This document shows positions 1-54,334 of a stretch of 54,334 nt of DNA, piece after piece. The translations under genes were made by a program, and so were the position numbers. The notes under the pieces were generated by a model. The model worked only from the letters and a program-made list of their open reading frames with translations. It searched no databases and was not told where the DNA came from. Every line of letters starts with the position of its first letter. Position 1 is the first letter of the stretch. The stretch lies in NCBI RefSeq assembly GCF_015665295.1, contig NZ_JADFAJ010000020.1, positions 1-54,334 of the forward strand, in the 5' to 3' direction. This DNA is from Maricaulis sp. GTDB taxonomy: Bacteria > Pseudomonadota > Alphaproteobacteria > Caulobacterales > Maricaulaceae.

Positions 1-1
1 C

Positions 2-127
2 TTCTGCAAAATCAAGCACTTCCGCCGATGCGCAACACGCTTCGACAAGCTCGCAAGAAACTTCCTAGCCGCAGTCGCTCTCGCTTCAATCCGACTCTGG
101 GCCAGAAGTTATGAGTCCACGACCTAG
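2..127 (+). mobile_element. IS5-family transposase, C-terminal fragment
   Basis: The reading frame is open from the window edge to a TAG at 125-127. It encodes about 41 residues with the typical C-terminal block of IS5/IS427-type transposases: IKHFRR, then TRFDKLARNFLAAV, then LASIRLW. This is the end of the DDE transposase catalytic domain. The rest of the element lies outside the window, so completeness cannot be judged. The right terminal inverted repeat should lie just after the stop, in or near 128-143. The neighbouring acetyltransferase gene ends at 144 with a normal-looking C-terminus, so the element apparently sits immediately downstream of it without cutting it. Confidence 0.75.
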
Positions 128-143
128 GACGTCGCGTCGCCTT

Positions 144-440
144 TCAGAGCGCTTCGATCACGTCAGACCAGTCCGGGTTGCGCGCTGCCTGGGCTTGCAG
201 AAAGGGGCAGAGCGGCACGATGGTGAACCCGATCTTGCGGGCCTCTGCGACGACATGACGGGCCAGCGCCGCGCCGACGCCAAGCCCCCGCAAACTGTCC
301 GGCACACCGGTATGGTCGACGATGATCCGTGTTGCCGAGAGGCGCGAATAGGTCATTTCGCCCGTTTCTTCCTCGCCCTCGACATGCGCGACATAGCGAC
401 CTTTTGAGCCAGTCTCTTCCTGGCTGAAACTCATGCTCAT
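144..440 (-). CDS. GNAT-like N-acetyltransferase (YjdJ/NATD1 type)
   Basis: A 98-residue protein of the short GNAT_YjdJ group, single-domain acetyltransferases of about 90-100 residues with unknown acceptor. Visible features are the TYSRLSATRIIVDHT strand pair, the acetyl-CoA loop region VPDSLRGLGVGAALARHVV (about residues 46-64), and the conserved IVPLCPFLQA segment near the C-terminus. Start at 440 is preceded by GGAGAG at good spacing; an in-frame ATG two codons later is possible. It lies 17 nt downstream of a tiny membrane-protein gene on the same strand, so the two are probably co-transcribed. The IS5-type transposase remnant lies directly beyond its stop. Family assignment is firm; substrate is unknown. 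Confidence 0.82.
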   Translation of the reverse strand: MSMSFSQEETGSKGRYVAHVEGEEETGEMTYSRLSATRIIVDHTGVPDSLRGLGVGAALARHVVAEARKIGFTIVPLCPFLQAQAARNPDWSDVIEAL

Positions 441-457
441 GAATCTCTCCGTCCGGG

Positions 458-586
458 TCAGCCGCTGACCGGTTGATCGAGTGCTGGGCGTACCGTCAGG
501 GCGCTGCCGGAGGCAGCTTCCTGCCAGGCGAGCAGCCCGGTTCCGGCAAGGATCATGATGGAAAGTACAAGTCCGACAAAGCGCAT
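458..586 (-). CDS. Small single-pass membrane protein, 42 aa
   Basis: A short open frame of 42 residues. Residues 3-21 form one hydrophobic helix (FVGLVLSIMILAGTGLLAW), followed by a short polar tail. The start ATG at 584-586 has a purine-rich GGAGGCG upstream. The stop lies 17 nt before the GNAT gene on the same strand, suggesting a two-gene transcript. No family is recognised. It could also be a lipoprotein-like or signal-peptide-bearing peptide, but no lipobox Cys is present. Support is the ribosome binding site, the clear membrane segment and the tight coupling; homologues would be needed to confirm it. Confidence 0.5.
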   Translation of the reverse strand: MRFVGLVLSIMILAGTGLLAWQEAASGSALTVRPALDQPVSG

Positions 587-714
587 CTTCGCCTCCGTTT
601 TCGTTGACGGAGATGTAATTGGGTCGATCAGGCGTTATTAGTGGCTATTTTGGAAAAACTGAACCGTTCCGCCGGACCCAATCCGCTCGGGACTTCGCCG
701 GATCGGCCGACCGC

Positions 715-742
715 TGGTTCGGTCGATCGTTGGTTCGGTCGA
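715..742. repeat. Two direct copies of TGGTTCGGTCGA
   Basis: The 12-base sequence TGGTTCGGTCGA occurs at 715-726 and again at 731-742, a 16-bp period, in the gap between the crotonase stop and the small membrane-protein gene. It could be a pair of protein half-sites or a chance duplication. The rest of 587-751 shows no gene. Confidence 0.4.
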
Positions 743-751
743 CGCGCGCGT

Positions 752-1555
752 TCAGTCGAAGTCGGGCAGCCGCTTTTGCAGTTGCGCCAGGACGGCCTCG
801 GTCTGGTCCGGTCCGCCCATCAGGGCGGATTGTTCCACCGATTCCGCCATCAGGACGGTAGCGGCATCCGCGCCGGCCGCAAGGTTCAGCAGGCGCTTGC
901 TGGCCCGCATGGCCGACGGGCTGCGTGTTGCGATCCCGGCAGCCATGGCCTGCGCCTCCGCCAGCGGATCATCGGCGCACAAGGTGGCGAGCCCGAGCGT
1001 GACCGCTTCCTTGCCGGTCACGTCCCGACCGCTATAGGTCAGGGCCCGGATCTGGTCGTCGCGCATTAGTCCCGGCAGGACAACGCAGCCGCCCATATCC
1101 GGCACCAGGCCCCAACGTATTTCGGCAATTGCCAGCCGGGCTTGCGGCGCGACGACGCGGATATCCGCACCCAGGGCAATCTGCAGCCCACCACCGAGCG
1201 CGCCGCCCTGGATCGCCGCGATGACCGGGACAGGCAGGTCGCGCCATTGCAGGCAGGCCTGCTGCGGCCGGTTGGTGAGGCCGTGTGTCCGCTTCTCCAG
1301 GGGTTCGCGAGTGAGATCCTCGCCGGCCATGGCGGCAAAGCTCGCAAAGTCCAGCCCGGCGCAGAACATGCGTCCGGACCCGGCGAGAACCACGGCGCGG
1401 ATGTCCGTCCGCCTGGCCAGAAACGAACCGGCAGCCAGCAAGCCCTCGAACATGGCGGGGTCGATCGCATTGAGCTTGTCCGGCCGATCCAGCGTAACAT
1501 GGGCGACCCGGTCGATGATCCGCACCTGCACGCGGTCGGCAAAGCGTTCATCCAT
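752..1555 (-). CDS. Crotonase-family enoyl-CoA hydratase/isomerase
   Basis: A 267-residue member of the crotonase superfamily, cytosolic enzymes acting on acyl-CoA thioesters. The N-terminal strand VAHVTLDRPDKLNAID, the oxyanion-hole loop FCAGLDFASF and the second oxyanion segment QGGALGGGLQIALGAD are all present. EIRWGLVPDMGG supplies Glu and Asp at the catalytic positions, a pattern seen in hydratase and dienoyl-CoA isomerase subgroups. The frame extends upstream to 1639, but the start chosen at 1555 (MDERFAD) has GGAGG upstream and overlaps the alpha/beta hydrolase stop in ATGGATGA, implying translational coupling. Family is certain; hydratase versus isomerase is not settled. Confidence 0.85.
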   Translation of the reverse strand: MDERFADRVQVRIIDRVAHVTLDRPDKLNAIDPAMFEGLLAAGSFLARRTDIRAVVLAGSGRMFCAGLDFASFAAMAGEDLTREPLEKRTHGLTNRPQQACLQWRDLPVPVIAAIQGGALGGGLQIALGADIRVVAPQARLAIAEIRWGLVPDMGGCVVLPGLMRDDQIRALTYSGRDVTGKEAVTLGLATLCADDPLAEAQAMAAGIATRSPSAMRASKRLLNLAAGADAATVLMAESVEQSALMGGPDQTEAVLAQLQKRLPDFD

Positions 1556-2483
1556 GGTCCTGCGCCTCCAGCGGTCCATTGCCAGGATTTCCTGATTCCC
1601 GAGGGCCTGCAGCAAGGCAGTCGCCGAGCCAGGCGGCAACCCGGTCGGGAACCTCCAGCGGTGCGAGATGACCTGTGCCGGCCATGCGGTCGATCACGAT
1701 CCCGCGTCTCGTCAGGGTCCGCGGGTTGACGATCGTCGAGGCCCGCTCGGCGCCGAGCACCCGGATCGGGCCGCGGTGGCGGCGCAGGGCGGCGCCGATA
1801 TCATGTCCCTGGGCCTCAAAATTTGCCGCTTCCCAGCCGGGCGTGCAGGACAGGTGGTACATCCCGTCCTCGGCCCGCGTAAGCCCGTCTTCCAGATAGT
1901 CATCCAGAACCCCCTCGGCCCAGTTGCGGAAAGTGCGGTGCCGCACATAGCGCGCATGGGCATCGGCGGGGCTTGCCCAGCCGTCAAACCGTTTCCGGGC
2001 CGCATTGGCGATCGGGATCCGACCCTTGATCAGCCCGCGAAACGGGCTGGCGGCGGTCAAATAGAACACGGGCGGAAGGATGACCGGCTCGATCAGGGCG
2101 AGCGGTGCCGTGTCGGCCGCAGCGCTGGCGCTGAGCAGGGCGACGATTGCCCCCATGGAATGGCCGGCAAAGGCATCGGCCGGTCGGTCCAGCTGTTTGA
2201 GCCAGTCCAGGACATCCTGCGCGTAGAGAGCCCAGCTGCGATGGTTGTCGGGGTCGGTCGGCAGACGCGACCGGCCATGGCCGCGCAGATCCGGCGCGAT
2301 AATGTCGAAACGCGGCGCCAGCCGTCCCAGAAGCCGTTTATAGGCGCTGGCGCAGAATCCGTTCGCATGGATGAAGACCAGCCGCGGCGAGCCGGGATTG
2401 GGCCATGCCAGCCCGGCGAGCGTGCCATTGGCGAGCGCGTGGGAGAAGCGAACCGGATCGGGTGTGTCAGACGTTTCGGTCAT
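1548..2483 (-). CDS. Alpha/beta fold hydrolase
   Basis: A 311-residue alpha/beta hydrolase. Visible are the oxyanion strand LVFIHANGFCASAYKRLL, the DLRGHGRS loop, the nucleophile elbow AGHSMGAIVALL with Ser, and a C-terminal catalytic His in GTGHLAPLE. Start at 2483 (MTETSD) is chosen over the longer frame to 2606 because GGGAGG lies about 10 nt upstream and the longer N-terminus lacks family-like sequence. It is coupled to the downstream crotonase by an 8-bp overlap, so it may hydrolyse an ester or thioester in the same short pathway. Substrate cannot be read from sequence. The 240 bp between this start and the divergent M15 peptidase gene presumably hold both promoters. Confidence 0.82.
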   Translation of the reverse strand: MTETSDTPDPVRFSHALANGTLAGLAWPNPGSPRLVFIHANGFCASAYKRLLGRLAPRFDIIAPDLRGHGRSRLPTDPDNHRSWALYAQDVLDWLKQLDRPADAFAGHSMGAIVALLSASAAADTAPLALIEPVILPPVFYLTAASPFRGLIKGRIPIANAARKRFDGWASPADAHARYVRHRTFRNWAEGVLDDYLEDGLTRAEDGMYHLSCTPGWEAANFEAQGHDIGAALRRHRGPIRVLGAERASTIVNPRTLTRRGIVIDRMAGTGHLAPLEVPDRVAAWLGDCLAAGPRESGNPGNGPLEAQDHG

Positions 2484-2723
2484 GCCTTTGTTTCCTCCCA
2501 TCGCCCCGGCAAGGCTAGTGCGGCGAACGGGCGGGTTCGAGCCGGGATTGCACACATGGCTGCATGCGGGACATTCAGCGGTGCTTGCAGGACGGGCAAT
2601 CCGCACATCGCCGCCGGCTGCCCATTGCCCGGGCAGGTGATCCGTGATTTTTCGCCAGATACATCTTCAGCGGGCGGCGCTTTGCGCTACACTAGGGCTC
2701 GACCAGACATGAGGGAGCAGGAC

Positions 2724-3167
2724 ATGTTGACCCGCAATTTCACATTGGCGGAATTCATCCGTTCGGACACAGCCAAATCCATGGGTGATCCGAATACGCC
2801 GGAGGAGGAGCATCTGCGTGCGCTGCATGGCCTGGCTTGCGGCATGGAGCAGGTCCGCCGCGTGCTGGGTGACCGTCCGGTCAGCATCACATCGGGCTAC
2901 CGGAACCCGGCGGTCAACAAGCAGGTCGGTGGCGTACCCAATTCGGCGCATGCATTGGGATACGCCGCTGATTTTACCGTCAAGGACATGCAGCCGGTTG
3001 ATGTTGCCAAAGCGCTGGAGGCCTCGCCGCTGGCCTTCGATCAGCTGATCTATGAGGCGTCGCGCAAGATCAATCATATCAGTTTCGATCCGCGCATGCG
3101 CCGCGAAGTCAAGACCCAGAAGGGCGGGCCGGGCACGCCGGTCGAGTGGGGGATCGTCGAAGACTAG
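2724..3167 (+). CDS. Peptidase M15A-type (peptidoglycan D,D-carboxypeptidase-like)
   Basis: A 147-residue protein of the Peptidase_M15_3 family, zinc D-Ala-D-Ala carboxypeptidase-like domains. Diagnostic features are SITSGYRNPAVNKQVGG (about 58-74), AHALGYAADF with the His and Asp zinc ligands, and a third His in INHISFD. The N-terminus has the usual FTLAEFIRSDTA opening. Start at 2724 has GAGGGAG upstream; the ATG at 2709 is an alternative. No signal peptide is seen, so cytosolic or phage/cell-wall-related roles both remain possible. Its TAG stop overlaps the stop of the convergent gene in the palindrome CTAG. Confidence 0.82.
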   Translation: MLTRNFTLAEFIRSDTAKSMGDPNTPEEEHLRALHGLACGMEQVRRVLGDRPVSITSGYRNPAVNKQVGGVPNSAHALGYAADFTVKDMQPVDVAKALEASPLAFDQLIYEASRKINHISFDPRMRREVKTQKGGPGTPVEWGIVED

Positions 3168-4222
3168 TCCGCTACCGCCGGCGCCGCGAATACCGTGATC
3201 CCGTCGCGGGCCAGTCCGGCCGTCCACAACTCCCCATTCCAGATCAGGGCCGTGGTGATCCCGTCTGCATCCTCCAGCGGACCCCGCAGCCCGAAGACAG
3301 GCTGGCCGTCCGTGTCGACCGCAATCGCCATGGCCGGACGGTCGGGCAGCGCCGGTAGTCCGGCGATCTGCAGCCAGCGCCATATCAGGCGTTTCAAGAA
3401 GGGGCGGGCATGCAGGGCTTCGAGGTCCGCCGCACGCAGCGACGGCATGGCAGTCCAGACAAGCCCGCTTGCCGGGTCGAACTCCAGATTGTCGGGATAA
3501 CCCGGCAGGCCCTCGATCAGCACCGTCAGCTCGCCGGCGTCCGGATCGAGCTGCCAGATGCGTCCGGCCCAGGTTTCATTGACATAGACCAGGCCGGTCG
3601 CCGGATCATGGTCGACGCCATTGATGAAGCCCAGCCCGCTGGCGAGCTCGGTCATGTCGCCGGGCGCTGTGACCAGCAGGATGCGCCCCGTTTGCTCGGC
3701 TTCCAGGAAGGAATCGAGATGTGCGCCATAGCCGTGCCGCAGCGAAGCATCGGTCAGGATGATGCGGCCGTCTTCCAGCACGCTGAGGTCATCGGTAAAG
3801 ACGAGGGGGCCGCCATCCTGGGCCGAGGCGATCCAGACCGTCCAGCCGTCCGGCGTCAGCTGCAGAAGCCCGCGCAAGGCATCGGCCACGAAGAGCGATC
3901 CGTCCGGCGCAAAGCTCAGTCCGAGCGGGCGGCCGCCGGTATCGGCGATCTCCGACCAGATACCGGCCGTGTCACGGGCCATGATCCGCCCGTCGGCGAG
4001 CGAGGCATACAGCCGGCCGTCCGGCCCGGGTTCGAGATCCTCGGCGCCGTGGAAATCAGCACGTTCCGTGCGGATCGGCGTCTGGACCCGTTCGAACCGC
4101 TCATCCAGCGCCGGATCGGCGACCGGTGGTGCAAAGTGCATGGCATTCAGAGCGCCCGGCCCGTAGGCGGCGAACCCGACCAGCGCCGCGATCAGCCCCA
4201 GAATGATCAGAATCATCCGCAT
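3164..4222 (-). CDS. SMP-30/strictosidine synthase-like beta-propeller protein, membrane-anchored
   Basis: A 352-residue protein with an N-terminal hydrophobic anchor (residues 3-20) followed by a six-bladed propeller typical of the SMP-30/gluconolactonase/strictosidine synthase group. Repeated blade motifs are visible: EPGPDGRLYASLADGRI, LSFAPDGSLFVADA, FTDDLSVLEDGRIILTDAS, FINGVDHDPATGLVYVNET and PDNLEFDPASGLVWTAMPS. Such proteins are lactonases or esterases acting in or facing the periplasm. Start at 4222 has GGGGAG six nt upstream; the frame extends to 4297 but that part lacks family character. It lies 74 nt downstream of the extended SDR on the same strand. Confidence 0.78.
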   Translation of the reverse strand: MRMILIILGLIAALVGFAAYGPGALNAMHFAPPVADPALDERFERVQTPIRTERADFHGAEDLEPGPDGRLYASLADGRIMARDTAGIWSEIADTGGRPLGLSFAPDGSLFVADALRGLLQLTPDGWTVWIASAQDGGPLVFTDDLSVLEDGRIILTDASLRHGYGAHLDSFLEAEQTGRILLVTAPGDMTELASGLGFINGVDHDPATGLVYVNETWAGRIWQLDPDAGELTVLIEGLPGYPDNLEFDPASGLVWTAMPSLRAADLEALHARPFLKRLIWRWLQIAGLPALPDRPAMAIAVDTDGQPVFGLRGPLEDADGITTALIWNGELWTAGLARDGITVFAAPAVAD

Positions 4223-4296
4223 CTTCTTCTCCCCGGATCCCGACACGAGCAAAGCGGATTTCGGCCTGGAACGAAAGCGCGGCGTCGATGATGCCA

Positions 4297-5364
4297 TCAG
4301 GCGCGTGGCTTGATCCGGCCTGCCTCGATCAATTGCTGGAAATGCTCCGTGACGGTCTCGGCCAACGGCCGGTAGCTGATGGACAGGGCCTCGCGGCTCT
4401 TTGAATTGTCTGCCGTGAACGGGATACCGACATTGCGGCTGACCATCTTGCGGGTCAGCGCCGGATTGATCATCGGACCGATCAGCCAGACCAGGAATTT
4501 CGGCAGGATGGACTTCCCGAAGCGGTAGCGGTCGCCGAAATGCTCGCGCAGGAGGGCGCTGATCTCGACGAAGCCCGTGTCGTGGGCCGAGAGGATATGG
4601 CGGCCCAGCGCCTCGGGCGTGTAGCCGGCCGCAATGTGGGCGGCGGCAACCTCGCGCACATCGACGGCGCCGATACGGAAGTCGGGTATGCCGGCTGCCA
4701 TCGTGCCATCCCCCATCTGGGTCAGGATGGAATAGCTTTCGCCGCTCGCCTGCGGATTGATGCCCGGGCCGAGAATGAGGGACGGGTTGATGGTCACCAG
4801 ATCCCAGCGAGACTGGGCGTGGACGATATCCCAGGCGGCTTTCTCGGCGCGGGTTTTTGACAGGGAATAGGCCTGGTGGCCGAGTGTGGAACTGGTGTTC
4901 CAGACGGTTTCGGTGAGCCGCCTCTCCGGCATGCCGGCAATGTCGCTGTTATCGCCATAGATGGCCGCGCAGCTGGAGGTCAGCACAACGCGTCTGACTG
5001 TTTCCGTGGCGTTCACTGCCGCCAGCACATTGCGCGTTCCCTCGACAGCCGGATCGATGAGATCGCGTTGCGGATCCTCGACATGGGCGATGAAGGGCGA
5101 GGCGGTGTGGATGACCAGCTCGCAGCCGGCCATCGCCGGAGCAAAGGCGTCCGGATTGAGCAGGTCGGCGCGAAAATAGCGGATCGAACCGGGTGAGGCC
5201 GCCGCGACTGCCTCGAGGTGTTTCAGCTTTTCGCGCTGGTCCGGGTCGCGAACCGTCACATGGACGACATGTCCTTTGCCGAGAAGCTGGGCGATGATCA
5301 CGCCGGCCAGATAGCCTGTACCGCCGGTTACCAGGACGGGGCTGGCGGGATTGATCTGCGTCAT
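4297..5364 (-). CDS. NAD-dependent epimerase/dehydratase, dihydroflavonol reductase-like extended SDR
   Basis: A 355-residue extended short-chain dehydrogenase. LVTGGTGYLAGVII gives the nucleotide-binding TGxxGxxG motif near residue 15. ADLLNPDAF, VIHTASPF, VVLTSSCAAIYG (Ser) and YSLSK (Tyr and Lys) complete the catalytic set. The closest style is the dihydroflavonol-4-reductase/cinnamoyl-CoA reductase group, which reduces carbonyls with NAD(P)H. ATG at 5364 is preferred; an in-frame GTG at 5376 is possible. It shares a strand with the SMP-30-like gene downstream and the P450 upstream, although 285 bp separate it from the P450. Substrate is unknown. Confidence 0.82.
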   Translation of the reverse strand: MTQINPASPVLVTGGTGYLAGVIIAQLLGKGHVVHVTVRDPDQREKLKHLEAVAAASPGSIRYFRADLLNPDAFAPAMAGCELVIHTASPFIAHVEDPQRDLIDPAVEGTRNVLAAVNATETVRRVVLTSSCAAIYGDNSDIAGMPERRLTETVWNTSSTLGHQAYSLSKTRAEKAAWDIVHAQSRWDLVTINPSLILGPGINPQASGESYSILTQMGDGTMAAGIPDFRIGAVDVREVAAAHIAAGYTPEALGRHILSAHDTGFVEISALLREHFGDRYRFGKSILPKFLVWLIGPMINPALTRKMVSRNVGIPFTADNSKSREALSISYRPLAETVTEHFQQLIEAGRIKPRA

Positions 5365-5649
5365 GACGGGCCTCACGTGTTTCAGGGTCGCGGCACAGGT
5401 TAGTCCGATCCGTGCCCGATGCCAGCGCGCTCGTCGCGCGCGCCCATGGAACAGGCTCGATGGTTCTCCGGACGGGCAAAGCCCTGCCTGTCTGCGCCCG
5501 CAGCACGCGGCCTGGCCCGCTGCGGTGGGGCGGCCACGACATGATCACCGATATCAGGACTTCCTTGCCACCGGCTGCGGTCGCTGCGACCGTTTCGACG
5601 CGCCGGCCTGTTCGGCCCGGCCGCGCAGCCCTTGCGGACGCGCTTGTGG
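5365..5649. other. Intergenic stretch without convincing gene
   Basis: 285 bp between the P450 stop and the extended SDR start. Open frames exist on both strands but read as composition-driven shadows, with no ribosome binding site or family-like sequence. No T-tailed hairpin was found. It presumably contains the SDR promoter. Confidence 0.5.
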
Positions 5650-7032
5650 TCAGGCCTTGGCGCCAAGGTGGCGCGAAACAGCGACCTGTGTCGGGCGCTG
5701 ACCGTTCGGCCCGTAGAGATTGACCTCAAGGCTGGAGATCGCGTGCACCAGCGTATTCGGCGAAATTGTCTGCTTCCCGGTCCAGGCAATGTTCGGGAAG
5801 CGCTCAAGGATCTTGGTTAGGGCGCGCTGGAGCTGCATTTGCGCGATGCGGTTGCCGAGGCATTTGTGCGGGCCGTGTCCGAAGGCAATGTGCTTGTCGA
5901 CATTTTCGCGCGAGACGTCGAAGCGGTCAGGATCCGCAAAGACATCCGGGTCGCGATTGGCGGCCGGATACCAGAGCACAACCTTCTCGTCGCGGGCGAT
6001 GCGCTGACCGCTCAGCTCGGTATCCTCCATCGCTGTGCGCCGCATGTGCTGGACGGGTGAGATCATCCGCAGCGCCTCATTTGTCATGGCCGGGATCAGC
6101 GAGCGGTCGGCCAGGACGCGCGCGCGCTGGTCCGGGAACTCGGTGAGCAGCCGGATCGTGCCCGACAGCGAGTTTCGCGAGGTATCGTTTCCGGCGAAAA
6201 TGATCAGCAGCCAGGAGCCGTCGAGATATTCCTGGGGCAGGGGTTTGCCGGCCATCCGGGTATTGGCGATCGCCGTCATCAGGTCCGGCCTGGGATTGAC
6301 CCGCCGATCCGCCATCACGCGCTCGCCATAGGCGAACATCTCGTTGACATAGTGGTAGAATTTGATCGGGAACCAGGGACGGCGCGAAAGCAGGGTCCAG
6401 GGATTGACGAAATACTGGTTGGCCAGTTCCAGATAGTGCATCCAGCGGATGATTTTCGGCCGGTCCGCCTCGTCGATCCCCAGCATTTCGCACAAGGTGA
6501 AGAGCGGCAATTCCTGCGAGAAGAGCGACACGAAATCGACGACGGGGCCGCGTCTTTCCATCTCGTCCAGCAGGCTGTCGATCTTGGCATCAACACGCTC
6601 GCCCAGTTCGGCTACGAAGCGCGGTATGAAGTAATCCTTCTGCTGGATCCGCATCTGCATGTGCTGGGGCTGGTCCAGATTGATGATGGAGTTGAAGGCG
6701 GCCGGGATCAGCTTTTTCGGCTTCCATTCATTCCGCGGCATCACGAACATGTTGATGCTGCCGCGCTCGGACGAATAGATCTCGGGCGCCAGTTCCACCG
6801 CCTTGATGTCGTCATAGCGGCTGACCGACCAGTAGCCGGCGCGCTTCGGGTCGGCGCTTTGCCACATCACCGGTGCCTCCTCGCGCATGCGCCGGAAGAA
6901 ATCGTGCGGATGACCGTTCGTCCAGGCCTGCGGATCCCACAGGGCAAACCCCTCCAGGGATGGATAGCGAGCCTCGAAATGGGGGGCGACCTGCGGCTGG
7001 TCTTCCAGAATGACATCGCTGACGAGTTGCAT
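5650..7032 (-). CDS. Cytochrome P450
   Basis: A 460-residue soluble bacterial P450. The I-helix oxygen-activation motif AGNDTSR lies at 280-286, the ExxR pair is E319/R322 (EALR), and the haem loop FGHGPHKCLG places the proximal Cys at 391. HMRRTA after the K-helix and the GNDTSRN style recall CYP153 and related terminal or allylic hydroxylases, but the N-terminal half is not clearly CYP153, so substrate is open. No ferredoxin or ferredoxin reductase is encoded nearby, so redox partners must come from elsewhere. A palindrome GAACAATGTTC sits 25 nt upstream of the start, inside the region shared with a divergent SDR gene, suggesting repression by a regulator of a wider regulon. Confidence 0.93.
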   Translation of the reverse strand: MQLVSDVILEDQPQVAPHFEARYPSLEGFALWDPQAWTNGHPHDFFRRMREEAPVMWQSADPKRAGYWSVSRYDDIKAVELAPEIYSSERGSINMFVMPRNEWKPKKLIPAAFNSIINLDQPQHMQMRIQQKDYFIPRFVAELGERVDAKIDSLLDEMERRGPVVDFVSLFSQELPLFTLCEMLGIDEADRPKIIRWMHYLELANQYFVNPWTLLSRRPWFPIKFYHYVNEMFAYGERVMADRRVNPRPDLMTAIANTRMAGKPLPQEYLDGSWLLIIFAGNDTSRNSLSGTIRLLTEFPDQRARVLADRSLIPAMTNEALRMISPVQHMRRTAMEDTELSGQRIARDEKVVLWYPAANRDPDVFADPDRFDVSRENVDKHIAFGHGPHKCLGNRIAQMQLQRALTKILERFPNIAWTGKQTISPNTLVHAISSLEVNLYGPNGQRPTQVAVSRHLGAKA

Positions 7033-7057
7033 CGGTTCGGACCGTTCCTGTCAAAAA

Positions 7058-7072
7058 TCGAACAATGTTCAC
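7058..7072. promoter_or_regulatory. Putative operator, copy A of GTGAACNNNGTTCAC
   Basis: The perfect core GAAC-AAT-GTTC (7060-7070) lies between the P450 start and the divergent SDR start. Read on the minus strand, the 13 bases GTGAACATTGTTC are identical to the site before the ferritin-like gene at 47849. It is flanked by GTCAAA (7050-7055) and TTTGAC (7074-7079), giving an outer, slightly off-centre dyad. The size and symmetry fit a TetR- or MarR-type dimer; the cognate regulator is not visible in the window. Confidence 0.6.
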
Positions 7073-7195
7073 GTTTGACGTTAGGGCGGGCCGGGACAGT
7101 GTGGCAAGCGAAGTTCGCGCCGCGGCAGAGAATGAAGTTGTGTCGGCGGCCGTCCCGCGCTTGTCTGTCCGGGCAACAAGATGGGGAGACAGGAC

Positions 7196-8173
7196 ATGGC
7201 CATATCCGACCAGGTACCGACACAATCGGGCTTTCATGCCAAGAGCAGCGGTGCAGAGGTGCTCGCCGACATCGATTTGGCGGGCAAGTTCGCCATCGTC
7301 ACTGGCGGCTATAGCGGGATCGGCCTGGAAACCGTGCGCGCCCTGGCGGCCAAGGGCGTCTCCGTCCTGGTGCCGGTCCGGTCGCCGGAAAAGGCGGCTG
7401 AAACGCTGGCAGATGTTGCGGGCAATGTGACAACAGCCGCGATGGATCTCGCGGACCTGGCCTCGGTCCGGCGCTTTGCCGCCGACATTCTTGAGACGCG
7501 CGCTTCGATCGATCTCCTGATCAATAATGCCGGTATCATGGCCTGCCCGGAAGCGCGGGTCGGGCCGGGCTGGGAATCCCAGTTCGGCATCAATCACATG
7601 GGCCATTTCGCGCTGACCCAGGCCTTGATGCCGGCACTGACCTCAAAGCCTGGCACACGGGTCGTGGCGCTGTCCTCCACCGCACACAAGATTTGCGGCA
7701 TTCGCTGGGACGATATCCAGTTCACCGACACGCCCTATGACAAATGGCAGGCCTATGGCCAGGCTAAGACCGCCAATGCGCTGTTCGCCAATGCCCTGTC
7801 CCGCCGTTTCAAGGCGAGTGGCGGCGCGGCCTTTGCGGTTCATCCGGGCGGGATTTTCACGCCGCTGCAGCGCCATCTGCCGCAGGAGGAGATGATTGCG
7901 CTGGGCTGGCTCGACGAGAATGGCGAAATGTCGGAATTGGCCAAACAGGGCTTCAAGACGCCGGAGCAGGGCTGTTCAACCACGCTGTGGGCCGCCAGCT
8001 CGGCCCTGTTGGACGGCAAGCCGGGCGTCTATTGCGAGAATTGCGACATCGCCGCGCCGACCAACCCCGACAGCCCGCTCGCCCGCTATGCCGGCGTTGA
8101 CGCCCATGCCTGCGATGACGAGGCGGCAGAGCGCCTGTGGACGGTGAGTGAGACGCTGCTGGCGGAGGTGTGA
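7196..8173 (+). CDS. SDR family oxidoreductase (retinol dehydrogenase/WWOX-like)
   Basis: A 325-residue classical short-chain dehydrogenase of the larger retinol-dehydrogenase-like subgroup. IVTGGYSGIGLETV is the cofactor motif, LLINNAGIMACP the NNAG motif, VVALSSTAHK the catalytic Ser, and YGQAKTAN the Tyr/Lys pair. HPGGIFTPLQRHL follows, as usual for this subgroup. Start at 7196 is fixed by GGGGAG 8 nt upstream. It is divergent from the P450 and shares its operator-containing promoter region, so it may oxidise the alcohol produced by that P450. That link is inferred from position only. Confidence 0.88.
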   Translation: MAISDQVPTQSGFHAKSSGAEVLADIDLAGKFAIVTGGYSGIGLETVRALAAKGVSVLVPVRSPEKAAETLADVAGNVTTAAMDLADLASVRRFAADILETRASIDLLINNAGIMACPEARVGPGWESQFGINHMGHFALTQALMPALTSKPGTRVVALSSTAHKICGIRWDDIQFTDTPYDKWQAYGQAKTANALFANALSRRFKASGGAAFAVHPGGIFTPLQRHLPQEEMIALGWLDENGEMSELAKQGFKTPEQGCSTTLWAASSALLDGKPGVYCENCDIAAPTNPDSPLARYAGVDAHACDDEAAERLWTVSETLLAEV

Positions 8174-8262
8174 GAGACGGTCGCCGGACGTGAATTCAAC
8201 CGTAAGCGCCCAGGACGCGTGGAACGGTAGTCGTGCCTGGTCTTCCAGTTGCCTCGCGTCGC

Positions 8263-9417
8263 CTATTCGGCGGGCGGCTCGCTGAGATCGGGTACTGTGA
8301 CTGCCATCGCGCAGCCGGTCTCGTTCGCCAGCACGCAGGCGAAGTAGGCGCGTAGCCTCGCTTCCATCGCGTCCGGGGTCGTATGACCGATACCGGGCAG
8401 GAGGAGAGAGTTGAAATCCTCCATGCCGAAGTCCGAGTAGATCGCGCGGACGGCCGGCACACGGGCGATGGTTGAAGCACCGAGCGTTTCATTTACCCAG
8501 ATGCTCTGCTCACAATCATAGCTGTCGGACCGGAAATTCTCGCAGGTGAAGGGCGGCTCCCGCACTGAATCGTTTTCGTCACTGCCGCCCTGGAACAGCA
8601 GAAAGGGCGTCTCGCGCAAGGCGGCGCCATTCAGAGGGCGGCCGGAAACCTGCTCGAGGTCGGCAATGCCGACCGGATAGGCCAGGCTTTCGCCATCATG
8701 GGTCTCGACGGGCAGGATGGGCAATCCACCAACCCCGCCAGCGGCGACCGCCCGCACGCGCTCGGGATGAAGGACCGTCATGCGGGTTACGAAATCCGCC
8801 GCCGCGGAAAAGCCCCAGAAGAGCGCGTCGTCGGAGAGCTGATGGCCGTTGGATGCGAGCTTGGCCCGGGCGTCATCCAGCATCGCCAGAATTTGAAGAT
8901 CCGGACGGGCATACCGTCCATCGGCGTGCGTCATCGTCGGAAGGGTCAGGGCATGGATGTAGAGATTGCCGCCGATGCCTTCGACCAGCGGTCGCGGGAA
9001 GACCGGGGTCAACATCGGGGTGCCGAGATGGCGGCCGAAATCGAAATACAGCTGCTCGTTTCGGATCGCGGCCCAGTATTCATGCGTTTCAAACGGGGCG
9101 CCGGGCAATCCGTCATTATTGGGCTGGACCAGAACGGCGCCGTCCGGGGCGACGGTCTCGGGCAGGAGCAAGAGGTAGGGCCAGTGAAAGCCCAGTTCGG
9201 GATTGGCCTCGATACGATAGACCTGCCTAGGCTCAAGGACACCCTCATAGACATGCAGTTCGGGGGCGGGGCCGACAATCTCGCTTATATGATCGGGAAT
9301 GCGTGAGCTTGGATCCATGGAGACCCGAGCACGAGGATGATAGCCGTCCCCCTCTTGGGCAAAGGTGCAGTCAAGTCCCGCGAGAGCGATCAGAAGTCCT
9401 GCAAGAAATCGTGCCAT
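8263..9417 (-). CDS. Secreted alpha/beta hydrolase-like protein
   Basis: A 384-residue protein with an N-terminal signal peptide (cleavage probably near TFA-QE, residue 20). The C-terminal part has hydrolase-like elements: FWGFSAAADFVTRM resembles a nucleophile elbow of GxSxxA type, TPFLLFQGGSDENDSV supplies a plausible Asp strand, and LLPGIGHTTPD a plausible catalytic His. Cys residues near 290 and 350 could form disulfides. No specific family name is recognised; PHB-depolymerase-like or carboxylesterase-like enzymes are candidates. AGGGG precedes the ATG. It is transcribed in the same direction as the tRNA upstream but 170 bp away, so probably from its own promoter. Confidence 0.65.
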   Translation of the reverse strand: MARFLAGLLIALAGLDCTFAQEGDGYHPRARVSMDPSSRIPDHISEIVGPAPELHVYEGVLEPRQVYRIEANPELGFHWPYLLLLPETVAPDGAVLVQPNNDGLPGAPFETHEYWAAIRNEQLYFDFGRHLGTPMLTPVFPRPLVEGIGGNLYIHALTLPTMTHADGRYARPDLQILAMLDDARAKLASNGHQLSDDALFWGFSAAADFVTRMTVLHPERVRAVAAGGVGGLPILPVETHDGESLAYPVGIADLEQVSGRPLNGAALRETPFLLFQGGSDENDSVREPPFTCENFRSDSYDCEQSIWVNETLGASTIARVPAVRAIYSDFGMEDFNSLLLPGIGHTTPDAMEARLRAYFACVLANETGCAMAVTVPDLSEPPAE

Positions 9418-9588
9418 CTACATACCCCTTTGCATACACGACGCTTGTATCGCAGGTCGTTGTCAGACGAAAGCGGACCGGTCCCCTATCTACAACGCTT
9501 GGCAAATTCGGGCAGCAAACTGCCGGCATTCGGCCAGCGCGATTTGCCGATTCTCCCTGAACCGGTAAAACGTCAACACGTAAGGTAG

Positions 9589-9679
9589 TGGCGGAGAGGA
9601 TGGGATTCGAACCCACGGTACGCTTTTGGCGCACACTCCCTTAGCAGGGGAGCGCCTTCGACCACTCGGCCACCTCTCC
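9589..9679 (-). tRNA. tRNA-Ser (GCT anticodon)
   Basis: On the minus strand, GGAGAGG (9679-9673) pairs with CCTCTCC, followed by discriminator G and a genomically encoded CCA at 9591-9589. The anticodon arm is CTCCC-CTGCTAA-GGGAG, with anticodon GCT at 9645-9643, reading AGC and AGT serine codons. A long variable arm (GTGTGCGCCAAAAGCGTAC) and the T-arm GGGTTCGAATCCC are typical of tRNA-Ser. No integrase gene or repeat of the tRNA 3' end was seen nearby, so there is no sign that it serves as an integration site. Confidence 0.97.
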
Positions 9680-9770
9680 ACTGACCGGTTTAGAATGCGG
9701 CGGCGCGGGCTTCAAGTGCGAGCTGCCGCAATTCGTGGGCGGATTGCAGAGACATGGCCCTGGCGATTGC

Positions 9771-10505
9771 TCAGGCGCGGCTGCGGGCCATGTCCAGCCA
9801 GCGATGATGGGTGCGCTGGACGAATTTCGGCGCGTGACGCGCGGCCGCCGTAATCTCCTGCCATCGGGCCCGGGCTTCATCGGCCTCGCCGAGGCTTTCA
9901 AGCATCAGGGCCCAGCGGGCGCGGGCCTCCGGACCGGGGAAATGGTCCGACACGCTGGCATAGGTCGCGGCAGCCTCCTCATGGCGGCCCAGGGCTTCCT
10001 GGGTGCGCGCGAAGAGCAGGTGGGCCTCCGGGTGGCGGATGTCGGGATGGGCGGCCTGCATGGCCTCGAGCTGGGCGAGGGCGGCCGTGTAATCGCCGGT
10101 CTCGTATTGGGCCCGCGCCAGGGTGAACATCATCGCCGCATCCTCGGCGAAGGCGCCACTGGTAGCCTCGCGGGCCATGACCAAGGCATCGGCGGGCCGG
10201 TTCGTGGCCAGCAAGGCATCGGCGGCGCGGCGCATATTCCCGGGGGTCCGGCTGATCTCGACCTGGGTGAGCGCCTCGCGGGCTTCGCGCCCCGGATCGA
10301 GTGCCTTGCGCGCGGCGGCTCCGGCCTTGCGCGCCTGGGCGCTGCCGGCCATCGAGGGCAGGACTTCCGCGAGGATGTAGACGATCGAGCCCAGCGCGGG
10401 GAAGATGAACAGGATCATGATCCAGTACATCTGGCGCTGCGTGCGGATGACGTGAACCGCGCAGGCAAGCGCGACCAGAATGTGAATCCCCATCAGAATC
10501 GGCAT
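9771..10505 (-). CDS. Membrane-anchored TPR protein
   Basis: A 244-residue protein. Residues 3-19 and 26-47 form two hydrophobic helices like the short PLDc_N-type membrane hairpin (YWIMILFIFPALGSIVYIL). After a linker, residues 90-225 carry tetratricopeptide-like helical pairs such as AADALLATNRPADALVMAREA, FTLARAQYETGDYTAALAQLE and HLLFARTQEALGRHEEAAATY. This architecture suggests a cytoplasmic scaffold tethered to the inner membrane. Function is unknown. A G-rich ribosome binding site precedes the ATG. It sits between glutaryl-CoA dehydrogenase (same strand, 94 nt upstream) and tRNA-Ser. Confidence 0.75.
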   Translation of the reverse strand: MPILMGIHILVALACAVHVIRTQRQMYWIMILFIFPALGSIVYILAEVLPSMAGSAQARKAGAAARKALDPGREAREALTQVEISRTPGNMRRAADALLATNRPADALVMAREATSGAFAEDAAMMFTLARAQYETGDYTAALAQLEAMQAAHPDIRHPEAHLLFARTQEALGRHEEAAATYASVSDHFPGPEARARWALMLESLGEADEARARWQEITAAARHAPKFVQRTHHRWLDMARSRA

Positions 10506-10599
10506 GTTGTCCCCCCTGCCAACCCCACCGGTTTAAGCGAGAGGGTTGCAGGGGGCAAGACAGCGCGTCTGACGGGAGCGCCCTGAGGTTTGGTCGATC

Positions 10600-11820
10600 C
10601 TAGAAGAAGGCCTGCAATCCGGTCTGGGCGCGGCCGAGGATGAGGGCGTGCACATCGTGGGCGCCTTCATAGGTGTTGACCGTTTCCAGATTGACCATGT
10701 GGCGCATGACCTGGAATTCCTCGGAGATGCCGTTGCCGCCGTGCATGTCGCGCGCCATGCGGGCGATATCCAGCGCCTTGCCGCAATTATTGCGCTTCAT
10801 GATCGAGATCATTTCCGGCGCCGCCCTGGCTTCGTCCATCAGGCGGCCGATGCGCAGCGAACCCTGCAGGCCGAGCGTGATCTCGGTCTGCATGTCGGCC
10901 AGTTTCTTCTGGTAGAGCTGGGTCTGGGCGAGCGGCTTGTTGAACTGGTGCCGGTCGAGCCCGTATTGCCGCGCCGCATGCCAGCAGAATTCGGCCGCGC
11001 CCATGGCGCCCCAGGAAATGCCGTAGCGGGCGCGGTTGAGGCAGCCGAACGGGCCCTTGAGGCCGGAGACATGCGGCAGGAGGGCGTCTTCGCCGACCTC
11101 GACATTGTCCATCACGATCTCGCCGGTGATCGAGGCGCGCAGCGACAGCTTGCCGCCGATCTTGGGAGCCGACAGGCCTTTCATGCCCTTTTCCAGCACG
11201 AAACCGCGGATCTTGCCGTCATGGGCGTCCGACTTCGCCCACACTACGAAAACGTCAGCGATGGGCGAGTTGGAGATCCACATTTTCGAGCCGGTCAGAC
11301 GGTAACCGCCCTCGATTTTTGTGGCGCGCGTCTTCATGCCGGCCGGGTCCGAGCCGGCATCGGGCTCGGTCAGGCCGAAACAGCCGATCCATTCGCCCGA
11401 GGCGAGTTTGGGCAGATATTTCTGGCGCTGTTCTTCCGAGCCATAGGCATAGATCGGATACATGACGAGGGAGGACTGGACCGACATCATCGAGCGGTAA
11501 CCACTGTCCACACGCTCGACCTCGCGGGCGACCAAGCCATAGGCGACATAGCCCAGGCCGGCGCCGCCATATTCTTCCGGCAGGGTGCAGCCCAAAAGGC
11601 CCTGCTCACCCATTTCGCGGAAAATGGCCGGGTCGGTGTTTTCCTCGCGATAGGCATCGATGACCCGCGGCTGCAGCCTGGCCTGGGCATAGCTGTGCGC
11701 GGTGTCGCGGACCAGGCGCTCTTCCTCGGTCAGCTGGTCGTCGAGTTGGAACGGGTCCTGCCAGTTGAACGAACCCAGATCCGGAGCGTCCTTGGCTTTT
11801 AGCGTCGGCTTGTCGGTCAT
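10600..11820 (-). CDS. gcdH: Glutaryl-CoA dehydrogenase
   Basis: A 406-residue acyl-CoA dehydrogenase matching the decarboxylating glutaryl-CoA dehydrogenases, which convert glutaryl-CoA to crotonyl-CoA in lysine and tryptophan catabolism. [12 protein letters not shown] is the FAD/substrate loop, [13 protein letters not shown] the following strand, and [20 protein letters not shown] near the C-terminus is characteristic of GcdH, with catalytic Glu385. Length is normal for the family. GGGGACGG lies upstream of the ATG. It is divergent from a sodium:solute symporter gene, with a GTGACC-N8-GGTCAC dyad between them. The usual LysR partner (GcdR) is not seen here. Confidence 0.92.
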
Positions 11821-11942
11821 GATGTTTCCGTCCCCTCGGGCGTCTTTGCGTTTCGCTTTATTGCCGGATTAGCCGGGCGGGAAGCGCGGAGCAAGCCGCC
11901 GGAGCGGTTCGGCTTGGCGTGGTATCGCAAACACGGCTAGAG

Positions 11943-11962
11943 GTGACCGCGGACAGGGTCAC
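11943..11962. promoter_or_regulatory. Inverted repeat GTGACC-N8-GGTCAC
   Basis: A perfect 6-bp dyad lies in the 176-bp divergent region between gcdH and the symporter gene, 34 nt upstream of the symporter start. It could be an operator for either gene. No regulator gene adjoins. Confidence 0.35.
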
Positions 11963-11996
11963 ACGACTCTGAACGACGTCATTCGGGGAGGGATGC

Positions 11997-13466
11997 ATGT
12001 CGCAGGAAAGCCTGATCGTTCTGGCCACGCTGGTTGGCTACAAGCTCTTGCTCATCGGAGTCGGCGTCTGGGCCTCGCGGCGCAACCAGACCGAAAGCGA
12101 TTTCTTCATCGCCGGGCAGGGGCTTGGTCCCTGGGTTGCAGGGCTGTCCTATGCCGCCTCCACCTCTTCAGCCTGGGTGTTGCTCGGCTTTTCCGGCTTT
12201 GTCTATCTCAACGGCCTGTCGGCCCTGTGGATGGTGCCGGGAATCTGGGGCGGCTATGTCGCTGTCTGGCTGTGGTTCGGTCGGCGCCTGCGCGCCGAGA
12301 CACAGGCCGAGGGCCATGTCACGACGGCCGATTTCCTCGCCGGCGGCCAGTCGCCGGGCGGCAAGCGCCTGATTGCCATGGTTGCGGCGTTCATGATCCT
12401 GTTCTGCTTCATCTTCTATATCGCAGCCCAGTTCGGCGCTGCCGCCCAGGCCTTCGAAACGCAATTCGCGCTGCCGCGGCTGGAATCGGTGCTGGTCGGT
12501 GCCGGTGTGGTGCTGGTCTATTCCCTGCTCGGAGGCTTCTGGGCGGTCAGCGTGACCGACATGCTGCAGGGTGCGCTCATGCTGCTGGTCGCACTGCTCC
12601 TGCCGGTCGCAGCGCTGGTCGCGGCGGGCGGCCCGGCCGGTGTCATGGCAAGCCTCTCGGCCAATGAAAGCGCGGCCTATCTGAGCTTTGGCGGTGACAT
12701 GCCGGTCATGCTGCTGGCCGGCTTCGTGATCGGCGTGTGGGGTGTCGGCCTCGGCGCGCTGGGACAGCCACAGCTGATCGCCCGCCTGATGGCGGTCAAG
12801 GATGAGGCGGCGCGCCGCCGCGGCTTCCAGATCGCCATCGTCTGGGCGGTGCTTGTCTTTGTCGGCATGACCGTGCTCGGCCTGGCCGGCCGGGCGCTGG
12901 TCGGGGCCGGGTCGAATGGCGAAGCGGTCTTCTACCAGGTCGCGCGTGACTTTCTGCCGCCGATCGTCGGCGGTCTGGTCATCGCTGCCGTCCTGTCTGC
13001 CGTCATGTCGACGGTCGATTCCATCCTGCTGGTCGCGGCTTCGGCGGTGAGCCGGGATCTCGGTGTGTCGCGCCGGTTTGCCGGGCAGGAAGTCACGGTC
13101 TCGCGGATCGTCATGGTCGCCATCGCACTGGTTGCCGTGTGGATGACGCTGGCCCTGCCATCCACGATCTTCGCCCGCGTCCTGTTCGCCTGGGCCGCGC
13201 TCGGCGCGGCCTTCGGCCCGGTCATCGTGATGCGGGTCTGCGGCGTCCAGTCCGGTCACAGGGCCGTGCTCGCCGCGATGATTGTCGGCTTCGGCCTGAC
13301 GGTTTTCTTCAACGCCATGGGCGCCCTCGATCCCGCCGGTCTGCCGGCGCCGGCGGCAATGGCGGCACACTGGGCGCAATTGCCGGGCGATCCGTTCGAG
13401 CGGGTTTTCCCGTGGGTTCCCGCTTTGCTGATCCTGTGGTTCGGGCGGGTGAGGGGCCGCGTGTAA
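11997..13466 (+). CDS. Sodium:solute symporter (PutP-like)
   Basis: A 489-residue integral membrane protein of the SSS family with about 13 hydrophobic helices. The opening DFFIAGQGLGPWVAGLSYAAS and STSSAWVLLGFSGFVYLNG correspond to TM1-TM2 of proline/sodium symporters. MSTVDSILLVAASAVSRDL is the conserved sodium-site region in TM8. GQPQLIARLMAVKDEAARRRG is the typical PutP cytosolic loop. The substrate is probably proline or another amino or organic acid, but transport specificity is not certain from sequence. GGGGAGG precedes the ATG. A ccmF gene begins 59 nt downstream, probably an independent unit. Confidence 0.86.
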   Translation: MSQESLIVLATLVGYKLLLIGVGVWASRRNQTESDFFIAGQGLGPWVAGLSYAASTSSAWVLLGFSGFVYLNGLSALWMVPGIWGGYVAVWLWFGRRLRAETQAEGHVTTADFLAGGQSPGGKRLIAMVAAFMILFCFIFYIAAQFGAAAQAFETQFALPRLESVLVGAGVVLVYSLLGGFWAVSVTDMLQGALMLLVALLLPVAALVAAGGPAGVMASLSANESAAYLSFGGDMPVMLLAGFVIGVWGVGLGALGQPQLIARLMAVKDEAARRRGFQIAIVWAVLVFVGMTVLGLAGRALVGAGSNGEAVFYQVARDFLPPIVGGLVIAAVLSAVMSTVDSILLVAASAVSRDLGVSRRFAGQEVTVSRIVMVAIALVAVWMTLALPSTIFARVLFAWAALGAAFGPVIVMRVCGVQSGHRAVLAAMIVGFGLTVFFNAMGALDPAGLPAPAAMAAHWAQLPGDPFERVFPWVPALLILWFGRVRGRV

Positions 13467-13525
13467 CATCCACCTGCGACACCTCGCGCCTTGACCTTCG
13501 TGGCTTCCCGTAACAAGTCGGCGTC

Positions 13526-15514
13526 ATGATTGCTGAACTCGGGCAATTTGCCCTCATCCTGGCCTTCGTGGTCGCGCTCTTCCAGTCGGTGGCCATCTTT
13601 GCGGGGCTGCGGACCGGCGATGCCGTGGTGCACGGCTTTGCCCGGATCGGCGCGATCGCGCAGTTCGCCCTGGTGCTGGCGGCCTTCGCCTGTCTGGCCT
13701 GGCTGTTTGCCGTGTCCGATTTCAGCGTGCTGGTCGTTGCCGAGAACTCGCACACCGACAAGCCCTTGCTCTACAAGCTGACCGGCGTCTGGGGCAATCA
13801 TGAGGGCTCGATGCTGCTCTGGGCCCTCATACTGACGGGCTATACGGCGGCGCTGGCCTGGTCGGCCGGACCGGTCGAAGCGCGGCTGATTTCGCTGACC
13901 TTTGCCGTTCAGTCGCTGATTACCGCGGCGTTTACCGCCTTTTTGCTGTTCACCTCCAACCCGTTTGCCCGCCTGTGGCCGGGGCCGGAGAACGGCCTCG
14001 ATCTCAATCCGCTTCTGCAGGACCCTGGCCTCGCCTCGCATCCGCCCATGCTCTACGCGGGTTATGTCGGTTTCTCGATCACCTTCTCCTTCGCGGTTGC
14101 CGCCCTGCTGGAGGGACGTGTGGATGCCCGCTGGGCCCGTATTGTGCGGCCCTGGGCGCTCGCGGCCTGGACTTTCCTGACGGTTGGAATCGCGCTGGGT
14201 GCCAGCTGGGCCTATTACGAGCTTGGCTGGGGCGGCTGGTGGGCCTGGGATCCGGTCGAGAACGCCTCGCTCATGCCCTGGCTGGCAGGCACCGCCTTCA
14301 TCCACTCGCTGCGAGTGATGGAAAAGCGCGACACGCTGAAGGCCTGGACCATCCTGCTCGCCCTGCTGACCTTCGCCCTGTCTATGGTGGGCACCTTCCT
14401 GGTCCGCTCCGGCGTCCTGACTTCAGTACACGCCTTCGCCGTCGATCCCGAGCGCGGCGTCTTCATCCTGGCCATCCTGATCGCGCTGATCGGTGGCTCG
14501 CTGCTGATCTATGGGCTGCGGGCCAACCTGCTGAAGCCGACCGGCATGTTTTCCGAGGTCAGCCGCGAGAGCACGCTGCTGGTCAATAACCTGGTTTTGG
14601 CCGCAGCCTGCGCCCTGGTCTTTTTTGGCACCTTCTATCCGCTTTTCATCACCACGGTGAGTGATGAGACGGTGACTGTAGGCGCGCCCTTCTACAACCA
14701 GACCTTCAACCCGATGATGGGCGCCTTGCTCGTCCTGGTGCCGATCTCGGGCATGCTGGCGTGGAAACGTGGCAAGTTGCTGCCGGTGCTCAAGGATCTC
14801 GCGCCGGCGGGGCTTGCGGCGCTGGCCGGTGCCCTGGCGGCATTCTGGATTGCTGATCGCAGCCTGGTGGCGGGCGCCCTGGGGACCGCCCTTGCGATCT
14901 GGATCGCGGTCGGGGTGCTGATCGATCTGGGCAAGCGCTTCAAGCTCGGGCAGATCCCGGTCGCGGCCTCGCTGGCGCGGGCGGCGCGCCTGCCGCTCGG
15001 GATTTGGGGCATGTCTGTGGCCCATTTCGGTCTCGCCATCATGGTTTTCGCCATTACCGGGGTCAGTGCGTGGAAACAGGAGACGAGCAGTTTTCTGATG
15101 CCTGGCCAGCATCTCGACATTCGCGAGCTCACCGTCACCCTGGATCGGGTCGAACAGGTTGAGGGGGCCAATTATGTTGCCGAGCGCGGATATCTGACTG
15201 TTCGCCGCGACCAGAGGCTGGTGGCGAACCTGACGGCTGAACGGCGTCTTTACCCGGTGCGCGGCATGTCGACGACCGAATCCGCCATCCATGCGCGGGC
15301 GACCGGCGACGTTTATGTCACCATCGGGCAACCCAGCCCGGAGCACGGTTGGCCGGTGCATGTCTATCTCTACCCGTTTGCGGTCTGGCTGTGGATCGGC
15401 TCTGGCGTGCTCGGCCTGGGCGGTTTGCTGTCGATCTCGGACCGGGGCCGTCGGGCACTCGGTGCGAAATCGATGAACAAGGCCGGCGCCGGTGTCGCGG
15501 AGCCGGCGGAATGA
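13526..15514 (+). CDS. ccmF: Cytochrome c haem lyase subunit CcmF
   Basis: A 662-residue polytopic inner-membrane protein of system I cytochrome c maturation. It receives haem from CcmE and, with CcmH, attaches it to apocytochrome c in the periplasm. The tryptophan-rich WWD loop WGGWWAWDPVENASLMPWL is at about residues 234-252. The N-terminal GNHEGSMLLWALIL and DLNPLLQDPGLASHPPMLY segments are also diagnostic. Length is normal. First gene of a ccmF-G-H-I run; its TGA overlaps the ccmG ATG in ATGA. The ribosome binding site is weak. ccmE and ccmABCD, which complete the system, are not in the window. Confidence 0.96.
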   Translation: MIAELGQFALILAFVVALFQSVAIFAGLRTGDAVVHGFARIGAIAQFALVLAAFACLAWLFAVSDFSVLVVAENSHTDKPLLYKLTGVWGNHEGSMLLWALILTGYTAALAWSAGPVEARLISLTFAVQSLITAAFTAFLLFTSNPFARLWPGPENGLDLNPLLQDPGLASHPPMLYAGYVGFSITFSFAVAALLEGRVDARWARIVRPWALAAWTFLTVGIALGASWAYYELGWGGWWAWDPVENASLMPWLAGTAFIHSLRVMEKRDTLKAWTILLALLTFALSMVGTFLVRSGVLTSVHAFAVDPERGVFILAILIALIGGSLLIYGLRANLLKPTGMFSEVSRESTLLVNNLVLAAACALVFFGTFYPLFITTVSDETVTVGAPFYNQTFNPMMGALLVLVPISGMLAWKRGKLLPVLKDLAPAGLAALAGALAAFWIADRSLVAGALGTALAIWIAVGVLIDLGKRFKLGQIPVAASLARAARLPLGIWGMSVAHFGLAIMVFAITGVSAWKQETSSFLMPGQHLDIRELTVTLDRVEQVEGANYVAERGYLTVRRDQRLVANLTAERRLYPVRGMSTTESAIHARATGDVYVTIGQPSPEHGWPVHVYLYPFAVWLWIGSGVLGLGGLLSISDRGRRALGAKSMNKAGAGVAEPAE

Positions 15515-16044
15515 ATCGCGCCTTTCTCTTTCTGCCCCTGGCGATCTTCATCGTGATGGGGGTCTATTTTGCGCTCGGCCTGCGTGAGGATCCGTCCGCC
15601 ATTCCCAGTCAGATGATCGACCGGCCTCTGCCGGCATTCGACCTTGCGGGGATTGCCGAGGGCGAGCCCGGCCTGTCGCGCGCTGACCTGGACGGGCGGG
15701 TCGCCTTGCTCAACGTGTTCGGATCCTGGTGCCCGCCCTGCGAGATCGAGCATCCGATGCTGATGCAGATCAGTCGCTCGGGCCGCGTCCCGATCTATGG
15801 CGTCAACTGGCGCGACGCGCCGGGCGACGGCGCGGCCTGGCTGGCGCGCAATGGCAATCCCTACCACCGCGTTGGCGATGACGCGGCAGGCAATCTGGCT
15901 TTCGAGCTGGGGATCACCGGTGCCCCGGAAACCTTCCTTGTCGATCAGCAGGGGCGCGTGCGCTTCCATCATGTTGGCATTATCGACGAAACCGTGTGGC
16001 GCAGCATTCTTCTTCCCATGATCGAGGCGCTGGAGGCGGAATGA
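15511..16044 (+). CDS. ccmG: Thiol:disulfide interchange protein CcmG/DsbE
   Basis: A 177-residue thioredoxin-fold protein with an N-terminal membrane anchor (about 5-23). The redox site is W73-C-P-P-C77 in NVFGSWCPPCEIEHPML. PIYGVNWRD and the cis-proline segment ITGAPETFLVD are characteristic of CcmG, which keeps apocytochrome c CxxCH cysteines reduced in the periplasm. The start at 15511 is fixed by the ATGA overlap with ccmF; the longer open frame upstream is within ccmF. Its own stop overlaps the ccmH start in the same way, so the operon is translationally coupled. Confidence 0.95.
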   Translation: MNRAFLFLPLAIFIVMGVYFALGLREDPSAIPSQMIDRPLPAFDLAGIAEGEPGLSRADLDGRVALLNVFGSWCPPCEIEHPMLMQISRSGRVPIYGVNWRDAPGDGAAWLARNGNPYHRVGDDAAGNLAFELGITGAPETFLVDQQGRVRFHHVGIIDETVWRSILLPMIEALEAE

Positions 16045-16517
16045 CCAGAGCATTTCGCATCCTGGCGCTCGTCGCCGCCCTGTTGTGCCTGGCGCCTGTG
16101 GCACAGGCATCGCCGCCGCCGGACGAGCGGATGGACGATGCCGTCATGGAGACGCGGGCCCGCGATCTTTATCGCGAGCTGCGCTGCGTGGTCTGCCAGA
16201 GCCAGAGCATCGACGAGAGCAATGCTGCCCTGGCGGCCGATATGCGGATCAAGGTGAGGGAGCGCCTGCTGGCCGGCGACAGCAATGCCGAGGTCCGCGC
16301 CTGGGTGCGTGAACGCTACGGCGATTATGTGCTGATGAGCCCGCCCGTTCAGGCCAATACGCTGTTCCTCTGGTTGCTGCCCTTTATCGCCCTCATCGGT
16401 GGCGGCACCGTTCTGGTCATTTTCGTCCGGCAGCAGGCGCGCCGCGTTGATATCGCGCCTGACGCCGACGAGGACGCCGAACTGGCGCGGCTGCGTGAGC
16501 AGGAGGGGCAGTCATGA
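16041..16517 (+). CDS. ccmH: Cytochrome c maturation protein CcmH (CcmH/CycL/NrfF family)
   Basis: A 158-residue periplasm-facing protein. It has a signal peptide (LALVAALLCLAPVAQA), then the conserved LRCVVCQSQSIDESNA motif with Cys49 and Cys52, which handles apocytochrome thiols. A C-terminal membrane helix follows (about 105-128, LFLWLLPFIALIGGGTVLVIF). This is the short CcmH form without a fused TPR domain; the TPR part is encoded separately by the next gene. Start is set by ATGA overlap with ccmG. Confidence 0.94.
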   Translation: MTRAFRILALVAALLCLAPVAQASPPPDERMDDAVMETRARDLYRELRCVVCQSQSIDESNAALAADMRIKVRERLLAGDSNAEVRAWVRERYGDYVLMSPPVQANTLFLWLLPFIALIGGGTVLVIFVRQQARRVDIAPDADEDAELARLREQEGQS

Positions 16518-17365
16518 TCTGGATCCTGATCGCTTTTCTTGCCAGCCTGGTGGTTCTTGCGCTTGTCCTGCCGGTCATGCGCGGTGTTCGCGGTTCGCTG
16601 GCTGATGGCACGGATGTGTTTGTCGGTCAGCTGGCCGAACTCGACCGGGACCGGGAACTCGGCTTTATCGAAACCGCTGCCGCGCGCCAGGCCGAGCTGG
16701 AAATCCGCCGCCGCATGAGCCAGTCCGCCGCCGTCGCCGGGACAGACGCAGCTTCGGTTTCGACGGTCCTGCGGCGTGGTCTGGTCGCGGGCTCCGGCGT
16801 GTCGGCCATCCTCGCGGTGGCTCTGTACCTGATACTGGGTAGTCCGCATCTGGTTGGCATGGAGCCGGCCCGTGCGCCGGAACTCCCCGAGGAGGCCCGG
16901 GAAATCATGGCCGAACTGGCCAATCTTCGCGCCAGCCTCGAGAGTAATCCCGACAATCCGCAGGGCTGGGCCGTCCTTGGCGAGGCGAATTTGCGGATCG
17001 GGCGGTATACGGTCGCCGCCGAGGCATTCGAGTCAGCCATCGATTGGGAACCGGGCTCGGCCTATCTGTTTGCCTCGTTGGGACAGGCGCGCCTGTTTGA
17101 AGCCGGTGGCACAATGACGCCGACTGCGCGCGAGGCCTTTGCCCGCGCGCTGGATGTTGATCCGCTCGATGTCCGGGCTCGTTTCTTCATGGCTGAGGCG
17201 GTGTATCAGGACGGTGATCGGGAGGCCGCACTGGCGAGCTGGCAGGCGATTCTCGACGAATCGGGGGCCGACGCGGCCTATCGCGGCATGGTCGAGGCGC
17301 GGATCGCCGCCGCGCGCGCTGAGAGCGCGCTCGACGGCCAGCCCGGTGATGATGGCAATCAATAG
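16514..17365 (+). CDS. ccmI: Cytochrome c biogenesis protein CcmI
   Basis: A 283-residue protein with two N-terminal membrane helices (about 1-22 and 95-115), the characteristic cytosolic segment QLAELDRDRELGFIETAAARQAELEIRRR between them, and C-terminal TPR repeats (NPQGWAVLGEANLRIGRYT, AYLFASLGQARLFEAGG, DPLDVRARFFMAEAVYQDG). CcmI chaperones apocytochrome c to the CcmFH ligase. It starts in an ATGA overlap with ccmH and ends the run. Order and overlaps match the ccmFGHI clusters of alphaproteobacteria. Confidence 0.93.
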   Translation: MIWILIAFLASLVVLALVLPVMRGVRGSLADGTDVFVGQLAELDRDRELGFIETAAARQAELEIRRRMSQSAAVAGTDAASVSTVLRRGLVAGSGVSAILAVALYLILGSPHLVGMEPARAPELPEEAREIMAELANLRASLESNPDNPQGWAVLGEANLRIGRYTVAAEAFESAIDWEPGSAYLFASLGQARLFEAGGTMTPTAREAFARALDVDPLDVRARFFMAEAVYQDGDREAALASWQAILDESGADAAYRGMVEARIAAARAESALDGQPGDDGNQ

Positions 17366-17377
17366 GTCGACGAGGCC

Positions 17378-17593
17378 CTAGGAGGCCGGCAGGTCGCGCG
17401 GTGCCATCTGCGGGACATTGGCGTCATTCCGCGCCCAGGCCACGAAGACGTCCAGCTGACGCTCGGCTTCTTCATAGACATGGTCCGGAATCTGGGTCCG
17501 CTCGGACACCGCCGCGCGGACCGATGCCGGACAGTTGATGGCCAGCATTGTAACGGCAAGTGTGCCACCCAAGATGATTGCAGTCGTTTTCAT
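17378..17593 (-). CDS. Small secreted protein, 71 aa
   Basis: A 71-residue product with a signal peptide (MKTTAIILGGTLAVTMLA, cleavage probably near VRA-AVS, residue 27), leaving a mature peptide of about 44 residues with acidic and amphipathic character (VYEEAERQLDVFVAWARND). No family recognised. Start at 17593 is preceded by GGGGAGCTGAGG; the frame continues to 17740 but without protein-like sequence. It is convergent with ccmI, 12 nt away, and divergent from the histidine kinase gene. Confidence 0.55.
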   Translation of the reverse strand: MKTTAIILGGTLAVTMLAINCPASVRAAVSERTQIPDHVYEEAERQLDVFVAWARNDANVPQMAPRDLPAS

Positions 17594-17791
17594 CCTCAGC
17601 TCCCCAGCGATGAATCGATTAGCAGGTATCGTTACAAAAACGTAATAAGATCGCGAGGTCCATCCCGACAATCGATAAGACTTGTTGTTTTTTCGCCCCT
17701 TCATGCCGGCCTTGCGCGGGGAGGTTGCTTGCGCCGCCACTGGGTGGCGATTAGCATGTGACCTACAGGGCGAGGCAAGGTTGACCGGAAA

Positions 17792-19846
17792 ATGGGGTGT
17801 CGGCCAGCCGTTATGGAACGCATGAAGCAGCCGAAAACGACAGTGCGCGCCGGTACATCAGAGCCGACGCAGGAGATTTTGTTGCAGCTCGTGCAAATCA
17901 GCACGAGCGGGGAGGGTGGTCACGACGCTTGCATTGATCGCTTGCTGGAGACGGTCGCGCGCTTTTTCGACCTTCCACTTGCCATTATCGCGCAAATCGA
18001 AGGCGCACGTTACGAGGTTCAATTCGTTCGTGATGTGAATGCCGAGGTCGAGGTTGGCCAGGTCTTCGATCTCAGCCAGACCTATTGCGAACGCGTGATC
18101 ACGCTTGAGAAGCCGATCTATGTCCACAAGGCGTCGGAAAGCCTGTTTTCCGATCATCCCTGCTATCGCGACATGGCGCTTGAGACCTATCTCGGCGTTC
18201 GCCTTTTCGTTGGTGGCGCCGTTTACGGGACCCTCAATCTGACAGCGCCAGACGCACAACCGCGCGCTTGGAGCCCCGACGCCGTCGCCGTATTGGAGAC
18301 TGCCGGCGCCCTGGTCAGTCACCACCTCGCCCTTCGCGAGGCTGATCGACGCTTCTCGCTCGCCGTCAAGGGTGCCAGCGTTGGTTTGTGGGAATGGGAT
18401 GTCCGAAGCGATGCGCTTTACTGGTCGCCGCGCTTTCTCGAACTGGTGGGGGTTTTGGATCCGGATTTCCAACCGACTTTTGATGATTTTGTGGACCGGC
18501 TGCACGCGGCAGACCTGGACCGGGTCATTCTGGCCATCAACGATCACCTGTCCCAGCGCAAGCCCTTCGCGATCGAGTATCGGTTGCGGCACGAGGGCGG
18601 GGAGTATTTCTGGGTTCAGGCGCGTGGGCAGGCGGAATGGGGGCGGGGCGGCCAGGCCTTGCGAATGGCAGGGTCGATCGATGACATCACCGAGCGCAAG
18701 ACTGCCGAAATGCGCGCCAGGGACCGGCTCCGCTTGCTGGAAATGGCCGGCGAGGCTGCCCGGGTCGGTTATATCGAGATCAGTCCCGAGGCCGGGCCGG
18801 GGTCAGCCAGTGACGAGGTCTACAGCATTCTCGGGCTTGATCGGACGCAGTTTGAGCTGTCTTTCGACACCCTGCTCTCGCGTGTGCATCCCGATGATTT
18901 CGCGACGGCCCGCAGCCTTTTTGAACGATCGGTCGAGAGCGGTGCGCTTGAAGCCGAGGCGATCCGTTTCACGCGGGCAAGTGATGGTGAAGAACGCCTC
19001 GTCCATGTCTGGGTCCAGTCACTGCTCGATCCGGGTGACCGGATTCCGCGCAGCTTCAGTGTCATCCAGGATGTCACCGGGCAGCGGGCGGATGAACAAA
19101 GATTGCGCCGCCAGGCAGCTGAACTGAAACGCAACAATGCCGAACTCGAGCGCTTCGCCTCGATTGCCTCGCATGACCTGCAGGAGCCGCTGCGAAAAGT
19201 ATCCACGTTCGGCAGTCTCCTGGCGCGTGATTACAGTCCGCTGCTGGACGAACGCGGTACCAAGATGATTGGCCAGATGGTCGATGCGGCGCAGCGCATG
19301 CAACAACTCATCGCCGACCTCCTGCAATATTCCCGTTCGGCGCACACCGCGCTGAATGTGGAGGTCCTGCAGCTCGACGAGTTGATGCAGGACGTCATGA
19401 CGGATCTCGAGATTGCTGTGGACGACTGTCACGCGACAATCAATTTCCCGCCCGAGGCGAAGATTGCCGGCGACCGGATATTGATGCGTCAGCTATTCGT
19501 CAATCTGATTGGCAACGCGTTGAAATACAGGGCTGCCGGCCGCCGCCCGGTGATTGATATCGGTGTGCAGAATGGCAAGCGATGCTGCCGGATCGCGATC
19601 AGCGACAATGGAATCGGCTTTTCCCAGAAGTATGCCGAACGGATATTCGAGGTCTTCCAGCGCTTGCATTCGCGCGATGCCTATCCGGGTACCGGGGTCG
19701 GGCTCGCCCTGTGCCAGCGGATAGTCGAGCGCCATGGCGGGACGATTCGTGCCGAGGGCGAGGTCGATGTCGGCGCATGTTTTACCGTAGCGTTACCGCG
19801 AGACCCCGTGGATCGCTATTCCCTTATGACTGGCGAAGCGGTCTAG
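17792..19846 (+). CDS. GAF-PAS-PAS sensor histidine kinase
   Basis: A 684-residue cytosolic kinase with no membrane segment. Residues about 30-180 form a GAF domain (LPLAIIAQIEG, TYCERVI, YLGVRLFVGGAVYGTLNL). Two PAS domains follow (about 190-305, with DITERK at its end, and 315-435, with VTGQRADEQ). HisKA carries the H-box IASHDLQEPLRKV with His461. HATPase_c shows NLIGNALKYRA, DNGIGFSQKYAERIFEVFQR and GTGVGLALCQRIVERHGG. The style recalls soluble phytochrome-like kinases without a chromophore domain. No response regulator is adjacent, so it is an orphan. The first ATG is poorly supported by a ribosome binding site; ATGs at 17813 and 17822 are alternatives. Confidence 0.93.
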   Translation: MGCRPAVMERMKQPKTTVRAGTSEPTQEILLQLVQISTSGEGGHDACIDRLLETVARFFDLPLAIIAQIEGARYEVQFVRDVNAEVEVGQVFDLSQTYCERVITLEKPIYVHKASESLFSDHPCYRDMALETYLGVRLFVGGAVYGTLNLTAPDAQPRAWSPDAVAVLETAGALVSHHLALREADRRFSLAVKGASVGLWEWDVRSDALYWSPRFLELVGVLDPDFQPTFDDFVDRLHAADLDRVILAINDHLSQRKPFAIEYRLRHEGGEYFWVQARGQAEWGRGGQALRMAGSIDDITERKTAEMRARDRLRLLEMAGEAARVGYIEISPEAGPGSASDEVYSILGLDRTQFELSFDTLLSRVHPDDFATARSLFERSVESGALEAEAIRFTRASDGEERLVHVWVQSLLDPGDRIPRSFSVIQDVTGQRADEQRLRRQAAELKRNNAELERFASIASHDLQEPLRKVSTFGSLLARDYSPLLDERGTKMIGQMVDAAQRMQQLIADLLQYSRSAHTALNVEVLQLDELMQDVMTDLEIAVDDCHATINFPPEAKIAGDRILMRQLFVNLIGNALKYRAAGRRPVIDIGVQNGKRCCRIAISDNGIGFSQKYAERIFEVFQRLHSRDAYPGTGVGLALCQRIVERHGGTIRAEGEVDVGACFTVALPRDPVDRYSLMTGEAV

Positions 19847-19947
19847 ACGCAGTCCATACATTGAGTGTTTGACGAGGGGTTCGGGACGGCTGACACTCAC
19901 GGTCCGTTCCGTACCGGTTCTTTTGTTTTCATTGCGAGTAGCCATCC

Positions 19948-20856
19948 ATGATCCTTGAATCCCGTATCCTTGCGCGCTCCGAGGCGATCCTGAAATCCTG
20001 GCGTACGCTCAATTGGGCGAGCGCGTTTTCCGCGATCATCTATCCCGCGCTCGGCCTTGCCCTTCTCACCACAATGGTCGTGCTCGGTCTTGCCCTTGGC
20101 GGGCTGACCCTGCGCTGGTGGTATGCGCCGCTGTGTTTCGGCGTGACCGCGCTGACCATCTTCCTGTGCAATATGGGTATCGGCCCACTCCACCGGATCT
20201 GGCAACATCGCGCCGGCGAGATCAAATGGCCCGGCCAGGTGATCATCATGGTCAACTGCATCCTAGCCATGCAGGGTTCACTGAAGGATTGGGTGAATTA
20301 TCATTCCCAGCACCACCGCTTCGCCGACAAGCCTGGTGATCCGCATAATCCGTTTGAATCCAAGGTCTGGGCCTGGGTTGGCTGGATCCTGTGGCGCGAC
20401 GAAAAAGATCTCGCCCGTCCGATGCCGATGTGGCTGAAGGACAATCCGGTCGTGCATTTCGCCGACCGTTTTCACATCACCCTGTCTCTGGTCATGCACT
20501 TTGCCATTCCGGCCATGATCTATCTCATCGTTGCCCTGGCGGGCGGCTCGCTGATCCTGACCGCGCTGATCCATGCCAGCGTGATCATAGGTCGCGGTCT
20601 GCAGTTTCACGCCACCACGCTCGGCGTGAACGTGTTCGGTCACATGAAGACCCCGAAATGGTTCGATTATCTTCTGGCGCTTCTGACCGGCGGCGAGGCG
20701 CTGCACGACCATCATCACGACTTCCCGCGCTCGGCGCTGCACCTTCCCAAGAAGGGGTTCTGGAACCGGGTCGTCGACTATAATGGCACGGCGCTCCTGG
20801 TGATGCGCCGTCTCGGCATCGCCAAGAACCTGGAGATCGCACCGCAATTTGCCTGA
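19948..20856 (+). CDS. Membrane fatty-acid (acyl) desaturase
   Basis: A 302-residue integral membrane diiron desaturase. Three histidine boxes are complete: H82RIWQH87, H119SQHH123 and H253DHHH257. Hydrophobic pairs at about 24-55, 60-77, 180-200 and 201-218 fit the usual four-helix topology. It introduces a cis double bond into membrane acyl chains using a ferredoxin- or cytochrome-type donor. Length is at the short end for delta-9 desaturases of this group. The transcript is closed by a strong terminator about 30 nt after the stop. Confidence 0.9.
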   Translation: MILESRILARSEAILKSWRTLNWASAFSAIIYPALGLALLTTMVVLGLALGGLTLRWWYAPLCFGVTALTIFLCNMGIGPLHRIWQHRAGEIKWPGQVIIMVNCILAMQGSLKDWVNYHSQHHRFADKPGDPHNPFESKVWAWVGWILWRDEKDLARPMPMWLKDNPVVHFADRFHITLSLVMHFAIPAMIYLIVALAGGSLILTALIHASVIIGRGLQFHATTLGVNVFGHMKTPKWFDYLLALLTGGEALHDHHHDFPRSALHLPKKGFWNRVVDYNGTALLVMRRLGIAKNLEIAPQFA

Positions 20857-20884
20857 TTGCGGGCGATCTGCCGCACTGCACCTG

Positions 20885-20914
20885 AAAGCCCCGGTCCGTC
20901 GACCGGGGCTTTTT
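20885..20914 (+). terminator. Rho-independent terminator after desaturase
   Basis: AAAGCCCCGGTC (20885-20896), loop CGTC, GACCGGGGCTTT (20901-20912), running into a T tract. A perfect 12-bp stem about 30 nt after the desaturase stop. Confidence 0.92.
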
Positions 20915-20929
20915 CATGCGTTCCTGCAT

Positions 20930-20954
20930 GCGGCGATTTCACTGAAATCGCCGC
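20930..20954. repeat. Second hairpin, GCGGCGATTTC/GAAATCGCCGC
   Basis: A perfect 11-bp inverted repeat with loop ACT lies 15 bp after the terminator and is followed only by TTTC. It may be a backup terminator, a processing site or an operator for the operon that starts at 21045. Confidence 0.6.
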
Positions 20955-21044
20955 TTTCAACCATGGACCTGACCCCGGTTCGGCGCTAGCGTCTTCGCAA
21001 GTGCATCATACCGAATGCTCGATAAAGTCGATAAAGGGGAGATC

Positions 21045-22211
21045 ATGTCCGATCTGGAAAGCTTCCGCGAAGAAGTCCGGGACTGGCTTGAGGCCAATTG
21101 TCCCGAGGAAATGCGCCGGCCCATGGAAAGCGAGGCCGACGCTGTCTGGGGTGGCAAGAAGGGGCAATACTCAGAACCGCAAAAGACCTGGCTGGAGCGG
21201 ATGGCGGCCAAGGGCTGGACGGTTCCGGAATGGCCGACCGAATATGGCGGCGGCGGTCTTTCCAAGGAGGAAGCCAAGGTCCTGCGCGCGGAAATGCAGC
21301 GCATCAAGGCGCGCTCGCCGCTGCAGTCCTTCGGGATATGGATGCTTGGGCCGGCGCTGTTGAAATTCGGCACGCACGAGCAGAAACTCGAGCATCTTCC
21401 CCGCATCGCCCGTGGCGAAATCCGCTGGGCACAGGGCTATTCCGAGCCGAACGCCGGCTCCGATCTGGCAGCATTGATGACCAGGTGCGAGGACAAGGGC
21501 GATCACTACCTGATCAACGGCCAGAAGATCTGGACCTCCTACGCCGATCAGGCCGACTGGATCTTCGCGCTGGTCCGGACCGATTTCGAGGCCAAGAAGC
21601 ATGAAGGCATCTCCTTCATCCTCGTCGACATGGACCAGCCGGGCGTCACCACGAAACCGATCAAGCTGATTTCCGGCAAGTCACCCTTCTGCGAGACCTT
21701 CTTTGATGATGCGAAGGCGGAAAAGCGCAATGTGGTTGGCGAGCTCAACAAGGGCTGGACCGTCGCCAAATACCTGCTCACCCATGAGCGCGAAATGATT
21801 GGCGGCATGGGATCAGGTGCCATGCGCCCGGCTGGCGATGTGGCCGTGCAAATGCTCGGCAAGGACGAGCAAGGCCGTCTCGCCGACCCGCTGCTGCGCA
21901 CCGATATCGTGCGCCTGGAAATCGACGGGCTCGCCTTCATGTCGACGATGGAGCGGGTTCTTGACGAGGCCAAGGCCGGGCAGGGGACAGGCGCCAATTC
22001 CTCGGTCCTGAAATACTACGGCACCGAGCTCAACAAGCGCCGCCTCGAACTGATGATCGACAGTGCCGGCCAGGACGGGCTGGAATGGGGAGCGGATGAT
22101 GATGTCGCGGCCACATGGCTGCGCACCAAGGGCAATTCGATCGAGGGCGGTACGTCCGAGGTCCAGCTCAACATCATCTCCAAACGCATTCTCGAATTGC
22201 CGTCGGCCTAG
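21045..22211 (+). CDS. Acyl-CoA dehydrogenase, catalytic-type subunit of a pair
   Basis: A 388-residue acyl-CoA dehydrogenase. AQGYSEPNAGSDLAAL gives the conserved EPxAGSD flavin/substrate loop, and GQKIWTSYADQADWIF follows. Near the C-terminus SIEGGTSEVQLNIISKRIL has Gly where medium-chain enzymes have the catalytic Glu of YEGTSQ, with Glu one residue earlier. This arrangement is seen in the FadE subunits of heteromeric steroid-type dehydrogenases. GGGGAG precedes the start at 21045. The next gene, 27 nt downstream, encodes a degenerate partner. Together they probably form an alpha2-beta2 enzyme that desaturates a bulky or branched acyl-CoA. Confidence 0.88.
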   Translation: MSDLESFREEVRDWLEANCPEEMRRPMESEADAVWGGKKGQYSEPQKTWLERMAAKGWTVPEWPTEYGGGGLSKEEAKVLRAEMQRIKARSPLQSFGIWMLGPALLKFGTHEQKLEHLPRIARGEIRWAQGYSEPNAGSDLAALMTRCEDKGDHYLINGQKIWTSYADQADWIFALVRTDFEAKKHEGISFILVDMDQPGVTTKPIKLISGKSPFCETFFDDAKAEKRNVVGELNKGWTVAKYLLTHEREMIGGMGSGAMRPAGDVAVQMLGKDEQGRLADPLLRTDIVRLEIDGLAFMSTMERVLDEAKAGQGTGANSSVLKYYGTELNKRRLELMIDSAGQDGLEWGADDDVAATWLRTKGNSIEGGTSEVQLNIISKRILELPSA

Positions 22212-22238
22212 ACGCCGCACCACAGGGGAGAGACCATC

Positions 22239-23378
22239 ATGGCCATGGTGCTCAATGAAGAAGCCGGCATGCTCAAGGATGCCGCCCGCGGATTTCTCGC
22301 GGACAGCGCGCCGGTCGCGCAATTGCGCAAGCTGCGCGACACCGAAAGTGCGGACGGGTTCGACCGCAAGACCTGGGCCGCGATGGCCGAGATGGGCTGG
22401 ACCAGCGTTTTGGTTCCCGAAGACCAGGGCGGTGTGGAGATGGGCTATGTCGCCGCGGGCGTCATCGCCGAGGAGATGGGCCGCACGCTGACAGCCTCGC
22501 CCTTCCTGTCGACCGCCATCATGGGCGCAACAGCCCTGTCGCGCTTCGGCTCGGACGGGCAAAAAGCCGAATGGCTGCCGCGTATTGCCGCTGGCGAGGC
22601 GATAACTGCGGTCGCGGTCGATGAAGGCCGCAAGCACAATCCTTCAAGCGTCGCCACCACGGCCGAGCGCTCGGGCAATGGTTTCAAGCTGTCCGGCCGC
22701 AAGAGCTTCGTGGCTGAAGGCCATGTCGCCGACATGCTGATCGTGTCCGCGCGAACCGCCGGCAGCGGGAGCGAGGACGAAGGTGTGTCGCTCTTTCTGG
22801 TGCCGATGGGGGCTGCCGGACTGACGGTGGACCGGATCAAGACCGTCGACAGCCGCAATTTCGCAACCGTCACGCTGGACGGCGTTGACGTGACCGCGGA
22901 TGCGGTGCTGGGCGAGGTGGATGGCGGGCTCAAGGCGCTGGAAGCCGTGCTCGACGCCGGTCGTGCCGGCCTGTCGGCGGAAATGTCCGGCTCGGCACAG
23001 CAATGCCTTGAAAGCACGGTGGGCTATCTCAAGGAACGCAAGCAGTTCGGTCAGATCATCGGCACCTTCCAGGCGCTGCAGCACCGGGCCGCGCATCTCT
23101 ATTCCGAGGTCGAACTGGGCAAGTCGATCGTCTTGAAGGCGCTTCAGTCGCTGGACGCCGCACCGGATCATGCCGCGATGATGGTGTCGGCCGCCAAGGC
23201 CAAGCTGGGCCAGGTCGCCCAGCTGGCGGCTCAGGAAGGCGTACAGATGCATGGCGGGATGGGCATGACGGACGAGTTCGATATCGGCTTCTTCATGAAG
23301 CGGATCCGGGTCGCCGAAGCGCTCTATGGTGACGCCAATTACCACGCCGAGAAATTCGCTCGGATGCGCCAGTACTGA
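22239..23378 (+). CDS. Acyl-CoA dehydrogenase, degenerate partner subunit
   Basis: A 379-residue acyl-CoA dehydrogenase-fold protein. Fold landmarks remain (MAEMGWTSVLVPEDQGGVEM, TFQALQHRAAHLYSEVELGKS, EGVQMHGGMGMTDEFDIGFF). The EPxAGSD loop is replaced by AVDEGRKHNPSS, and the position of the catalytic Glu reads LYGDANYH, without Glu. This loss is typical of the second subunit in heterotetrameric acyl-CoA dehydrogenases, where FAD is bound at the interface with the partner. GGGGAGAG precedes the ATG. It sits between the partner ACAD and an SDR gene in one operon. Confidence 0.87.
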   Translation: MAMVLNEEAGMLKDAARGFLADSAPVAQLRKLRDTESADGFDRKTWAAMAEMGWTSVLVPEDQGGVEMGYVAAGVIAEEMGRTLTASPFLSTAIMGATALSRFGSDGQKAEWLPRIAAGEAITAVAVDEGRKHNPSSVATTAERSGNGFKLSGRKSFVAEGHVADMLIVSARTAGSGSEDEGVSLFLVPMGAAGLTVDRIKTVDSRNFATVTLDGVDVTADAVLGEVDGGLKALEAVLDAGRAGLSAEMSGSAQQCLESTVGYLKERKQFGQIIGTFQALQHRAAHLYSEVELGKSIVLKALQSLDAAPDHAAMMVSAAKAKLGQVAQLAAQEGVQMHGGMGMTDEFDIGFFMKRIRVAEALYGDANYHAEKFARMRQY

Positions 23379-23413
23379 TCCGGACCGGAACCAATCCGGC
23401 GGAGGAGAGACGG

Positions 23414-24205
23414 ATGGAATATCAAGGCAAGGTGGTTGCGATCACAGGTGGTGCGCGCGGTATCGGGCTCGCCATGGCGCGCGCTTTCCACGCGGCAGGC
23501 GCGAAGATTGCGCTCGCCGACCTCGACGGCGCGGAAGCGGCCGCGGCCGAGTTTGGCGGCATTGGCATGAAAGTCGATGTCACGAAGGAAGCGGAAATCG
23601 CGGCCTTCCTCGACCGGGCTGAAGCAGAGCTGGGCCCGGTTGAGGTCTATGTCTCGAACGCGGGCATCCTGCGCACGGACGAGCCGAGCTGGGACGCCGC
23701 TGGTGCCGACGACAAGGCGTGGCATGACAGTTTCGAGGTCAATGTGATGGGCGCTGTTCGCGCTGCCCGCCAGGTCTGGCCGCGCATGAAAGCGCATGGC
23801 GGCGGGGTGTTCGTGATCGTCGCCTCTGCGGCCGGTCTGCTGGCCCAGATCGGCGCGTCTTCCTATACCGCGTCGAAGCATGCGGCTGTCTCCTTTGCGG
23901 AGAGCATGGCGATCGCCCATGGTGATGAGGGGCTGCAGGTGGTGTGCGTTTGTCCGCAAGCCGTCCGGACCGACATGCTCGGCGGCAGCGAGGATGGCGG
24001 GATTGCCGGAGCGGATGGTATTGTCGAGCCCGCCGATGTTGCGGCCGAGACCCTCGCTGCGATTGCGGAGAAGCGCTTTCTGGCGCTGCCGCACGAGAAT
24101 GTCCCGGCCTATGAGCAGGCGCGCGCGAATGAACGCGATCGCTGGCTTGGCGGGATGCGCAAGTTTCGCCGCATGATGGTCGGCGCACGCGGTCGGCCCG
24201 TCTAG
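23414..24205 (+). CDS. SDR family NAD(P)-dependent oxidoreductase
   Basis: A 263-residue classical SDR. AITGGARGIGLAMARAF holds the TGxxxGxG motif, VYVSNAGIL replaces the usual NNAG, VIVASAAGLLAQ has the catalytic Ser, and YTASK has Tyr and Lys. CPQAVRTDML follows the active site. A hydroxyacyl-CoA or alcohol dehydrogenase role fits the operon of acyl-CoA enzymes. A GGAGGAGAG ribosome binding site is clear. The 66-bp gap after it is the widest in the operon and could hold a second promoter. Confidence 0.87.
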   Translation: MEYQGKVVAITGGARGIGLAMARAFHAAGAKIALADLDGAEAAAAEFGGIGMKVDVTKEAEIAAFLDRAEAELGPVEVYVSNAGILRTDEPSWDAAGADDKAWHDSFEVNVMGAVRAARQVWPRMKAHGGGVFVIVASAAGLLAQIGASSYTASKHAAVSFAESMAIAHGDEGLQVVCVCPQAVRTDMLGGSEDGGIAGADGIVEPADVAAETLAAIAEKRFLALPHENVPAYEQARANERDRWLGGMRKFRRMMVGARGRPV

Positions 24206-24271
24206 GCACGGGGCGCGCCGAACAGAATTCGAAGAACAGTAAAAACGGTTAAAAGATCAAAGGGGAGAGAT

Positions 24272-25501
24272 ATGGATCTCGGTGTATCCGAGCGCGTGAA
24301 GCCGCTCATCGAACAGGTTCGTGCCATGGTGCGCGATGTGGTCATGCCGGTTGAGGCGGAATACCATGCGGAGATCGGCAAGGCCGGTGACCGTTTCGCC
24401 TTCACCGACCGCCAGACCGAGATCCTTGAAAGTCTGAAGGCCGAGGCGCGCAAGCGCGGCCTGTGGAATTTCTGGCTGACCGGATCGGATCGTGGCTACG
24501 GCTTGTCCACTGTGGAATATGCCTTCCTGGCCGAGGAAATGGGCTGGTCCCACCTGGCCGCCGAGACCTTCAACTGTTCGGCGCCGGATACCGGCAATAT
24601 GGAAGTCATCGAGCGCTACGGAAACGCCGAGCAGAAGAAGCGATATCTCGAGCCGCTGCTCGAGGGCAAGATGCGGTCGGCCTATCTGATGACCGAGCCG
24701 GACGTAGCCTCCTCGGATGCCACCAATATTGCCTTTTCCGCCGTCGAAGATGGCGATGAGTGGGTGCTCAACGGCGAAAAATACTGGGCTTCGGGCGCCG
24801 GGGATCCGCGTTGTGCCGTCTATGTCCTGATGACCCGCACCGAGGGCGATGACGCGCCGAGACACGGTCGTCACTCGCAATTCCTCATTCCTTCCGGCCT
24901 GCCGGGCATCGAGATACTGCGTCCGATGACCGTGTTCGGTCATGACGATGCACCGCACGGCCACATGCATATCCGCTTTACCGATGTGCGCGTGCCCAAG
25001 GAATGTCTCATCCTTGGCCGCGGGCGTGGTTTCGAGATTTCGCAAGGCCGTCTCGGGCCGGGGCGGATCCACCACTGCATGCGGGCTATCGGCCAGGCCG
25101 AGCGGGCGCTCGAGCTGATGTGCCGCCGCGCTGTTTCGCGGACCGCGTTTGGCAAGCCGCTCGCCAAGCTTGGGGCCAATTACGACATTATCGCGGAACG
25201 GCGCATGGCGATCGAACAGGCACGCCTGCTTTGTCTCAAGGCCGCCTGGATGATGGATCAGGGCGATCCGCGCGCCGCCGCGCCCTGGATCTCGCAGATC
25301 AAGGTCGTGGCGCCTCGCGTCGCTCTGGAGACCGTTGACGAGGCCATGCAGATGCATGGCGGGACCGGCGTCTCCCAGGACACGCCGCTGGCCATGATGT
25401 GGACCGGTTTGCGTACCCTGCGCTTCGCCGATGGCCCCGATGCCGTCCACCGCATGGTGATCGGCCGCAAGGAACTCAAACCATACGCCAATGAGGTCTG
25501 A
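24272..25501 (+). CDS. Acyl-CoA dehydrogenase, ACAD10/11-like
   Basis: A 409-residue acyl-CoA dehydrogenase of the ACAD11-like branch. YLMTEPDVASSDATNI is the substrate/FAD loop variant of this branch. GEKYWASGAGDPRCAVYVLM and GPGRIHHCMRAIGQAERAL are further markers. RFADGPDAVHRMVIGRKEL near the C-terminus matches ACAD11-type ends, with Asp instead of Glu at the usual base position. Human ACAD11 acts on long-chain and 4-hydroxy-acyl-CoAs, so an unusual acyl-CoA is a possible substrate here. GGGGAGAG precedes the ATG. The ligase gene starts 2 nt after its stop. Confidence 0.9.
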   Translation: MDLGVSERVKPLIEQVRAMVRDVVMPVEAEYHAEIGKAGDRFAFTDRQTEILESLKAEARKRGLWNFWLTGSDRGYGLSTVEYAFLAEEMGWSHLAAETFNCSAPDTGNMEVIERYGNAEQKKRYLEPLLEGKMRSAYLMTEPDVASSDATNIAFSAVEDGDEWVLNGEKYWASGAGDPRCAVYVLMTRTEGDDAPRHGRHSQFLIPSGLPGIEILRPMTVFGHDDAPHGHMHIRFTDVRVPKECLILGRGRGFEISQGRLGPGRIHHCMRAIGQAERALELMCRRAVSRTAFGKPLAKLGANYDIIAERRMAIEQARLLCLKAAWMMDQGDPRAAAPWISQIKVVAPRVALETVDEAMQMHGGTGVSQDTPLAMMWTGLRTLRFADGPDAVHRMVIGRKELKPYANEV

Positions 25502-25503
25502 GC

Positions 25504-27216
25504 ATGGCCCAGCGTAAACCTGCCCCCCCAAGGGCCGTTCTCGAACAGATTGCGCGGCAGGTCGCCGAAGCCGAACCGGTCCTCAACATAGGCGAGGCCG
25601 ATGTCCTGGGCGTGCGCCAGAAGGCCTATGTCAACGCACCGGCCGATCTGCGTTTTCTCCTGCTCAAGGCCATGGAGCATGGCGATGCCACGGCTGTGGT
25701 GTTTGAAGGCCAGCGCTGGTCCTTCGCGGATCTGGTGGCGCGCTCGGTTGCCGTCGCCAACACGCTGATCGACCGGCATGGCGTCAAGCCGGGCACGCGC
25801 GTCGCGCTGGCCTTGCGCAATTGTCCGGAATGGATGGCCTGTTTCCTCGGCGTCATCGCCGCCGGGGGTGTCATCGTGCCGCTCAATGGCTGGTGGACCA
25901 GCGAGGAGATGGCGTTCGGGCTTGAGGATTGCGGCGCCAGGATCGTGATTGCCGGGGCCCGCCAGGTCGAGCGTATCCGGCCGCATGCCGGTCGGCTCGG
26001 CCTGACACTCATTGCCGGCCGCGGCGAGATCGACAATGTCGCGGATACATTCGACAACATGGTCGCGGCCGGCGCCGGCAAGGCGCCGCCTGAACTGGTC
26101 ATCGATACCGACAGCGATTTCGCGATCTTCTACACCTCCGGCTCGACCGGAAAACCCAAGGGCGCGCAGCTCACTCATCGCGGCGCGGTGACAACCATAT
26201 TGTCGTTTGCCCTGCTGGGCGCTGCGCTGAAACTGGCCAATGGCAACCAGGAATTTGTCGATGGCGATCCCGGCGTCCTGGTCTGCCTGCCGCTCTTCCA
26301 TTGCACCGGCTCACACGCCGTCTTCATGCTGTCGCTGTTTTCCGGCCGCAAGATGGTGCTGATGCGCAAATGGGATGCCGGCGAAGCCGTCGATCTCATC
26401 CAGGCGGAGAAACTGACAGACATGGTGGGCGTGCCGACCATGTCGCATGAGCTTACCCTGGAGGCCGAACGCCGCGGTGTAGTGCTTGAAACCCTGCAAT
26501 CGATGGGGACTGGAGGCGCCAAGCGTCCCGAGGCTCATGTCGAGAAGATCAATGAGGTCTTTCCGCAGGCCTGGGCCTCCTCGGGCTACGGCCTCACGGA
26601 GACCAATGCGCTTGGCACCTATAACGGGCTGGCGGAATACCAGGCCAAGCCGGGATCCTGTGGCGCGCCGCTGCCGGCTGTCACCTTCATCAAGACGGTT
26701 GATGCCCAGGGCCATGAGACCCCGACCGGCGAGCCGGGCGAGGTCTGGATTCAGTCCCCTGCCGTGTTTCGCGGCTATCTCAACCAGCCCGAGGCCACCG
26801 CTGACGTCCTGACTGCAGATCGCTGGTTCAAGACCGGCGATGTCGGCATCCTCGACGAGGACGGCTTCCTGTTCATCGTCGACCGCATCAAGGACATGGT
26901 GATCCGGGGCGGCGAGAATGTCAGCTGCCTGGAAGTCGAGGGCGCGCTGGCGCATCATCCCGACATACTGGAAGCGGCGGTGATCGGCATTCCCGACGAG
27001 CGCCTGGGTGAGCGTGTCGGTGCGGCGATCCTGCTGCGCGAGGGCGCGAGCCTGTCCGATGACGACCTCAAGGCCTTCCTCAAACCGCACCTGGCGCCGT
27101 TCAAGATTCCCGACCGTGTCTGGCGGATGGATGGTCCCCTGCCGCGCGGCGGGACCAGCAAGATCGACAAGCCGGGGCTTCGCAAGATGCTTTTGAACGA
27201 TGGGGAGACGGCCTGA
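25504..27216 (+). CDS. Acyl-CoA ligase (AMP-forming)
   Basis: A 570-residue adenylate-forming enzyme. FYTSGSTGKPKGAQLTHRG is the AMP/ATP P-loop motif, SSGYGLTETNALGTYNG the A5 motif, WFKTGDVGILDEDGFLFIV the A7 region, and VIRGGENVSCLEVEGAL the A8 hinge. The catalytic Lys is in PRGGTSKIDKPGLRKML. It activates a carboxylic acid to its CoA ester using ATP. The residues before about 45 form a short extra N-terminal segment. Its TGA and the MaoC ATG overlap by one base (TGATG). It is the only CoA ligase seen in the window, so it is the likely entry point of the operon's pathway. Confidence 0.92.
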   Translation: MAQRKPAPPRAVLEQIARQVAEAEPVLNIGEADVLGVRQKAYVNAPADLRFLLLKAMEHGDATAVVFEGQRWSFADLVARSVAVANTLIDRHGVKPGTRVALALRNCPEWMACFLGVIAAGGVIVPLNGWWTSEEMAFGLEDCGARIVIAGARQVERIRPHAGRLGLTLIAGRGEIDNVADTFDNMVAAGAGKAPPELVIDTDSDFAIFYTSGSTGKPKGAQLTHRGAVTTILSFALLGAALKLANGNQEFVDGDPGVLVCLPLFHCTGSHAVFMLSLFSGRKMVLMRKWDAGEAVDLIQAEKLTDMVGVPTMSHELTLEAERRGVVLETLQSMGTGGAKRPEAHVEKINEVFPQAWASSGYGLTETNALGTYNGLAEYQAKPGSCGAPLPAVTFIKTVDAQGHETPTGEPGEVWIQSPAVFRGYLNQPEATADVLTADRWFKTGDVGILDEDGFLFIVDRIKDMVIRGGENVSCLEVEGALAHHPDILEAAVIGIPDERLGERVGAAILLREGASLSDDDLKAFLKPHLAPFKIPDRVWRMDGPLPRGGTSKIDKPGLRKMLLNDGETA

Positions 27217-27677
27217 TGCCTGTTATCAAGAAGGAAGACCTCGCCGCCGCGGTCGGAACCGAGATCGGCGTGTCTGGCTGGACCGAGATCAGCCAGGAAC
27301 AGATCAACACCTTCGCCGATGTCACGGATGATCATCAATTCATCCATATCGACCCGGAGCGGGCCGTCAGGGAAACGCCTTTCGGCGGGACGATCGCGCA
27401 CGGTTTTTTGACCCTGTCCATGCTGTCTTCGCTGGCGGCTGGAACCACACTGGTGCTCGAGGGCATTGTGATGGGGATCAATTATGGTTTCGAAAAGGTG
27501 CGCTTCCTCACCCCGGTCCGGGCTGGCAAGCGCGTTCGCGGTCGCTTCACCCTGGCCGATGCGGTTGAGCGCAATCCGGGCCAGTGGATGCTCAAATACG
27601 ATGTGACGGTCGAGATCGAAGGCGAGGACAAGCCGGCGCTGATGGCGCAATGGCTCACCCTCCAGATCGTCGGCTGA
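27216..27677 (+). CDS. MaoC-like (R)-specific enoyl-CoA hydratase
   Basis: A 153-residue hot-dog fold protein of the MaoC/NodN type. FADVTDDHQFIHIDPERA carries the hydratase-2 Asp/His dyad, and PFGGTIAHGFLTLSMLSSL is the following helix. Such proteins hydrate 2-enoyl-CoA to (R)-3-hydroxyacyl-CoA. In MFE-2 proteins this domain is fused to an SDR; here the matching SDR is the next gene. Length is typical for a stand-alone hydratase. It is coupled to the ligase by a 1-bp overlap. Confidence 0.88.
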   Translation: MPVIKKEDLAAAVGTEIGVSGWTEISQEQINTFADVTDDHQFIHIDPERAVRETPFGGTIAHGFLTLSMLSSLAAGTTLVLEGIVMGINYGFEKVRFLTPVRAGKRVRGRFTLADAVERNPGQWMLKYDVTVEIEGEDKPALMAQWLTLQIVG

Positions 27678-27711
27678 CCGGCACACACCACAATCAGGGA
27701 ATTGAGACGAT

Positions 27712-28632
27712 ATGAGTGAAATTCGTTTTGACGGCCGCGTCGCCATTGTCACCGGCTCGGGCCAGGGCTTGGGCCGGACCCACGCGCTTGCGCTGGCCTC
27801 ACGCGGTGCCAAACTGGTCATCAATGACCTGGGCGGCTCGCTGGACGGCACCGGAACCGGCTCTGCCGCCGAGGACGTCGCCGCCGAGATCCGCGACGCG
27901 GGTGGCGAGGCGATCTCGCATCGCGCCAATGTCACCAAGGCCGATGAAGTCGCCGACATGGTCGAACAGGCCAGGGCCAAATGGGGCCGGATCGACATCC
28001 TGGTCAATAATGCCGGCATCCTGCGCGACAAGTCCTTCTCCAAGATGGAGCTGGATGATTTTCGCGCCGTGGTCGATGTCCATCTCAACGGGTCGGCGGT
28101 TTGTACCAAGGCGGTCTGGGACATCATGCGCGAGCAGGAGTATGGCCGTATCGCCATGACCACCTCCTCCTCGGGCATGTATGGCAATTTCGGCCAGTCC
28201 AATTACGGCGCCGCGAAGTTCGGCGTGGTCGGGCTTATGAATACGCTCCACCTGGAAGGCGCCAAGTACAATATCCGCGTCAATGCCCTGTCGCCGACCG
28301 CCGCCACGCGCATGACCGAAGGCCTGCTGCCGCCGGCCGCGCTCGACCTGATGACGCCGGAATCCGTCTCGACGGGCCTTGTCTATCTCGTCAGTGAAGA
28401 CGGTCCGAGCCGCACCATCCTGTGCGCTGGCGCCGGCGGTTATGCCGTCACCAAGATCCACGAGACCGATGGCATCTACCTGCCGCCGGAACAGCAGACG
28501 CCGGAGAATGTTGCGGCACGCTTCTCGGAGATTGCCGATGAGGCCGGCCAGAAAGAGCTCAAGGCAGGCGGCGAGCAGACCATCAAATTCCTCACCAAGG
28601 CGGCGGCACATGCCGGCGTGAAACTGGGCTGA
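27712..28632 (+). CDS. MFE-2-type SDR, (R)-3-hydroxyacyl-CoA dehydrogenase-like
   Basis: A 306-residue SDR resembling the dehydrogenase domain of peroxisomal multifunctional enzyme 2 (17-beta-HSD4). IVTGSGQGLGRTHALALA is the cofactor motif. VVINDLGGS-type text (LVINDLGGSLDGTG), ILVNNAGILRDKSFSKM and YGAAKFGVVGL are the signature stretches of that group. The C-terminal extension beyond residue 230 is also typical. Together with the preceding MaoC gene it forms a split hydratase/dehydrogenase pair producing 3-ketoacyl-CoA. No thiolase follows. Confidence 0.9.
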   Translation: MSEIRFDGRVAIVTGSGQGLGRTHALALASRGAKLVINDLGGSLDGTGTGSAAEDVAAEIRDAGGEAISHRANVTKADEVADMVEQARAKWGRIDILVNNAGILRDKSFSKMELDDFRAVVDVHLNGSAVCTKAVWDIMREQEYGRIAMTTSSSGMYGNFGQSNYGAAKFGVVGLMNTLHLEGAKYNIRVNALSPTAATRMTEGLLPPAALDLMTPESVSTGLVYLVSEDGPSRTILCAGAGGYAVTKIHETDGIYLPPEQQTPENVAARFSEIADEAGQKELKAGGEQTIKFLTKAAAHAGVKLG

Positions 28633-28657
28633 CCCCCAAGACAGGAGACGCCAAATC

Positions 28658-29632
28658 ATGAAAGCGCTTATCTGCAAGGCGTTCGGTCCCGAGGACCAGC
28701 TCGTCGTTGAAGACATCGATGCCCCGGCCATCCAGCCCGGCCATGTCCGCATCGACGTGAAGGCCGGGGGGCTGAACTTCCCCGATCTTCTGTGCGTGCG
28801 CGGGCAGTACCAGTTCAAGCCGCCACTCCCCTTCGTGCCGGGCACGGAAGGCGCCGGTGTGATTGCCGAACTGGGGGAGGGCGTTGAAGGTCTCGCAGTC
28901 GGCGACAAGGTCTTGTTCAACACCCCGGTCGGGGCCTTTGCCGAACAGGCCGTGGTCCCCGCGGCCTCTGTCACCCCGATCCCGGACTCCATGCCCTATG
29001 AGGCGGCCGCGGGTCTGACGATCGTCTACGGCACCTCCTATCATGCGCTCAAGCAGCGGGCCCTGCTCAAGCCGGGCGAGAGCCTGCTGGTGCTCGGCGC
29101 GGCCGGCGGTGTCGGCCTGGCCACGGTCGAGCTGGGCAAGGCCATGGGCGCGCGTGTCATCGCCGCGGCGTCCAGCGATGAAAAGCTGGCCGTCTGCAAG
29201 GAGCATGGCGCCGACGAGCTGATCAATTACTCGACCGAAGACCTCAAGGCCCGGATCAAGGAATTGACCGGCGGCAAGGGCGTCGACGTGATCTATGACC
29301 CGGTCGGCGGTGATTACGCCGAGACCGCCTTCCGCGGCATTGCTGCGGGCGGTCGCCATCTGGTCATCGGTTTTGCGGCCGGCGAGATTCCGAAATTGCC
29401 GCTCAACCTGCCGCTTCTGAAAATGGCCAGCGTGGTGGGTGTGTTCTGGGGCGCCTGGGCCGGTGCCATGCCAGCCGCGCACAAGCAGAACATGGCCGAG
29501 CTCTTCGAGATGTTCGAAGCCGGCAAGATCAAGCCCCACGTGGCCGGCACCTACCGGCTGGAAGACTTTCTCGAGGGCTTCAACGCCCTGTCCGGCCGCA
29601 AGGCGATCGGCAAGGTCATCCTGGTGCCCTAG
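28658..29632 (+). CDS. NADPH:quinone oxidoreductase-like MDR
   Basis: A 324-residue zinc-free medium-chain dehydrogenase/reductase. VLGAAGGVGLATVELGKAMG is the NADPH-binding GxxGxxG motif, DVIYDPVGGDY and HLVIGFAAGEIP follow. The catalytic-zinc Cys/His pattern of alcohol dehydrogenases is absent. Related proteins reduce quinones or the double bond of enoyl-CoAs and enones. In this operon an enoyl-CoA or dienoyl-CoA reductase role is plausible but unproven. Last gene of the operon; a terminator begins 22 nt after its stop. Confidence 0.88.
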   Translation: MKALICKAFGPEDQLVVEDIDAPAIQPGHVRIDVKAGGLNFPDLLCVRGQYQFKPPLPFVPGTEGAGVIAELGEGVEGLAVGDKVLFNTPVGAFAEQAVVPAASVTPIPDSMPYEAAAGLTIVYGTSYHALKQRALLKPGESLLVLGAAGGVGLATVELGKAMGARVIAAASSDEKLAVCKEHGADELINYSTEDLKARIKELTGGKGVDVIYDPVGGDYAETAFRGIAAGGRHLVIGFAAGEIPKLPLNLPLLKMASVVGVFWGAWAGAMPAAHKQNMAELFEMFEAGKIKPHVAGTYRLEDFLEGFNALSGRKAIGKVILVP

Positions 29633-29654
29633 GCATCCGGATCGGTTCGACATG

Positions 29655-29692
29655 AAGCGGCGCGGCGGAGTTCTGTCGCGCCGCTTTGCTTT
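29655..29692 (+). terminator. Terminator at the end of the acyl-CoA operon
   Basis: AAGCGGCGCG (29655-29664), a 12-nt loop, CGCGCCGCTT (29677-29686), then TGCTTTG. A perfect 10-bp GC-rich stem with a modest T-rich tail. Confidence 0.8.
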
Positions 29693-29791
29693 GCCTGCGT
29701 GGATGGCCGGAAGCCGCGCGCAAGGCTTGACCGGGCGAGCAGTCGGCCCATCATCATAACCAGCTTGTACGAAATCCCGGGGGAGAGAAGA

Positions 29792-31162
29792 ATGAAACTC
29801 GTGACCGCAGCCGCCCTGTCGGCCTTGTTCGCCGCGCCCGCTTTGGCACAGCAACATGCACCGCCATCGGAAGTTCTCGCCGTGCACGATTACGTTGCAG
29901 CCGTGTCAGCTGACCGGATCGAGGCGGATATCCGCACCCTGGCCGAATTCGGCACGCGCCACACCCTGTCGGAAACCGAGAGCGATACCCGCGGCATTGG
30001 CGCCGCCCGGCGCTGGATCTTCGAGGAGTTCGAGCGTATCTCCGCCGAGTGCGGCGGCTGCCTGGAGGTCATGTATATCTCCGACACGATTTCCGGTACC
30101 GCTCGCATTCCCGACCCGGTCGAAGTCGTCTCGGTCATCGCTATCCAGCGTGGCCGGATCGACCCGGATCGCCATGTCATGATGTCCGGCGATATCGACA
30201 GCCGGGTCACCGATCCGCTGGACGGAACCTCCGACAGTCCCGGCGCCAATGACAATGCGTCGGGCATGGCAGGCGTGATCGAGGCGGCACGGGTCCTGAG
30301 CCGGCACGAGTTCGACGGCTCGATCATCTATGCCGGACTGTCCGGCGAGGAGCAGGGCCTGTTCGGCGGCCAGATCGTGGCCGCCCACGCCATCGAGAAT
30401 GGATGGCGGATCAAGGGCGTGCTCAATAATGACATGATCGGCAATATCGCCGGCATCAATGGTGTCATCAACAACACCACGGCCCGTGTCTTCTCCGAAG
30501 GCACGCGCGCCGTCGAGACGCCGGAGGAAGCCCGGATCCGTCGCTTCACCGGTGGTGAGGTCGACAGCCCGTCCCGCAATCTGGCGCGTTTCGTTGATCG
30601 CACGGCGGACCAGTACATTCCCAATCTCGATGTGATGATGGTCTACCGGCTCGACCGTTTCGGCCGCGGCGGCCATCACCGCCCGTTCAATGCGGTGGGC
30701 TATCCCGGCGTGCGCATCATGGAGACCAATGAGCATTATGACCGCCAGCATCAGGACCTGCGCACCGAAGACGGCCGACCCTATGGCGATACGATTGACG
30801 GGGTCGATTTCGACCATGCGGCGCGACTGACGGCCCTCAATATTGCCGTCATGGCGCAGATGGCCGGTGCCCCGCCTTTCCCCTCCAATGTCACCGTAGC
30901 GGGTGCCGTCCAGCCATCGACCACGCTGAGCTGGAACATGGCCGAGGGTGAGGCTGCGGAGAATCTCTCCGGCTATCGGGTCTACTGGCGCCTGACCGAT
31001 CAGCCGCAATGGCAGTGGAGCCGTTTTGTCGGACAGACAGACACGTTCACGCTCGAGAATGTGGTGATCGACAATTACTATTTCGGCGTTTCAGCCGTGG
31101 CGCTTGATGGCTCGGAAACGCCGGTCGTATTTCCCGGCCCGGCCGGCTCGTTCGGCAATTAG
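29792..31162 (+). CDS. Secreted M28-family zinc peptidase with C-terminal Fn3-like domain
   Basis: A 456-residue exported protein. The signal peptide is at 1-20 (LFAAPALAQ-QHA). Metallopeptidase landmarks are SGDIDSRVTD, where M28 enzymes usually read GHxDS, so the first His ligand position is Asp134; GANDNASG with bridging Asp154; GEEQGLFGG with Glu186 and Glu187; NNDMIGN with Asp214; and a late His in NEHYDRQHQ. Residues about 385-450 look like an Fn3 sandwich (TTLSWNMAEGE, LSGYRVYWRLTDQPQW, NYYFGVSAVALDG). It probably trims peptides in the periplasm or outside the cell. Start at 29792 has GGGGGAGAG upstream. Confidence 0.88.
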   Translation: MKLVTAAALSALFAAPALAQQHAPPSEVLAVHDYVAAVSADRIEADIRTLAEFGTRHTLSETESDTRGIGAARRWIFEEFERISAECGGCLEVMYISDTISGTARIPDPVEVVSVIAIQRGRIDPDRHVMMSGDIDSRVTDPLDGTSDSPGANDNASGMAGVIEAARVLSRHEFDGSIIYAGLSGEEQGLFGGQIVAAHAIENGWRIKGVLNNDMIGNIAGINGVINNTTARVFSEGTRAVETPEEARIRRFTGGEVDSPSRNLARFVDRTADQYIPNLDVMMVYRLDRFGRGGHHRPFNAVGYPGVRIMETNEHYDRQHQDLRTEDGRPYGDTIDGVDFDHAARLTALNIAVMAQMAGAPPFPSNVTVAGAVQPSTTLSWNMAEGEAAENLSGYRVYWRLTDQPQWQWSRFVGQTDTFTLENVVIDNYYFGVSAVALDGSETPVVFPGPAGSFGN

Positions 31163-31182
31163 AGTCCGGGATTCATCCCTCT

Positions 31183-31211
31183 GGCGGCACGATCGGATGT
31201 ATTGTGCCGCC
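31183..31211. terminator. Hairpin GGCGGCAC/GTGCCGCC after peptidase
   Basis: A perfect 8-bp inverted repeat with a 13-nt loop lies 20 nt after the peptidase stop. There is no T tract, so it may be a weak terminator or an mRNA-stabilising stem. Confidence 0.35.
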
Positions 31212-31257
31212 GGGGCGGGCCACACTTGGCCGCATCTGACACGAGAGGATTCGGATC

Positions 31258-31812
31258 ATGATCATGACCTTGCTGGCCGCGACCGCCCTGGCACTTGCAC
31301 CGAATGCCCCTGCGCGGGCCGAGGAGCAAGCCTTTGAGCAGGCTGAAACGGGGGCTTTGTCCCTGGCCGATCATCTGGCGCCCGAGCTCGGGCGCTTCGC
31401 CGTTGCCAATTGGGTGATGAGTGGGCCCGGCGAGATGTCGGAGCTCCACTTCACCGTCGAAACAGGTCTGGTCCTGGGTGGGCAGGGTGTCCGCACGATC
31501 TGGCGCGAGGCCGGCACCGGTGCCTTCTTTGGCGAGCTGACCCGCGTCCTGGATGCTGAAACCGGCGAGGTCGTGCAGCACTGGTTTGCTGCGGCGCGTG
31601 GCGAATGGGCGGTGACCCGCCAGGCCCTGGAATTTGCGCCGGACGGCCATGGCTCGGAATTTTCCGGTGAGGACGGGTTCGGGCCCTTCGATGCGCGAAC
31701 GCGGACCCGGCATAATGCCGATGGCAGCTATGTCTGGACGATCGAGCGTCGCTATCCCGGCACGAACTGGTTCCTGGTCGACCGCGGCGAAGCCGTCCCG
31801 ATCGCGAATTGA
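31258..31812 (+). CDS. Secreted protein of unknown function (DUF1579-like style)
   Basis: A 184-residue protein with a signal peptide (MIMTLLAATALALAPNAPARA-EE, cleavage near 21). The mature part has alternating beta-strand text (ELHFTVETGLVLGG, VRTIWREAGTGAFFGELTRVLDAETGEVVQHWF, YVWTIERRYPGTNWFLVDRGE) resembling lipocalin-like DUF1579-type proteins. The family is not certain and no catalytic residues can be assigned. GAGAGG precedes the first ATG; an ATG two codons later is possible. It stands alone between the M28 peptidase and a convergent small gene. Confidence 0.6.
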   Translation: MIMTLLAATALALAPNAPARAEEQAFEQAETGALSLADHLAPELGRFAVANWVMSGPGEMSELHFTVETGLVLGGQGVRTIWREAGTGAFFGELTRVLDAETGEVVQHWFAAARGEWAVTRQALEFAPDGHGSEFSGEDGFGPFDARTRTRHNADGSYVWTIERRYPGTNWFLVDRGEAVPIAN

Positions 31813-31849
31813 CGGGCGGGGCAGGGCCCGCCCGCCAGGGCGCGTCTGC

Positions 31850-32164
31850 CTAGTCGCGCGCGACGATGGTGTAGGTCACGGTTTGGCCGGTGGCGGCATT
31901 GACACCGGTCCAGCTTGCGCCGACGTCCTCGGCGTCACCGAGCGGTGCGCATCCGCCTTCACCCGTGCTGCGCTGGAAGCAAAGCTCATTGCCGTCAACC
32001 CACCAGGTACCGGCAATCCCGGCATTGGTGGTGTAGGTTCCGTCGGCCTCGAAATAGGTGATGTAGCTGCCTTGCGCGGTGGAGACTTCCAGCGCGTTGG
32101 CGACCAGCGTGTCGACCGGTGAGGCCTGCAGCGCGGCGGCGAGAAGAAGTGAACTGATCAACAT
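31850..32164 (-). CDS. Small secreted protein, 104 aa
   Basis: A 104-residue protein with a short signal peptide (LISSLLLAAALQA-SP). The mature part contains two Cys (CFQRSTGEGGC) that may form a disulfide and strand-like segments (GSYITYFEADGTYTT, GTWWVDGNELCFQ, QTVTYTIVARD), again a small beta-barrel or lipocalin-like pattern. Function unknown. AGGGGA lies upstream of the ATG. It is convergent with the preceding secreted protein gene. The 267 bp between it and the HxlR gene show no gene. Confidence 0.6.
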   Translation of the reverse strand: MLISSLLLAAALQASPVDTLVANALEVSTAQGSYITYFEADGTYTTNAGIAGTWWVDGNELCFQRSTGEGGCAPLGDAEDVGASWTGVNAATGQTVTYTIVARD

Positions 32165-32431
32165 GATGTATTCCCCTGACAGTGTGGTTGATTGATTGCG
32201 GCGGGAACGCCGTTTCCAACACTCGGTACGACCATAGGCGGCGAATTCGCCTGTCTCAATACATTCGTTGAAGAAATTCCCGTGACAGGGGATGCTCCGG
32301 GCATCGGCTGGCAGGGCCGTGGCCGAGGCGCCCCCGGTGCGCGCGCGCGGGCATTGGGCGGTCAGTCAGGCCGGCGGAATGATCATATGGATTTGAGCAA
32401 GGCGTATGCCGACCGGGCCGGCAAGGCCCGA

Positions 32432-32899
32432 CTAGCCGGCTTCGCGAACCGAACGCGGGCGCGGATCGCGCCCGGCGATGTCACGATGGGTGACTTCTTC
32501 GCCGCTCTGATTGGCGACGCTTATCGGCGCGATTTGTTCGCCGGTCCGGGCGTCATAGACTTCCACGGGAAGCCCGTCATCGCCATAGACCCATTTGTCG
32601 CCCCATTGCTGCATCGCCATGAGGATGGGGAAGAGAGCTTCGCCGCGCTCGGTCAGTACATATTCCTGACGCTGACCGCGAACGCCGACTTCTTCGCGCT
32701 CCATGATGCCGTTCTCGACAAGCTTGTTGAGGCGGTCTGTAAGGATATTCTTGGCAATGCCGGTGCGCTCGTGGAAATCGCTGAACCGGCGTGCACCCTT
32801 CATGGCATCCCGCACGATCAGAAGCGTCCACCAATCGCCCACCTGATTCAAAGTCTGCGCAATCGCGCAAGACATTTCATCAAAACGTTTCCGGCCCAT
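32432..32899 (-). CDS. HxlR-family transcriptional regulator
   Basis: A 155-residue winged-helix regulator. The HxlR core is clear: CAIAQTLNQVGDWWTLLIVRDAM, RRFSDFHERTGIAKNILTDRL, NKLVENGIMEREEV and EYVLTERGEALFPILMAMQQWG. Cys11 sits at the position used for redox or electrophile sensing in some family members. The C-terminus carries a charged tail of about 40 residues. Start at 32899 follows GGGGGA; a longer frame to 32944 is less likely. It is divergent from a BASS-type transporter gene and probably controls it through the shared 281-bp region. Confidence 0.9.
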   Translation of the reverse strand: MGRKRFDEMSCAIAQTLNQVGDWWTLLIVRDAMKGARRFSDFHERTGIAKNILTDRLNKLVENGIMEREEVGVRGQRQEYVLTERGEALFPILMAMQQWGDKWVYGDDGLPVEVYDARTGEQIAPISVANQSGEEVTHRDIAGRDPRPRSVREAG

Positions 32900-33151
32900 T
32901 CTTGGTCCCCCAAAAACCAGATCGCTGCCCGTGCGACCTACCAATCCAACACCAAAACCATCACGGCATCCGGCCCCCGAGGCGAGATGTTGTCTCAGTG
33001 ATCATAGCGCGCGACAGTGCGGGTCTGAGCTATCAAGGCCCGCAAAAAGTCTTGTCACAGGATACAGCCTCTACCGAGTTTGGCGACCCCTTATGTTGCC
33101 ATGACAACTGGTTAACCGCTGATCGGGCAGGGGTTTCTGGCATTGGTTAGT

Positions 33152-33163
33152 ATGACAAGTCAT
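33152..33163. promoter_or_regulatory. Palindrome ATGAC-AA-GTCAT upstream of transporter
   Basis: A perfect 12-bp dyad lies 17 nt before the BASS transporter start. A related half-site, ATGACAACTGG, occurs about 53 bp upstream. It is a candidate operator for the adjacent HxlR regulator. Its position between promoter and start would suit repression. Confidence 0.45.
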
Positions 33164-33180
33164 TGACAGGACAGTTTTTT

Positions 33181-34119
33181 ATGGACGCCTCTTCGATCGA
33201 CCAATTGCAGGTAATAGTTGATGACCAGTCGCGGCTCGGGATCACCCTCATCCTCTTTGTGATGATGCTGTCAGTGTCACTGACGCTGAATCTGTCCGAT
33301 TTCGCATTGATGAGGCGCGAACCCCTGCGCGTGCTGGGGGGCGTGGCAGTCCAGCTGATCGGTCTGCCGCTTTTGACGCTGGGTCTGATTTTGCTTCTCT
33401 CTCCGCCCGCAAGTATCGCGCTGGGCATGCTCATTGTCGCGAGTTGTCCGGGCGGGAACGTCTCGAACGTGCTGACCCGGGCGGCTGGCGGCAATACTGC
33501 CTATTCGGTCACGCTGACCTCGATCTCAAGTGTCTCGGCCGCAGTGATGACACCGCTCTCCATCCTGTTCTGGTCAGGCCTCTATGCGCCGGCCAGCGCC
33601 CTGGTCACCTCGCTGGAAATCGACCCGCTTCCCTTTTTCGCGCAAACCGCCGTGCTGCTCGCGTTTCCACTTGTGCTGGGCATGGTCATCCGAGCCTGGC
33701 GGCCGGCCTTTGCCAAGCAGGCTGCGGCGGTGCTGGGGCCCATCGGGCTGGCTTTCATCGGGCTGCTCGTGCTCGTCGGCATCGTCCAGAACCTTTCGAT
33801 TTTCATCGCGACCGGGGCGCTGATCATCCCCATCGTCATCCTGCACAACAGCGCCGCCTTCGGGCTCGGCTGGCTGGCCGGCCGCGGCATGGGCATGGAA
33901 GCGGCGCGGGCGCGGGCGCTGACCTTCGAGGTCGGCATCCAGAATGCCGGGCTCGGCCTGGTCATCCTGCTCAGCCAGTTTGACGGCGTCGGGGGCGCGG
34001 CAGCCATCATCGGCACCTGGAGCATCTGGCACCTGATCGGCGGTTCGCTGTTGGCGGGCTTGTTCCGGCTGATCGATTCACGGAAACTCGGGCCACGTGC
34101 CGCAGAGCGCGAGACCTGA
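33181..34119 (+). CDS. BASS-family (bile acid:Na+ symporter-like) transporter
   Basis: A 312-residue membrane protein with 9-10 hydrophobic helices and the bile-acid:sodium symporter family layout. LILFVMMLSVSLTLNLSDF is the first helix pair. VASCPGGNVSNVLTRAAGGN is the conserved sodium/substrate crossover region. TFEVGIQNAGLGLVILLSQF is the second crossover motif. Substrates in this family include organic anions and bile-acid-like molecules. Start at ATG 33181; an in-frame TTG at 33163 is an alternative. Followed 12 nt later by an amidohydrolase gene, so uptake and hydrolysis of an N-acyl compound may be linked. Confidence 0.9.
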   Translation: MDASSIDQLQVIVDDQSRLGITLILFVMMLSVSLTLNLSDFALMRREPLRVLGGVAVQLIGLPLLTLGLILLLSPPASIALGMLIVASCPGGNVSNVLTRAAGGNTAYSVTLTSISSVSAAVMTPLSILFWSGLYAPASALVTSLEIDPLPFFAQTAVLLAFPLVLGMVIRAWRPAFAKQAAAVLGPIGLAFIGLLVLVGIVQNLSIFIATGALIIPIVILHNSAAFGLGWLAGRGMGMEAARARALTFEVGIQNAGLGLVILLSQFDGVGGAAAIIGTWSIWHLIGGSLLAGLFRLIDSRKLGPRAAERET

Positions 34120-34131
34120 CGGGAGGCTGAC

Positions 34132-35904
34132 ATGCACGATATCAAGATCACCGGTGGTGAACTCCATGACGGAGCCGGCGCGGCCCCTGTCACCGCCGAT
34201 ATCGCCATCAAGGACGGGCGTATCGCCGCCATCGGCACCGATCTCGGTCCGGCCGCGCAGACGATTGATGCGAGCGGCAAGCTGGTCACGCCGGGTTTCA
34301 TTGACATCCACACCCATTATGACGGCCAGGCCAGCTGGGATGGCCAGCTTCGCCCCTCGATCGATCACGGCGTCACCACGGCGGTCATGGGTAATTGCGG
34401 CGTCGGTTTCGCGCCGGTGCGCGAGGCCGATCACGGCAAGCTGATCAAGCTGATGGAAGGCGTCGAGGACATCCCCGGCACTGCCCTGCATGAGGGCCTG
34501 ACCTGGGACTGGGAGAGTTTCCCCGACTATCTCGACGCGCTGGCGAAAATTCCGCGCACCATCGATATCGCCGCCATGGTCCCGCATGATCCGCTGCGCG
34601 TTTATGTGATGGGTGATCGGGCCGTCCATTCCGAACCGGCCAATGACGCCGATATCGCCGAGATGCGCCGCCTGACCCGCGAGGCGCTGGAAGCCGGCGC
34701 CGTCGGTTTCGCGACCGGTCGCTCGGATGTCCACAAGACCGCCGATGGTGAATGGACGCCGTCCTCTGAATCCACGCGCGAGGAACTGACCGGCATCGCT
34801 CGGGCTTTCGACGGTCTCGATTACGGCGTCGTCCAGGCTGTCTCCGACTTCAATCTGGAACGCGGTGAGCAGGATTTTGACGAGGAATGGGCGATCATCG
34901 CCGCTTATGCCAAGGCGTCCGGCCGGCCTTTCTCCTTCTCTCTCATGCAGCGTGATTTCGCGCCGGACCAGTGGCTCAAGCTCATTGCGCGGACCGAAAA
35001 GCTGAAGGATGAGGGCGTTGATGCCCGCATGCAGGTGGCGCCGCGCGCCATTGGTGTCTTCCTCGGCTTCAATTGCACCTTCCACCCTTTCATGGGCTAT
35101 CCGACCTACAAGACCATTGCCGACCTGCCGCTCGCCGAACGCGTCGCCCGCATGAAGGATCCGGATTTCAAGGCGCAGATACTGTCGGAAAAGACCGACA
35201 AATTATCCGGTCCCGGCTCCTCGGTCCCGCCGCTCGCCGACCTGCTGATGGCGCATATCGAATTCGTCGCCGAGAAATTCTTCCAGCTCGGCAATCCGCC
35301 GGACTATGAGCAATCCGGCGAGCATTCCCTGGCCGCGCGGGCCCGTGCGCAGGGCGTCTCGCTGATGGAAATGATCTATGACACGCTGCTGGAGCGTGAC
35401 GGGCACGAGCTGATCTATCTGCCGCTCTATAACTATACCGAGCTCAATTATGACAATGTGCTCAGGATGATGGAGCATCCGCAGGCGCTCTACGGCCTGT
35501 CCGATGGCGGCGCCCATGTCGGCACGGTCTGCGATGCCTCCATGCCGACCTACATGCTCACCCACTGGACCCGCGACCGCAAACGCGGCCGCAAGCTCGA
35601 CCTGCCGCGCGTGGTGCGCATGCTGACCGGCGCCCAGGCCGATTACATGGGCATGAGCGATCGCGGCTATCTGCGCGCCGGGATGAAGGCCGACATCAAC
35701 ATCATCGATCTCGACCGCCTGCAGATGGAACCGCCCCACATGGAGCGCGACCTGCCCGCCGGCGGCCAGCGCCTGCTCCAGGGCGCCACCGGCTATGTCG
35801 CAACCATCGTCGCCGGCGAAGTGGTGATGGAAGAGGGCCAGCTCACCGGCGCCATGCCGGGCACGGTCTATCGGGCCGGGCGGCAGGCAGTGGCGGCGGA
35901 GTAG
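34132..35904 (+). CDS. N-acyl-D-amino-acid deacylase-type amidohydrolase
   Basis: A 590-residue metal-dependent amidohydrolase of the D-aminoacylase/dihydroorotase-like group. KLVTPGFIDIHTHYDGQASWD carries the HxH metal ligands near residue 60. VMGNCGVGFAPVR is typical of D-aminoacylases. LSDGGAHVGTVCDASMPTYML holds the late catalytic Asp. The C-terminal small beta-domain (GYLRAGMKADINIIDLDRL) is complete. Length is somewhat above the family average of about 480-580. No signal peptide, so cytosolic. It follows the BASS transporter closely and precedes a tiny membrane protein. Confidence 0.9.
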   Translation: MHDIKITGGELHDGAGAAPVTADIAIKDGRIAAIGTDLGPAAQTIDASGKLVTPGFIDIHTHYDGQASWDGQLRPSIDHGVTTAVMGNCGVGFAPVREADHGKLIKLMEGVEDIPGTALHEGLTWDWESFPDYLDALAKIPRTIDIAAMVPHDPLRVYVMGDRAVHSEPANDADIAEMRRLTREALEAGAVGFATGRSDVHKTADGEWTPSSESTREELTGIARAFDGLDYGVVQAVSDFNLERGEQDFDEEWAIIAAYAKASGRPFSFSLMQRDFAPDQWLKLIARTEKLKDEGVDARMQVAPRAIGVFLGFNCTFHPFMGYPTYKTIADLPLAERVARMKDPDFKAQILSEKTDKLSGPGSSVPPLADLLMAHIEFVAEKFFQLGNPPDYEQSGEHSLAARARAQGVSLMEMIYDTLLERDGHELIYLPLYNYTELNYDNVLRMMEHPQALYGLSDGGAHVGTVCDASMPTYMLTHWTRDRKRGRKLDLPRVVRMLTGAQADYMGMSDRGYLRAGMKADINIIDLDRLQMEPPHMERDLPAGGQRLLQGATGYVATIVAGEVVMEEGQLTGAMPGTVYRAGRQAVAAE

Positions 35905-35907
35905 GGG

Positions 35908-36192
35908 ATGCGGAATTTCGCCTGGAAGAGTGCGCTTTTCCTGATTTGCTTGTTGAGCGGCCTTCTGGCGTTCTTCTTTATGTTGAAAGCCTTCTTGTCG
36001 GGTTGGCGCGAGGCGTTGTCTTTCGTGCCGTCCGCGATATCCGTGATGGGAATGACTGCCACGGCCATCTGGTTGTTGGCCCTGCTGCTCGCAACTGTGT
36101 TCAAGGTAGCGGATGTTTTCGAGACCCGACGCGTCAAGGCGTTACGCCGAGAGATAGGCGATCAGGTTGAGGTGCGAGTTCGCGAGACTTGA
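35908..36192 (+). CDS. Two-helix membrane protein, 94 aa
   Basis: A 94-residue protein with two hydrophobic helices (about 8-30, ALFLICLLSGLLAFFFMLKAF, and 44-70, AISVMGMTATAIWLLALLLA), ending in a basic/acidic tail (ETRRVKALRREIGDQVEVRV). It starts 3 nt after the amidohydrolase stop, with the end of that gene (GGAGTAGGGG) serving as ribosome binding site. No family recognised. Translation is probably coupled to the upstream gene. Confidence 0.6.
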   Translation: MRNFAWKSALFLICLLSGLLAFFFMLKAFLSGWREALSFVPSAISVMGMTATAIWLLALLLATVFKVADVFETRRVKALRREIGDQVEVRVRET

Positions 36193-36241
36193 TTATCCGG
36201 GCTTCGCCCAGACCTCCCCCTAAACCTCTTGCCAGCAGTGG

Positions 36242-36323
36242 GCCACCGGGGTTCAGCGTCGTCAAGGCCGCCTTCGGCGCCGCAATGCGGGCATGCGCCT
36301 TGACGACGCTGAACCCCGGTGGC
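36242..36323. repeat. 27-bp perfect inverted repeat with 28-nt loop
   Basis: The left arm 36242-36268 begins GCCACCGGGGTTCAGCG; the right arm 36297-36323 is its exact reverse complement. The loop itself contains the hairpin CGCC-TTC-GGCG. There is no T tract on either side, so it is not a standard terminator. A dispersed palindromic repeat (REP/MITE-like) or a bidirectional transcription stop are the main options. Confidence 0.85.
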
Positions 36324-36440
36324 GCAGTCTCGGCATGAGATTTAAGGCAGAGACCGGCTCGATTTGCGAGACCTTAAGGCATAGGCCGAGGGACATGCAC
36401 CTGCGCTACGTGTAACGTCCCAAAGTGCCAATGTCTCGAA

Positions 36441-36466
36441 GGGACACGGACCTTAGGTCCATGTCC
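36441..36466. repeat. Hairpin GGGACACGGACC-TTA-GGTCCATGTCCC
   Basis: Twelve-base arms with one C/A mismatch and a 3-nt loop, 24 nt downstream of the DUF6481 gene stop. A partial copy, GGGACATGCACC, lies at 36390-36401. It looks like a repeated palindromic unit that may also serve as a transcription stop. Confidence 0.7.
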
Positions 36467-36489
36467 CTGTGTTATCGTCGTTCAGGACG

Positions 36490-36837
36490 CTAGCGCTTGC
36501 GGGCCTTGCGGGCGGCGTAGCGCTCGTCACGGGCGGCTTTTTTGGCGGCTGCTTCGGCCACGAGCGCATCGGCGGCTTCGCGTTCCGCAATGAGGGCAGC
36601 TTCGGCCTGCTGGGCAAGCTCAGCTTCCTTGCGGGCTTGCGTCTCGGCTTTCACGCGTTCGCGCTCGATCCGCCGCGCTTCGCGTGCCTTGTCTGCCAGT
36701 TCCTGTTCAGCGCGCCGGGCCGCAAGCGTCGCCTCGTCCGGCTTTGGCGCATTCTTGAATTTCTCCAGAAGTTTCTTCTTGGCCTCCGCGGCGTTCTTGT
36801 TGCGGTCGACGAAACTCGGATTTGCGTAGTTTTTCAA
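36490..36837 (-). CDS. DUF6481-family protein, lysine/alanine-rich coiled coil
   Basis: A 115-residue, highly charged helical protein. The family opening is visible (NYANPSFVDRNKNAAEAKKK, then LLEKF), followed by a long coiled coil rich in Glu, Ala and Arg (ARRAEQELADKAREARRIER, ALIAEREAADALVAEAA) and a basic end (ARDERYAARKARKR). Homology-like sequence begins at a TTG codon (36837-36835) with AGGGA upstream. The longer ATG frame to 36873 adds residues foreign to the family, so TTG is preferred. Function of the family is unknown. Confidence 0.75.
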   Translation of the reverse strand: MKNYANPSFVDRNKNAAEAKKKLLEKFKNAPKPDEATLAARRAEQELADKAREARRIERERVKAETQARKEAELAQQAEAALIAEREAADALVAEAAAKKAARDERYAARKARKR

Positions 36838-36982
36838 ACTGATTTGGTCCCTGAGCCTGTGGAGCGCCGGCATGGCAGGTTGCCTGCTTCGACGCTTGGC
36901 CCCTTACTGCACTTGCTGACCGGCTCGCGCAAGCCTGTGCGGTCTCATATTCGATGCCCGTGGGTGAATTGCGCCGGATTTT

Positions 36983-37597
36983 TCAGATCAGCCCATACCC
37001 GAACGCCTGACGCTCGTGGTCGAGCAGCCAGCGTTTGCGCCATAGTCCGCCGCCATATCCGGTCAGCGATCCGTCAGCGCCGATGATGCGGTGGCAGGGG
37101 GTGACAATCGCGATCGGATTGGCGCCGTTGGCGCGTGCGACGGCACGGGTTGCTGTCGGTTGGTCGAGCGCTGCGGCCTGTTCGCCATAGCTGCGGGTTT
37201 CGCCGGCCGGAATGGCATGGAGGGCATCCCAGGCGCGCATCTCGAACGGCGTGCCCACCGGCGCACACGGGGTTTCGAACCTCGCTGAGCGGCCGGCGAA
37301 GAATGCCTTCAGCTCGGCGGCCAGTTGTCGGGTCGGCCCGGTGCGCCCGAACGCGATACCTGAATCAGCTGCGCGCTGAAGCTTGATGAGCTCGGTCGGC
37401 AGGAGGCCGCGTTCGAAGAATTCGAGCAGTCGCAGATGCGTGGCGTCGGCTATGGCCAGAAGCGGGCCGACCGGGCTGGGGATCCAGTCGGCCCGGAGGT
37501 TGGCCTCGGAGGGCGGGGTGCCGCCGAGCCGCTTTGCGAACGCCTGCCGGAAACCGGCGTCATCATCAAACAGGGGCTCGGCGTGTTCCGGCTTCAT
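36983..37597 (-). CDS. O6-alkylguanine-DNA alkyltransferase (Ada C-terminal type)
   Basis: A 204-residue suicide DNA repair protein. IVTPCHRIIGADGSLTGYGG contains the acceptor Cys168 and the essential PCHR. The preceding helix-turn-helix (AIPAGETRSYGEQAAAL, ATRAVARANGANP) is standard for AGT domains. SPVGPLLAIADATHLRLLEF is the N-terminal ribonuclease-like domain. The first 30 residues (DDDAGFRQAFAKRLGGTPPS) look like the last helix of an AraC-type HTH, suggesting descent from an Ada-like AraC-AGT fusion that lost its front part. Start at 37597 overlaps the SDR stop in ATGA. Confidence 0.9.
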   Translation of the reverse strand: MKPEHAEPLFDDDAGFRQAFAKRLGGTPPSEANLRADWIPSPVGPLLAIADATHLRLLEFFERGLLPTELIKLQRAADSGIAFGRTGPTRQLAAELKAFFAGRSARFETPCAPVGTPFEMRAWDALHAIPAGETRSYGEQAAALDQPTATRAVARANGANPIAIVTPCHRIIGADGSLTGYGGGLWRKRWLLDHERQAFGYGLI

Positions 37598-38352
37598 CGC
37601 ACGTAGCTGGCACCATTGATGTCGATACAGCTGCCGGTCGCGCTGCGGCAGGCTCCGGAGGCGAGAAAGGCGCACATGGCGGCGATCTCGTCGGGATGGG
37701 CCAGATCGCCGATCGGGATTTCAGCCTTGGCGCGGGCGCGGTCTTCCTCGTGCTGCGGTCCCATGCGGGTATCGATCCAGCCCGGCGCGAGGGCGTAGGC
37801 GTAGACGCCGTCATTGCCCCATTGCCGGGCAATCGTCTTGGTCAGCGACAGGAGGGCGCCCTTTGAGGCACCATAGGCCATGTGATTGCGGTCCTCGCCG
37901 CGATAGCCGGCGCGGCTGGCGATATTGATGATCGAGCCGCCGCCCGAGGCGACCATTTCCGGGATCGCGGCGCGGCAGATATCGGCCACTGCCATCAAAT
38001 TGACCTGCAGCGTTGTCGCCCAGCTGGTTTCCCAGTCCGTATCGGAACTGTCGAGCGGGCTGGCCCAATGGATGCCGGCATTGTTGACGATGATGTCGAG
38101 CCGGCCCGAGGCCAGGTGCAGGGCTGCGTCATATAGGTCTCGGCCGGCGCCGGGCTGCGACAGGTCGGCCTGGACGGCGCCGAGCGCCGCCGGTCCGATG
38201 GCCTGCACGGCGGTGTCGGCATCGGCCATGTTCTGATTGCCGTGCAGGACGACTTCGGCACCCTGGGCCGCGAACATGTGTGCCGCCGCCAGGCCGACGC
38301 CATGGCTGGAGCCGGTGATCAGGGCGCGCTTGCCCGTCAGTTGTCCCGTCAT
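37594..38352 (-). CDS. SDR family oxidoreductase
   Basis: A 252-residue classical SDR similar in style to 3-oxoacyl-ACP reductases. ALITGSSHGVGLAAAHMFA is the nucleotide motif, DIIVNNAGIHWASP the NNAG motif, SIINIASRAGYRG holds the Ser and YGASKGALLSLTK the Tyr/Lys. PGWIDTRMGPQ follows. It is the fourth gene of the leftward operon (serine hydrolase, GMC, ALDH, SDR, AGT), 7 nt after the ALDH stop. A role in oxidising or reducing an intermediate of the same pathway is likely. Confidence 0.88.
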   Translation of the reverse strand: MTGQLTGKRALITGSSHGVGLAAAHMFAAQGAEVVLHGNQNMADADTAVQAIGPAALGAVQADLSQPGAGRDLYDAALHLASGRLDIIVNNAGIHWASPLDSSDTDWETSWATTLQVNLMAVADICRAAIPEMVASGGGSIINIASRAGYRGEDRNHMAYGASKGALLSLTKTIARQWGNDGVYAYALAPGWIDTRMGPQHEEDRARAKAEIPIGDLAHPDEIAAMCAFLASGACRSATGSCIDINGASYVR

Positions 38353-38359
38353 TTCAAGC

Positions 38360-39781
38360 CTATTTCATCTGCTTCTTGGCGACGGTTTCGTACATCTTGC
38401 CATAGGGCGGGGCAAGCAGGCGGGAGGGGTGCCACTTGCCGGTGCGGAAGACCGAGCGCTCGTGGCTGAAGGTCAGGAAGCCGGCCTCGCCATGATAGGC
38501 GCCCTGTCCGGATGCGCCGATCCCGCCGAAGGGAAGGTCGGGCACGGAGAGGTGCAGCAGGTTGCTGTTGACCCCGACCCCGCCCGACAATGTGTTGTCG
38601 AGGATCCGGTCGGCCTGGATCCTGTCGGTTGAATAGACATAGAGCGCCAGCGGGTGGTCACGCTCATTGACGAATTCGGTCGCCGCGTCGAGCTCGGAAT
38701 AACCCACCACGGGCAGGATCGGCCCGAAGATTTCCTCTGTCATCAGCCGGCTGTCCAGCGGCGGGTTGAGGACGATGGTCGGCGGAATTTTCCGGGCCGC
38801 CTGGGCGGCCTGGGCATCATGCTTGGGCTGCAGGATTTCGGCGCCGCCGGCGCGCGCTTCCTCGATCATGCCGTTGAGGCGCTCATAATGCCGGTCCGAG
38901 ACAATGGCCGTGTAGGCATCATCGGTCGCGACATCCTTGAACTGGTGCCGGGCGACCTTGATGATTGCCTCGCCGAGCGCTTTTTCGCTGCCTTTCGGGG
39001 CAAGCACATAGTCCGGCGCGACACAGGTCTGTCCGGCATTGAAGAACTTGCCCCATGTGATCGATTTTGCTGCCGAGTCCTGAGGGTAGTTCGGGGTCAC
39101 GATGGCGGGTGACTTGCCGCCCAGCTCAAGGGTGACGGGGACGAGGTTCTCCGCCGCTGCCATGGCCACAAGCCGGCCGACCTGGGTCGAACCCGTGTAG
39201 AAGAGGTGGTCGAATTTCAGTTTCGTGAAGGCCTCGCCGACTGCCGGTCCTCCGGTGATCACGGTGACATGATCCTCCTCGAAAGCGCCGGCGAGGAGCG
39301 ACTTCATGATTTCGGCTGTGGCTGGTGTGTATTCCGACGGTTTGATCATCGCCCGGCAACCGGCGGCCAGGGCCGCGACCAGCGGGGCCATGGCAAGCTG
39401 GAAGGGATAATTCCACGGCGACACGATGCCGACGACGCCCTTGGGTTCGCGGCGGATCGTGGCCGAGCCGGGCATCAGCGTCATCGGAACGCCGACCTTG
39501 CGCGGCTTCATCCATTTGCCCAGATGCTTCCTGGCATGGCCGGCATCCTGGATCACGAAGGCGATCTCGGCGATCACGCTTTCCTGCTTGGCCCGGTTGC
39601 CGAAATCGCGGCTGATGGCCTCGGCGATGGCATCGGCATTCTTGCGACAGAGGTCGGCAACCCGGTCGAGATCGGCCTTGCGCTTGTCGATCGGCCGGTG
39701 GCGCTCGGCGCGGAAAGCGGTCTGCTGGGCCGCCAGAAGGGCCTTCATGCGTTCGATCTGCTTGGCTTCGGCTTCACTCAT
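38360..39781 (-). CDS. Aldehyde dehydrogenase (coniferyl-aldehyde dehydrogenase-like)
   Basis: A 473-residue NAD(P)-dependent aldehyde dehydrogenase of the short class-3/CalB-like branch. IVSPWNYPFQLAMAPLVAAL begins the cofactor site. LELGGKSPAIV has the general base Glu219, and FFNAGQTCVAPDYVL the nucleophile Cys253. EEIFGPILPVVGYSEL and NLLHLSVPDLPFGGIGASGQG are further family stretches. It oxidises an aldehyde to its acid. The gene sits 10 nt after the GMC alcohol oxidoreductase gene, so the pair can turn a primary alcohol into an acid for CoA activation. Confidence 0.93.
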   Translation of the reverse strand: MSEAEAKQIERMKALLAAQQTAFRAERHRPIDKRKADLDRVADLCRKNADAIAEAISRDFGNRAKQESVIAEIAFVIQDAGHARKHLGKWMKPRKVGVPMTLMPGSATIRREPKGVVGIVSPWNYPFQLAMAPLVAALAAGCRAMIKPSEYTPATAEIMKSLLAGAFEEDHVTVITGGPAVGEAFTKLKFDHLFYTGSTQVGRLVAMAAAENLVPVTLELGGKSPAIVTPNYPQDSAAKSITWGKFFNAGQTCVAPDYVLAPKGSEKALGEAIIKVARHQFKDVATDDAYTAIVSDRHYERLNGMIEEARAGGAEILQPKHDAQAAQAARKIPPTIVLNPPLDSRLMTEEIFGPILPVVGYSELDAATEFVNERDHPLALYVYSTDRIQADRILDNTLSGGVGVNSNLLHLSVPDLPFGGIGASGQGAYHGEAGFLTFSHERSVFRTGKWHPSRLLAPPYGKMYETVAKKQMK

Positions 39782-39791
39782 TGTGGCCTCC

Positions 39792-41396
39792 TTACGCGTT
39801 GTCTTCGGCGATCATGGCGGCCGCGCGGGTCGCGATCATGATCGTGGGTGCATTGGTATTGCCGCCGATCAGGCGCGGCATGACGGACGCGTCGATGACG
39901 CGCAGCCCGTCGACGCCGCGAACCCGGCAGCGACTGTCCGTGACCGCCAGCTCGCCTGATCCCATCGCGCAGGTCGAGGTCGGGTGGTAGAGCGTTTCGG
40001 CCCGGGCGCGGACATCATCCCGCAGCCCGGCCATCGTTGTGATATGGGCGCCGGGAAAGCGCTCTTCCTTGCGGTCATGGTCAAATGCCGGCGCGTTGAG
40101 GATATCACGCACCTTGGCCAGGCCGTCCGTCAAGACGTCGAGGTCGAATTCGTCCTCGAGATAGTTCGGCTGGATGGCCGGATGGTCGTTGGGGTCGGTG
40201 CTCTTGAGCGTGATCGCACCACGGCTTCTCGGATAGAGCTGGCAGACATGCAGGGTGACGCCATGCCCGCGAACCTTTTCCATGCCATGGGCATTGGAGA
40301 TCGCGGGGATAAAGACGAGCTGCAGGTCGGGCAGGTCGCCGGCATGCGCCGACTTGATGAAAGCCCCGCCCTGGACCGGATTGACCGTGAAGGGACCATC
40401 GCCGCGCAACGCCCAGCGCGCCACCATGTACATGTGGTGCGGCAGTGATCGTATCGAATTGCCGATCGAGGTTGCCGAATTGGTCCAGACCTGGGCCGTC
40501 ACGTCGAGATGGTCCTGCAGGTTCTTGCCGACGCCGGGCAGGTCTTGCTCGACGCTGACGCCTGCCGCCCGCAACTCGTCGGCCGGGCCAACGCCGGACA
40601 GGAGCAGGGTTTGCGGTGAGTTGATGGCTCCGCCCGACAGAATGACTTCCCTGCGGGCATTCAGGGTGCGGATCTCGCCCTCGATCTCGACCTCGACGCC
40701 GGTTGCGCGGCCATTCTCGATGACCACCCGGTGCACCATGGCGCCGGTCTGGACCGAGCAGTTTTCACGCTCGAGCGCCGGGCGCAGGAAGGCGTCGGCG
40801 GCCGAGCAGCGCTTGCGGCCTTTCTGGGTCACCTGGTAGGGGCCGAACCCTTCCTGGGCCGGGCCGTTGAAATCGTCATTGCGCTTGTACTGCAACTGGT
40901 CGCCGGCCTTGAGGAAATCCTCGGTCAGCGGGTTGAGCGGGGCGATGTCCTGCACCCAGAGCGGTCCGCCCGTGCCGTGCAGCTCGCTGGCGCCGCGCGT
41001 CTGGTGCTGGACTTCCTTGAAGGCGGGCAGGGCGTCCTTCCAGCCCCAGCCTTCAGCGCCATATTCGGTCTCCCACTCGTCATAGTTTTCCGGAGCCCCG
41101 CGCATATAGTGCATGGCGTTGATCGAGGAGGAACCGCCCAGCGTCTTGCCGCGCGGCCACAGCAGCTTGCGGTCGTTCAGCTGTTTTTGCGGTTCGGTCC
41201 AGTAGCCCCAGTTGAACTGCTCGCCGGTGACTGCGTATTGCAGCAGCATCGGCGTGCGGATGATCGGGCTGTTGTCGGTCCCGCCTGCCTCCAGAACGAG
41301 GACCGAGACGGCGGGATCGCGCGACAGCCGCTCGGCAACGGTGCAGCCGGCCGAGCCGGCGCCACAAATGATATAGTCGTAATCCACATTACTCAT
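39792..41396 (-). CDS. GMC-family FAD-dependent alcohol oxidoreductase (choline dehydrogenase-like)
   Basis: A 534-residue flavoprotein. YIICGAGSAGCTVAERLS is the FAD-binding GxGxxG (residues 12-17). LLWPRGKTLGGSSSINAMHY is the GMC signature 1, and EVILSGGAINSPQTLLLSGV the signature 2. The C-terminal active-site His region reads TLYHPTSTCAMG with NTNAPTIMIATRAAAM. Cytosolic or membrane-associated enzymes of this type (AlkJ, PEG dehydrogenase, choline dehydrogenase) oxidise primary alcohols. ATG at 41396 overlaps the preceding serine hydrolase gene by 8 bp (ATGAGTAA) and has GGAGG upstream. Confidence 0.93.
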   Translation of the reverse strand: MSNVDYDYIICGAGSAGCTVAERLSRDPAVSVLVLEAGGTDNSPIIRTPMLLQYAVTGEQFNWGYWTEPQKQLNDRKLLWPRGKTLGGSSSINAMHYMRGAPENYDEWETEYGAEGWGWKDALPAFKEVQHQTRGASELHGTGGPLWVQDIAPLNPLTEDFLKAGDQLQYKRNDDFNGPAQEGFGPYQVTQKGRKRCSAADAFLRPALERENCSVQTGAMVHRVVIENGRATGVEVEIEGEIRTLNARREVILSGGAINSPQTLLLSGVGPADELRAAGVSVEQDLPGVGKNLQDHLDVTAQVWTNSATSIGNSIRSLPHHMYMVARWALRGDGPFTVNPVQGGAFIKSAHAGDLPDLQLVFIPAISNAHGMEKVRGHGVTLHVCQLYPRSRGAITLKSTDPNDHPAIQPNYLEDEFDLDVLTDGLAKVRDILNAPAFDHDRKEERFPGAHITTMAGLRDDVRARAETLYHPTSTCAMGSGELAVTDSRCRVRGVDGLRVIDASVMPRLIGGNTNAPTIMIATRAAAMIAEDNA

Positions 41397-42654
41397 CGTC
41401 GGCCTCCATCTGTTCGGTCTGCATGTCGGGTCGGGTTGCGGCGGGGTCGTCACCATAACGGGCGGCGAGGGCCCGCATGGCGATGATCGACTCTTCCGTG
41501 CGAGCGCCCCAATCCGTGTCGGCGGCGGTGCGGGCGATCACGATATTGCGGCGCTCATCGACCCAGACATATTGGCCGTAGACGCCGGCCATGAAGTATT
41601 CGCCGTCATGGTTTTCCGGCACCCAGAAATGCAGGCCATAGCCACGATGGGCATAGACCGAGTCCGGCCCGGCTTCCTGGAAGGGCGCGTTGGGGCGGGT
41701 CGCCTGTGTGACCCAGCCTTCCGGCAGCAGGCGCTCGCCGTCCCAGATTCCGTCCTGCAGGTAGAACTGACCGAAACGGGCATAGTCCTCAAGCGTCGCG
41801 TTGAGGCAGCAATAGCCAATCGCCATGCCGTTCTCGCCGGGAATATTCTGGTTCCAGTAGGCCTCTCCGGTCATGCCCAGCGGCTGCCATATCCGGTCCT
41901 GGACGATATGGGCGAGGGTGTCGTTATAGACACCGCGCACCACGGCCGAGAGGACCTGGGTGTTGGCGCTGACATAGTGCAGGTCTTCACCCGGCGTCCG
42001 GTTGCGCTCTATATCGGCAACCAGGCGATCGATGTTTTGCCCGTAAATGTTGGCCCCGAGGAAGAGGCGGCGAATGTCTGAATCCGGGGCGTTGTAGTCT
42101 TCCTCGAAATCCATCCCGGCCGACATCATGAGAAGGTGGCGCAACGTGGTGTCGCCGTAATCGCTGCCGCCATATTGCGGCGCGAACATCTCGGCGCTCT
42201 GATCGAGATTGGCGATGCGCCCGTCCTGTATCGCCATGGCGATCAGGGTGGCGACATAACTCTTGCCGACCGACCAGGACGTGTGGCGCGAGCCGGCATC
42301 GGCACCGAGGCGGTAGGCCTCGTACACGACCTCGCCATTGTGCAGCACCATCAGCCCGGTGGTATCGCTGTCCGCCATCCAGTCGTCGACGGTACGATCA
42401 GCACCGCCAAAGCGGTAGCCGACGGCAACCGGTTGAAGGTTTCTCTCCAGATGGGTGGCCGATTCGGATGGGTTTATCGCGCGATAGGGGAAGACGGCCC
42501 CCATGTTGGTGAATGTTTCCACGAGCCGTTCCGGTTGGGTTGCGGCCTGGATTTCAGCCGGCGAATATTCCGACCAGGGCCGATAGAACCAGCCTGCGGC
42601 CGCGAGGGCGCCGGCGCCTAGAATCACGACTAAACCGATGATAAGTTTCTTCAT
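41389..42654 (-). CDS. Serine hydrolase, beta-lactamase class C-like esterase
   Basis: A 421-residue protein with an N-terminal membrane anchor (LIIGLVVILGAGALAAAGWF). The penicillin-binding fold is shown by TSWSVGKSYVATLIAMAI with the SxxK Ser/Lys, DLHYVSANTQVLSAVVRG with the second Tyr motif, and the C-terminal HRGYGLHFWVPEN/YGQYVWVDERRNIVIAR. Relatives include 6-aminohexanoate-dimer hydrolase and esterases rather than resistance enzymes. The anchor suggests a periplasmic active site. First gene of the leftward operon; start at 42654 has GGGGAG upstream. A GTGAACNNNGTTCAC-type palindrome lies 21 nt before it. It may release alcohols that the GMC enzyme then oxidises. Confidence 0.88.
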   Translation of the reverse strand: MKKLIIGLVVILGAGALAAAGWFYRPWSEYSPAEIQAATQPERLVETFTNMGAVFPYRAINPSESATHLERNLQPVAVGYRFGGADRTVDDWMADSDTTGLMVLHNGEVVYEAYRLGADAGSRHTSWSVGKSYVATLIAMAIQDGRIANLDQSAEMFAPQYGGSDYGDTTLRHLLMMSAGMDFEEDYNAPDSDIRRLFLGANIYGQNIDRLVADIERNRTPGEDLHYVSANTQVLSAVVRGVYNDTLAHIVQDRIWQPLGMTGEAYWNQNIPGENGMAIGYCCLNATLEDYARFGQFYLQDGIWDGERLLPEGWVTQATRPNAPFQEAGPDSVYAHRGYGLHFWVPENHDGEYFMAGVYGQYVWVDERRNIVIARTAADTDWGARTEESIIAMRALAARYGDDPAATRPDMQTEQMEADDE

Positions 42655-42675
42655 TTTTCTCCCCATGACAGCGAT

Positions 42676-42690
42676 TTGAACGCTGTTCAC
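42676..42690. promoter_or_regulatory. Putative operator, copy B of GTGAACNNNGTTCAC
   Basis: TGAAC-GCT-GTTCA (42677-42689), a perfect 5-bp dyad with 3-nt spacer, in the region between the serine hydrolase operon and the divergent TonB receptor. It is 21 nt upstream of the hydrolase start, almost the same spacing as copy A to the P450, which points to repressor-like control of both. Confidence 0.6.
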
Positions 42691-42901
42691 TCCTTAAGGT
42701 ACCAGAGTTGGGACAGGAGAAAAGGGTGAGATTTCCGACGGAATTTCAAAACGCTGGGTGAGGTATCCATGCATCAGGCCGGGCATGATTTTTGCGGAGG
42801 GGGGATAAACCGGCTGACAGAGGTGTCGAGCGGTGTTCATATATTGGACAGATGCGCGGAATGGTTGGCTAATAAAACCGCGCCACAGGGGAGAAAATCC
42901 A

Positions 42902-45622
42902 ATGAAGATGTTTTCCAAAGCCGTTGCGATGGGCACGACGGCTATTTTGACCGGGCTGTTTGCGGGTAGCGCAATGGCACAGGTCGACGTGATCACCGTG
43001 ACATCCCAGAAGCGCGAGCAGACGCTTCAGGATACGCCGGTTTCGGTCGCCGTCGTCACCGGTGAACAAATCGAGCAGTCGCAGATTCGCGACGCGGCAG
43101 ACCTGCAGACGCTGGTTCCCGCGCTTCGCGTATCCGAGTTCGCGACCTCAACGAATACGGAATTCAATCTGCGCGGCATCGGTACGTCGAGCTTCAACCC
43201 GGGCCTCGAGCCGTCGGTCGGCGTCTTCATTGACGGCGTTTACCGTCCGCGTTCGGGCTCTGCGATCAACGATTTGATGTCGGTTGAGCGCGTTGAGGTC
43301 ATTCGTGGCCCGCAGTCCACCATCTTCGGCCGCAACACGCCGGCCGGTGTTGTCAGCATCATCACCCAGGCACCGGACTTCGATTTCAACTACGCCGGTG
43401 AAGTGACGGTTGGCAATTACGGCATGCGCCAGGCGCGCGGTACCGTGACGGGACCTCTGACGGACAATGTCGCCTTTCGTCTTGAAGGCAATGTGCACCA
43501 GAATGACGGTTATATTGAGGTCGTTGATGGCCGTGAGGCCAATAATCGCGACCGGATGAGCTTCCGCGGTCAACTGTTGTTCAATCCGAGCGACAATACC
43601 GAGGTCCGTATCATCGCCGATTGGGGTGATATCGACGAGAATTGCTGTGCCGCACCGTTCGCCTTCTATGACCCGATCGACCTCGCGGCGCTGGTCGGAC
43701 TTGGCGGCACGGCCGTGCCGGCTGATCCCAATGGAGGCGACACGATCGCCATCGATGGCGACCTCAACACCCAGCTCGTCACCCAGGGTATCTCTGCCGA
43801 GATCGAGCATGATTTCGACAGCTTCACCTTTACCTCGATCACGGCCTTCCGGAATTACGACGAAGACCAGATTTTCGACGCCGACTTCTCGGATCTCGAC
43901 CTGGTCAGCCTGCGTCATATCGAGAACCAGTATGACAGCTTCACCCAGGAGTTCCGCCTGACCTCGACCGGCGACAACATGGTCGACTGGATGGTTGGCG
44001 GCTTCTACTACAATAACGAGCTGAACTACGACAATTCGACGCCTTACGGCGCCAATGCCCGCGCCTTCTTCGACGCGGCCTCGGCCCCGTCCGTGGCCGA
44101 TCTCGTCGCGTCCTTCGGCCTGCCGGCCGGAACCGGCGGCGTGTCGCTTCTGGAAATTTTCCTCGACATGAACCAGGCTGCCGGTGTGGGCGGTTTCGTT
44201 CCGCTGGCGTCGGGCAATGGCGCCCTGCCGACGAGCCCGACCGAGGGTTTCATTTCGACCCAGCACGGCCTGATTTCGGAAAGCTACCAGTACAACACCA
44301 ATGCCTGGTCGGCCTTCGGTCAGTTCGACTGGCATGTCACCGACCAGTTCACGGTGACACTGGGTGGTCGCTATTCCGACGAAGACAAGGACATGGTAAC
44401 GGCGATCAACCAGCCGGATCCGATGTCGGCCTTCTCCTTTGTTGACCTCGCCCAGGACCTGCGTCTCGTGACGCCGGGCACCTGTGACCCGGGCCTGTTC
44501 CCGGTCATTGGCGGCGACGCCTGTGCCTATCTTGTCCCGGCCATCCTGTTTGGTCAGGCCCAGGCTGAGGCTCTTGGTGGCGATCCGACCCTGCTGAACA
44601 CGCTGGTCGCTCTCGGCATCTCGCCGACTTCGCCGCTCACCGAAGCGCAGGCGTCCAGCCCGGCTCTCAACCCGCTGCTGGGCTTCACCGCCTTCCAGAA
44701 CTTCCCGCCGGTCAATGCGGGCAATTTCCCGACCTCGCGCAACGACACGAATTTCTCGGGCAATATCATCCTGTCCTACGATGTGTCTGACACGCTCAAT
44801 CTCTATGCGAGCTATGCAACGGGCTTCAAGCCGGGCGGTTTCAACGTCTCGACCAATGCCGCCTTCACCGGCGTCTATGAATTCGAGGAAGAGACCTCCG
44901 AGAGCTTCGAGGTTGGTGTGAAGGGCTCGTTTGATGGCGGTCGTTTCGTCTACGCCATGGCCTACTTCAACCAGGAGGTCACTGACTTCCAGACCAACAA
45001 TTTCGTTGGCAACGGTTTCGCGCTCGAGAATGCCGGGTCGATCGAAGTCTCCGGTCTCGAGTTCGAAGGTCAGTGGGCACCGACTGACAACCTGCTCTTC
45101 ACGGGTGGTTTCACCTACCTGTTCGACAGCATCTACGGCGAGTATCTCTACGCGCCTTGCCCGGACAGCTTTGACGCCGCCGACCCGAATTTCGCACTTT
45201 GCGTGCCGGGTGCGGAGCGGACCAATGGCGCTGGTGTCACGGCCCTGTTCAACGATCTGACCGGTCGTGATCGCGGTAATTCGGAGTTCCTCGGGGCTCT
45301 GACCGCGACCTATACCCACCAGGTCGGCGAGGGCATGGAAATGTCCTGGCGTGGTGAGATGAGCCATGTGTCGGAATTCTCCCACACGACCAGCCAGGAT
45401 CCGCGTCCGTTCGCGAATCAGGATGCCTTCCAGCTTTACAATGCGTCTGTGACGCTCGGTGCCGATGACGGTGCCTGGGCCGTGCAGGTGTGGGGCCGGA
45501 ACATCTTTGACGAAAACTACACCAAGGGTGGTTTCCCGTCGGTCGGTTATCTCGGCACCAGCTATAATGCCTATCCGGGTGATCCGCAGACCTATGGTGT
45601 TACCCTGCGCATTCGCGGCTAG
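42902..45622 (+). CDS. TonB-dependent outer-membrane receptor
   Basis: A 906-residue outer-membrane transporter. Signal peptide at 1-26 (LTGLFAGSAMA-QVD), a TonB-box-like segment VDVITVTSQKREQTLQDTPV, plug domain (VSVAVVTGEQIEQSQIRDAA, VEVIRGPQSTIFGRNTPAG) and a 22-strand barrel ending in an aromatic-rich strand with terminal IRG. The sequence QKREQTLQDTPVSV is typical of the large alphaproteobacterial receptor group for complex organic substrates. Two long hydrophobic loops (about residues 395-450 and 520-610, the second with a Cys pair) are unusual. It is divergent from an esterase-alcohol-aldehyde oxidation operon, suggesting import of that operon's substrate. GGGGAG fixes the start. Confidence 0.94.
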   Translation: MKMFSKAVAMGTTAILTGLFAGSAMAQVDVITVTSQKREQTLQDTPVSVAVVTGEQIEQSQIRDAADLQTLVPALRVSEFATSTNTEFNLRGIGTSSFNPGLEPSVGVFIDGVYRPRSGSAINDLMSVERVEVIRGPQSTIFGRNTPAGVVSIITQAPDFDFNYAGEVTVGNYGMRQARGTVTGPLTDNVAFRLEGNVHQNDGYIEVVDGREANNRDRMSFRGQLLFNPSDNTEVRIIADWGDIDENCCAAPFAFYDPIDLAALVGLGGTAVPADPNGGDTIAIDGDLNTQLVTQGISAEIEHDFDSFTFTSITAFRNYDEDQIFDADFSDLDLVSLRHIENQYDSFTQEFRLTSTGDNMVDWMVGGFYYNNELNYDNSTPYGANARAFFDAASAPSVADLVASFGLPAGTGGVSLLEIFLDMNQAAGVGGFVPLASGNGALPTSPTEGFISTQHGLISESYQYNTNAWSAFGQFDWHVTDQFTVTLGGRYSDEDKDMVTAINQPDPMSAFSFVDLAQDLRLVTPGTCDPGLFPVIGGDACAYLVPAILFGQAQAEALGGDPTLLNTLVALGISPTSPLTEAQASSPALNPLLGFTAFQNFPPVNAGNFPTSRNDTNFSGNIILSYDVSDTLNLYASYATGFKPGGFNVSTNAAFTGVYEFEEETSESFEVGVKGSFDGGRFVYAMAYFNQEVTDFQTNNFVGNGFALENAGSIEVSGLEFEGQWAPTDNLLFTGGFTYLFDSIYGEYLYAPCPDSFDAADPNFALCVPGAERTNGAGVTALFNDLTGRDRGNSEFLGALTATYTHQVGEGMEMSWRGEMSHVSEFSHTTSQDPRPFANQDAFQLYNASVTLGADDGAWAVQVWGRNIFDENYTKGGFPSVGYLGTSYNAYPGDPQTYGVTLRIRG

Positions 45623-45636
45623 TGAACGCCGTTCAA
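45622..45636. promoter_or_regulatory. Putative operator, copy C of GTGAACNNNGTTCAC
   Basis: TGAAC-GCC-GTTCA (45623-45635) begins at the base after the receptor stop codon. It lies 67 nt upstream of the next gene (45704), similar to the 69 nt between copy D and the ferritin-like gene, but a strong terminator lies in between. It may be a duplicated site or a regulator-binding element within the unit. Confidence 0.5.
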
Positions 45637-45651
45637 ATAAGCGTATGATTG

Positions 45652-45689
45652 CGGGCGGGGGCCATTGGCTCCCGCCCGTTTTCGTTTGT
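45652..45689 (+). terminator. Terminator after TonB receptor
   Basis: CGGGCGGGGGCC (45652-45663), loop ATT, GGCTCCCGCCCG (45667-45678): a 12-bp stem with one G-T pair, followed by TTTTCGTTTG. Confidence 0.9.
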
Positions 45690-45703
45690 GGCGGAGCTGT
45701 TTG

Positions 45704-46147
45704 ATGGGACTGATATTCCTGATCATCGGATCGATCCTTGGCGTCAGCGCCATGGTATTTTTCAATGCGCGCCTCGGCATCAGCCCGCAGGCCAGGCTGT
45801 CGGGACTGGACGAGGCGATTGCGCGCCTCGATGCCGACCGGGTCGGCTTCGAGGCCGGTGAGGCTGTGCTTGCCGCGGATGGCGAGGGCGCTCTGGTTGC
45901 GTCGCGCTCCGGGGACTGCCTGGGGCTTCTGGTCGCGCGCGGCAGTGATTTCGTGATCCGCTATCTCACGCCCGGCTCAGTGCGTGAGGTGAGACTTGAT
46001 GATGCCGGCGAGGCGGGCGGCGCCGGCTTCCGGTTTCGACTGAATGATTTCGTCTTCGCGCCGGCCCATCTGCGATTTGACGATGCCGAGACGGCGGCCC
46101 GCTGGGCCGACCGCCTGTCCGGCCTCACGCAGGGAGGTCAGGCATGA
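45704..46147 (+). CDS. Single-pass membrane protein of unknown function, 147 aa
   Basis: A 147-residue protein with one N-terminal helix (GLIFLIIGSILGVSAMVFF) and a cytosolic or periplasmic domain rich in strands (GALVASRSGDCLGLLVARGSDF, VIRYLTPGSVREVRLDDAG, FRFRLNDFVFAPAHLRFDD). No family recognised. Start at 45704 has GGAG upstream; the longer frame runs into the terminator. Its stop overlaps the ATG of the sterol-desaturase-family gene (ATGA), so the two are translated as a pair and may act together at the membrane. Confidence 0.65.
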   Translation: MGLIFLIIGSILGVSAMVFFNARLGISPQARLSGLDEAIARLDADRVGFEAGEAVLAADGEGALVASRSGDCLGLLVARGSDFVIRYLTPGSVREVRLDDAGEAGGAGFRFRLNDFVFAPAHLRFDDAETAARWADRLSGLTQGGQA

Positions 46148-47085
46148 CCATCCAGGTTCCCGCCTTTGTCGAAACCCTCGACCCGATAACGCTCGCCATT
46201 CCCTTCTTCACGCTCTCGGTCTTTGCCGAGATGATTCATGCCCGCCTGACGAAGAAGACGCGCTTTGAGACCCGCGACACCGCAGCCAGCCTGATTATGG
46301 GGCTTGGCAACAATATTTCCTCGATCATCTTCGGCCTGTTGCTGGGCGGCTGGTCGGTCTTCGTCTATGAGCACCGGCTGATGGATATCTCCTTTGCCTG
46401 GTGGGTCTGGGTGGTCGCGATCTTCCTCGATGATTTCCTGTATTACTGGTCGCATCGCTTCGCCCACACCGTGCGCTGGTTCTGGGCCGACCATGTCGTC
46501 CACCACTCCTCCCAGCACTACAATCTGACCACCGCCCTGCGACAGCCCTGGCTGAGCCCCTTCACGCTGAAATTCATGTGGCTGGGATCGGCGATGGTGT
46601 TTGTTGGTTTCCACCCGGCGATGGTGGCCTTTGTCGGCGCACTCAATCTGATCTACCAGTTCTGGATCCATACCGAGGCGATCAAGCGTTGCCCGGCCTG
46701 GTTCGAGGCGATCTTCAACACGCCCTCGCACCACCGCGTCCATCACGCCACCAACCCGCTCTATCTCGATCGCAACTATGCCGGCATTTTCATCATCTGG
46801 GACAAGATGTTCGGCACTTTCCAGCCCGAGCTGGACGAGGAGCCCTGTCGCTACGGCATCGTCAAGAATCTCGGCACCTACAATCCGATCAAGATCTGCC
46901 TGCATGAATGGCTGGCCATCGTGAAGGACATGGCGAGCGCCAAATCGATCAGGCATGCCGCGCTCTATTTGCTCGCCCCGCCCGGCTGGTCGCCGGACGG
47001 ATCGCGCGAGACGTCCAGGCAGATTCTGGCGAAGTGGGAAGCGCGGCAGGCTGAAAAGCCGGACAAGGCCGAGGCGGCGGAATAG
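46144..47085 (+). CDS. Sterol desaturase/fatty acid hydroxylase-family enzyme
   Basis: A 313-residue integral membrane diiron enzyme of the fatty acid hydroxylase superfamily. Histidine clusters are H104RFAH108, H117VVHH121 with SSQH, and SHHRVHHATN late in the protein. Hydrophobic helices at about 15-30, 55-75, 83-100 and 150-170 fit the family. Members hydroxylate or desaturate sterols, sphingolipid bases, carotenoids or fatty acids using molecular oxygen. The bacterial substrate cannot be read from sequence. It is coupled to the preceding small membrane protein by an ATGA overlap. No obvious T-tailed terminator follows; repeated palindromes begin 20 bp after the stop. Confidence 0.87.
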   Translation: MTIQVPAFVETLDPITLAIPFFTLSVFAEMIHARLTKKTRFETRDTAASLIMGLGNNISSIIFGLLLGGWSVFVYEHRLMDISFAWWVWVVAIFLDDFLYYWSHRFAHTVRWFWADHVVHHSSQHYNLTTALRQPWLSPFTLKFMWLGSAMVFVGFHPAMVAFVGALNLIYQFWIHTEAIKRCPAWFEAIFNTPSHHRVHHATNPLYLDRNYAGIFIIWDKMFGTFQPELDEEPCRYGIVKNLGTYNPIKICLHEWLAIVKDMASAKSIRHAALYLLAPPGWSPDGSRETSRQILAKWEARQAEKPDKAEAAE

Positions 47086-47104
47086 GGCCTGTTCTCCTTT
47101 TCCG

Positions 47105-47268
47105 CCCCCCATCGTGGGGAGGTGTCGCGCCCGAAGGGCGGGACGGAGGGGTGACGCCGAAGGCGGCATTTGGCCCTCCTTGCTTGTGGCCCTCCTCGCT
47201 TGCGCTCGACCCCATCGCCCCTCCTTCGCCAAGGCTCCGGAGGGCCACTTCCCCACGTCGTGGGGAAG
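47105..47268. repeat. Intergenic palindromic repeat element 1
   Basis: An approximately 164-bp unit bounded by CCCC-ATCG-TGGGG (47107-47119) and CTTCCCCACG-T-CGTGGGGAAG (47248-47268). Inside are CGCCC-GAA-GGGCG and several CCCTCC/GGAGGG pairs. The style matches non-coding palindromic repeats common between genes in alphaproteobacteria. Open frames through it on both strands are repeat read-through, not genes. Confidence 0.65.
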
Positions 47269-47302
47269 AAAAGGGAGAGTTTATCCCGTTTGTGCAGCCC
47301 GT

Positions 47303-47404
47303 CCTTCTCCCTTGGGAGAAGGTGGCCGGAGGCCGGATGAGGGGGAAAACGCCCGCTGGCACCGGGATTTACCCCTCACCCTGACCCTCTCCCAAGGGAG
47401 AGGG
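47303..47404. repeat. Intergenic palindromic repeat element 2
   Basis: An approximately 102-bp unit whose two ends are related palindromes: CCTTCTCCCTTGGGAGAAGG (47303-47322) and CCCTCTCCCAAGGGAGAGGG (47385-47404). The middle contains GGCC-GGA-GGCC. This looks like a small non-autonomous element. It is placed end to end with element 1. Confidence 0.7.
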
Positions 47405-47500
47405 AAAGCGGTTGCGACAGGAAAATCTGCCAAACTTATCCTCCCCCTCCAACGCCGGGCGATAATGCCCTCGGTTTTCGGGACGGGAGGCGCGAGCTCA

Positions 47501-47550
47501 GTCACTTGTGCCCGGAAACGAGCGGAGCCTGTCCGCGTCTCGGGGGTGAC
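47501..47550. other. Imperfect long hairpin, structured block part 1
   Basis: GTCAC (47501-47505) pairs with GTGAC (47546-47550); inside, CCCGGAAACGAGCGGA (47511-47526) pairs imperfectly with TCCGCGTCTCGGGG (47532-47545). The 47405-47500 stretch before it shows no gene or feature. Confidence 0.4.
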
Positions 47551-47624
47551 AGCCCGAAACTCCGGCAGGGCCTGCGAACCGGTCCCGGGGCATTAAACGA
47601 CCGACCCCATGTACCGGCCGCATT

Positions 47625-47789
47625 GGAAACGGGGTGGAGACAGCCCGGGAAAACTCCGCGAGCGGGATGCCGAGGACACCACGGACACCGCAGACCAGCC
47701 AAACGGACACCCCGGTGTCCGCCGGCATTCCGCTCCCTCCTGTCTCCGGCGCTTCGCGCGTGCGGAGCCGGACGGCGTGCCATGTTTCC
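47625..47789. ncRNA. Candidate structured RNA or cis-regulatory element
   Basis: Nested long-range pairings: GGAAAC (47625-47630) with GTTTCC (47784-47789); GGAGACAG (47636-47643) with CTGTCTCC (47740-47747); GAGCGGGATGCCG (47660-47672) plus GGACACC (47674-47680) with GGTGTCC (47714-47720) plus CGGCATTCCGCTC (47723-47735), about 20 bp with one wobble. Two more GGACACC copies (47683-47689, 47705-47711) can replace the first, the last forming a local hairpin. It ends 143 nt before the ferritin-like gene. No known riboswitch or housekeeping RNA was recognised; strand is undetermined. Confidence 0.35.
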
Positions 47790-47848
47790 CCGATCACAAT
47801 TCCGGATTCCCCCTTGCCAAAAACGGGAAAATGACTCACGTTTGTGTT

Positions 47849-47863
47849 GTGAACATTGTTCAC
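47849..47863. promoter_or_regulatory. Putative operator, copy D, perfect GTGAAC-ATT-GTTCAC
   Basis: The best copy of the motif: 6-bp perfect arms with ATT spacer, 69 nt upstream of the ferritin-like gene. Its first 13 bases are identical to the minus-strand sequence before the P450 gene. Confidence 0.65.
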
Positions 47864-47873
47864 CAAGGCGCTG

Positions 47874-47890
47874 TGTGCGAAAAACGCACA
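47874..47890. promoter_or_regulatory. Leader hairpin TGTGCG-AAAAA-CGCACA
   Basis: A perfect 6-bp stem with A5 loop lies between operator copy D and the ferritin-like gene start, probably in the 5' untranslated leader or as a second dyad for a regulator. GGGGAGG follows as ribosome binding site at about 47917. Confidence 0.4.
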
Positions 47891-47932
47891 AGCACAGGAC
47901 ATGATTGGTCGCACCTGGGGAGGTAACGCGCC

Positions 47933-49024
47933 ATGGCATCGCTTCGCGAGCTCTATCCGATGCCGGACATCGACAAGCACTGGTCGATTCCGGAGCAATT
48001 CAACGCCACCTTCGATTTCGAGTATGACGAAGGTCGCTCCACGCTCATGCACCTGTACCAGAAGGGCAAGGACATGCAGTGGGATGCGGTCAATCGCATC
48101 GACTGGAGCCTCGAGCTTGACCCGGAAAATCCGATGCAACTGCCCGATGAAGGCATCGCGCTGCACGGATCGCCGATCTGGGAGAAGATGACGAAGAAGG
48201 AACAGATCGAGTTCCGCCGTCATGCCCAGGCCTGGAATATCTCGCAATTCATGCAGGGTGAGCAGGCGGCCCTGATCTGTGCCGCCAAGATCGTCGAATC
48301 CGTGCCGGATCTCGACGCCAAATTCTATGCCGCGACCCAGGTCATGGACGAGGCCCGCCATGTCGAGGCCTACAAGAAGCTGATGCAGAAATTCGGTGTC
48401 GCCTATCCGATGACCGAACCGCTGCGCCAGCTCGTTGACCAGGCCCTGCGCGACAGCCGCTGGGACTTCACCTATCTGGCCATGCAGGTCGTCATCGAAG
48501 GGCTCGCGCTCGCCGCCTTCGGCACGATCCGCGATCTCGCCCAGAACCCGCTGGCCAAGATGGTCAATGCCTATGTGATGGAAGACGAGGCGCGCCATGT
48601 CGCCTTCGGTCGTCTTTCCCTGCGCGACTATTATCCGCAACTGACCCAGGCCGAGCGCGATGAGCGCGAGGAATTCTTGGTCGAGGCCTGCTATCACATG
48701 CGTGACCGCTTCCAGGCGCGGGAAGTCTATGAAGTCATGGGCCTGCCGGTCGAGGAATGCGTGGCCTGGGCCGAGCAGTCGGAAATGAACAAGCTGTTCC
48801 GGACCCTGCTGTTCCAGCGCATCGTGCCGGTCGTGAAAGACATCGGCCTGTGGGGTCCGAAGATCCAGGCCGCCTATGCCGATATGGGCGTGCTGCACTA
48901 TGCCGACCAGGATCTCGATGCCCTGGCCAAGCAGGACGAGGAAATCGCTCGCGAACTCGACACGGTGAAACACCAGGATGTGCGCACGGCCTACGTCAAT
49001 GCCGTCGCTGGCGCCGCCGAGTAG
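47933..49024 (+). CDS. Ferritin-like diiron-domain protein (possible oxidase/oxygenase)
   Basis: A 363-residue helical protein of the ferritin-like superfamily. Two iron-ligand helices are visible: GEQAALICAAKIVES, then VMDEARHVEAYKKLM (ExxH), and later VIEGLALAAFGTI, then VMEDEARHVAFGRLSL (ExxH), giving four carboxylates and two histidines. The spacing resembles R2-like or AurF-like diiron oxidases rather than iron-storage ferritin. Substrate unknown. GGGGAGG gives a firm start. Its promoter region has the perfect copy of the GTGAAC palindrome, placing it in the same putative regulon as the P450 and the esterase operon. A terminator follows the stop. Confidence 0.82.
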   Translation: MASLRELYPMPDIDKHWSIPEQFNATFDFEYDEGRSTLMHLYQKGKDMQWDAVNRIDWSLELDPENPMQLPDEGIALHGSPIWEKMTKKEQIEFRRHAQAWNISQFMQGEQAALICAAKIVESVPDLDAKFYAATQVMDEARHVEAYKKLMQKFGVAYPMTEPLRQLVDQALRDSRWDFTYLAMQVVIEGLALAAFGTIRDLAQNPLAKMVNAYVMEDEARHVAFGRLSLRDYYPQLTQAERDEREEFLVEACYHMRDRFQAREVYEVMGLPVEECVAWAEQSEMNKLFRTLLFQRIVPVVKDIGLWGPKIQAAYADMGVLHYADQDLDALAKQDEEIARELDTVKHQDVRTAYVNAVAGAAE

Positions 49025-49055
49025 AGACGGTCGCCTTTCACTTTATCCCAGACTG

Positions 49056-49088
49056 GGGCTCCGCATCATGCGGGGCCCTTTTCTTTTG
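49056..49088 (+). terminator. Terminator after ferritin-like gene
   Basis: GGGCTCCGCAT (49056-49066) pairs with ATGCGGGGCCC (49068-49078), one T-G pair, followed by TTTTCTTTTG. Confidence 0.88.
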
Positions 49089-49206
49089 TGGCTTGTGTCA
49101 CGTCATCGCAGCCGTGGGAGGTTCAATTCGTCCCGGAACAGGCATGCGGCGGTCCGGAGTTTGACCTCCGGACCGCCGGCTGCACTCGTCTCACCCCTGG
49201 AGGGGG

Positions 49207-49860
49207 CTATCCACGCGTTCGGTTCAAGACGCTGGCGGTCGACATGCCTGTGGGTGCGCCCGGGCTTTCAACGCGTTCCTCGCCAATGCGCGGGGGCAAA
49301 GTATCCACAAATGTTGGACTATAAATATCGCCTCGTTCAAAAACCGCCCGCGCAAGTTCCTCGGTTTGACCATTCTCGACGCGCAGATATCGCACGGCGA
49401 CACGGTGATCTGCCCGATAATTCAGAACATAACGGTAGCTGACGCCGTTGGCATCCGGGTCTGATACATAGACGCTGCGGTACCAACGTATGTCGCAGCC
49501 GTTTTCATTCAGGACACGCACGTTGTCGATAAAGCCAAACCAGGTCGACTCCCGGTCAGCATGCTGCAAGGACAAGCCGTCGCCATAGGAAAAGCCAACC
49601 AACTGACCTGGCATATTGGGCATGTCACCATGAGACAGGACCGGGTTCAGGTGCCACAAATACCGCCAACTCGCCACCCACATTTCACATCCGGCGTTGG
49701 CGATGCTTTCGCTGTCAACGACATTGGCGATGGTAGGTGATCCGCGATAGCGCCGGTCGACACTCGACGTCGCGGCGCCGGTCTGACTCTCCGCAGGCGC
49801 CGCGAAGCAAATTCCGGCTATCAGCGCAGCGGCACCGACAATGACATGGCCCAATTTCAT
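49207..49860 (-). CDS. Secreted hypothetical protein, 217 aa
   Basis: A 217-residue protein with a signal peptide (GHVIVGAAALIAGICFAAPAES). The mature part carries two Cys (GCEMWV and GCDIRWY), many aromatics and strand-like text (YRYVLNYRADHRVAVRYLRV). No family recognised. Codon use is somewhat less GC-biased than in its neighbours, which could mean more recent acquisition. It is flanked by terminator-bearing or divergent genes and seems to be a single-gene unit. Start at 49860 has GGGGGAGATGAA upstream. Confidence 0.6.
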   Translation of the reverse strand: MKLGHVIVGAAALIAGICFAAPAESQTGAATSSVDRRYRGSPTIANVVDSESIANAGCEMWVASWRYLWHLNPVLSHGDMPNMPGQLVGFSYGDGLSLQHADRESTWFGFIDNVRVLNENGCDIRWYRSVYVSDPDANGVSYRYVLNYRADHRVAVRYLRVENGQTEELARAVFERGDIYSPTFVDTLPPRIGEERVESPGAPTGMSTASVLNRTRG

Positions 49861-49989
49861 TTCATCTCCCCCGTTGATGAATTCGCAGAGTGTCGGGGTT
49901 CAATCGGGGCGTCAATATCTGGCCCAGCGTTTTGTAAACGAACGAATGTCTCGCTTCGTGAGCGAGAACCGGTTCAATGGCGCTCCCCC

Positions 49990-51420
49990 TCAACTCTCCC
50001 CGAACGCATAGGGAGAGGCGCGCAGCTGGTGCGGGTCCAGGGTGAGCTTGCGGTTGAGGGGCGGGAAGGCGCGCTGGGCGCAGTCCTCGCGGTCGCAGAG
50101 GCGGCAGGCGAGGCCGATCGGGGCGGGCCGGGCGTCGGCCACGCCGTCGGCATGGATGACCTTGCCGGCATTGTCCCAGTCACAGCCCAGGGCGATGGCG
50201 TGCAGGACCGGCGGCTGACCGCTCGGGCCGGGCGTCGACTGGCCACGGGCCAGCGAGAGCATGCGAGTGCCGTCCGGCAATTCGAAGACCTGGGCCAGAA
50301 TGCGTTCAGGCAGGCGCAGGGCGTCGTAGAGATTCCATTTCGGACAGCCGCCGCCGGATCGCGCGAACGGCATGATGCCGCCGCGGAAGCGTTTCGAGAC
50401 ATTGCCCGCCGCATCGACCCGGATCATGAAGAAGGGCAGGCCGCGCGCGCCGGGGCGCTGAAGCGTGGTCAGGCGGTGGCAGACCTGCTCATGACTGGCC
50501 TCGAAACGGCGCTGCAGCCGGTCAAGATCATGGCGGCTGGTCTCGGCGGTCTTGAGGAAGGCGGCATAGGGCATCTGCACGGCGCCGGCGAAGTAATTGG
50601 CGAGCCCGATCCGCAGGAGGCGGCGGCCTTCCGGACTGGGCAGGCCGATCTGGTCGCACAGGCGGTCCAGCAGCTCGGCCTGTTCCAGAGAGGCCAGCAC
50701 GACGGCGATGTGAAAGCCACGCGAGGCCGGAGCGATGGTTTCGGACAGGAGGAGGCGGCGTCCATGGAAGTCGACCCGGCGGCGCGCGCCCGCCATCACG
50801 TCCTCGTCCAGCACCCGCACGGTAAAACCATGCTGTTCCTGCAGATAGGCGGCCAGCGCCTGGTCGCGATTGCGGCTGCGCAGGCCGGCCCGTTCGCACA
50901 GGGCCTCGGCGGCCTCCTCCAGCTCCGGAAAATGATTGTGGTGGGTGTCGATCGCATCGCGCACCGATTCCAGCACGGCACCCGGTCCGCCCGTGGTGGC
51001 GCCGGGGCCGGAGATGCGGGTCGCCATGTCGGCTGTCGCCGTTGCCATCTCGCGATAGGACTGGAAAAGGCGGGTGAGGGCCTCGGCGGCACGCGGCTGG
51101 CTGTCGGCCAGCTCGTTGAGCTCCATCCGGTCCAGTTCCAGCCCGGCCAGGACCGGATCGGCGGCGGCCTCGGCGAGGTCGGCGATCAATTGCCGGTCGC
51201 TCTCATTGGCGAAGCCGCGGACATCGACATCAAAGGCCTCCGCAAGCGCCAGAAGGACGCGGGCCGTGACCGGGCGCTGATTGCGTTCCAGCAGGTTGAG
51301 ATAGCTGGCCGACAGGCCGAGCGCCTCGGCCGCCTCGGCCTGGGTCAGGCCGCGCTCGCGCCGCAGGCGACGCAGGCGGGCGCCGGCAAAGATTTTCTCG
51401 AAGGCCTGATTGTCACTCAT
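49990..51420 (-). CDS. XRE-family short-chain fatty acyl-CoA regulator (ScfR/RamB type)
   Basis: A 476-residue regulator. The N-terminal HTH_3 (RLRRLRRERGLTQAEAAEAL, SASYLNLLERNQRPVTARVL) is followed by an IrrE-like middle domain around residues 180-300 and a C-terminal Cys-rich domain (CPKWNLYDALRLPERI, ALGCDWDN, CRLCDREDCAQRAFPPLN) typical of ScfR proteins. Members respond to acyl-CoA levels and control glyoxylate-cycle or propionate genes. It is divergent from aceA. A dyad TTGTA-N8-TACAA begins two bases upstream of its start codon and no Shine-Dalgarno is visible, suggesting a very short or leaderless autoregulated transcript. Confidence 0.9.
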   Translation of the reverse strand: MSDNQAFEKIFAGARLRRLRRERGLTQAEAAEALGLSASYLNLLERNQRPVTARVLLALAEAFDVDVRGFANESDRQLIADLAEAAADPVLAGLELDRMELNELADSQPRAAEALTRLFQSYREMATATADMATRISGPGATTGGPGAVLESVRDAIDTHHNHFPELEEAAEALCERAGLRSRNRDQALAAYLQEQHGFTVRVLDEDVMAGARRRVDFHGRRLLLSETIAPASRGFHIAVVLASLEQAELLDRLCDQIGLPSPEGRRLLRIGLANYFAGAVQMPYAAFLKTAETSRHDLDRLQRRFEASHEQVCHRLTTLQRPGARGLPFFMIRVDAAGNVSKRFRGGIMPFARSGGGCPKWNLYDALRLPERILAQVFELPDGTRMLSLARGQSTPGPSGQPPVLHAIALGCDWDNAGKVIHADGVADARPAPIGLACRLCDREDCAQRAFPPLNRKLTLDPHQLRASPYAFGES

Positions 51421-51422
51421 TC

Positions 51423-51440
51423 TTGTACCAAAATTTACAA
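51423..51440. promoter_or_regulatory. Inverted repeat TTGTA-N8-TACAA at the scfR start
   Basis: A perfect 5-bp dyad starts 3 nt from the scfR ATG (51420). Its placement would let a dimer block transcription or initiation of scfR; autoregulation is inferred. Confidence 0.4.
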
Positions 51441-51518
51441 ACTGACATCAACACAATGTAATCATCATACATGAAAACCTCTTTATAAGAAAAGCCCTAT
51501 CGACGTGTCTCCTTCCGT

Positions 51519-51541
51519 TTGACAGTTTTGCTGCAACGCAA
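51519..51541 (+). promoter_or_regulatory. aceA promoter region with TTGACA and TTGCTGCAA palindrome
   Basis: A consensus -35 hexamer TTGACA (51519-51524) is followed by the 9-bp palindrome TTGC-T-GCAA (51528-51536) and another GCAA at 51538-51541. RamB-type regulators bind TTTGCAAA-like sites, so this could be the ScfR site for aceA control. No convincing -10 box was found. Confidence 0.4.
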
Positions 51542-51578
51542 CTCAAGCCAAACCGGCCCAGCCGGCACGGAGATAGAA

Positions 51579-52865
<1,287 letters not shown>

Positions 52866-52945
52866 CGCCTCACTCACTGCTCCTTGCCGGGGTGCGGTCC
52901 CTTTCGAGCGCACCCCGGTCTTCTCTCCCGATACAGGAGAATGAC

Positions 52946-54334
52946 ATGACCCTTATTGCCCCCTCCGGCGTCGAAGTCCTGGGCCATCTCGAGCCCGGCT
53001 ATCGTGATATTCTCAGCCACGAAGCGCTCGGCTTCCTGGCCGGCCTGCACCGCCGTTTCGAAAAGCGCCGCCAGTCGCTGCTGCGCTATCGCAAGGAACG
53101 CCAGGCCGAACTTGACCAGGGCGCGCTTCTGATGTTCCCGCACGAGACGGTCGATATCCGCTCCGGCGAGTGGAAGGTCCGTCCGGCTCCCGCCGACCTG
53201 CAGGATCGCCGCGTCGAGATCACCGGTCCGGTGGATCGCAAGATGGTCGTCAATGCGCTCAATTCCGGCGCCAAATGCTTCATGGCTGATTTCGAGGACG
53301 CCACATCCCCGCTCTGGGCCAACCTGATTGAAGGCCAGATCAATCTCCGCGATGCCAATCTGCGCGAGATCGACTTCACCGATCCGAAGAACAACAAGCG
53401 CTACCAGGTCAAGGAGGACGCGGCGGTTCTGATCGTGCGTCCGCGCGGCTGGCATCTCGACGAGCGCCATGTCCATGTCAACGGCCAGGCGATTTCCGGC
53501 TCGCTGTTCGATTTCGGCCTCTATGTCTTCCATAATCATGCAGCCCTGAAAGAGCGCGGCACAGCCCCGTATTTCTACCTGCCCAAGCTGGAAAGCCGGC
53601 TGGAGGCGCGCCTGTGGAGCCTGGTCTTCCAGCATGCCGAGGACGAGCTGGGCCTGGAGCGCGGCACGCTGCGCGCCACGGTACTCATCGAAACCCTGCC
53701 GGCGGCCTTCGAGCTGGACGAGATCCTCTACGAGCTGAAAGATCATATCGTCGGCCTCAATTGCGGCCGCTGGGATTATATCTTCAGCTATATCAAGCGC
53801 CTGAAGTCACGCCCCGACCATGTCCTGCCGGATCGCTCGGCGGTGACGATGAGCGTGCCCTTCATGGCGGCCTATTCCCGGCGGGTGGTGGCGGTCTGTC
53901 ACCGCCGCGGCGCCCACGCCATGGGTGGCATGTCGGCCTTCATCCCGGTCAAGAATGACCCGGAAGCCAATGCCGCTGCCACCGAAAAGGTCCGCGAGGA
54001 CAAGTTGCGCGAAGTGAAGAACGGCCATGATGGTACCTGGGTCGCACATCCGGACCTGGTTCCGGTCGCGATGGAGGTCTTCAACCAGCACATGAAGGGC
54101 CCCAACCAGCTTGATCGTCCGGCTGATCCGCATGAGCGCCCGGTCACCACGCAGCAATTGCTGGAAGCGCCGGTCGGTGACATTACCAATGCCGGTGTCG
54201 ACGACAAAATCGATGTCGCCATCCGCTATATCGCCGCCTGGCTCGGTGGTCGCGGTGCGGTGCCGATCCGCAATCTGATGGAAGATGCAGCGACGGCCGA
54301 GATCGCCCGGGCCCAGCTCTGGCAATGGCGGACT
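52946..54334 (+). CDS. aceB: Malate synthase A (3' end outside window)
   Basis: The frame is open from ATG 52946 to the window end, 463 codons of an expected 530-540, so the C-terminus is cut. Family stretches include [51 protein letters not shown] (acid/base Asp region) and [18 protein letters not shown]. It condenses glyoxylate with acetyl-CoA to malate. AGGAGA precedes the start; the ATG at 52941 is out of frame and stops at once. It follows aceA by 80 bp on the same strand and is presumably co-transcribed. Confidence 0.96.

Follow-up and report, generated by a model that had tools for sequence, protein, structure and literature searches.

A conserved palindrome in Maricaulis is the predicted operator of a TetR-family repressor and marks a likely efflux and oxidation regulon

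In Caulobacter crescentus, the TetR-family repressor TipR adjoins the RND pump AcrAB-NodT. PMC10754441 reports several diverse inducers of TipR and four chromosomal sites found by ChIP-seq. We found a similar arrangement in another alphaproteobacterium, Maricaulis sp., where a TetR-family protein of 215 aa (G000:C25:22854-23501, identical to L047:4355-5002; the C25 TetR) adjoins an RND adaptor and transporter. The TipR operator is given there (PMC10754441) as an inverted repeat with the half-site TGAGAATGAAC, which ends in TGAAC like the arms of the Maricaulis palindrome, but it continues as TGAGAA-, which is absent from the Maricaulis motif. According to the same paper, tipR is divergent from acrAB-nodT and shares a common operator with it, whereas the Maricaulis tetR and adaptor genes are co-directional, the pump following tetR with the site between them (or upstream in the related locus L329). 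The other TipR sites named there, at djlA, at ccrM and between qor and rho (PMC10754441), do not form an oxygenase set. The type of regulator is itself ordinary.

The C25 TetR carries the TetR_N helix-turn-helix (PF00440, 48.4 bits, cut-off 24) and a TetR_C_33 domain at 29.7 bits, barely above its cut-off of 26.8, and it matched no NCBIfam model at its cut-off. When its profile was compared with PDB sequences, the best match was 3he0 (E 4.7e-14), and 2w53 ('REPRESSOR'), which we take to be SmeT, was found with E 3.9e-10. Its likeness to SmeT-type RND-pump repressors is at the level of the family only. Matches to the lipid-sensing regulators PsrA, FadR of Bacillus and KstR were weak (24-26 bits, with curated cut-offs of 200-300 bits). 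What the C25 TetR shares with them is several predicted targets that act on lipids by family, but it is linked to exporters and not to a beta-oxidation operon. Among the literature matches listed, none concerned the C25 TetR.

We analysed the window, that is, the whole stretch of 54,334 nucleotides of Maricaulis DNA. An earlier note had described four palindromes in it, here called sites A to D, and they lie among the following features:

5650..7032, minus strand: cytochrome P450, 460 aa (PF00067)
7058..7072: site A, TCGAACAATGTTCAC, two mismatches to the consensus GTGAACRNYGTTCAC, 25 nt before the P450 start
7196..8173, plus strand: short-chain dehydrogenase, divergent from the P450
37594..38352, minus strand: short-chain dehydrogenase, by position likely in the hydrolase operon
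38360..39781, minus strand: aldehyde dehydrogenase, by position likely in the hydrolase operon
39792..41396, minus strand: GMC oxidoreductase, overlapping the hydrolase, assigned to its operon by position
41389..42654, minus strand: serine hydrolase (PF00144, beta-lactamase/esterase fold), the first gene to follow site B
42676..42690: site B, TTGAACGCTGTTCAC, one mismatch, 21 nt upstream of the hydrolase, the divergent TonB receptor lying opposite
42902..45622, plus strand: TonB-dependent receptor of 906 aa, transcribed divergently from the hydrolase
45622..45636: site C, GTGAACGCCGTTCAA, one mismatch, sharing one base with the receptor stop codon (its last) and preceding ORF 45704 by 67 nt
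45651..45679, plus strand: hairpin resembling a terminator, separating site C from ORF 45704
45704..46147, plus strand: 147-aa protein with no Pfam match, the first gene to follow site C
46144..47085, plus strand: fatty-acid-hydroxylase-superfamily protein (PF04116), overlapping ORF 45704
47849..47863: site D, GTGAACATTGTTCAC, perfect 15-mer, 69 nt before the diiron gene
47933..49024, plus strand: AurF-like ferritin-fold diiron protein, 363 aa (PF11583)

The motif is a 15-mer of the form GTGAAC-RNY-GTTCAC, with a tendency to AAA before it and TTT after it. The window holds exactly the four GAAC-N3-GTTC cores that the note had reported. The description as a perfect dyad stood for the inner GAAC and GTTC; over the full 15-mer it applies to site D alone. 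Sites A and D do share 13 bases, once A is reverse-complemented. The distances of 25, 21, 67 and 69 nt agree with the called gene starts; the longest ORF of the hydrolase starts further upstream, with a GTG at 42690 within site B. The other operons of the window have no copy, as had been noticed, and we found no additional intergenic match to the 15-mer with up to two mismatches.

Shuffled windows contained 0.60 cores on average, and four or more in 1 of 100 shuffles. For the full 15-mer with up to two mismatches, four matches were found against 1.40 expected. Since 5 of 100 shuffles also reached four, the window by itself is weak evidence, and the number of sites is only modestly above chance. 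The relatives decide the matter and confirm that the repeated palindrome is genuine. Of 59 genomes sampled from the window's family, 30 have the exact motif and none has its reversed control, which preserves base composition and palindromy but not dinucleotides. The own genome has three exact copies and none of the reversed pattern; with up to two mismatches the excess is small (33 vs 20). Allowing one mismatch, we found 52 sites in five other Maricaulis genomes, and no control sites. A separate set of 52 exact sites was examined in relatives; it was made up of the family-scan sites minus those presumed to belong to tetR and diiron genes, plus six searched loci, and excludes the G052 sites beyond two, later genomes and the second G023 site. 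Within this set, no site lay in a called gene and one had no called gene nearby; the gene caller, trained on the own genome, overlooks genes in low-GC relatives. In the gene calls the site of L352 appears intragenic, because the caller chose a longer ferredoxin start.

In relatives, each of the four window sites is found again before orthologous genes, and the spacer varies. Site D was found with at most one mismatch at 49 of 80 named loci (control 0/80). The AurF-like protein is present in 29 of the 59 family genomes, and its gene has the site in 25 of the 26 TetR-bearing genomes where it could be read; the best site at the diiron gene of G030 has three mismatches. Site B was kept with up to two mismatches at 18 of 23 TetR-bearing orthologue loci (control 0/24), hydrolase homologues of 36% identity or less being left out. 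The hydrolase is without the site in G007, G024 and G054. It also lacks it in G003, which retains the diiron and hydrolase genes but is missing both sites and this TetR. Whether site B controls the TonB receptor, 211 nt away, is uncertain. Site C stands upstream of the same ORF with up to two mismatches at eight of nine testable named Maricaulis-type loci and with three at the ninth, and it is kept where the preceding receptor is distant (about 35% identity). Plain promoter repression at site C is uncertain, because the hairpin lies downstream of the site.

Site A is weak taken alone. The P450 is present in only 9 of 59 family genomes, and its locus has the site in 3 of 3 TetR-bearing genomes, with two mismatches in G026 and one in G056. 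No equivalent with up to two mismatches was found in the five TetR-lacking genomes with a nearly full-length P450 homologue; two incomplete P450 pieces of G027 were left out of these counts. By inference only, the short-chain dehydrogenase at 7196..8173 may be controlled from the same site. Chance is hard to reconcile with sites B, C and D, whereas site A rests on three genomes.

The earlier note had seen no recognisable regulator in the window, and the likely one is on a separate contig. With TetR orthologues defined by at least 45% identity (the line was set at the gap below it), the exact site occurs in 28 of 28 genomes with an orthologue and in 2 of the 31 others; 28 genomes have both, none the TetR only, two the sites only and 29 neither (Fisher p 8e-15, uncorrected for phylogeny). 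In part, this co-occurrence tracks phylogeny. At 23 of the 28 orthologue loci (control 0/28), a site with up to two mismatches lies at most some 250 nt from the 3' end of the matched tetR stretch, and five have no site adjoining tetR. A tetR gene preceded by the site, which the note had thought of, is seen in L329, from another family of the order; at the 23 loci the site comes just after the gene. L329 encodes a TetR of 43% identity, and its tetR-adaptor-RND row has a perfect site 27 nt before it, in the autoregulatory position expected of a TetR. No site accompanies the remoter TetR of L330 (33%). In ten aligned orthologues the DNA-binding helices are nearly invariant and the C-terminal part drifts. 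The C25 TetR is the likely regulator, and the palindrome its predicted binding site.

With good confidence, we propose that the palindrome is the operator of the C25 TetR repressor, predicted to govern pumps, oxygenases and hydrolases, including the four units of the window. From the computed sites, their conservation and intergenic position, and the linkage and co-occurrence with TetR, we infer binding and repression as follows. A TetR dimer would occupy the dyad near each promoter and stop transcription. An inducer, probably hydrophobic, would free the TetR from DNA. The RND pump, the TolC outer-membrane channel and the MFS exporter would then be induced jointly, along with oxygenases and hydrolases, among them the four window transcription units.

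The palindrome might instead mark a regulon dedicated to catabolism, with a single substrate inducing both TonB uptake and stepwise oxidation, and the genes of the window could plausibly form such an oxidation set (P450, GMC oxidoreductase, aldehyde dehydrogenase, short-chain dehydrogenase, fatty-acid hydroxylase and diiron protein). The targets outside the window make this unlikely. The own genome and at least 15 relatives have an exact site at a tolC homologue, and among the sites listed for relatives tolC and the TetR-linked RND pump are the commonest targets beside the diiron gene. Further targets in relatives are an FMO, a nitronate monooxygenase, an MFS exporter and hydrolases, and MerR genes are conserved targets too. 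Lipid-acting by family are the fatty-acid hydroxylase, an alkylsulfatase-like candidate, an acyl-CoA thioesterase in relatives and an acyl-CoA dehydrogenase behind a MerR gene. The targets are thus not confined to a single degradation pathway with its uptake (tolC, RND adaptor, MFS, MerR). Moreover, the P450 is far rarer than the exact site, and site C persists beside a distant receptor. The common operator and regulon that the note had suggested are supported by conservation and co-occurrence as a prediction from sequence; the single substrate is not. Since the targets, in this genome or in relatives, include tolC, another RND adaptor, an MFS transporter and the FMO, it looks like an efflux-plus-oxidation regulon and not a one-substrate pathway. 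A single substrate would suit such a set less well than a response to many hydrophobic compounds.

In the own genome, nine sites have one mismatch. Two of them are B and C, and those on contigs C9, C15, C18 and C43 fall at genes that bear sites in relatives. The others had no backing and were rejected: C2:195998 at the alkylsulfatase-like gene, C5:77306 with no gene start nearby, and C14:60234 within a kinase gene. The list with two mismatches was dropped as a regulon in view of its control, and only site A and C2:171987 were kept from it; the latter precedes the second RND adaptor gene, and in G036 the homologue of that gene carries the exact motif. C25:28604, before nitronate monooxygenase, has one mismatch to the 13-mer and three to the 15-mer, and the homologues in G036 and G046 have exact sites.

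The operator reading assigns a probable regulator, an operator and a list of targets to otherwise unlinked genes in a marine bacterial family, connects efflux with oxygenases within one response and offers a functional handle on the AurF-like diiron protein. More tentatively, and with somewhat less than an even chance, Maricaulis and its kin may share a lineage-wide xenobiotic or lipid response, in which a single TetR sensor would link the export genes (RND, TolC, MFS) with hydrolysis and with 'phase-I-like' oxidation by the P450, the FMO, nitronate monooxygenase, the AurF-like diiron protein and the fatty-acid hydroxylase, the sites being lost with the sensor. If so, the AurF-like protein would be an undescribed detoxifying or envelope-lipid oxygenase.

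It is improbable, more so than the catabolic regulon, that the operators are genuine but bound by a different protein, such as the second TetR_C_33 protein (on contig C10) or one that escaped detection, the C25 TetR being only adjacent. G023 has a perfect site at its diiron gene and a second exact site, yet no C25 orthologue; its best match sits in a beta-oxidation-like cluster with no site of up to two mismatches beside it. The C10 tetR itself has a degenerate site (three mismatches to the 15-mer) about 28 nt upstream, counted from the 13-mer core, and its G026 homologue has a one-mismatch site 85 nt upstream. We disfavoured the C10 protein because its recognition helix differs (SVGSIYKLF vs SPAAIYKYF) and because both co-occurrence and linkage, including the site before tetR in L329, point to the C25 TetR. 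Palindromes arisen by chance, or an RNA element such as a hairpin or terminator, would suit the window shuffles and the small own-genome excess, but can practically be dismissed given the empty reversed controls in the 59 and the five genomes and the retention of the site at orthologous promoters with a varying spacer.

Among the literature covered, six 13-base spellings of the motif matched a single paper, on Corynebacterium biotin uptake.

The GAAC-N3-GTTC core occurs in the window at 7060, 42678, 45624 and 47851 and nowhere else in it, compared to a shuffle mean of 0.60; four or more copies were reached in 1 of 100 shuffles. The mismatches of the four sites to the perfect 15-mer are as follows:

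Site A, 7058-7072, P450 gene: two mismatches
Site B, 42676-42690, PF00144 hydrolase gene: one mismatch
Site C, 45622-45636, ORF 45704 and FA hydroxylase: one mismatch
Site D, 47849-47863, AurF-like diiron gene: none

The site-to-start distances in the earlier note agree with the gene starts. With up to two mismatches allowed, the 15-mer was found four times in the window versus 1.40 expected. Since 5 of 100 shuffles equalled this count, the window by itself would not settle whether the palindrome is real.

The own genome comprises 3.16 Mb in 44 contigs, and the window is the entire contig C21. The named proteins closest to the diiron protein (87-98% identity) come from Maricaulis, except for one alphaproteobacterium. 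The exact dyad is present three times in this genome, versus none for the reversed pattern:

Site D, diiron gene
C7:40259, ~150 nt upstream of a tolC homologue (TIGR01844)
C25:22822, between tetR and an RND adaptor gene, ~58 nt from the adaptor start

Matches to GTGAACRNYGTTCAC number nine more at one mismatch and 21 at two. The total up to two mismatches is 33 versus 20 for the control, so the two-mismatch list of this genome is mostly noise. One-mismatch sites on C9, C15, C18 and C43 lie at genes recurrent as targets in five other Maricaulis genomes.

Comparison with relatives shows that the sites form a conserved class of operator linked to a single TetR. The tetR gene on C25 (C25:22854-23501) encodes a 215-aa protein with PF00440 and TetR_C_33, which reaches the cut-off of none of the NCBIfam models. 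Its orthologues (matches of at least 45% identity; the next best by score order has 27%) were found in 28 of the 59 family genomes, and in 23 of these a site with up to two mismatches lies no more than ~250 nt away from the 3' end of the matched tetR (control 0/28). At the five loci without a site (G036, G013, G045, G035 and G053), no adaptor-like gene is called after tetR, and the same holds for two of the 23 site-bearing loci (G004 and G006); in relatives, adaptors were recognised from their position and the start of their sequence, the domain scan covering the own adaptor only. Exact site and TetR occur together in 28 of the 59 genomes, TetR only in none, the site only in two (G023 and G048) and neither in 29 (Fisher 8e-15, a value that ignores phylogeny). 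The single exact site of G048 may be due to chance. In G023, which has the site and lacks the orthologue, the closest TetR is a paralogue encoded in a beta-oxidation-looking cluster; the TetR-bearing G035 has the same cluster. Ten aligned orthologues have nearly invariant DNA-binding helices, which differ from those of three other TetR proteins of the own genome. The spacer is RNY in tetR-linked sites, and all four window sites conform.

A TetR match with an E value of 1e-20 or lower was found in 3 of 190 genomes sampled across the class, the own included. At L329, a locus from the same order (TetR 43%), tetR, the adaptor and an RND-like start are co-directional and overlap or abut. A perfect site occupies a position 27 nt upstream of tetR, in the gap to a divergent gene. 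This locus is the strongest single pointer to TetR binding of the predicted operator. No site was found at L330, from the remaining genome with a match (TetR 33%). At many orthologue loci (L067:759-1268; by eye, many of L066-L092), tetR is paired with a divergent gene of the nitroreductase family, and the gene at L329:2328-2909, separated from tetR by the perfect site, resembles that gene. A second TetR_C_33 regulator (L058:2279-2920, L339) has a degenerate site upstream in the own genome and, in G026, a one-mismatch site. This regulator may itself be a target, giving a two-layer network.

The window sites proved to be conserved upstream of orthologues. Site D, with up to one mismatch within 300 nt upstream, is found ahead of the diiron gene at 49 of the 80 named loci (0/80 for the reversed control). 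The 31 loci without a match comprise 25 with the titles Marinicaulis, Parvularcula, Parvularculaceae or Amphiplicatus, all of one family, five from Alphaproteobacteria and one, Marinicauda pacifica, with three mismatches. The site is present in 25 of 26 TetR-bearing family genomes with a readable diiron gene (G054, where the copy is cut, was left out); the exception, G030, has three mismatches. Of two TetR-lacking genomes, G003 has no site D and G023 has one. Site B (up to two mismatches, 200 nt upstream) was found at 18 of 23 TetR-bearing orthologue loci (control 0/24), with three mismatches at two others and none in G007, G024 and G054, nor in the 200 nt upstream of the hydrolase orthologue of TetR-lacking G003. 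Site A has equivalents in the same position in G026 (two mismatches) and G056 (one); no site of up to two mismatches was found at the loci of the five genomes that lack the TetR and have a P450 homologue of nearly full length. Site C precedes the ORF 45704 counterpart with up to two mismatches at 8 of 9 testable loci (L155-L170), the ninth having three. It is kept where the preceding receptor is only ~35% identical, and therefore belongs with the ORF 45704/FA-hydroxylase unit.

A strong terminator-like hairpin with a 13-pair stem (window 45651-45679) separates site C from the ORF 45704 start. Because of it, site C may act via a leader, read-through or roadblock rather than as a plain promoter; little room is left for a promoter after the hairpin. 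The FA-hydroxylase unit may carry an attenuator-like leader or rely on read-through. By eye, the hairpin is at the same place in 8 of 10 loci folded (window, L158, L160, L161, L163, L164, L169 and L170), and L166 and L167 have weaker stems only. Terminator-like sites in this stretch are not in excess (4 versus 5.0 in shuffles). No sigma-70-like promoter was found at sites B-D; the only one in the stretch lies inside the receptor gene, versus 1.2 in shuffles.

Five other Maricaulis genomes contain 52 sites of up to one mismatch, versus none for the control. For the first of the two lists below, one member of each cluster was domain-scanned or paired with an own gene already scanned.

Targets of exact sites in relatives (genomes)
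tolC: 15
Flavin-binding monooxygenase (FMO): 11
MFS transporter with divergent glycosyltransferase: 3
Penicillin-amidase-like genes: 3
Coq4-like genes: 3
Nitronate monooxygenase: 2
Thioesterase: 2
Esterase-type hydrolases: 2
Second RND adaptor: 1

Recurrent targets in five other Maricaulis genomes
tolC: 5/5
MFS/glycosyltransferase pair: 5/5
FMO: 4
PF10118 homologue: 4
MerR gene: 4
Ferredoxin: 3

The own genome yielded no FMO site; in it, the MerR gene precedes an acyl-CoA dehydrogenase. No called gene contains any of the 110 unique exact sites of the loci studied, a set drawn partly from loci picked by their proteins. Around the dyad, A is the most frequent base at the three preceding positions (50-62%) and T at the four that follow (51-59%). 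Likewise, none of 52 exact sites of relatives is within a called gene, and one has no called gene nearby.

The earlier note had proposed a catabolic regulon serving one substrate. The regulon and its conserved sites stand. A catabolic pathway for a single substrate is less probable, because the pump and tolC rank with the partners shared by the most genomes; the inducer may still be catabolised. We suggest instead that a TetR dimer represses the targets and that a hydrophobic inducer would relieve this repression, so that export and oxidation genes would rise together.

Among described systems, the closest one found is TipR/AcrAB-NodT of Caulobacter. The TipR half-site also ends in TGAAC, like the arms of the Maricaulis palindrome, whereas gene order and the other sites differ (PMC10754441). 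A literature search with spellings of the palindrome returned one paper, on an unrelated subject. On this evidence, the palindrome, its probable TetR and the targets form a new regulon of an otherwise known type.

Site-like matches with one and two mismatches within a hybrid histidine-kinase gene (L052; C14:60234 and C14:60942) were regarded as chance. A one-mismatch site lies ~12 nt upstream of an alkylsulfatase-like gene (L048; C2:195998); no gene of this kind was identified next to those sites of up to one mismatch that were read in five other Maricaulis genomes. A gene row at window 21015-29632 has no intergenic site of up to two mismatches; it includes acyl-CoA dehydrogenase and AMP-binding ligase genes and, judged by eye, SDR genes. 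At window 49990-54334, a RamB-like regulator (NCBIfam NF038139, below cut-off) is divergent from isocitrate lyase, and the following gene resembles malate synthase by eye. In several named Maricaulis loci, too, this glyoxylate-shunt cluster lies after the diiron gene.
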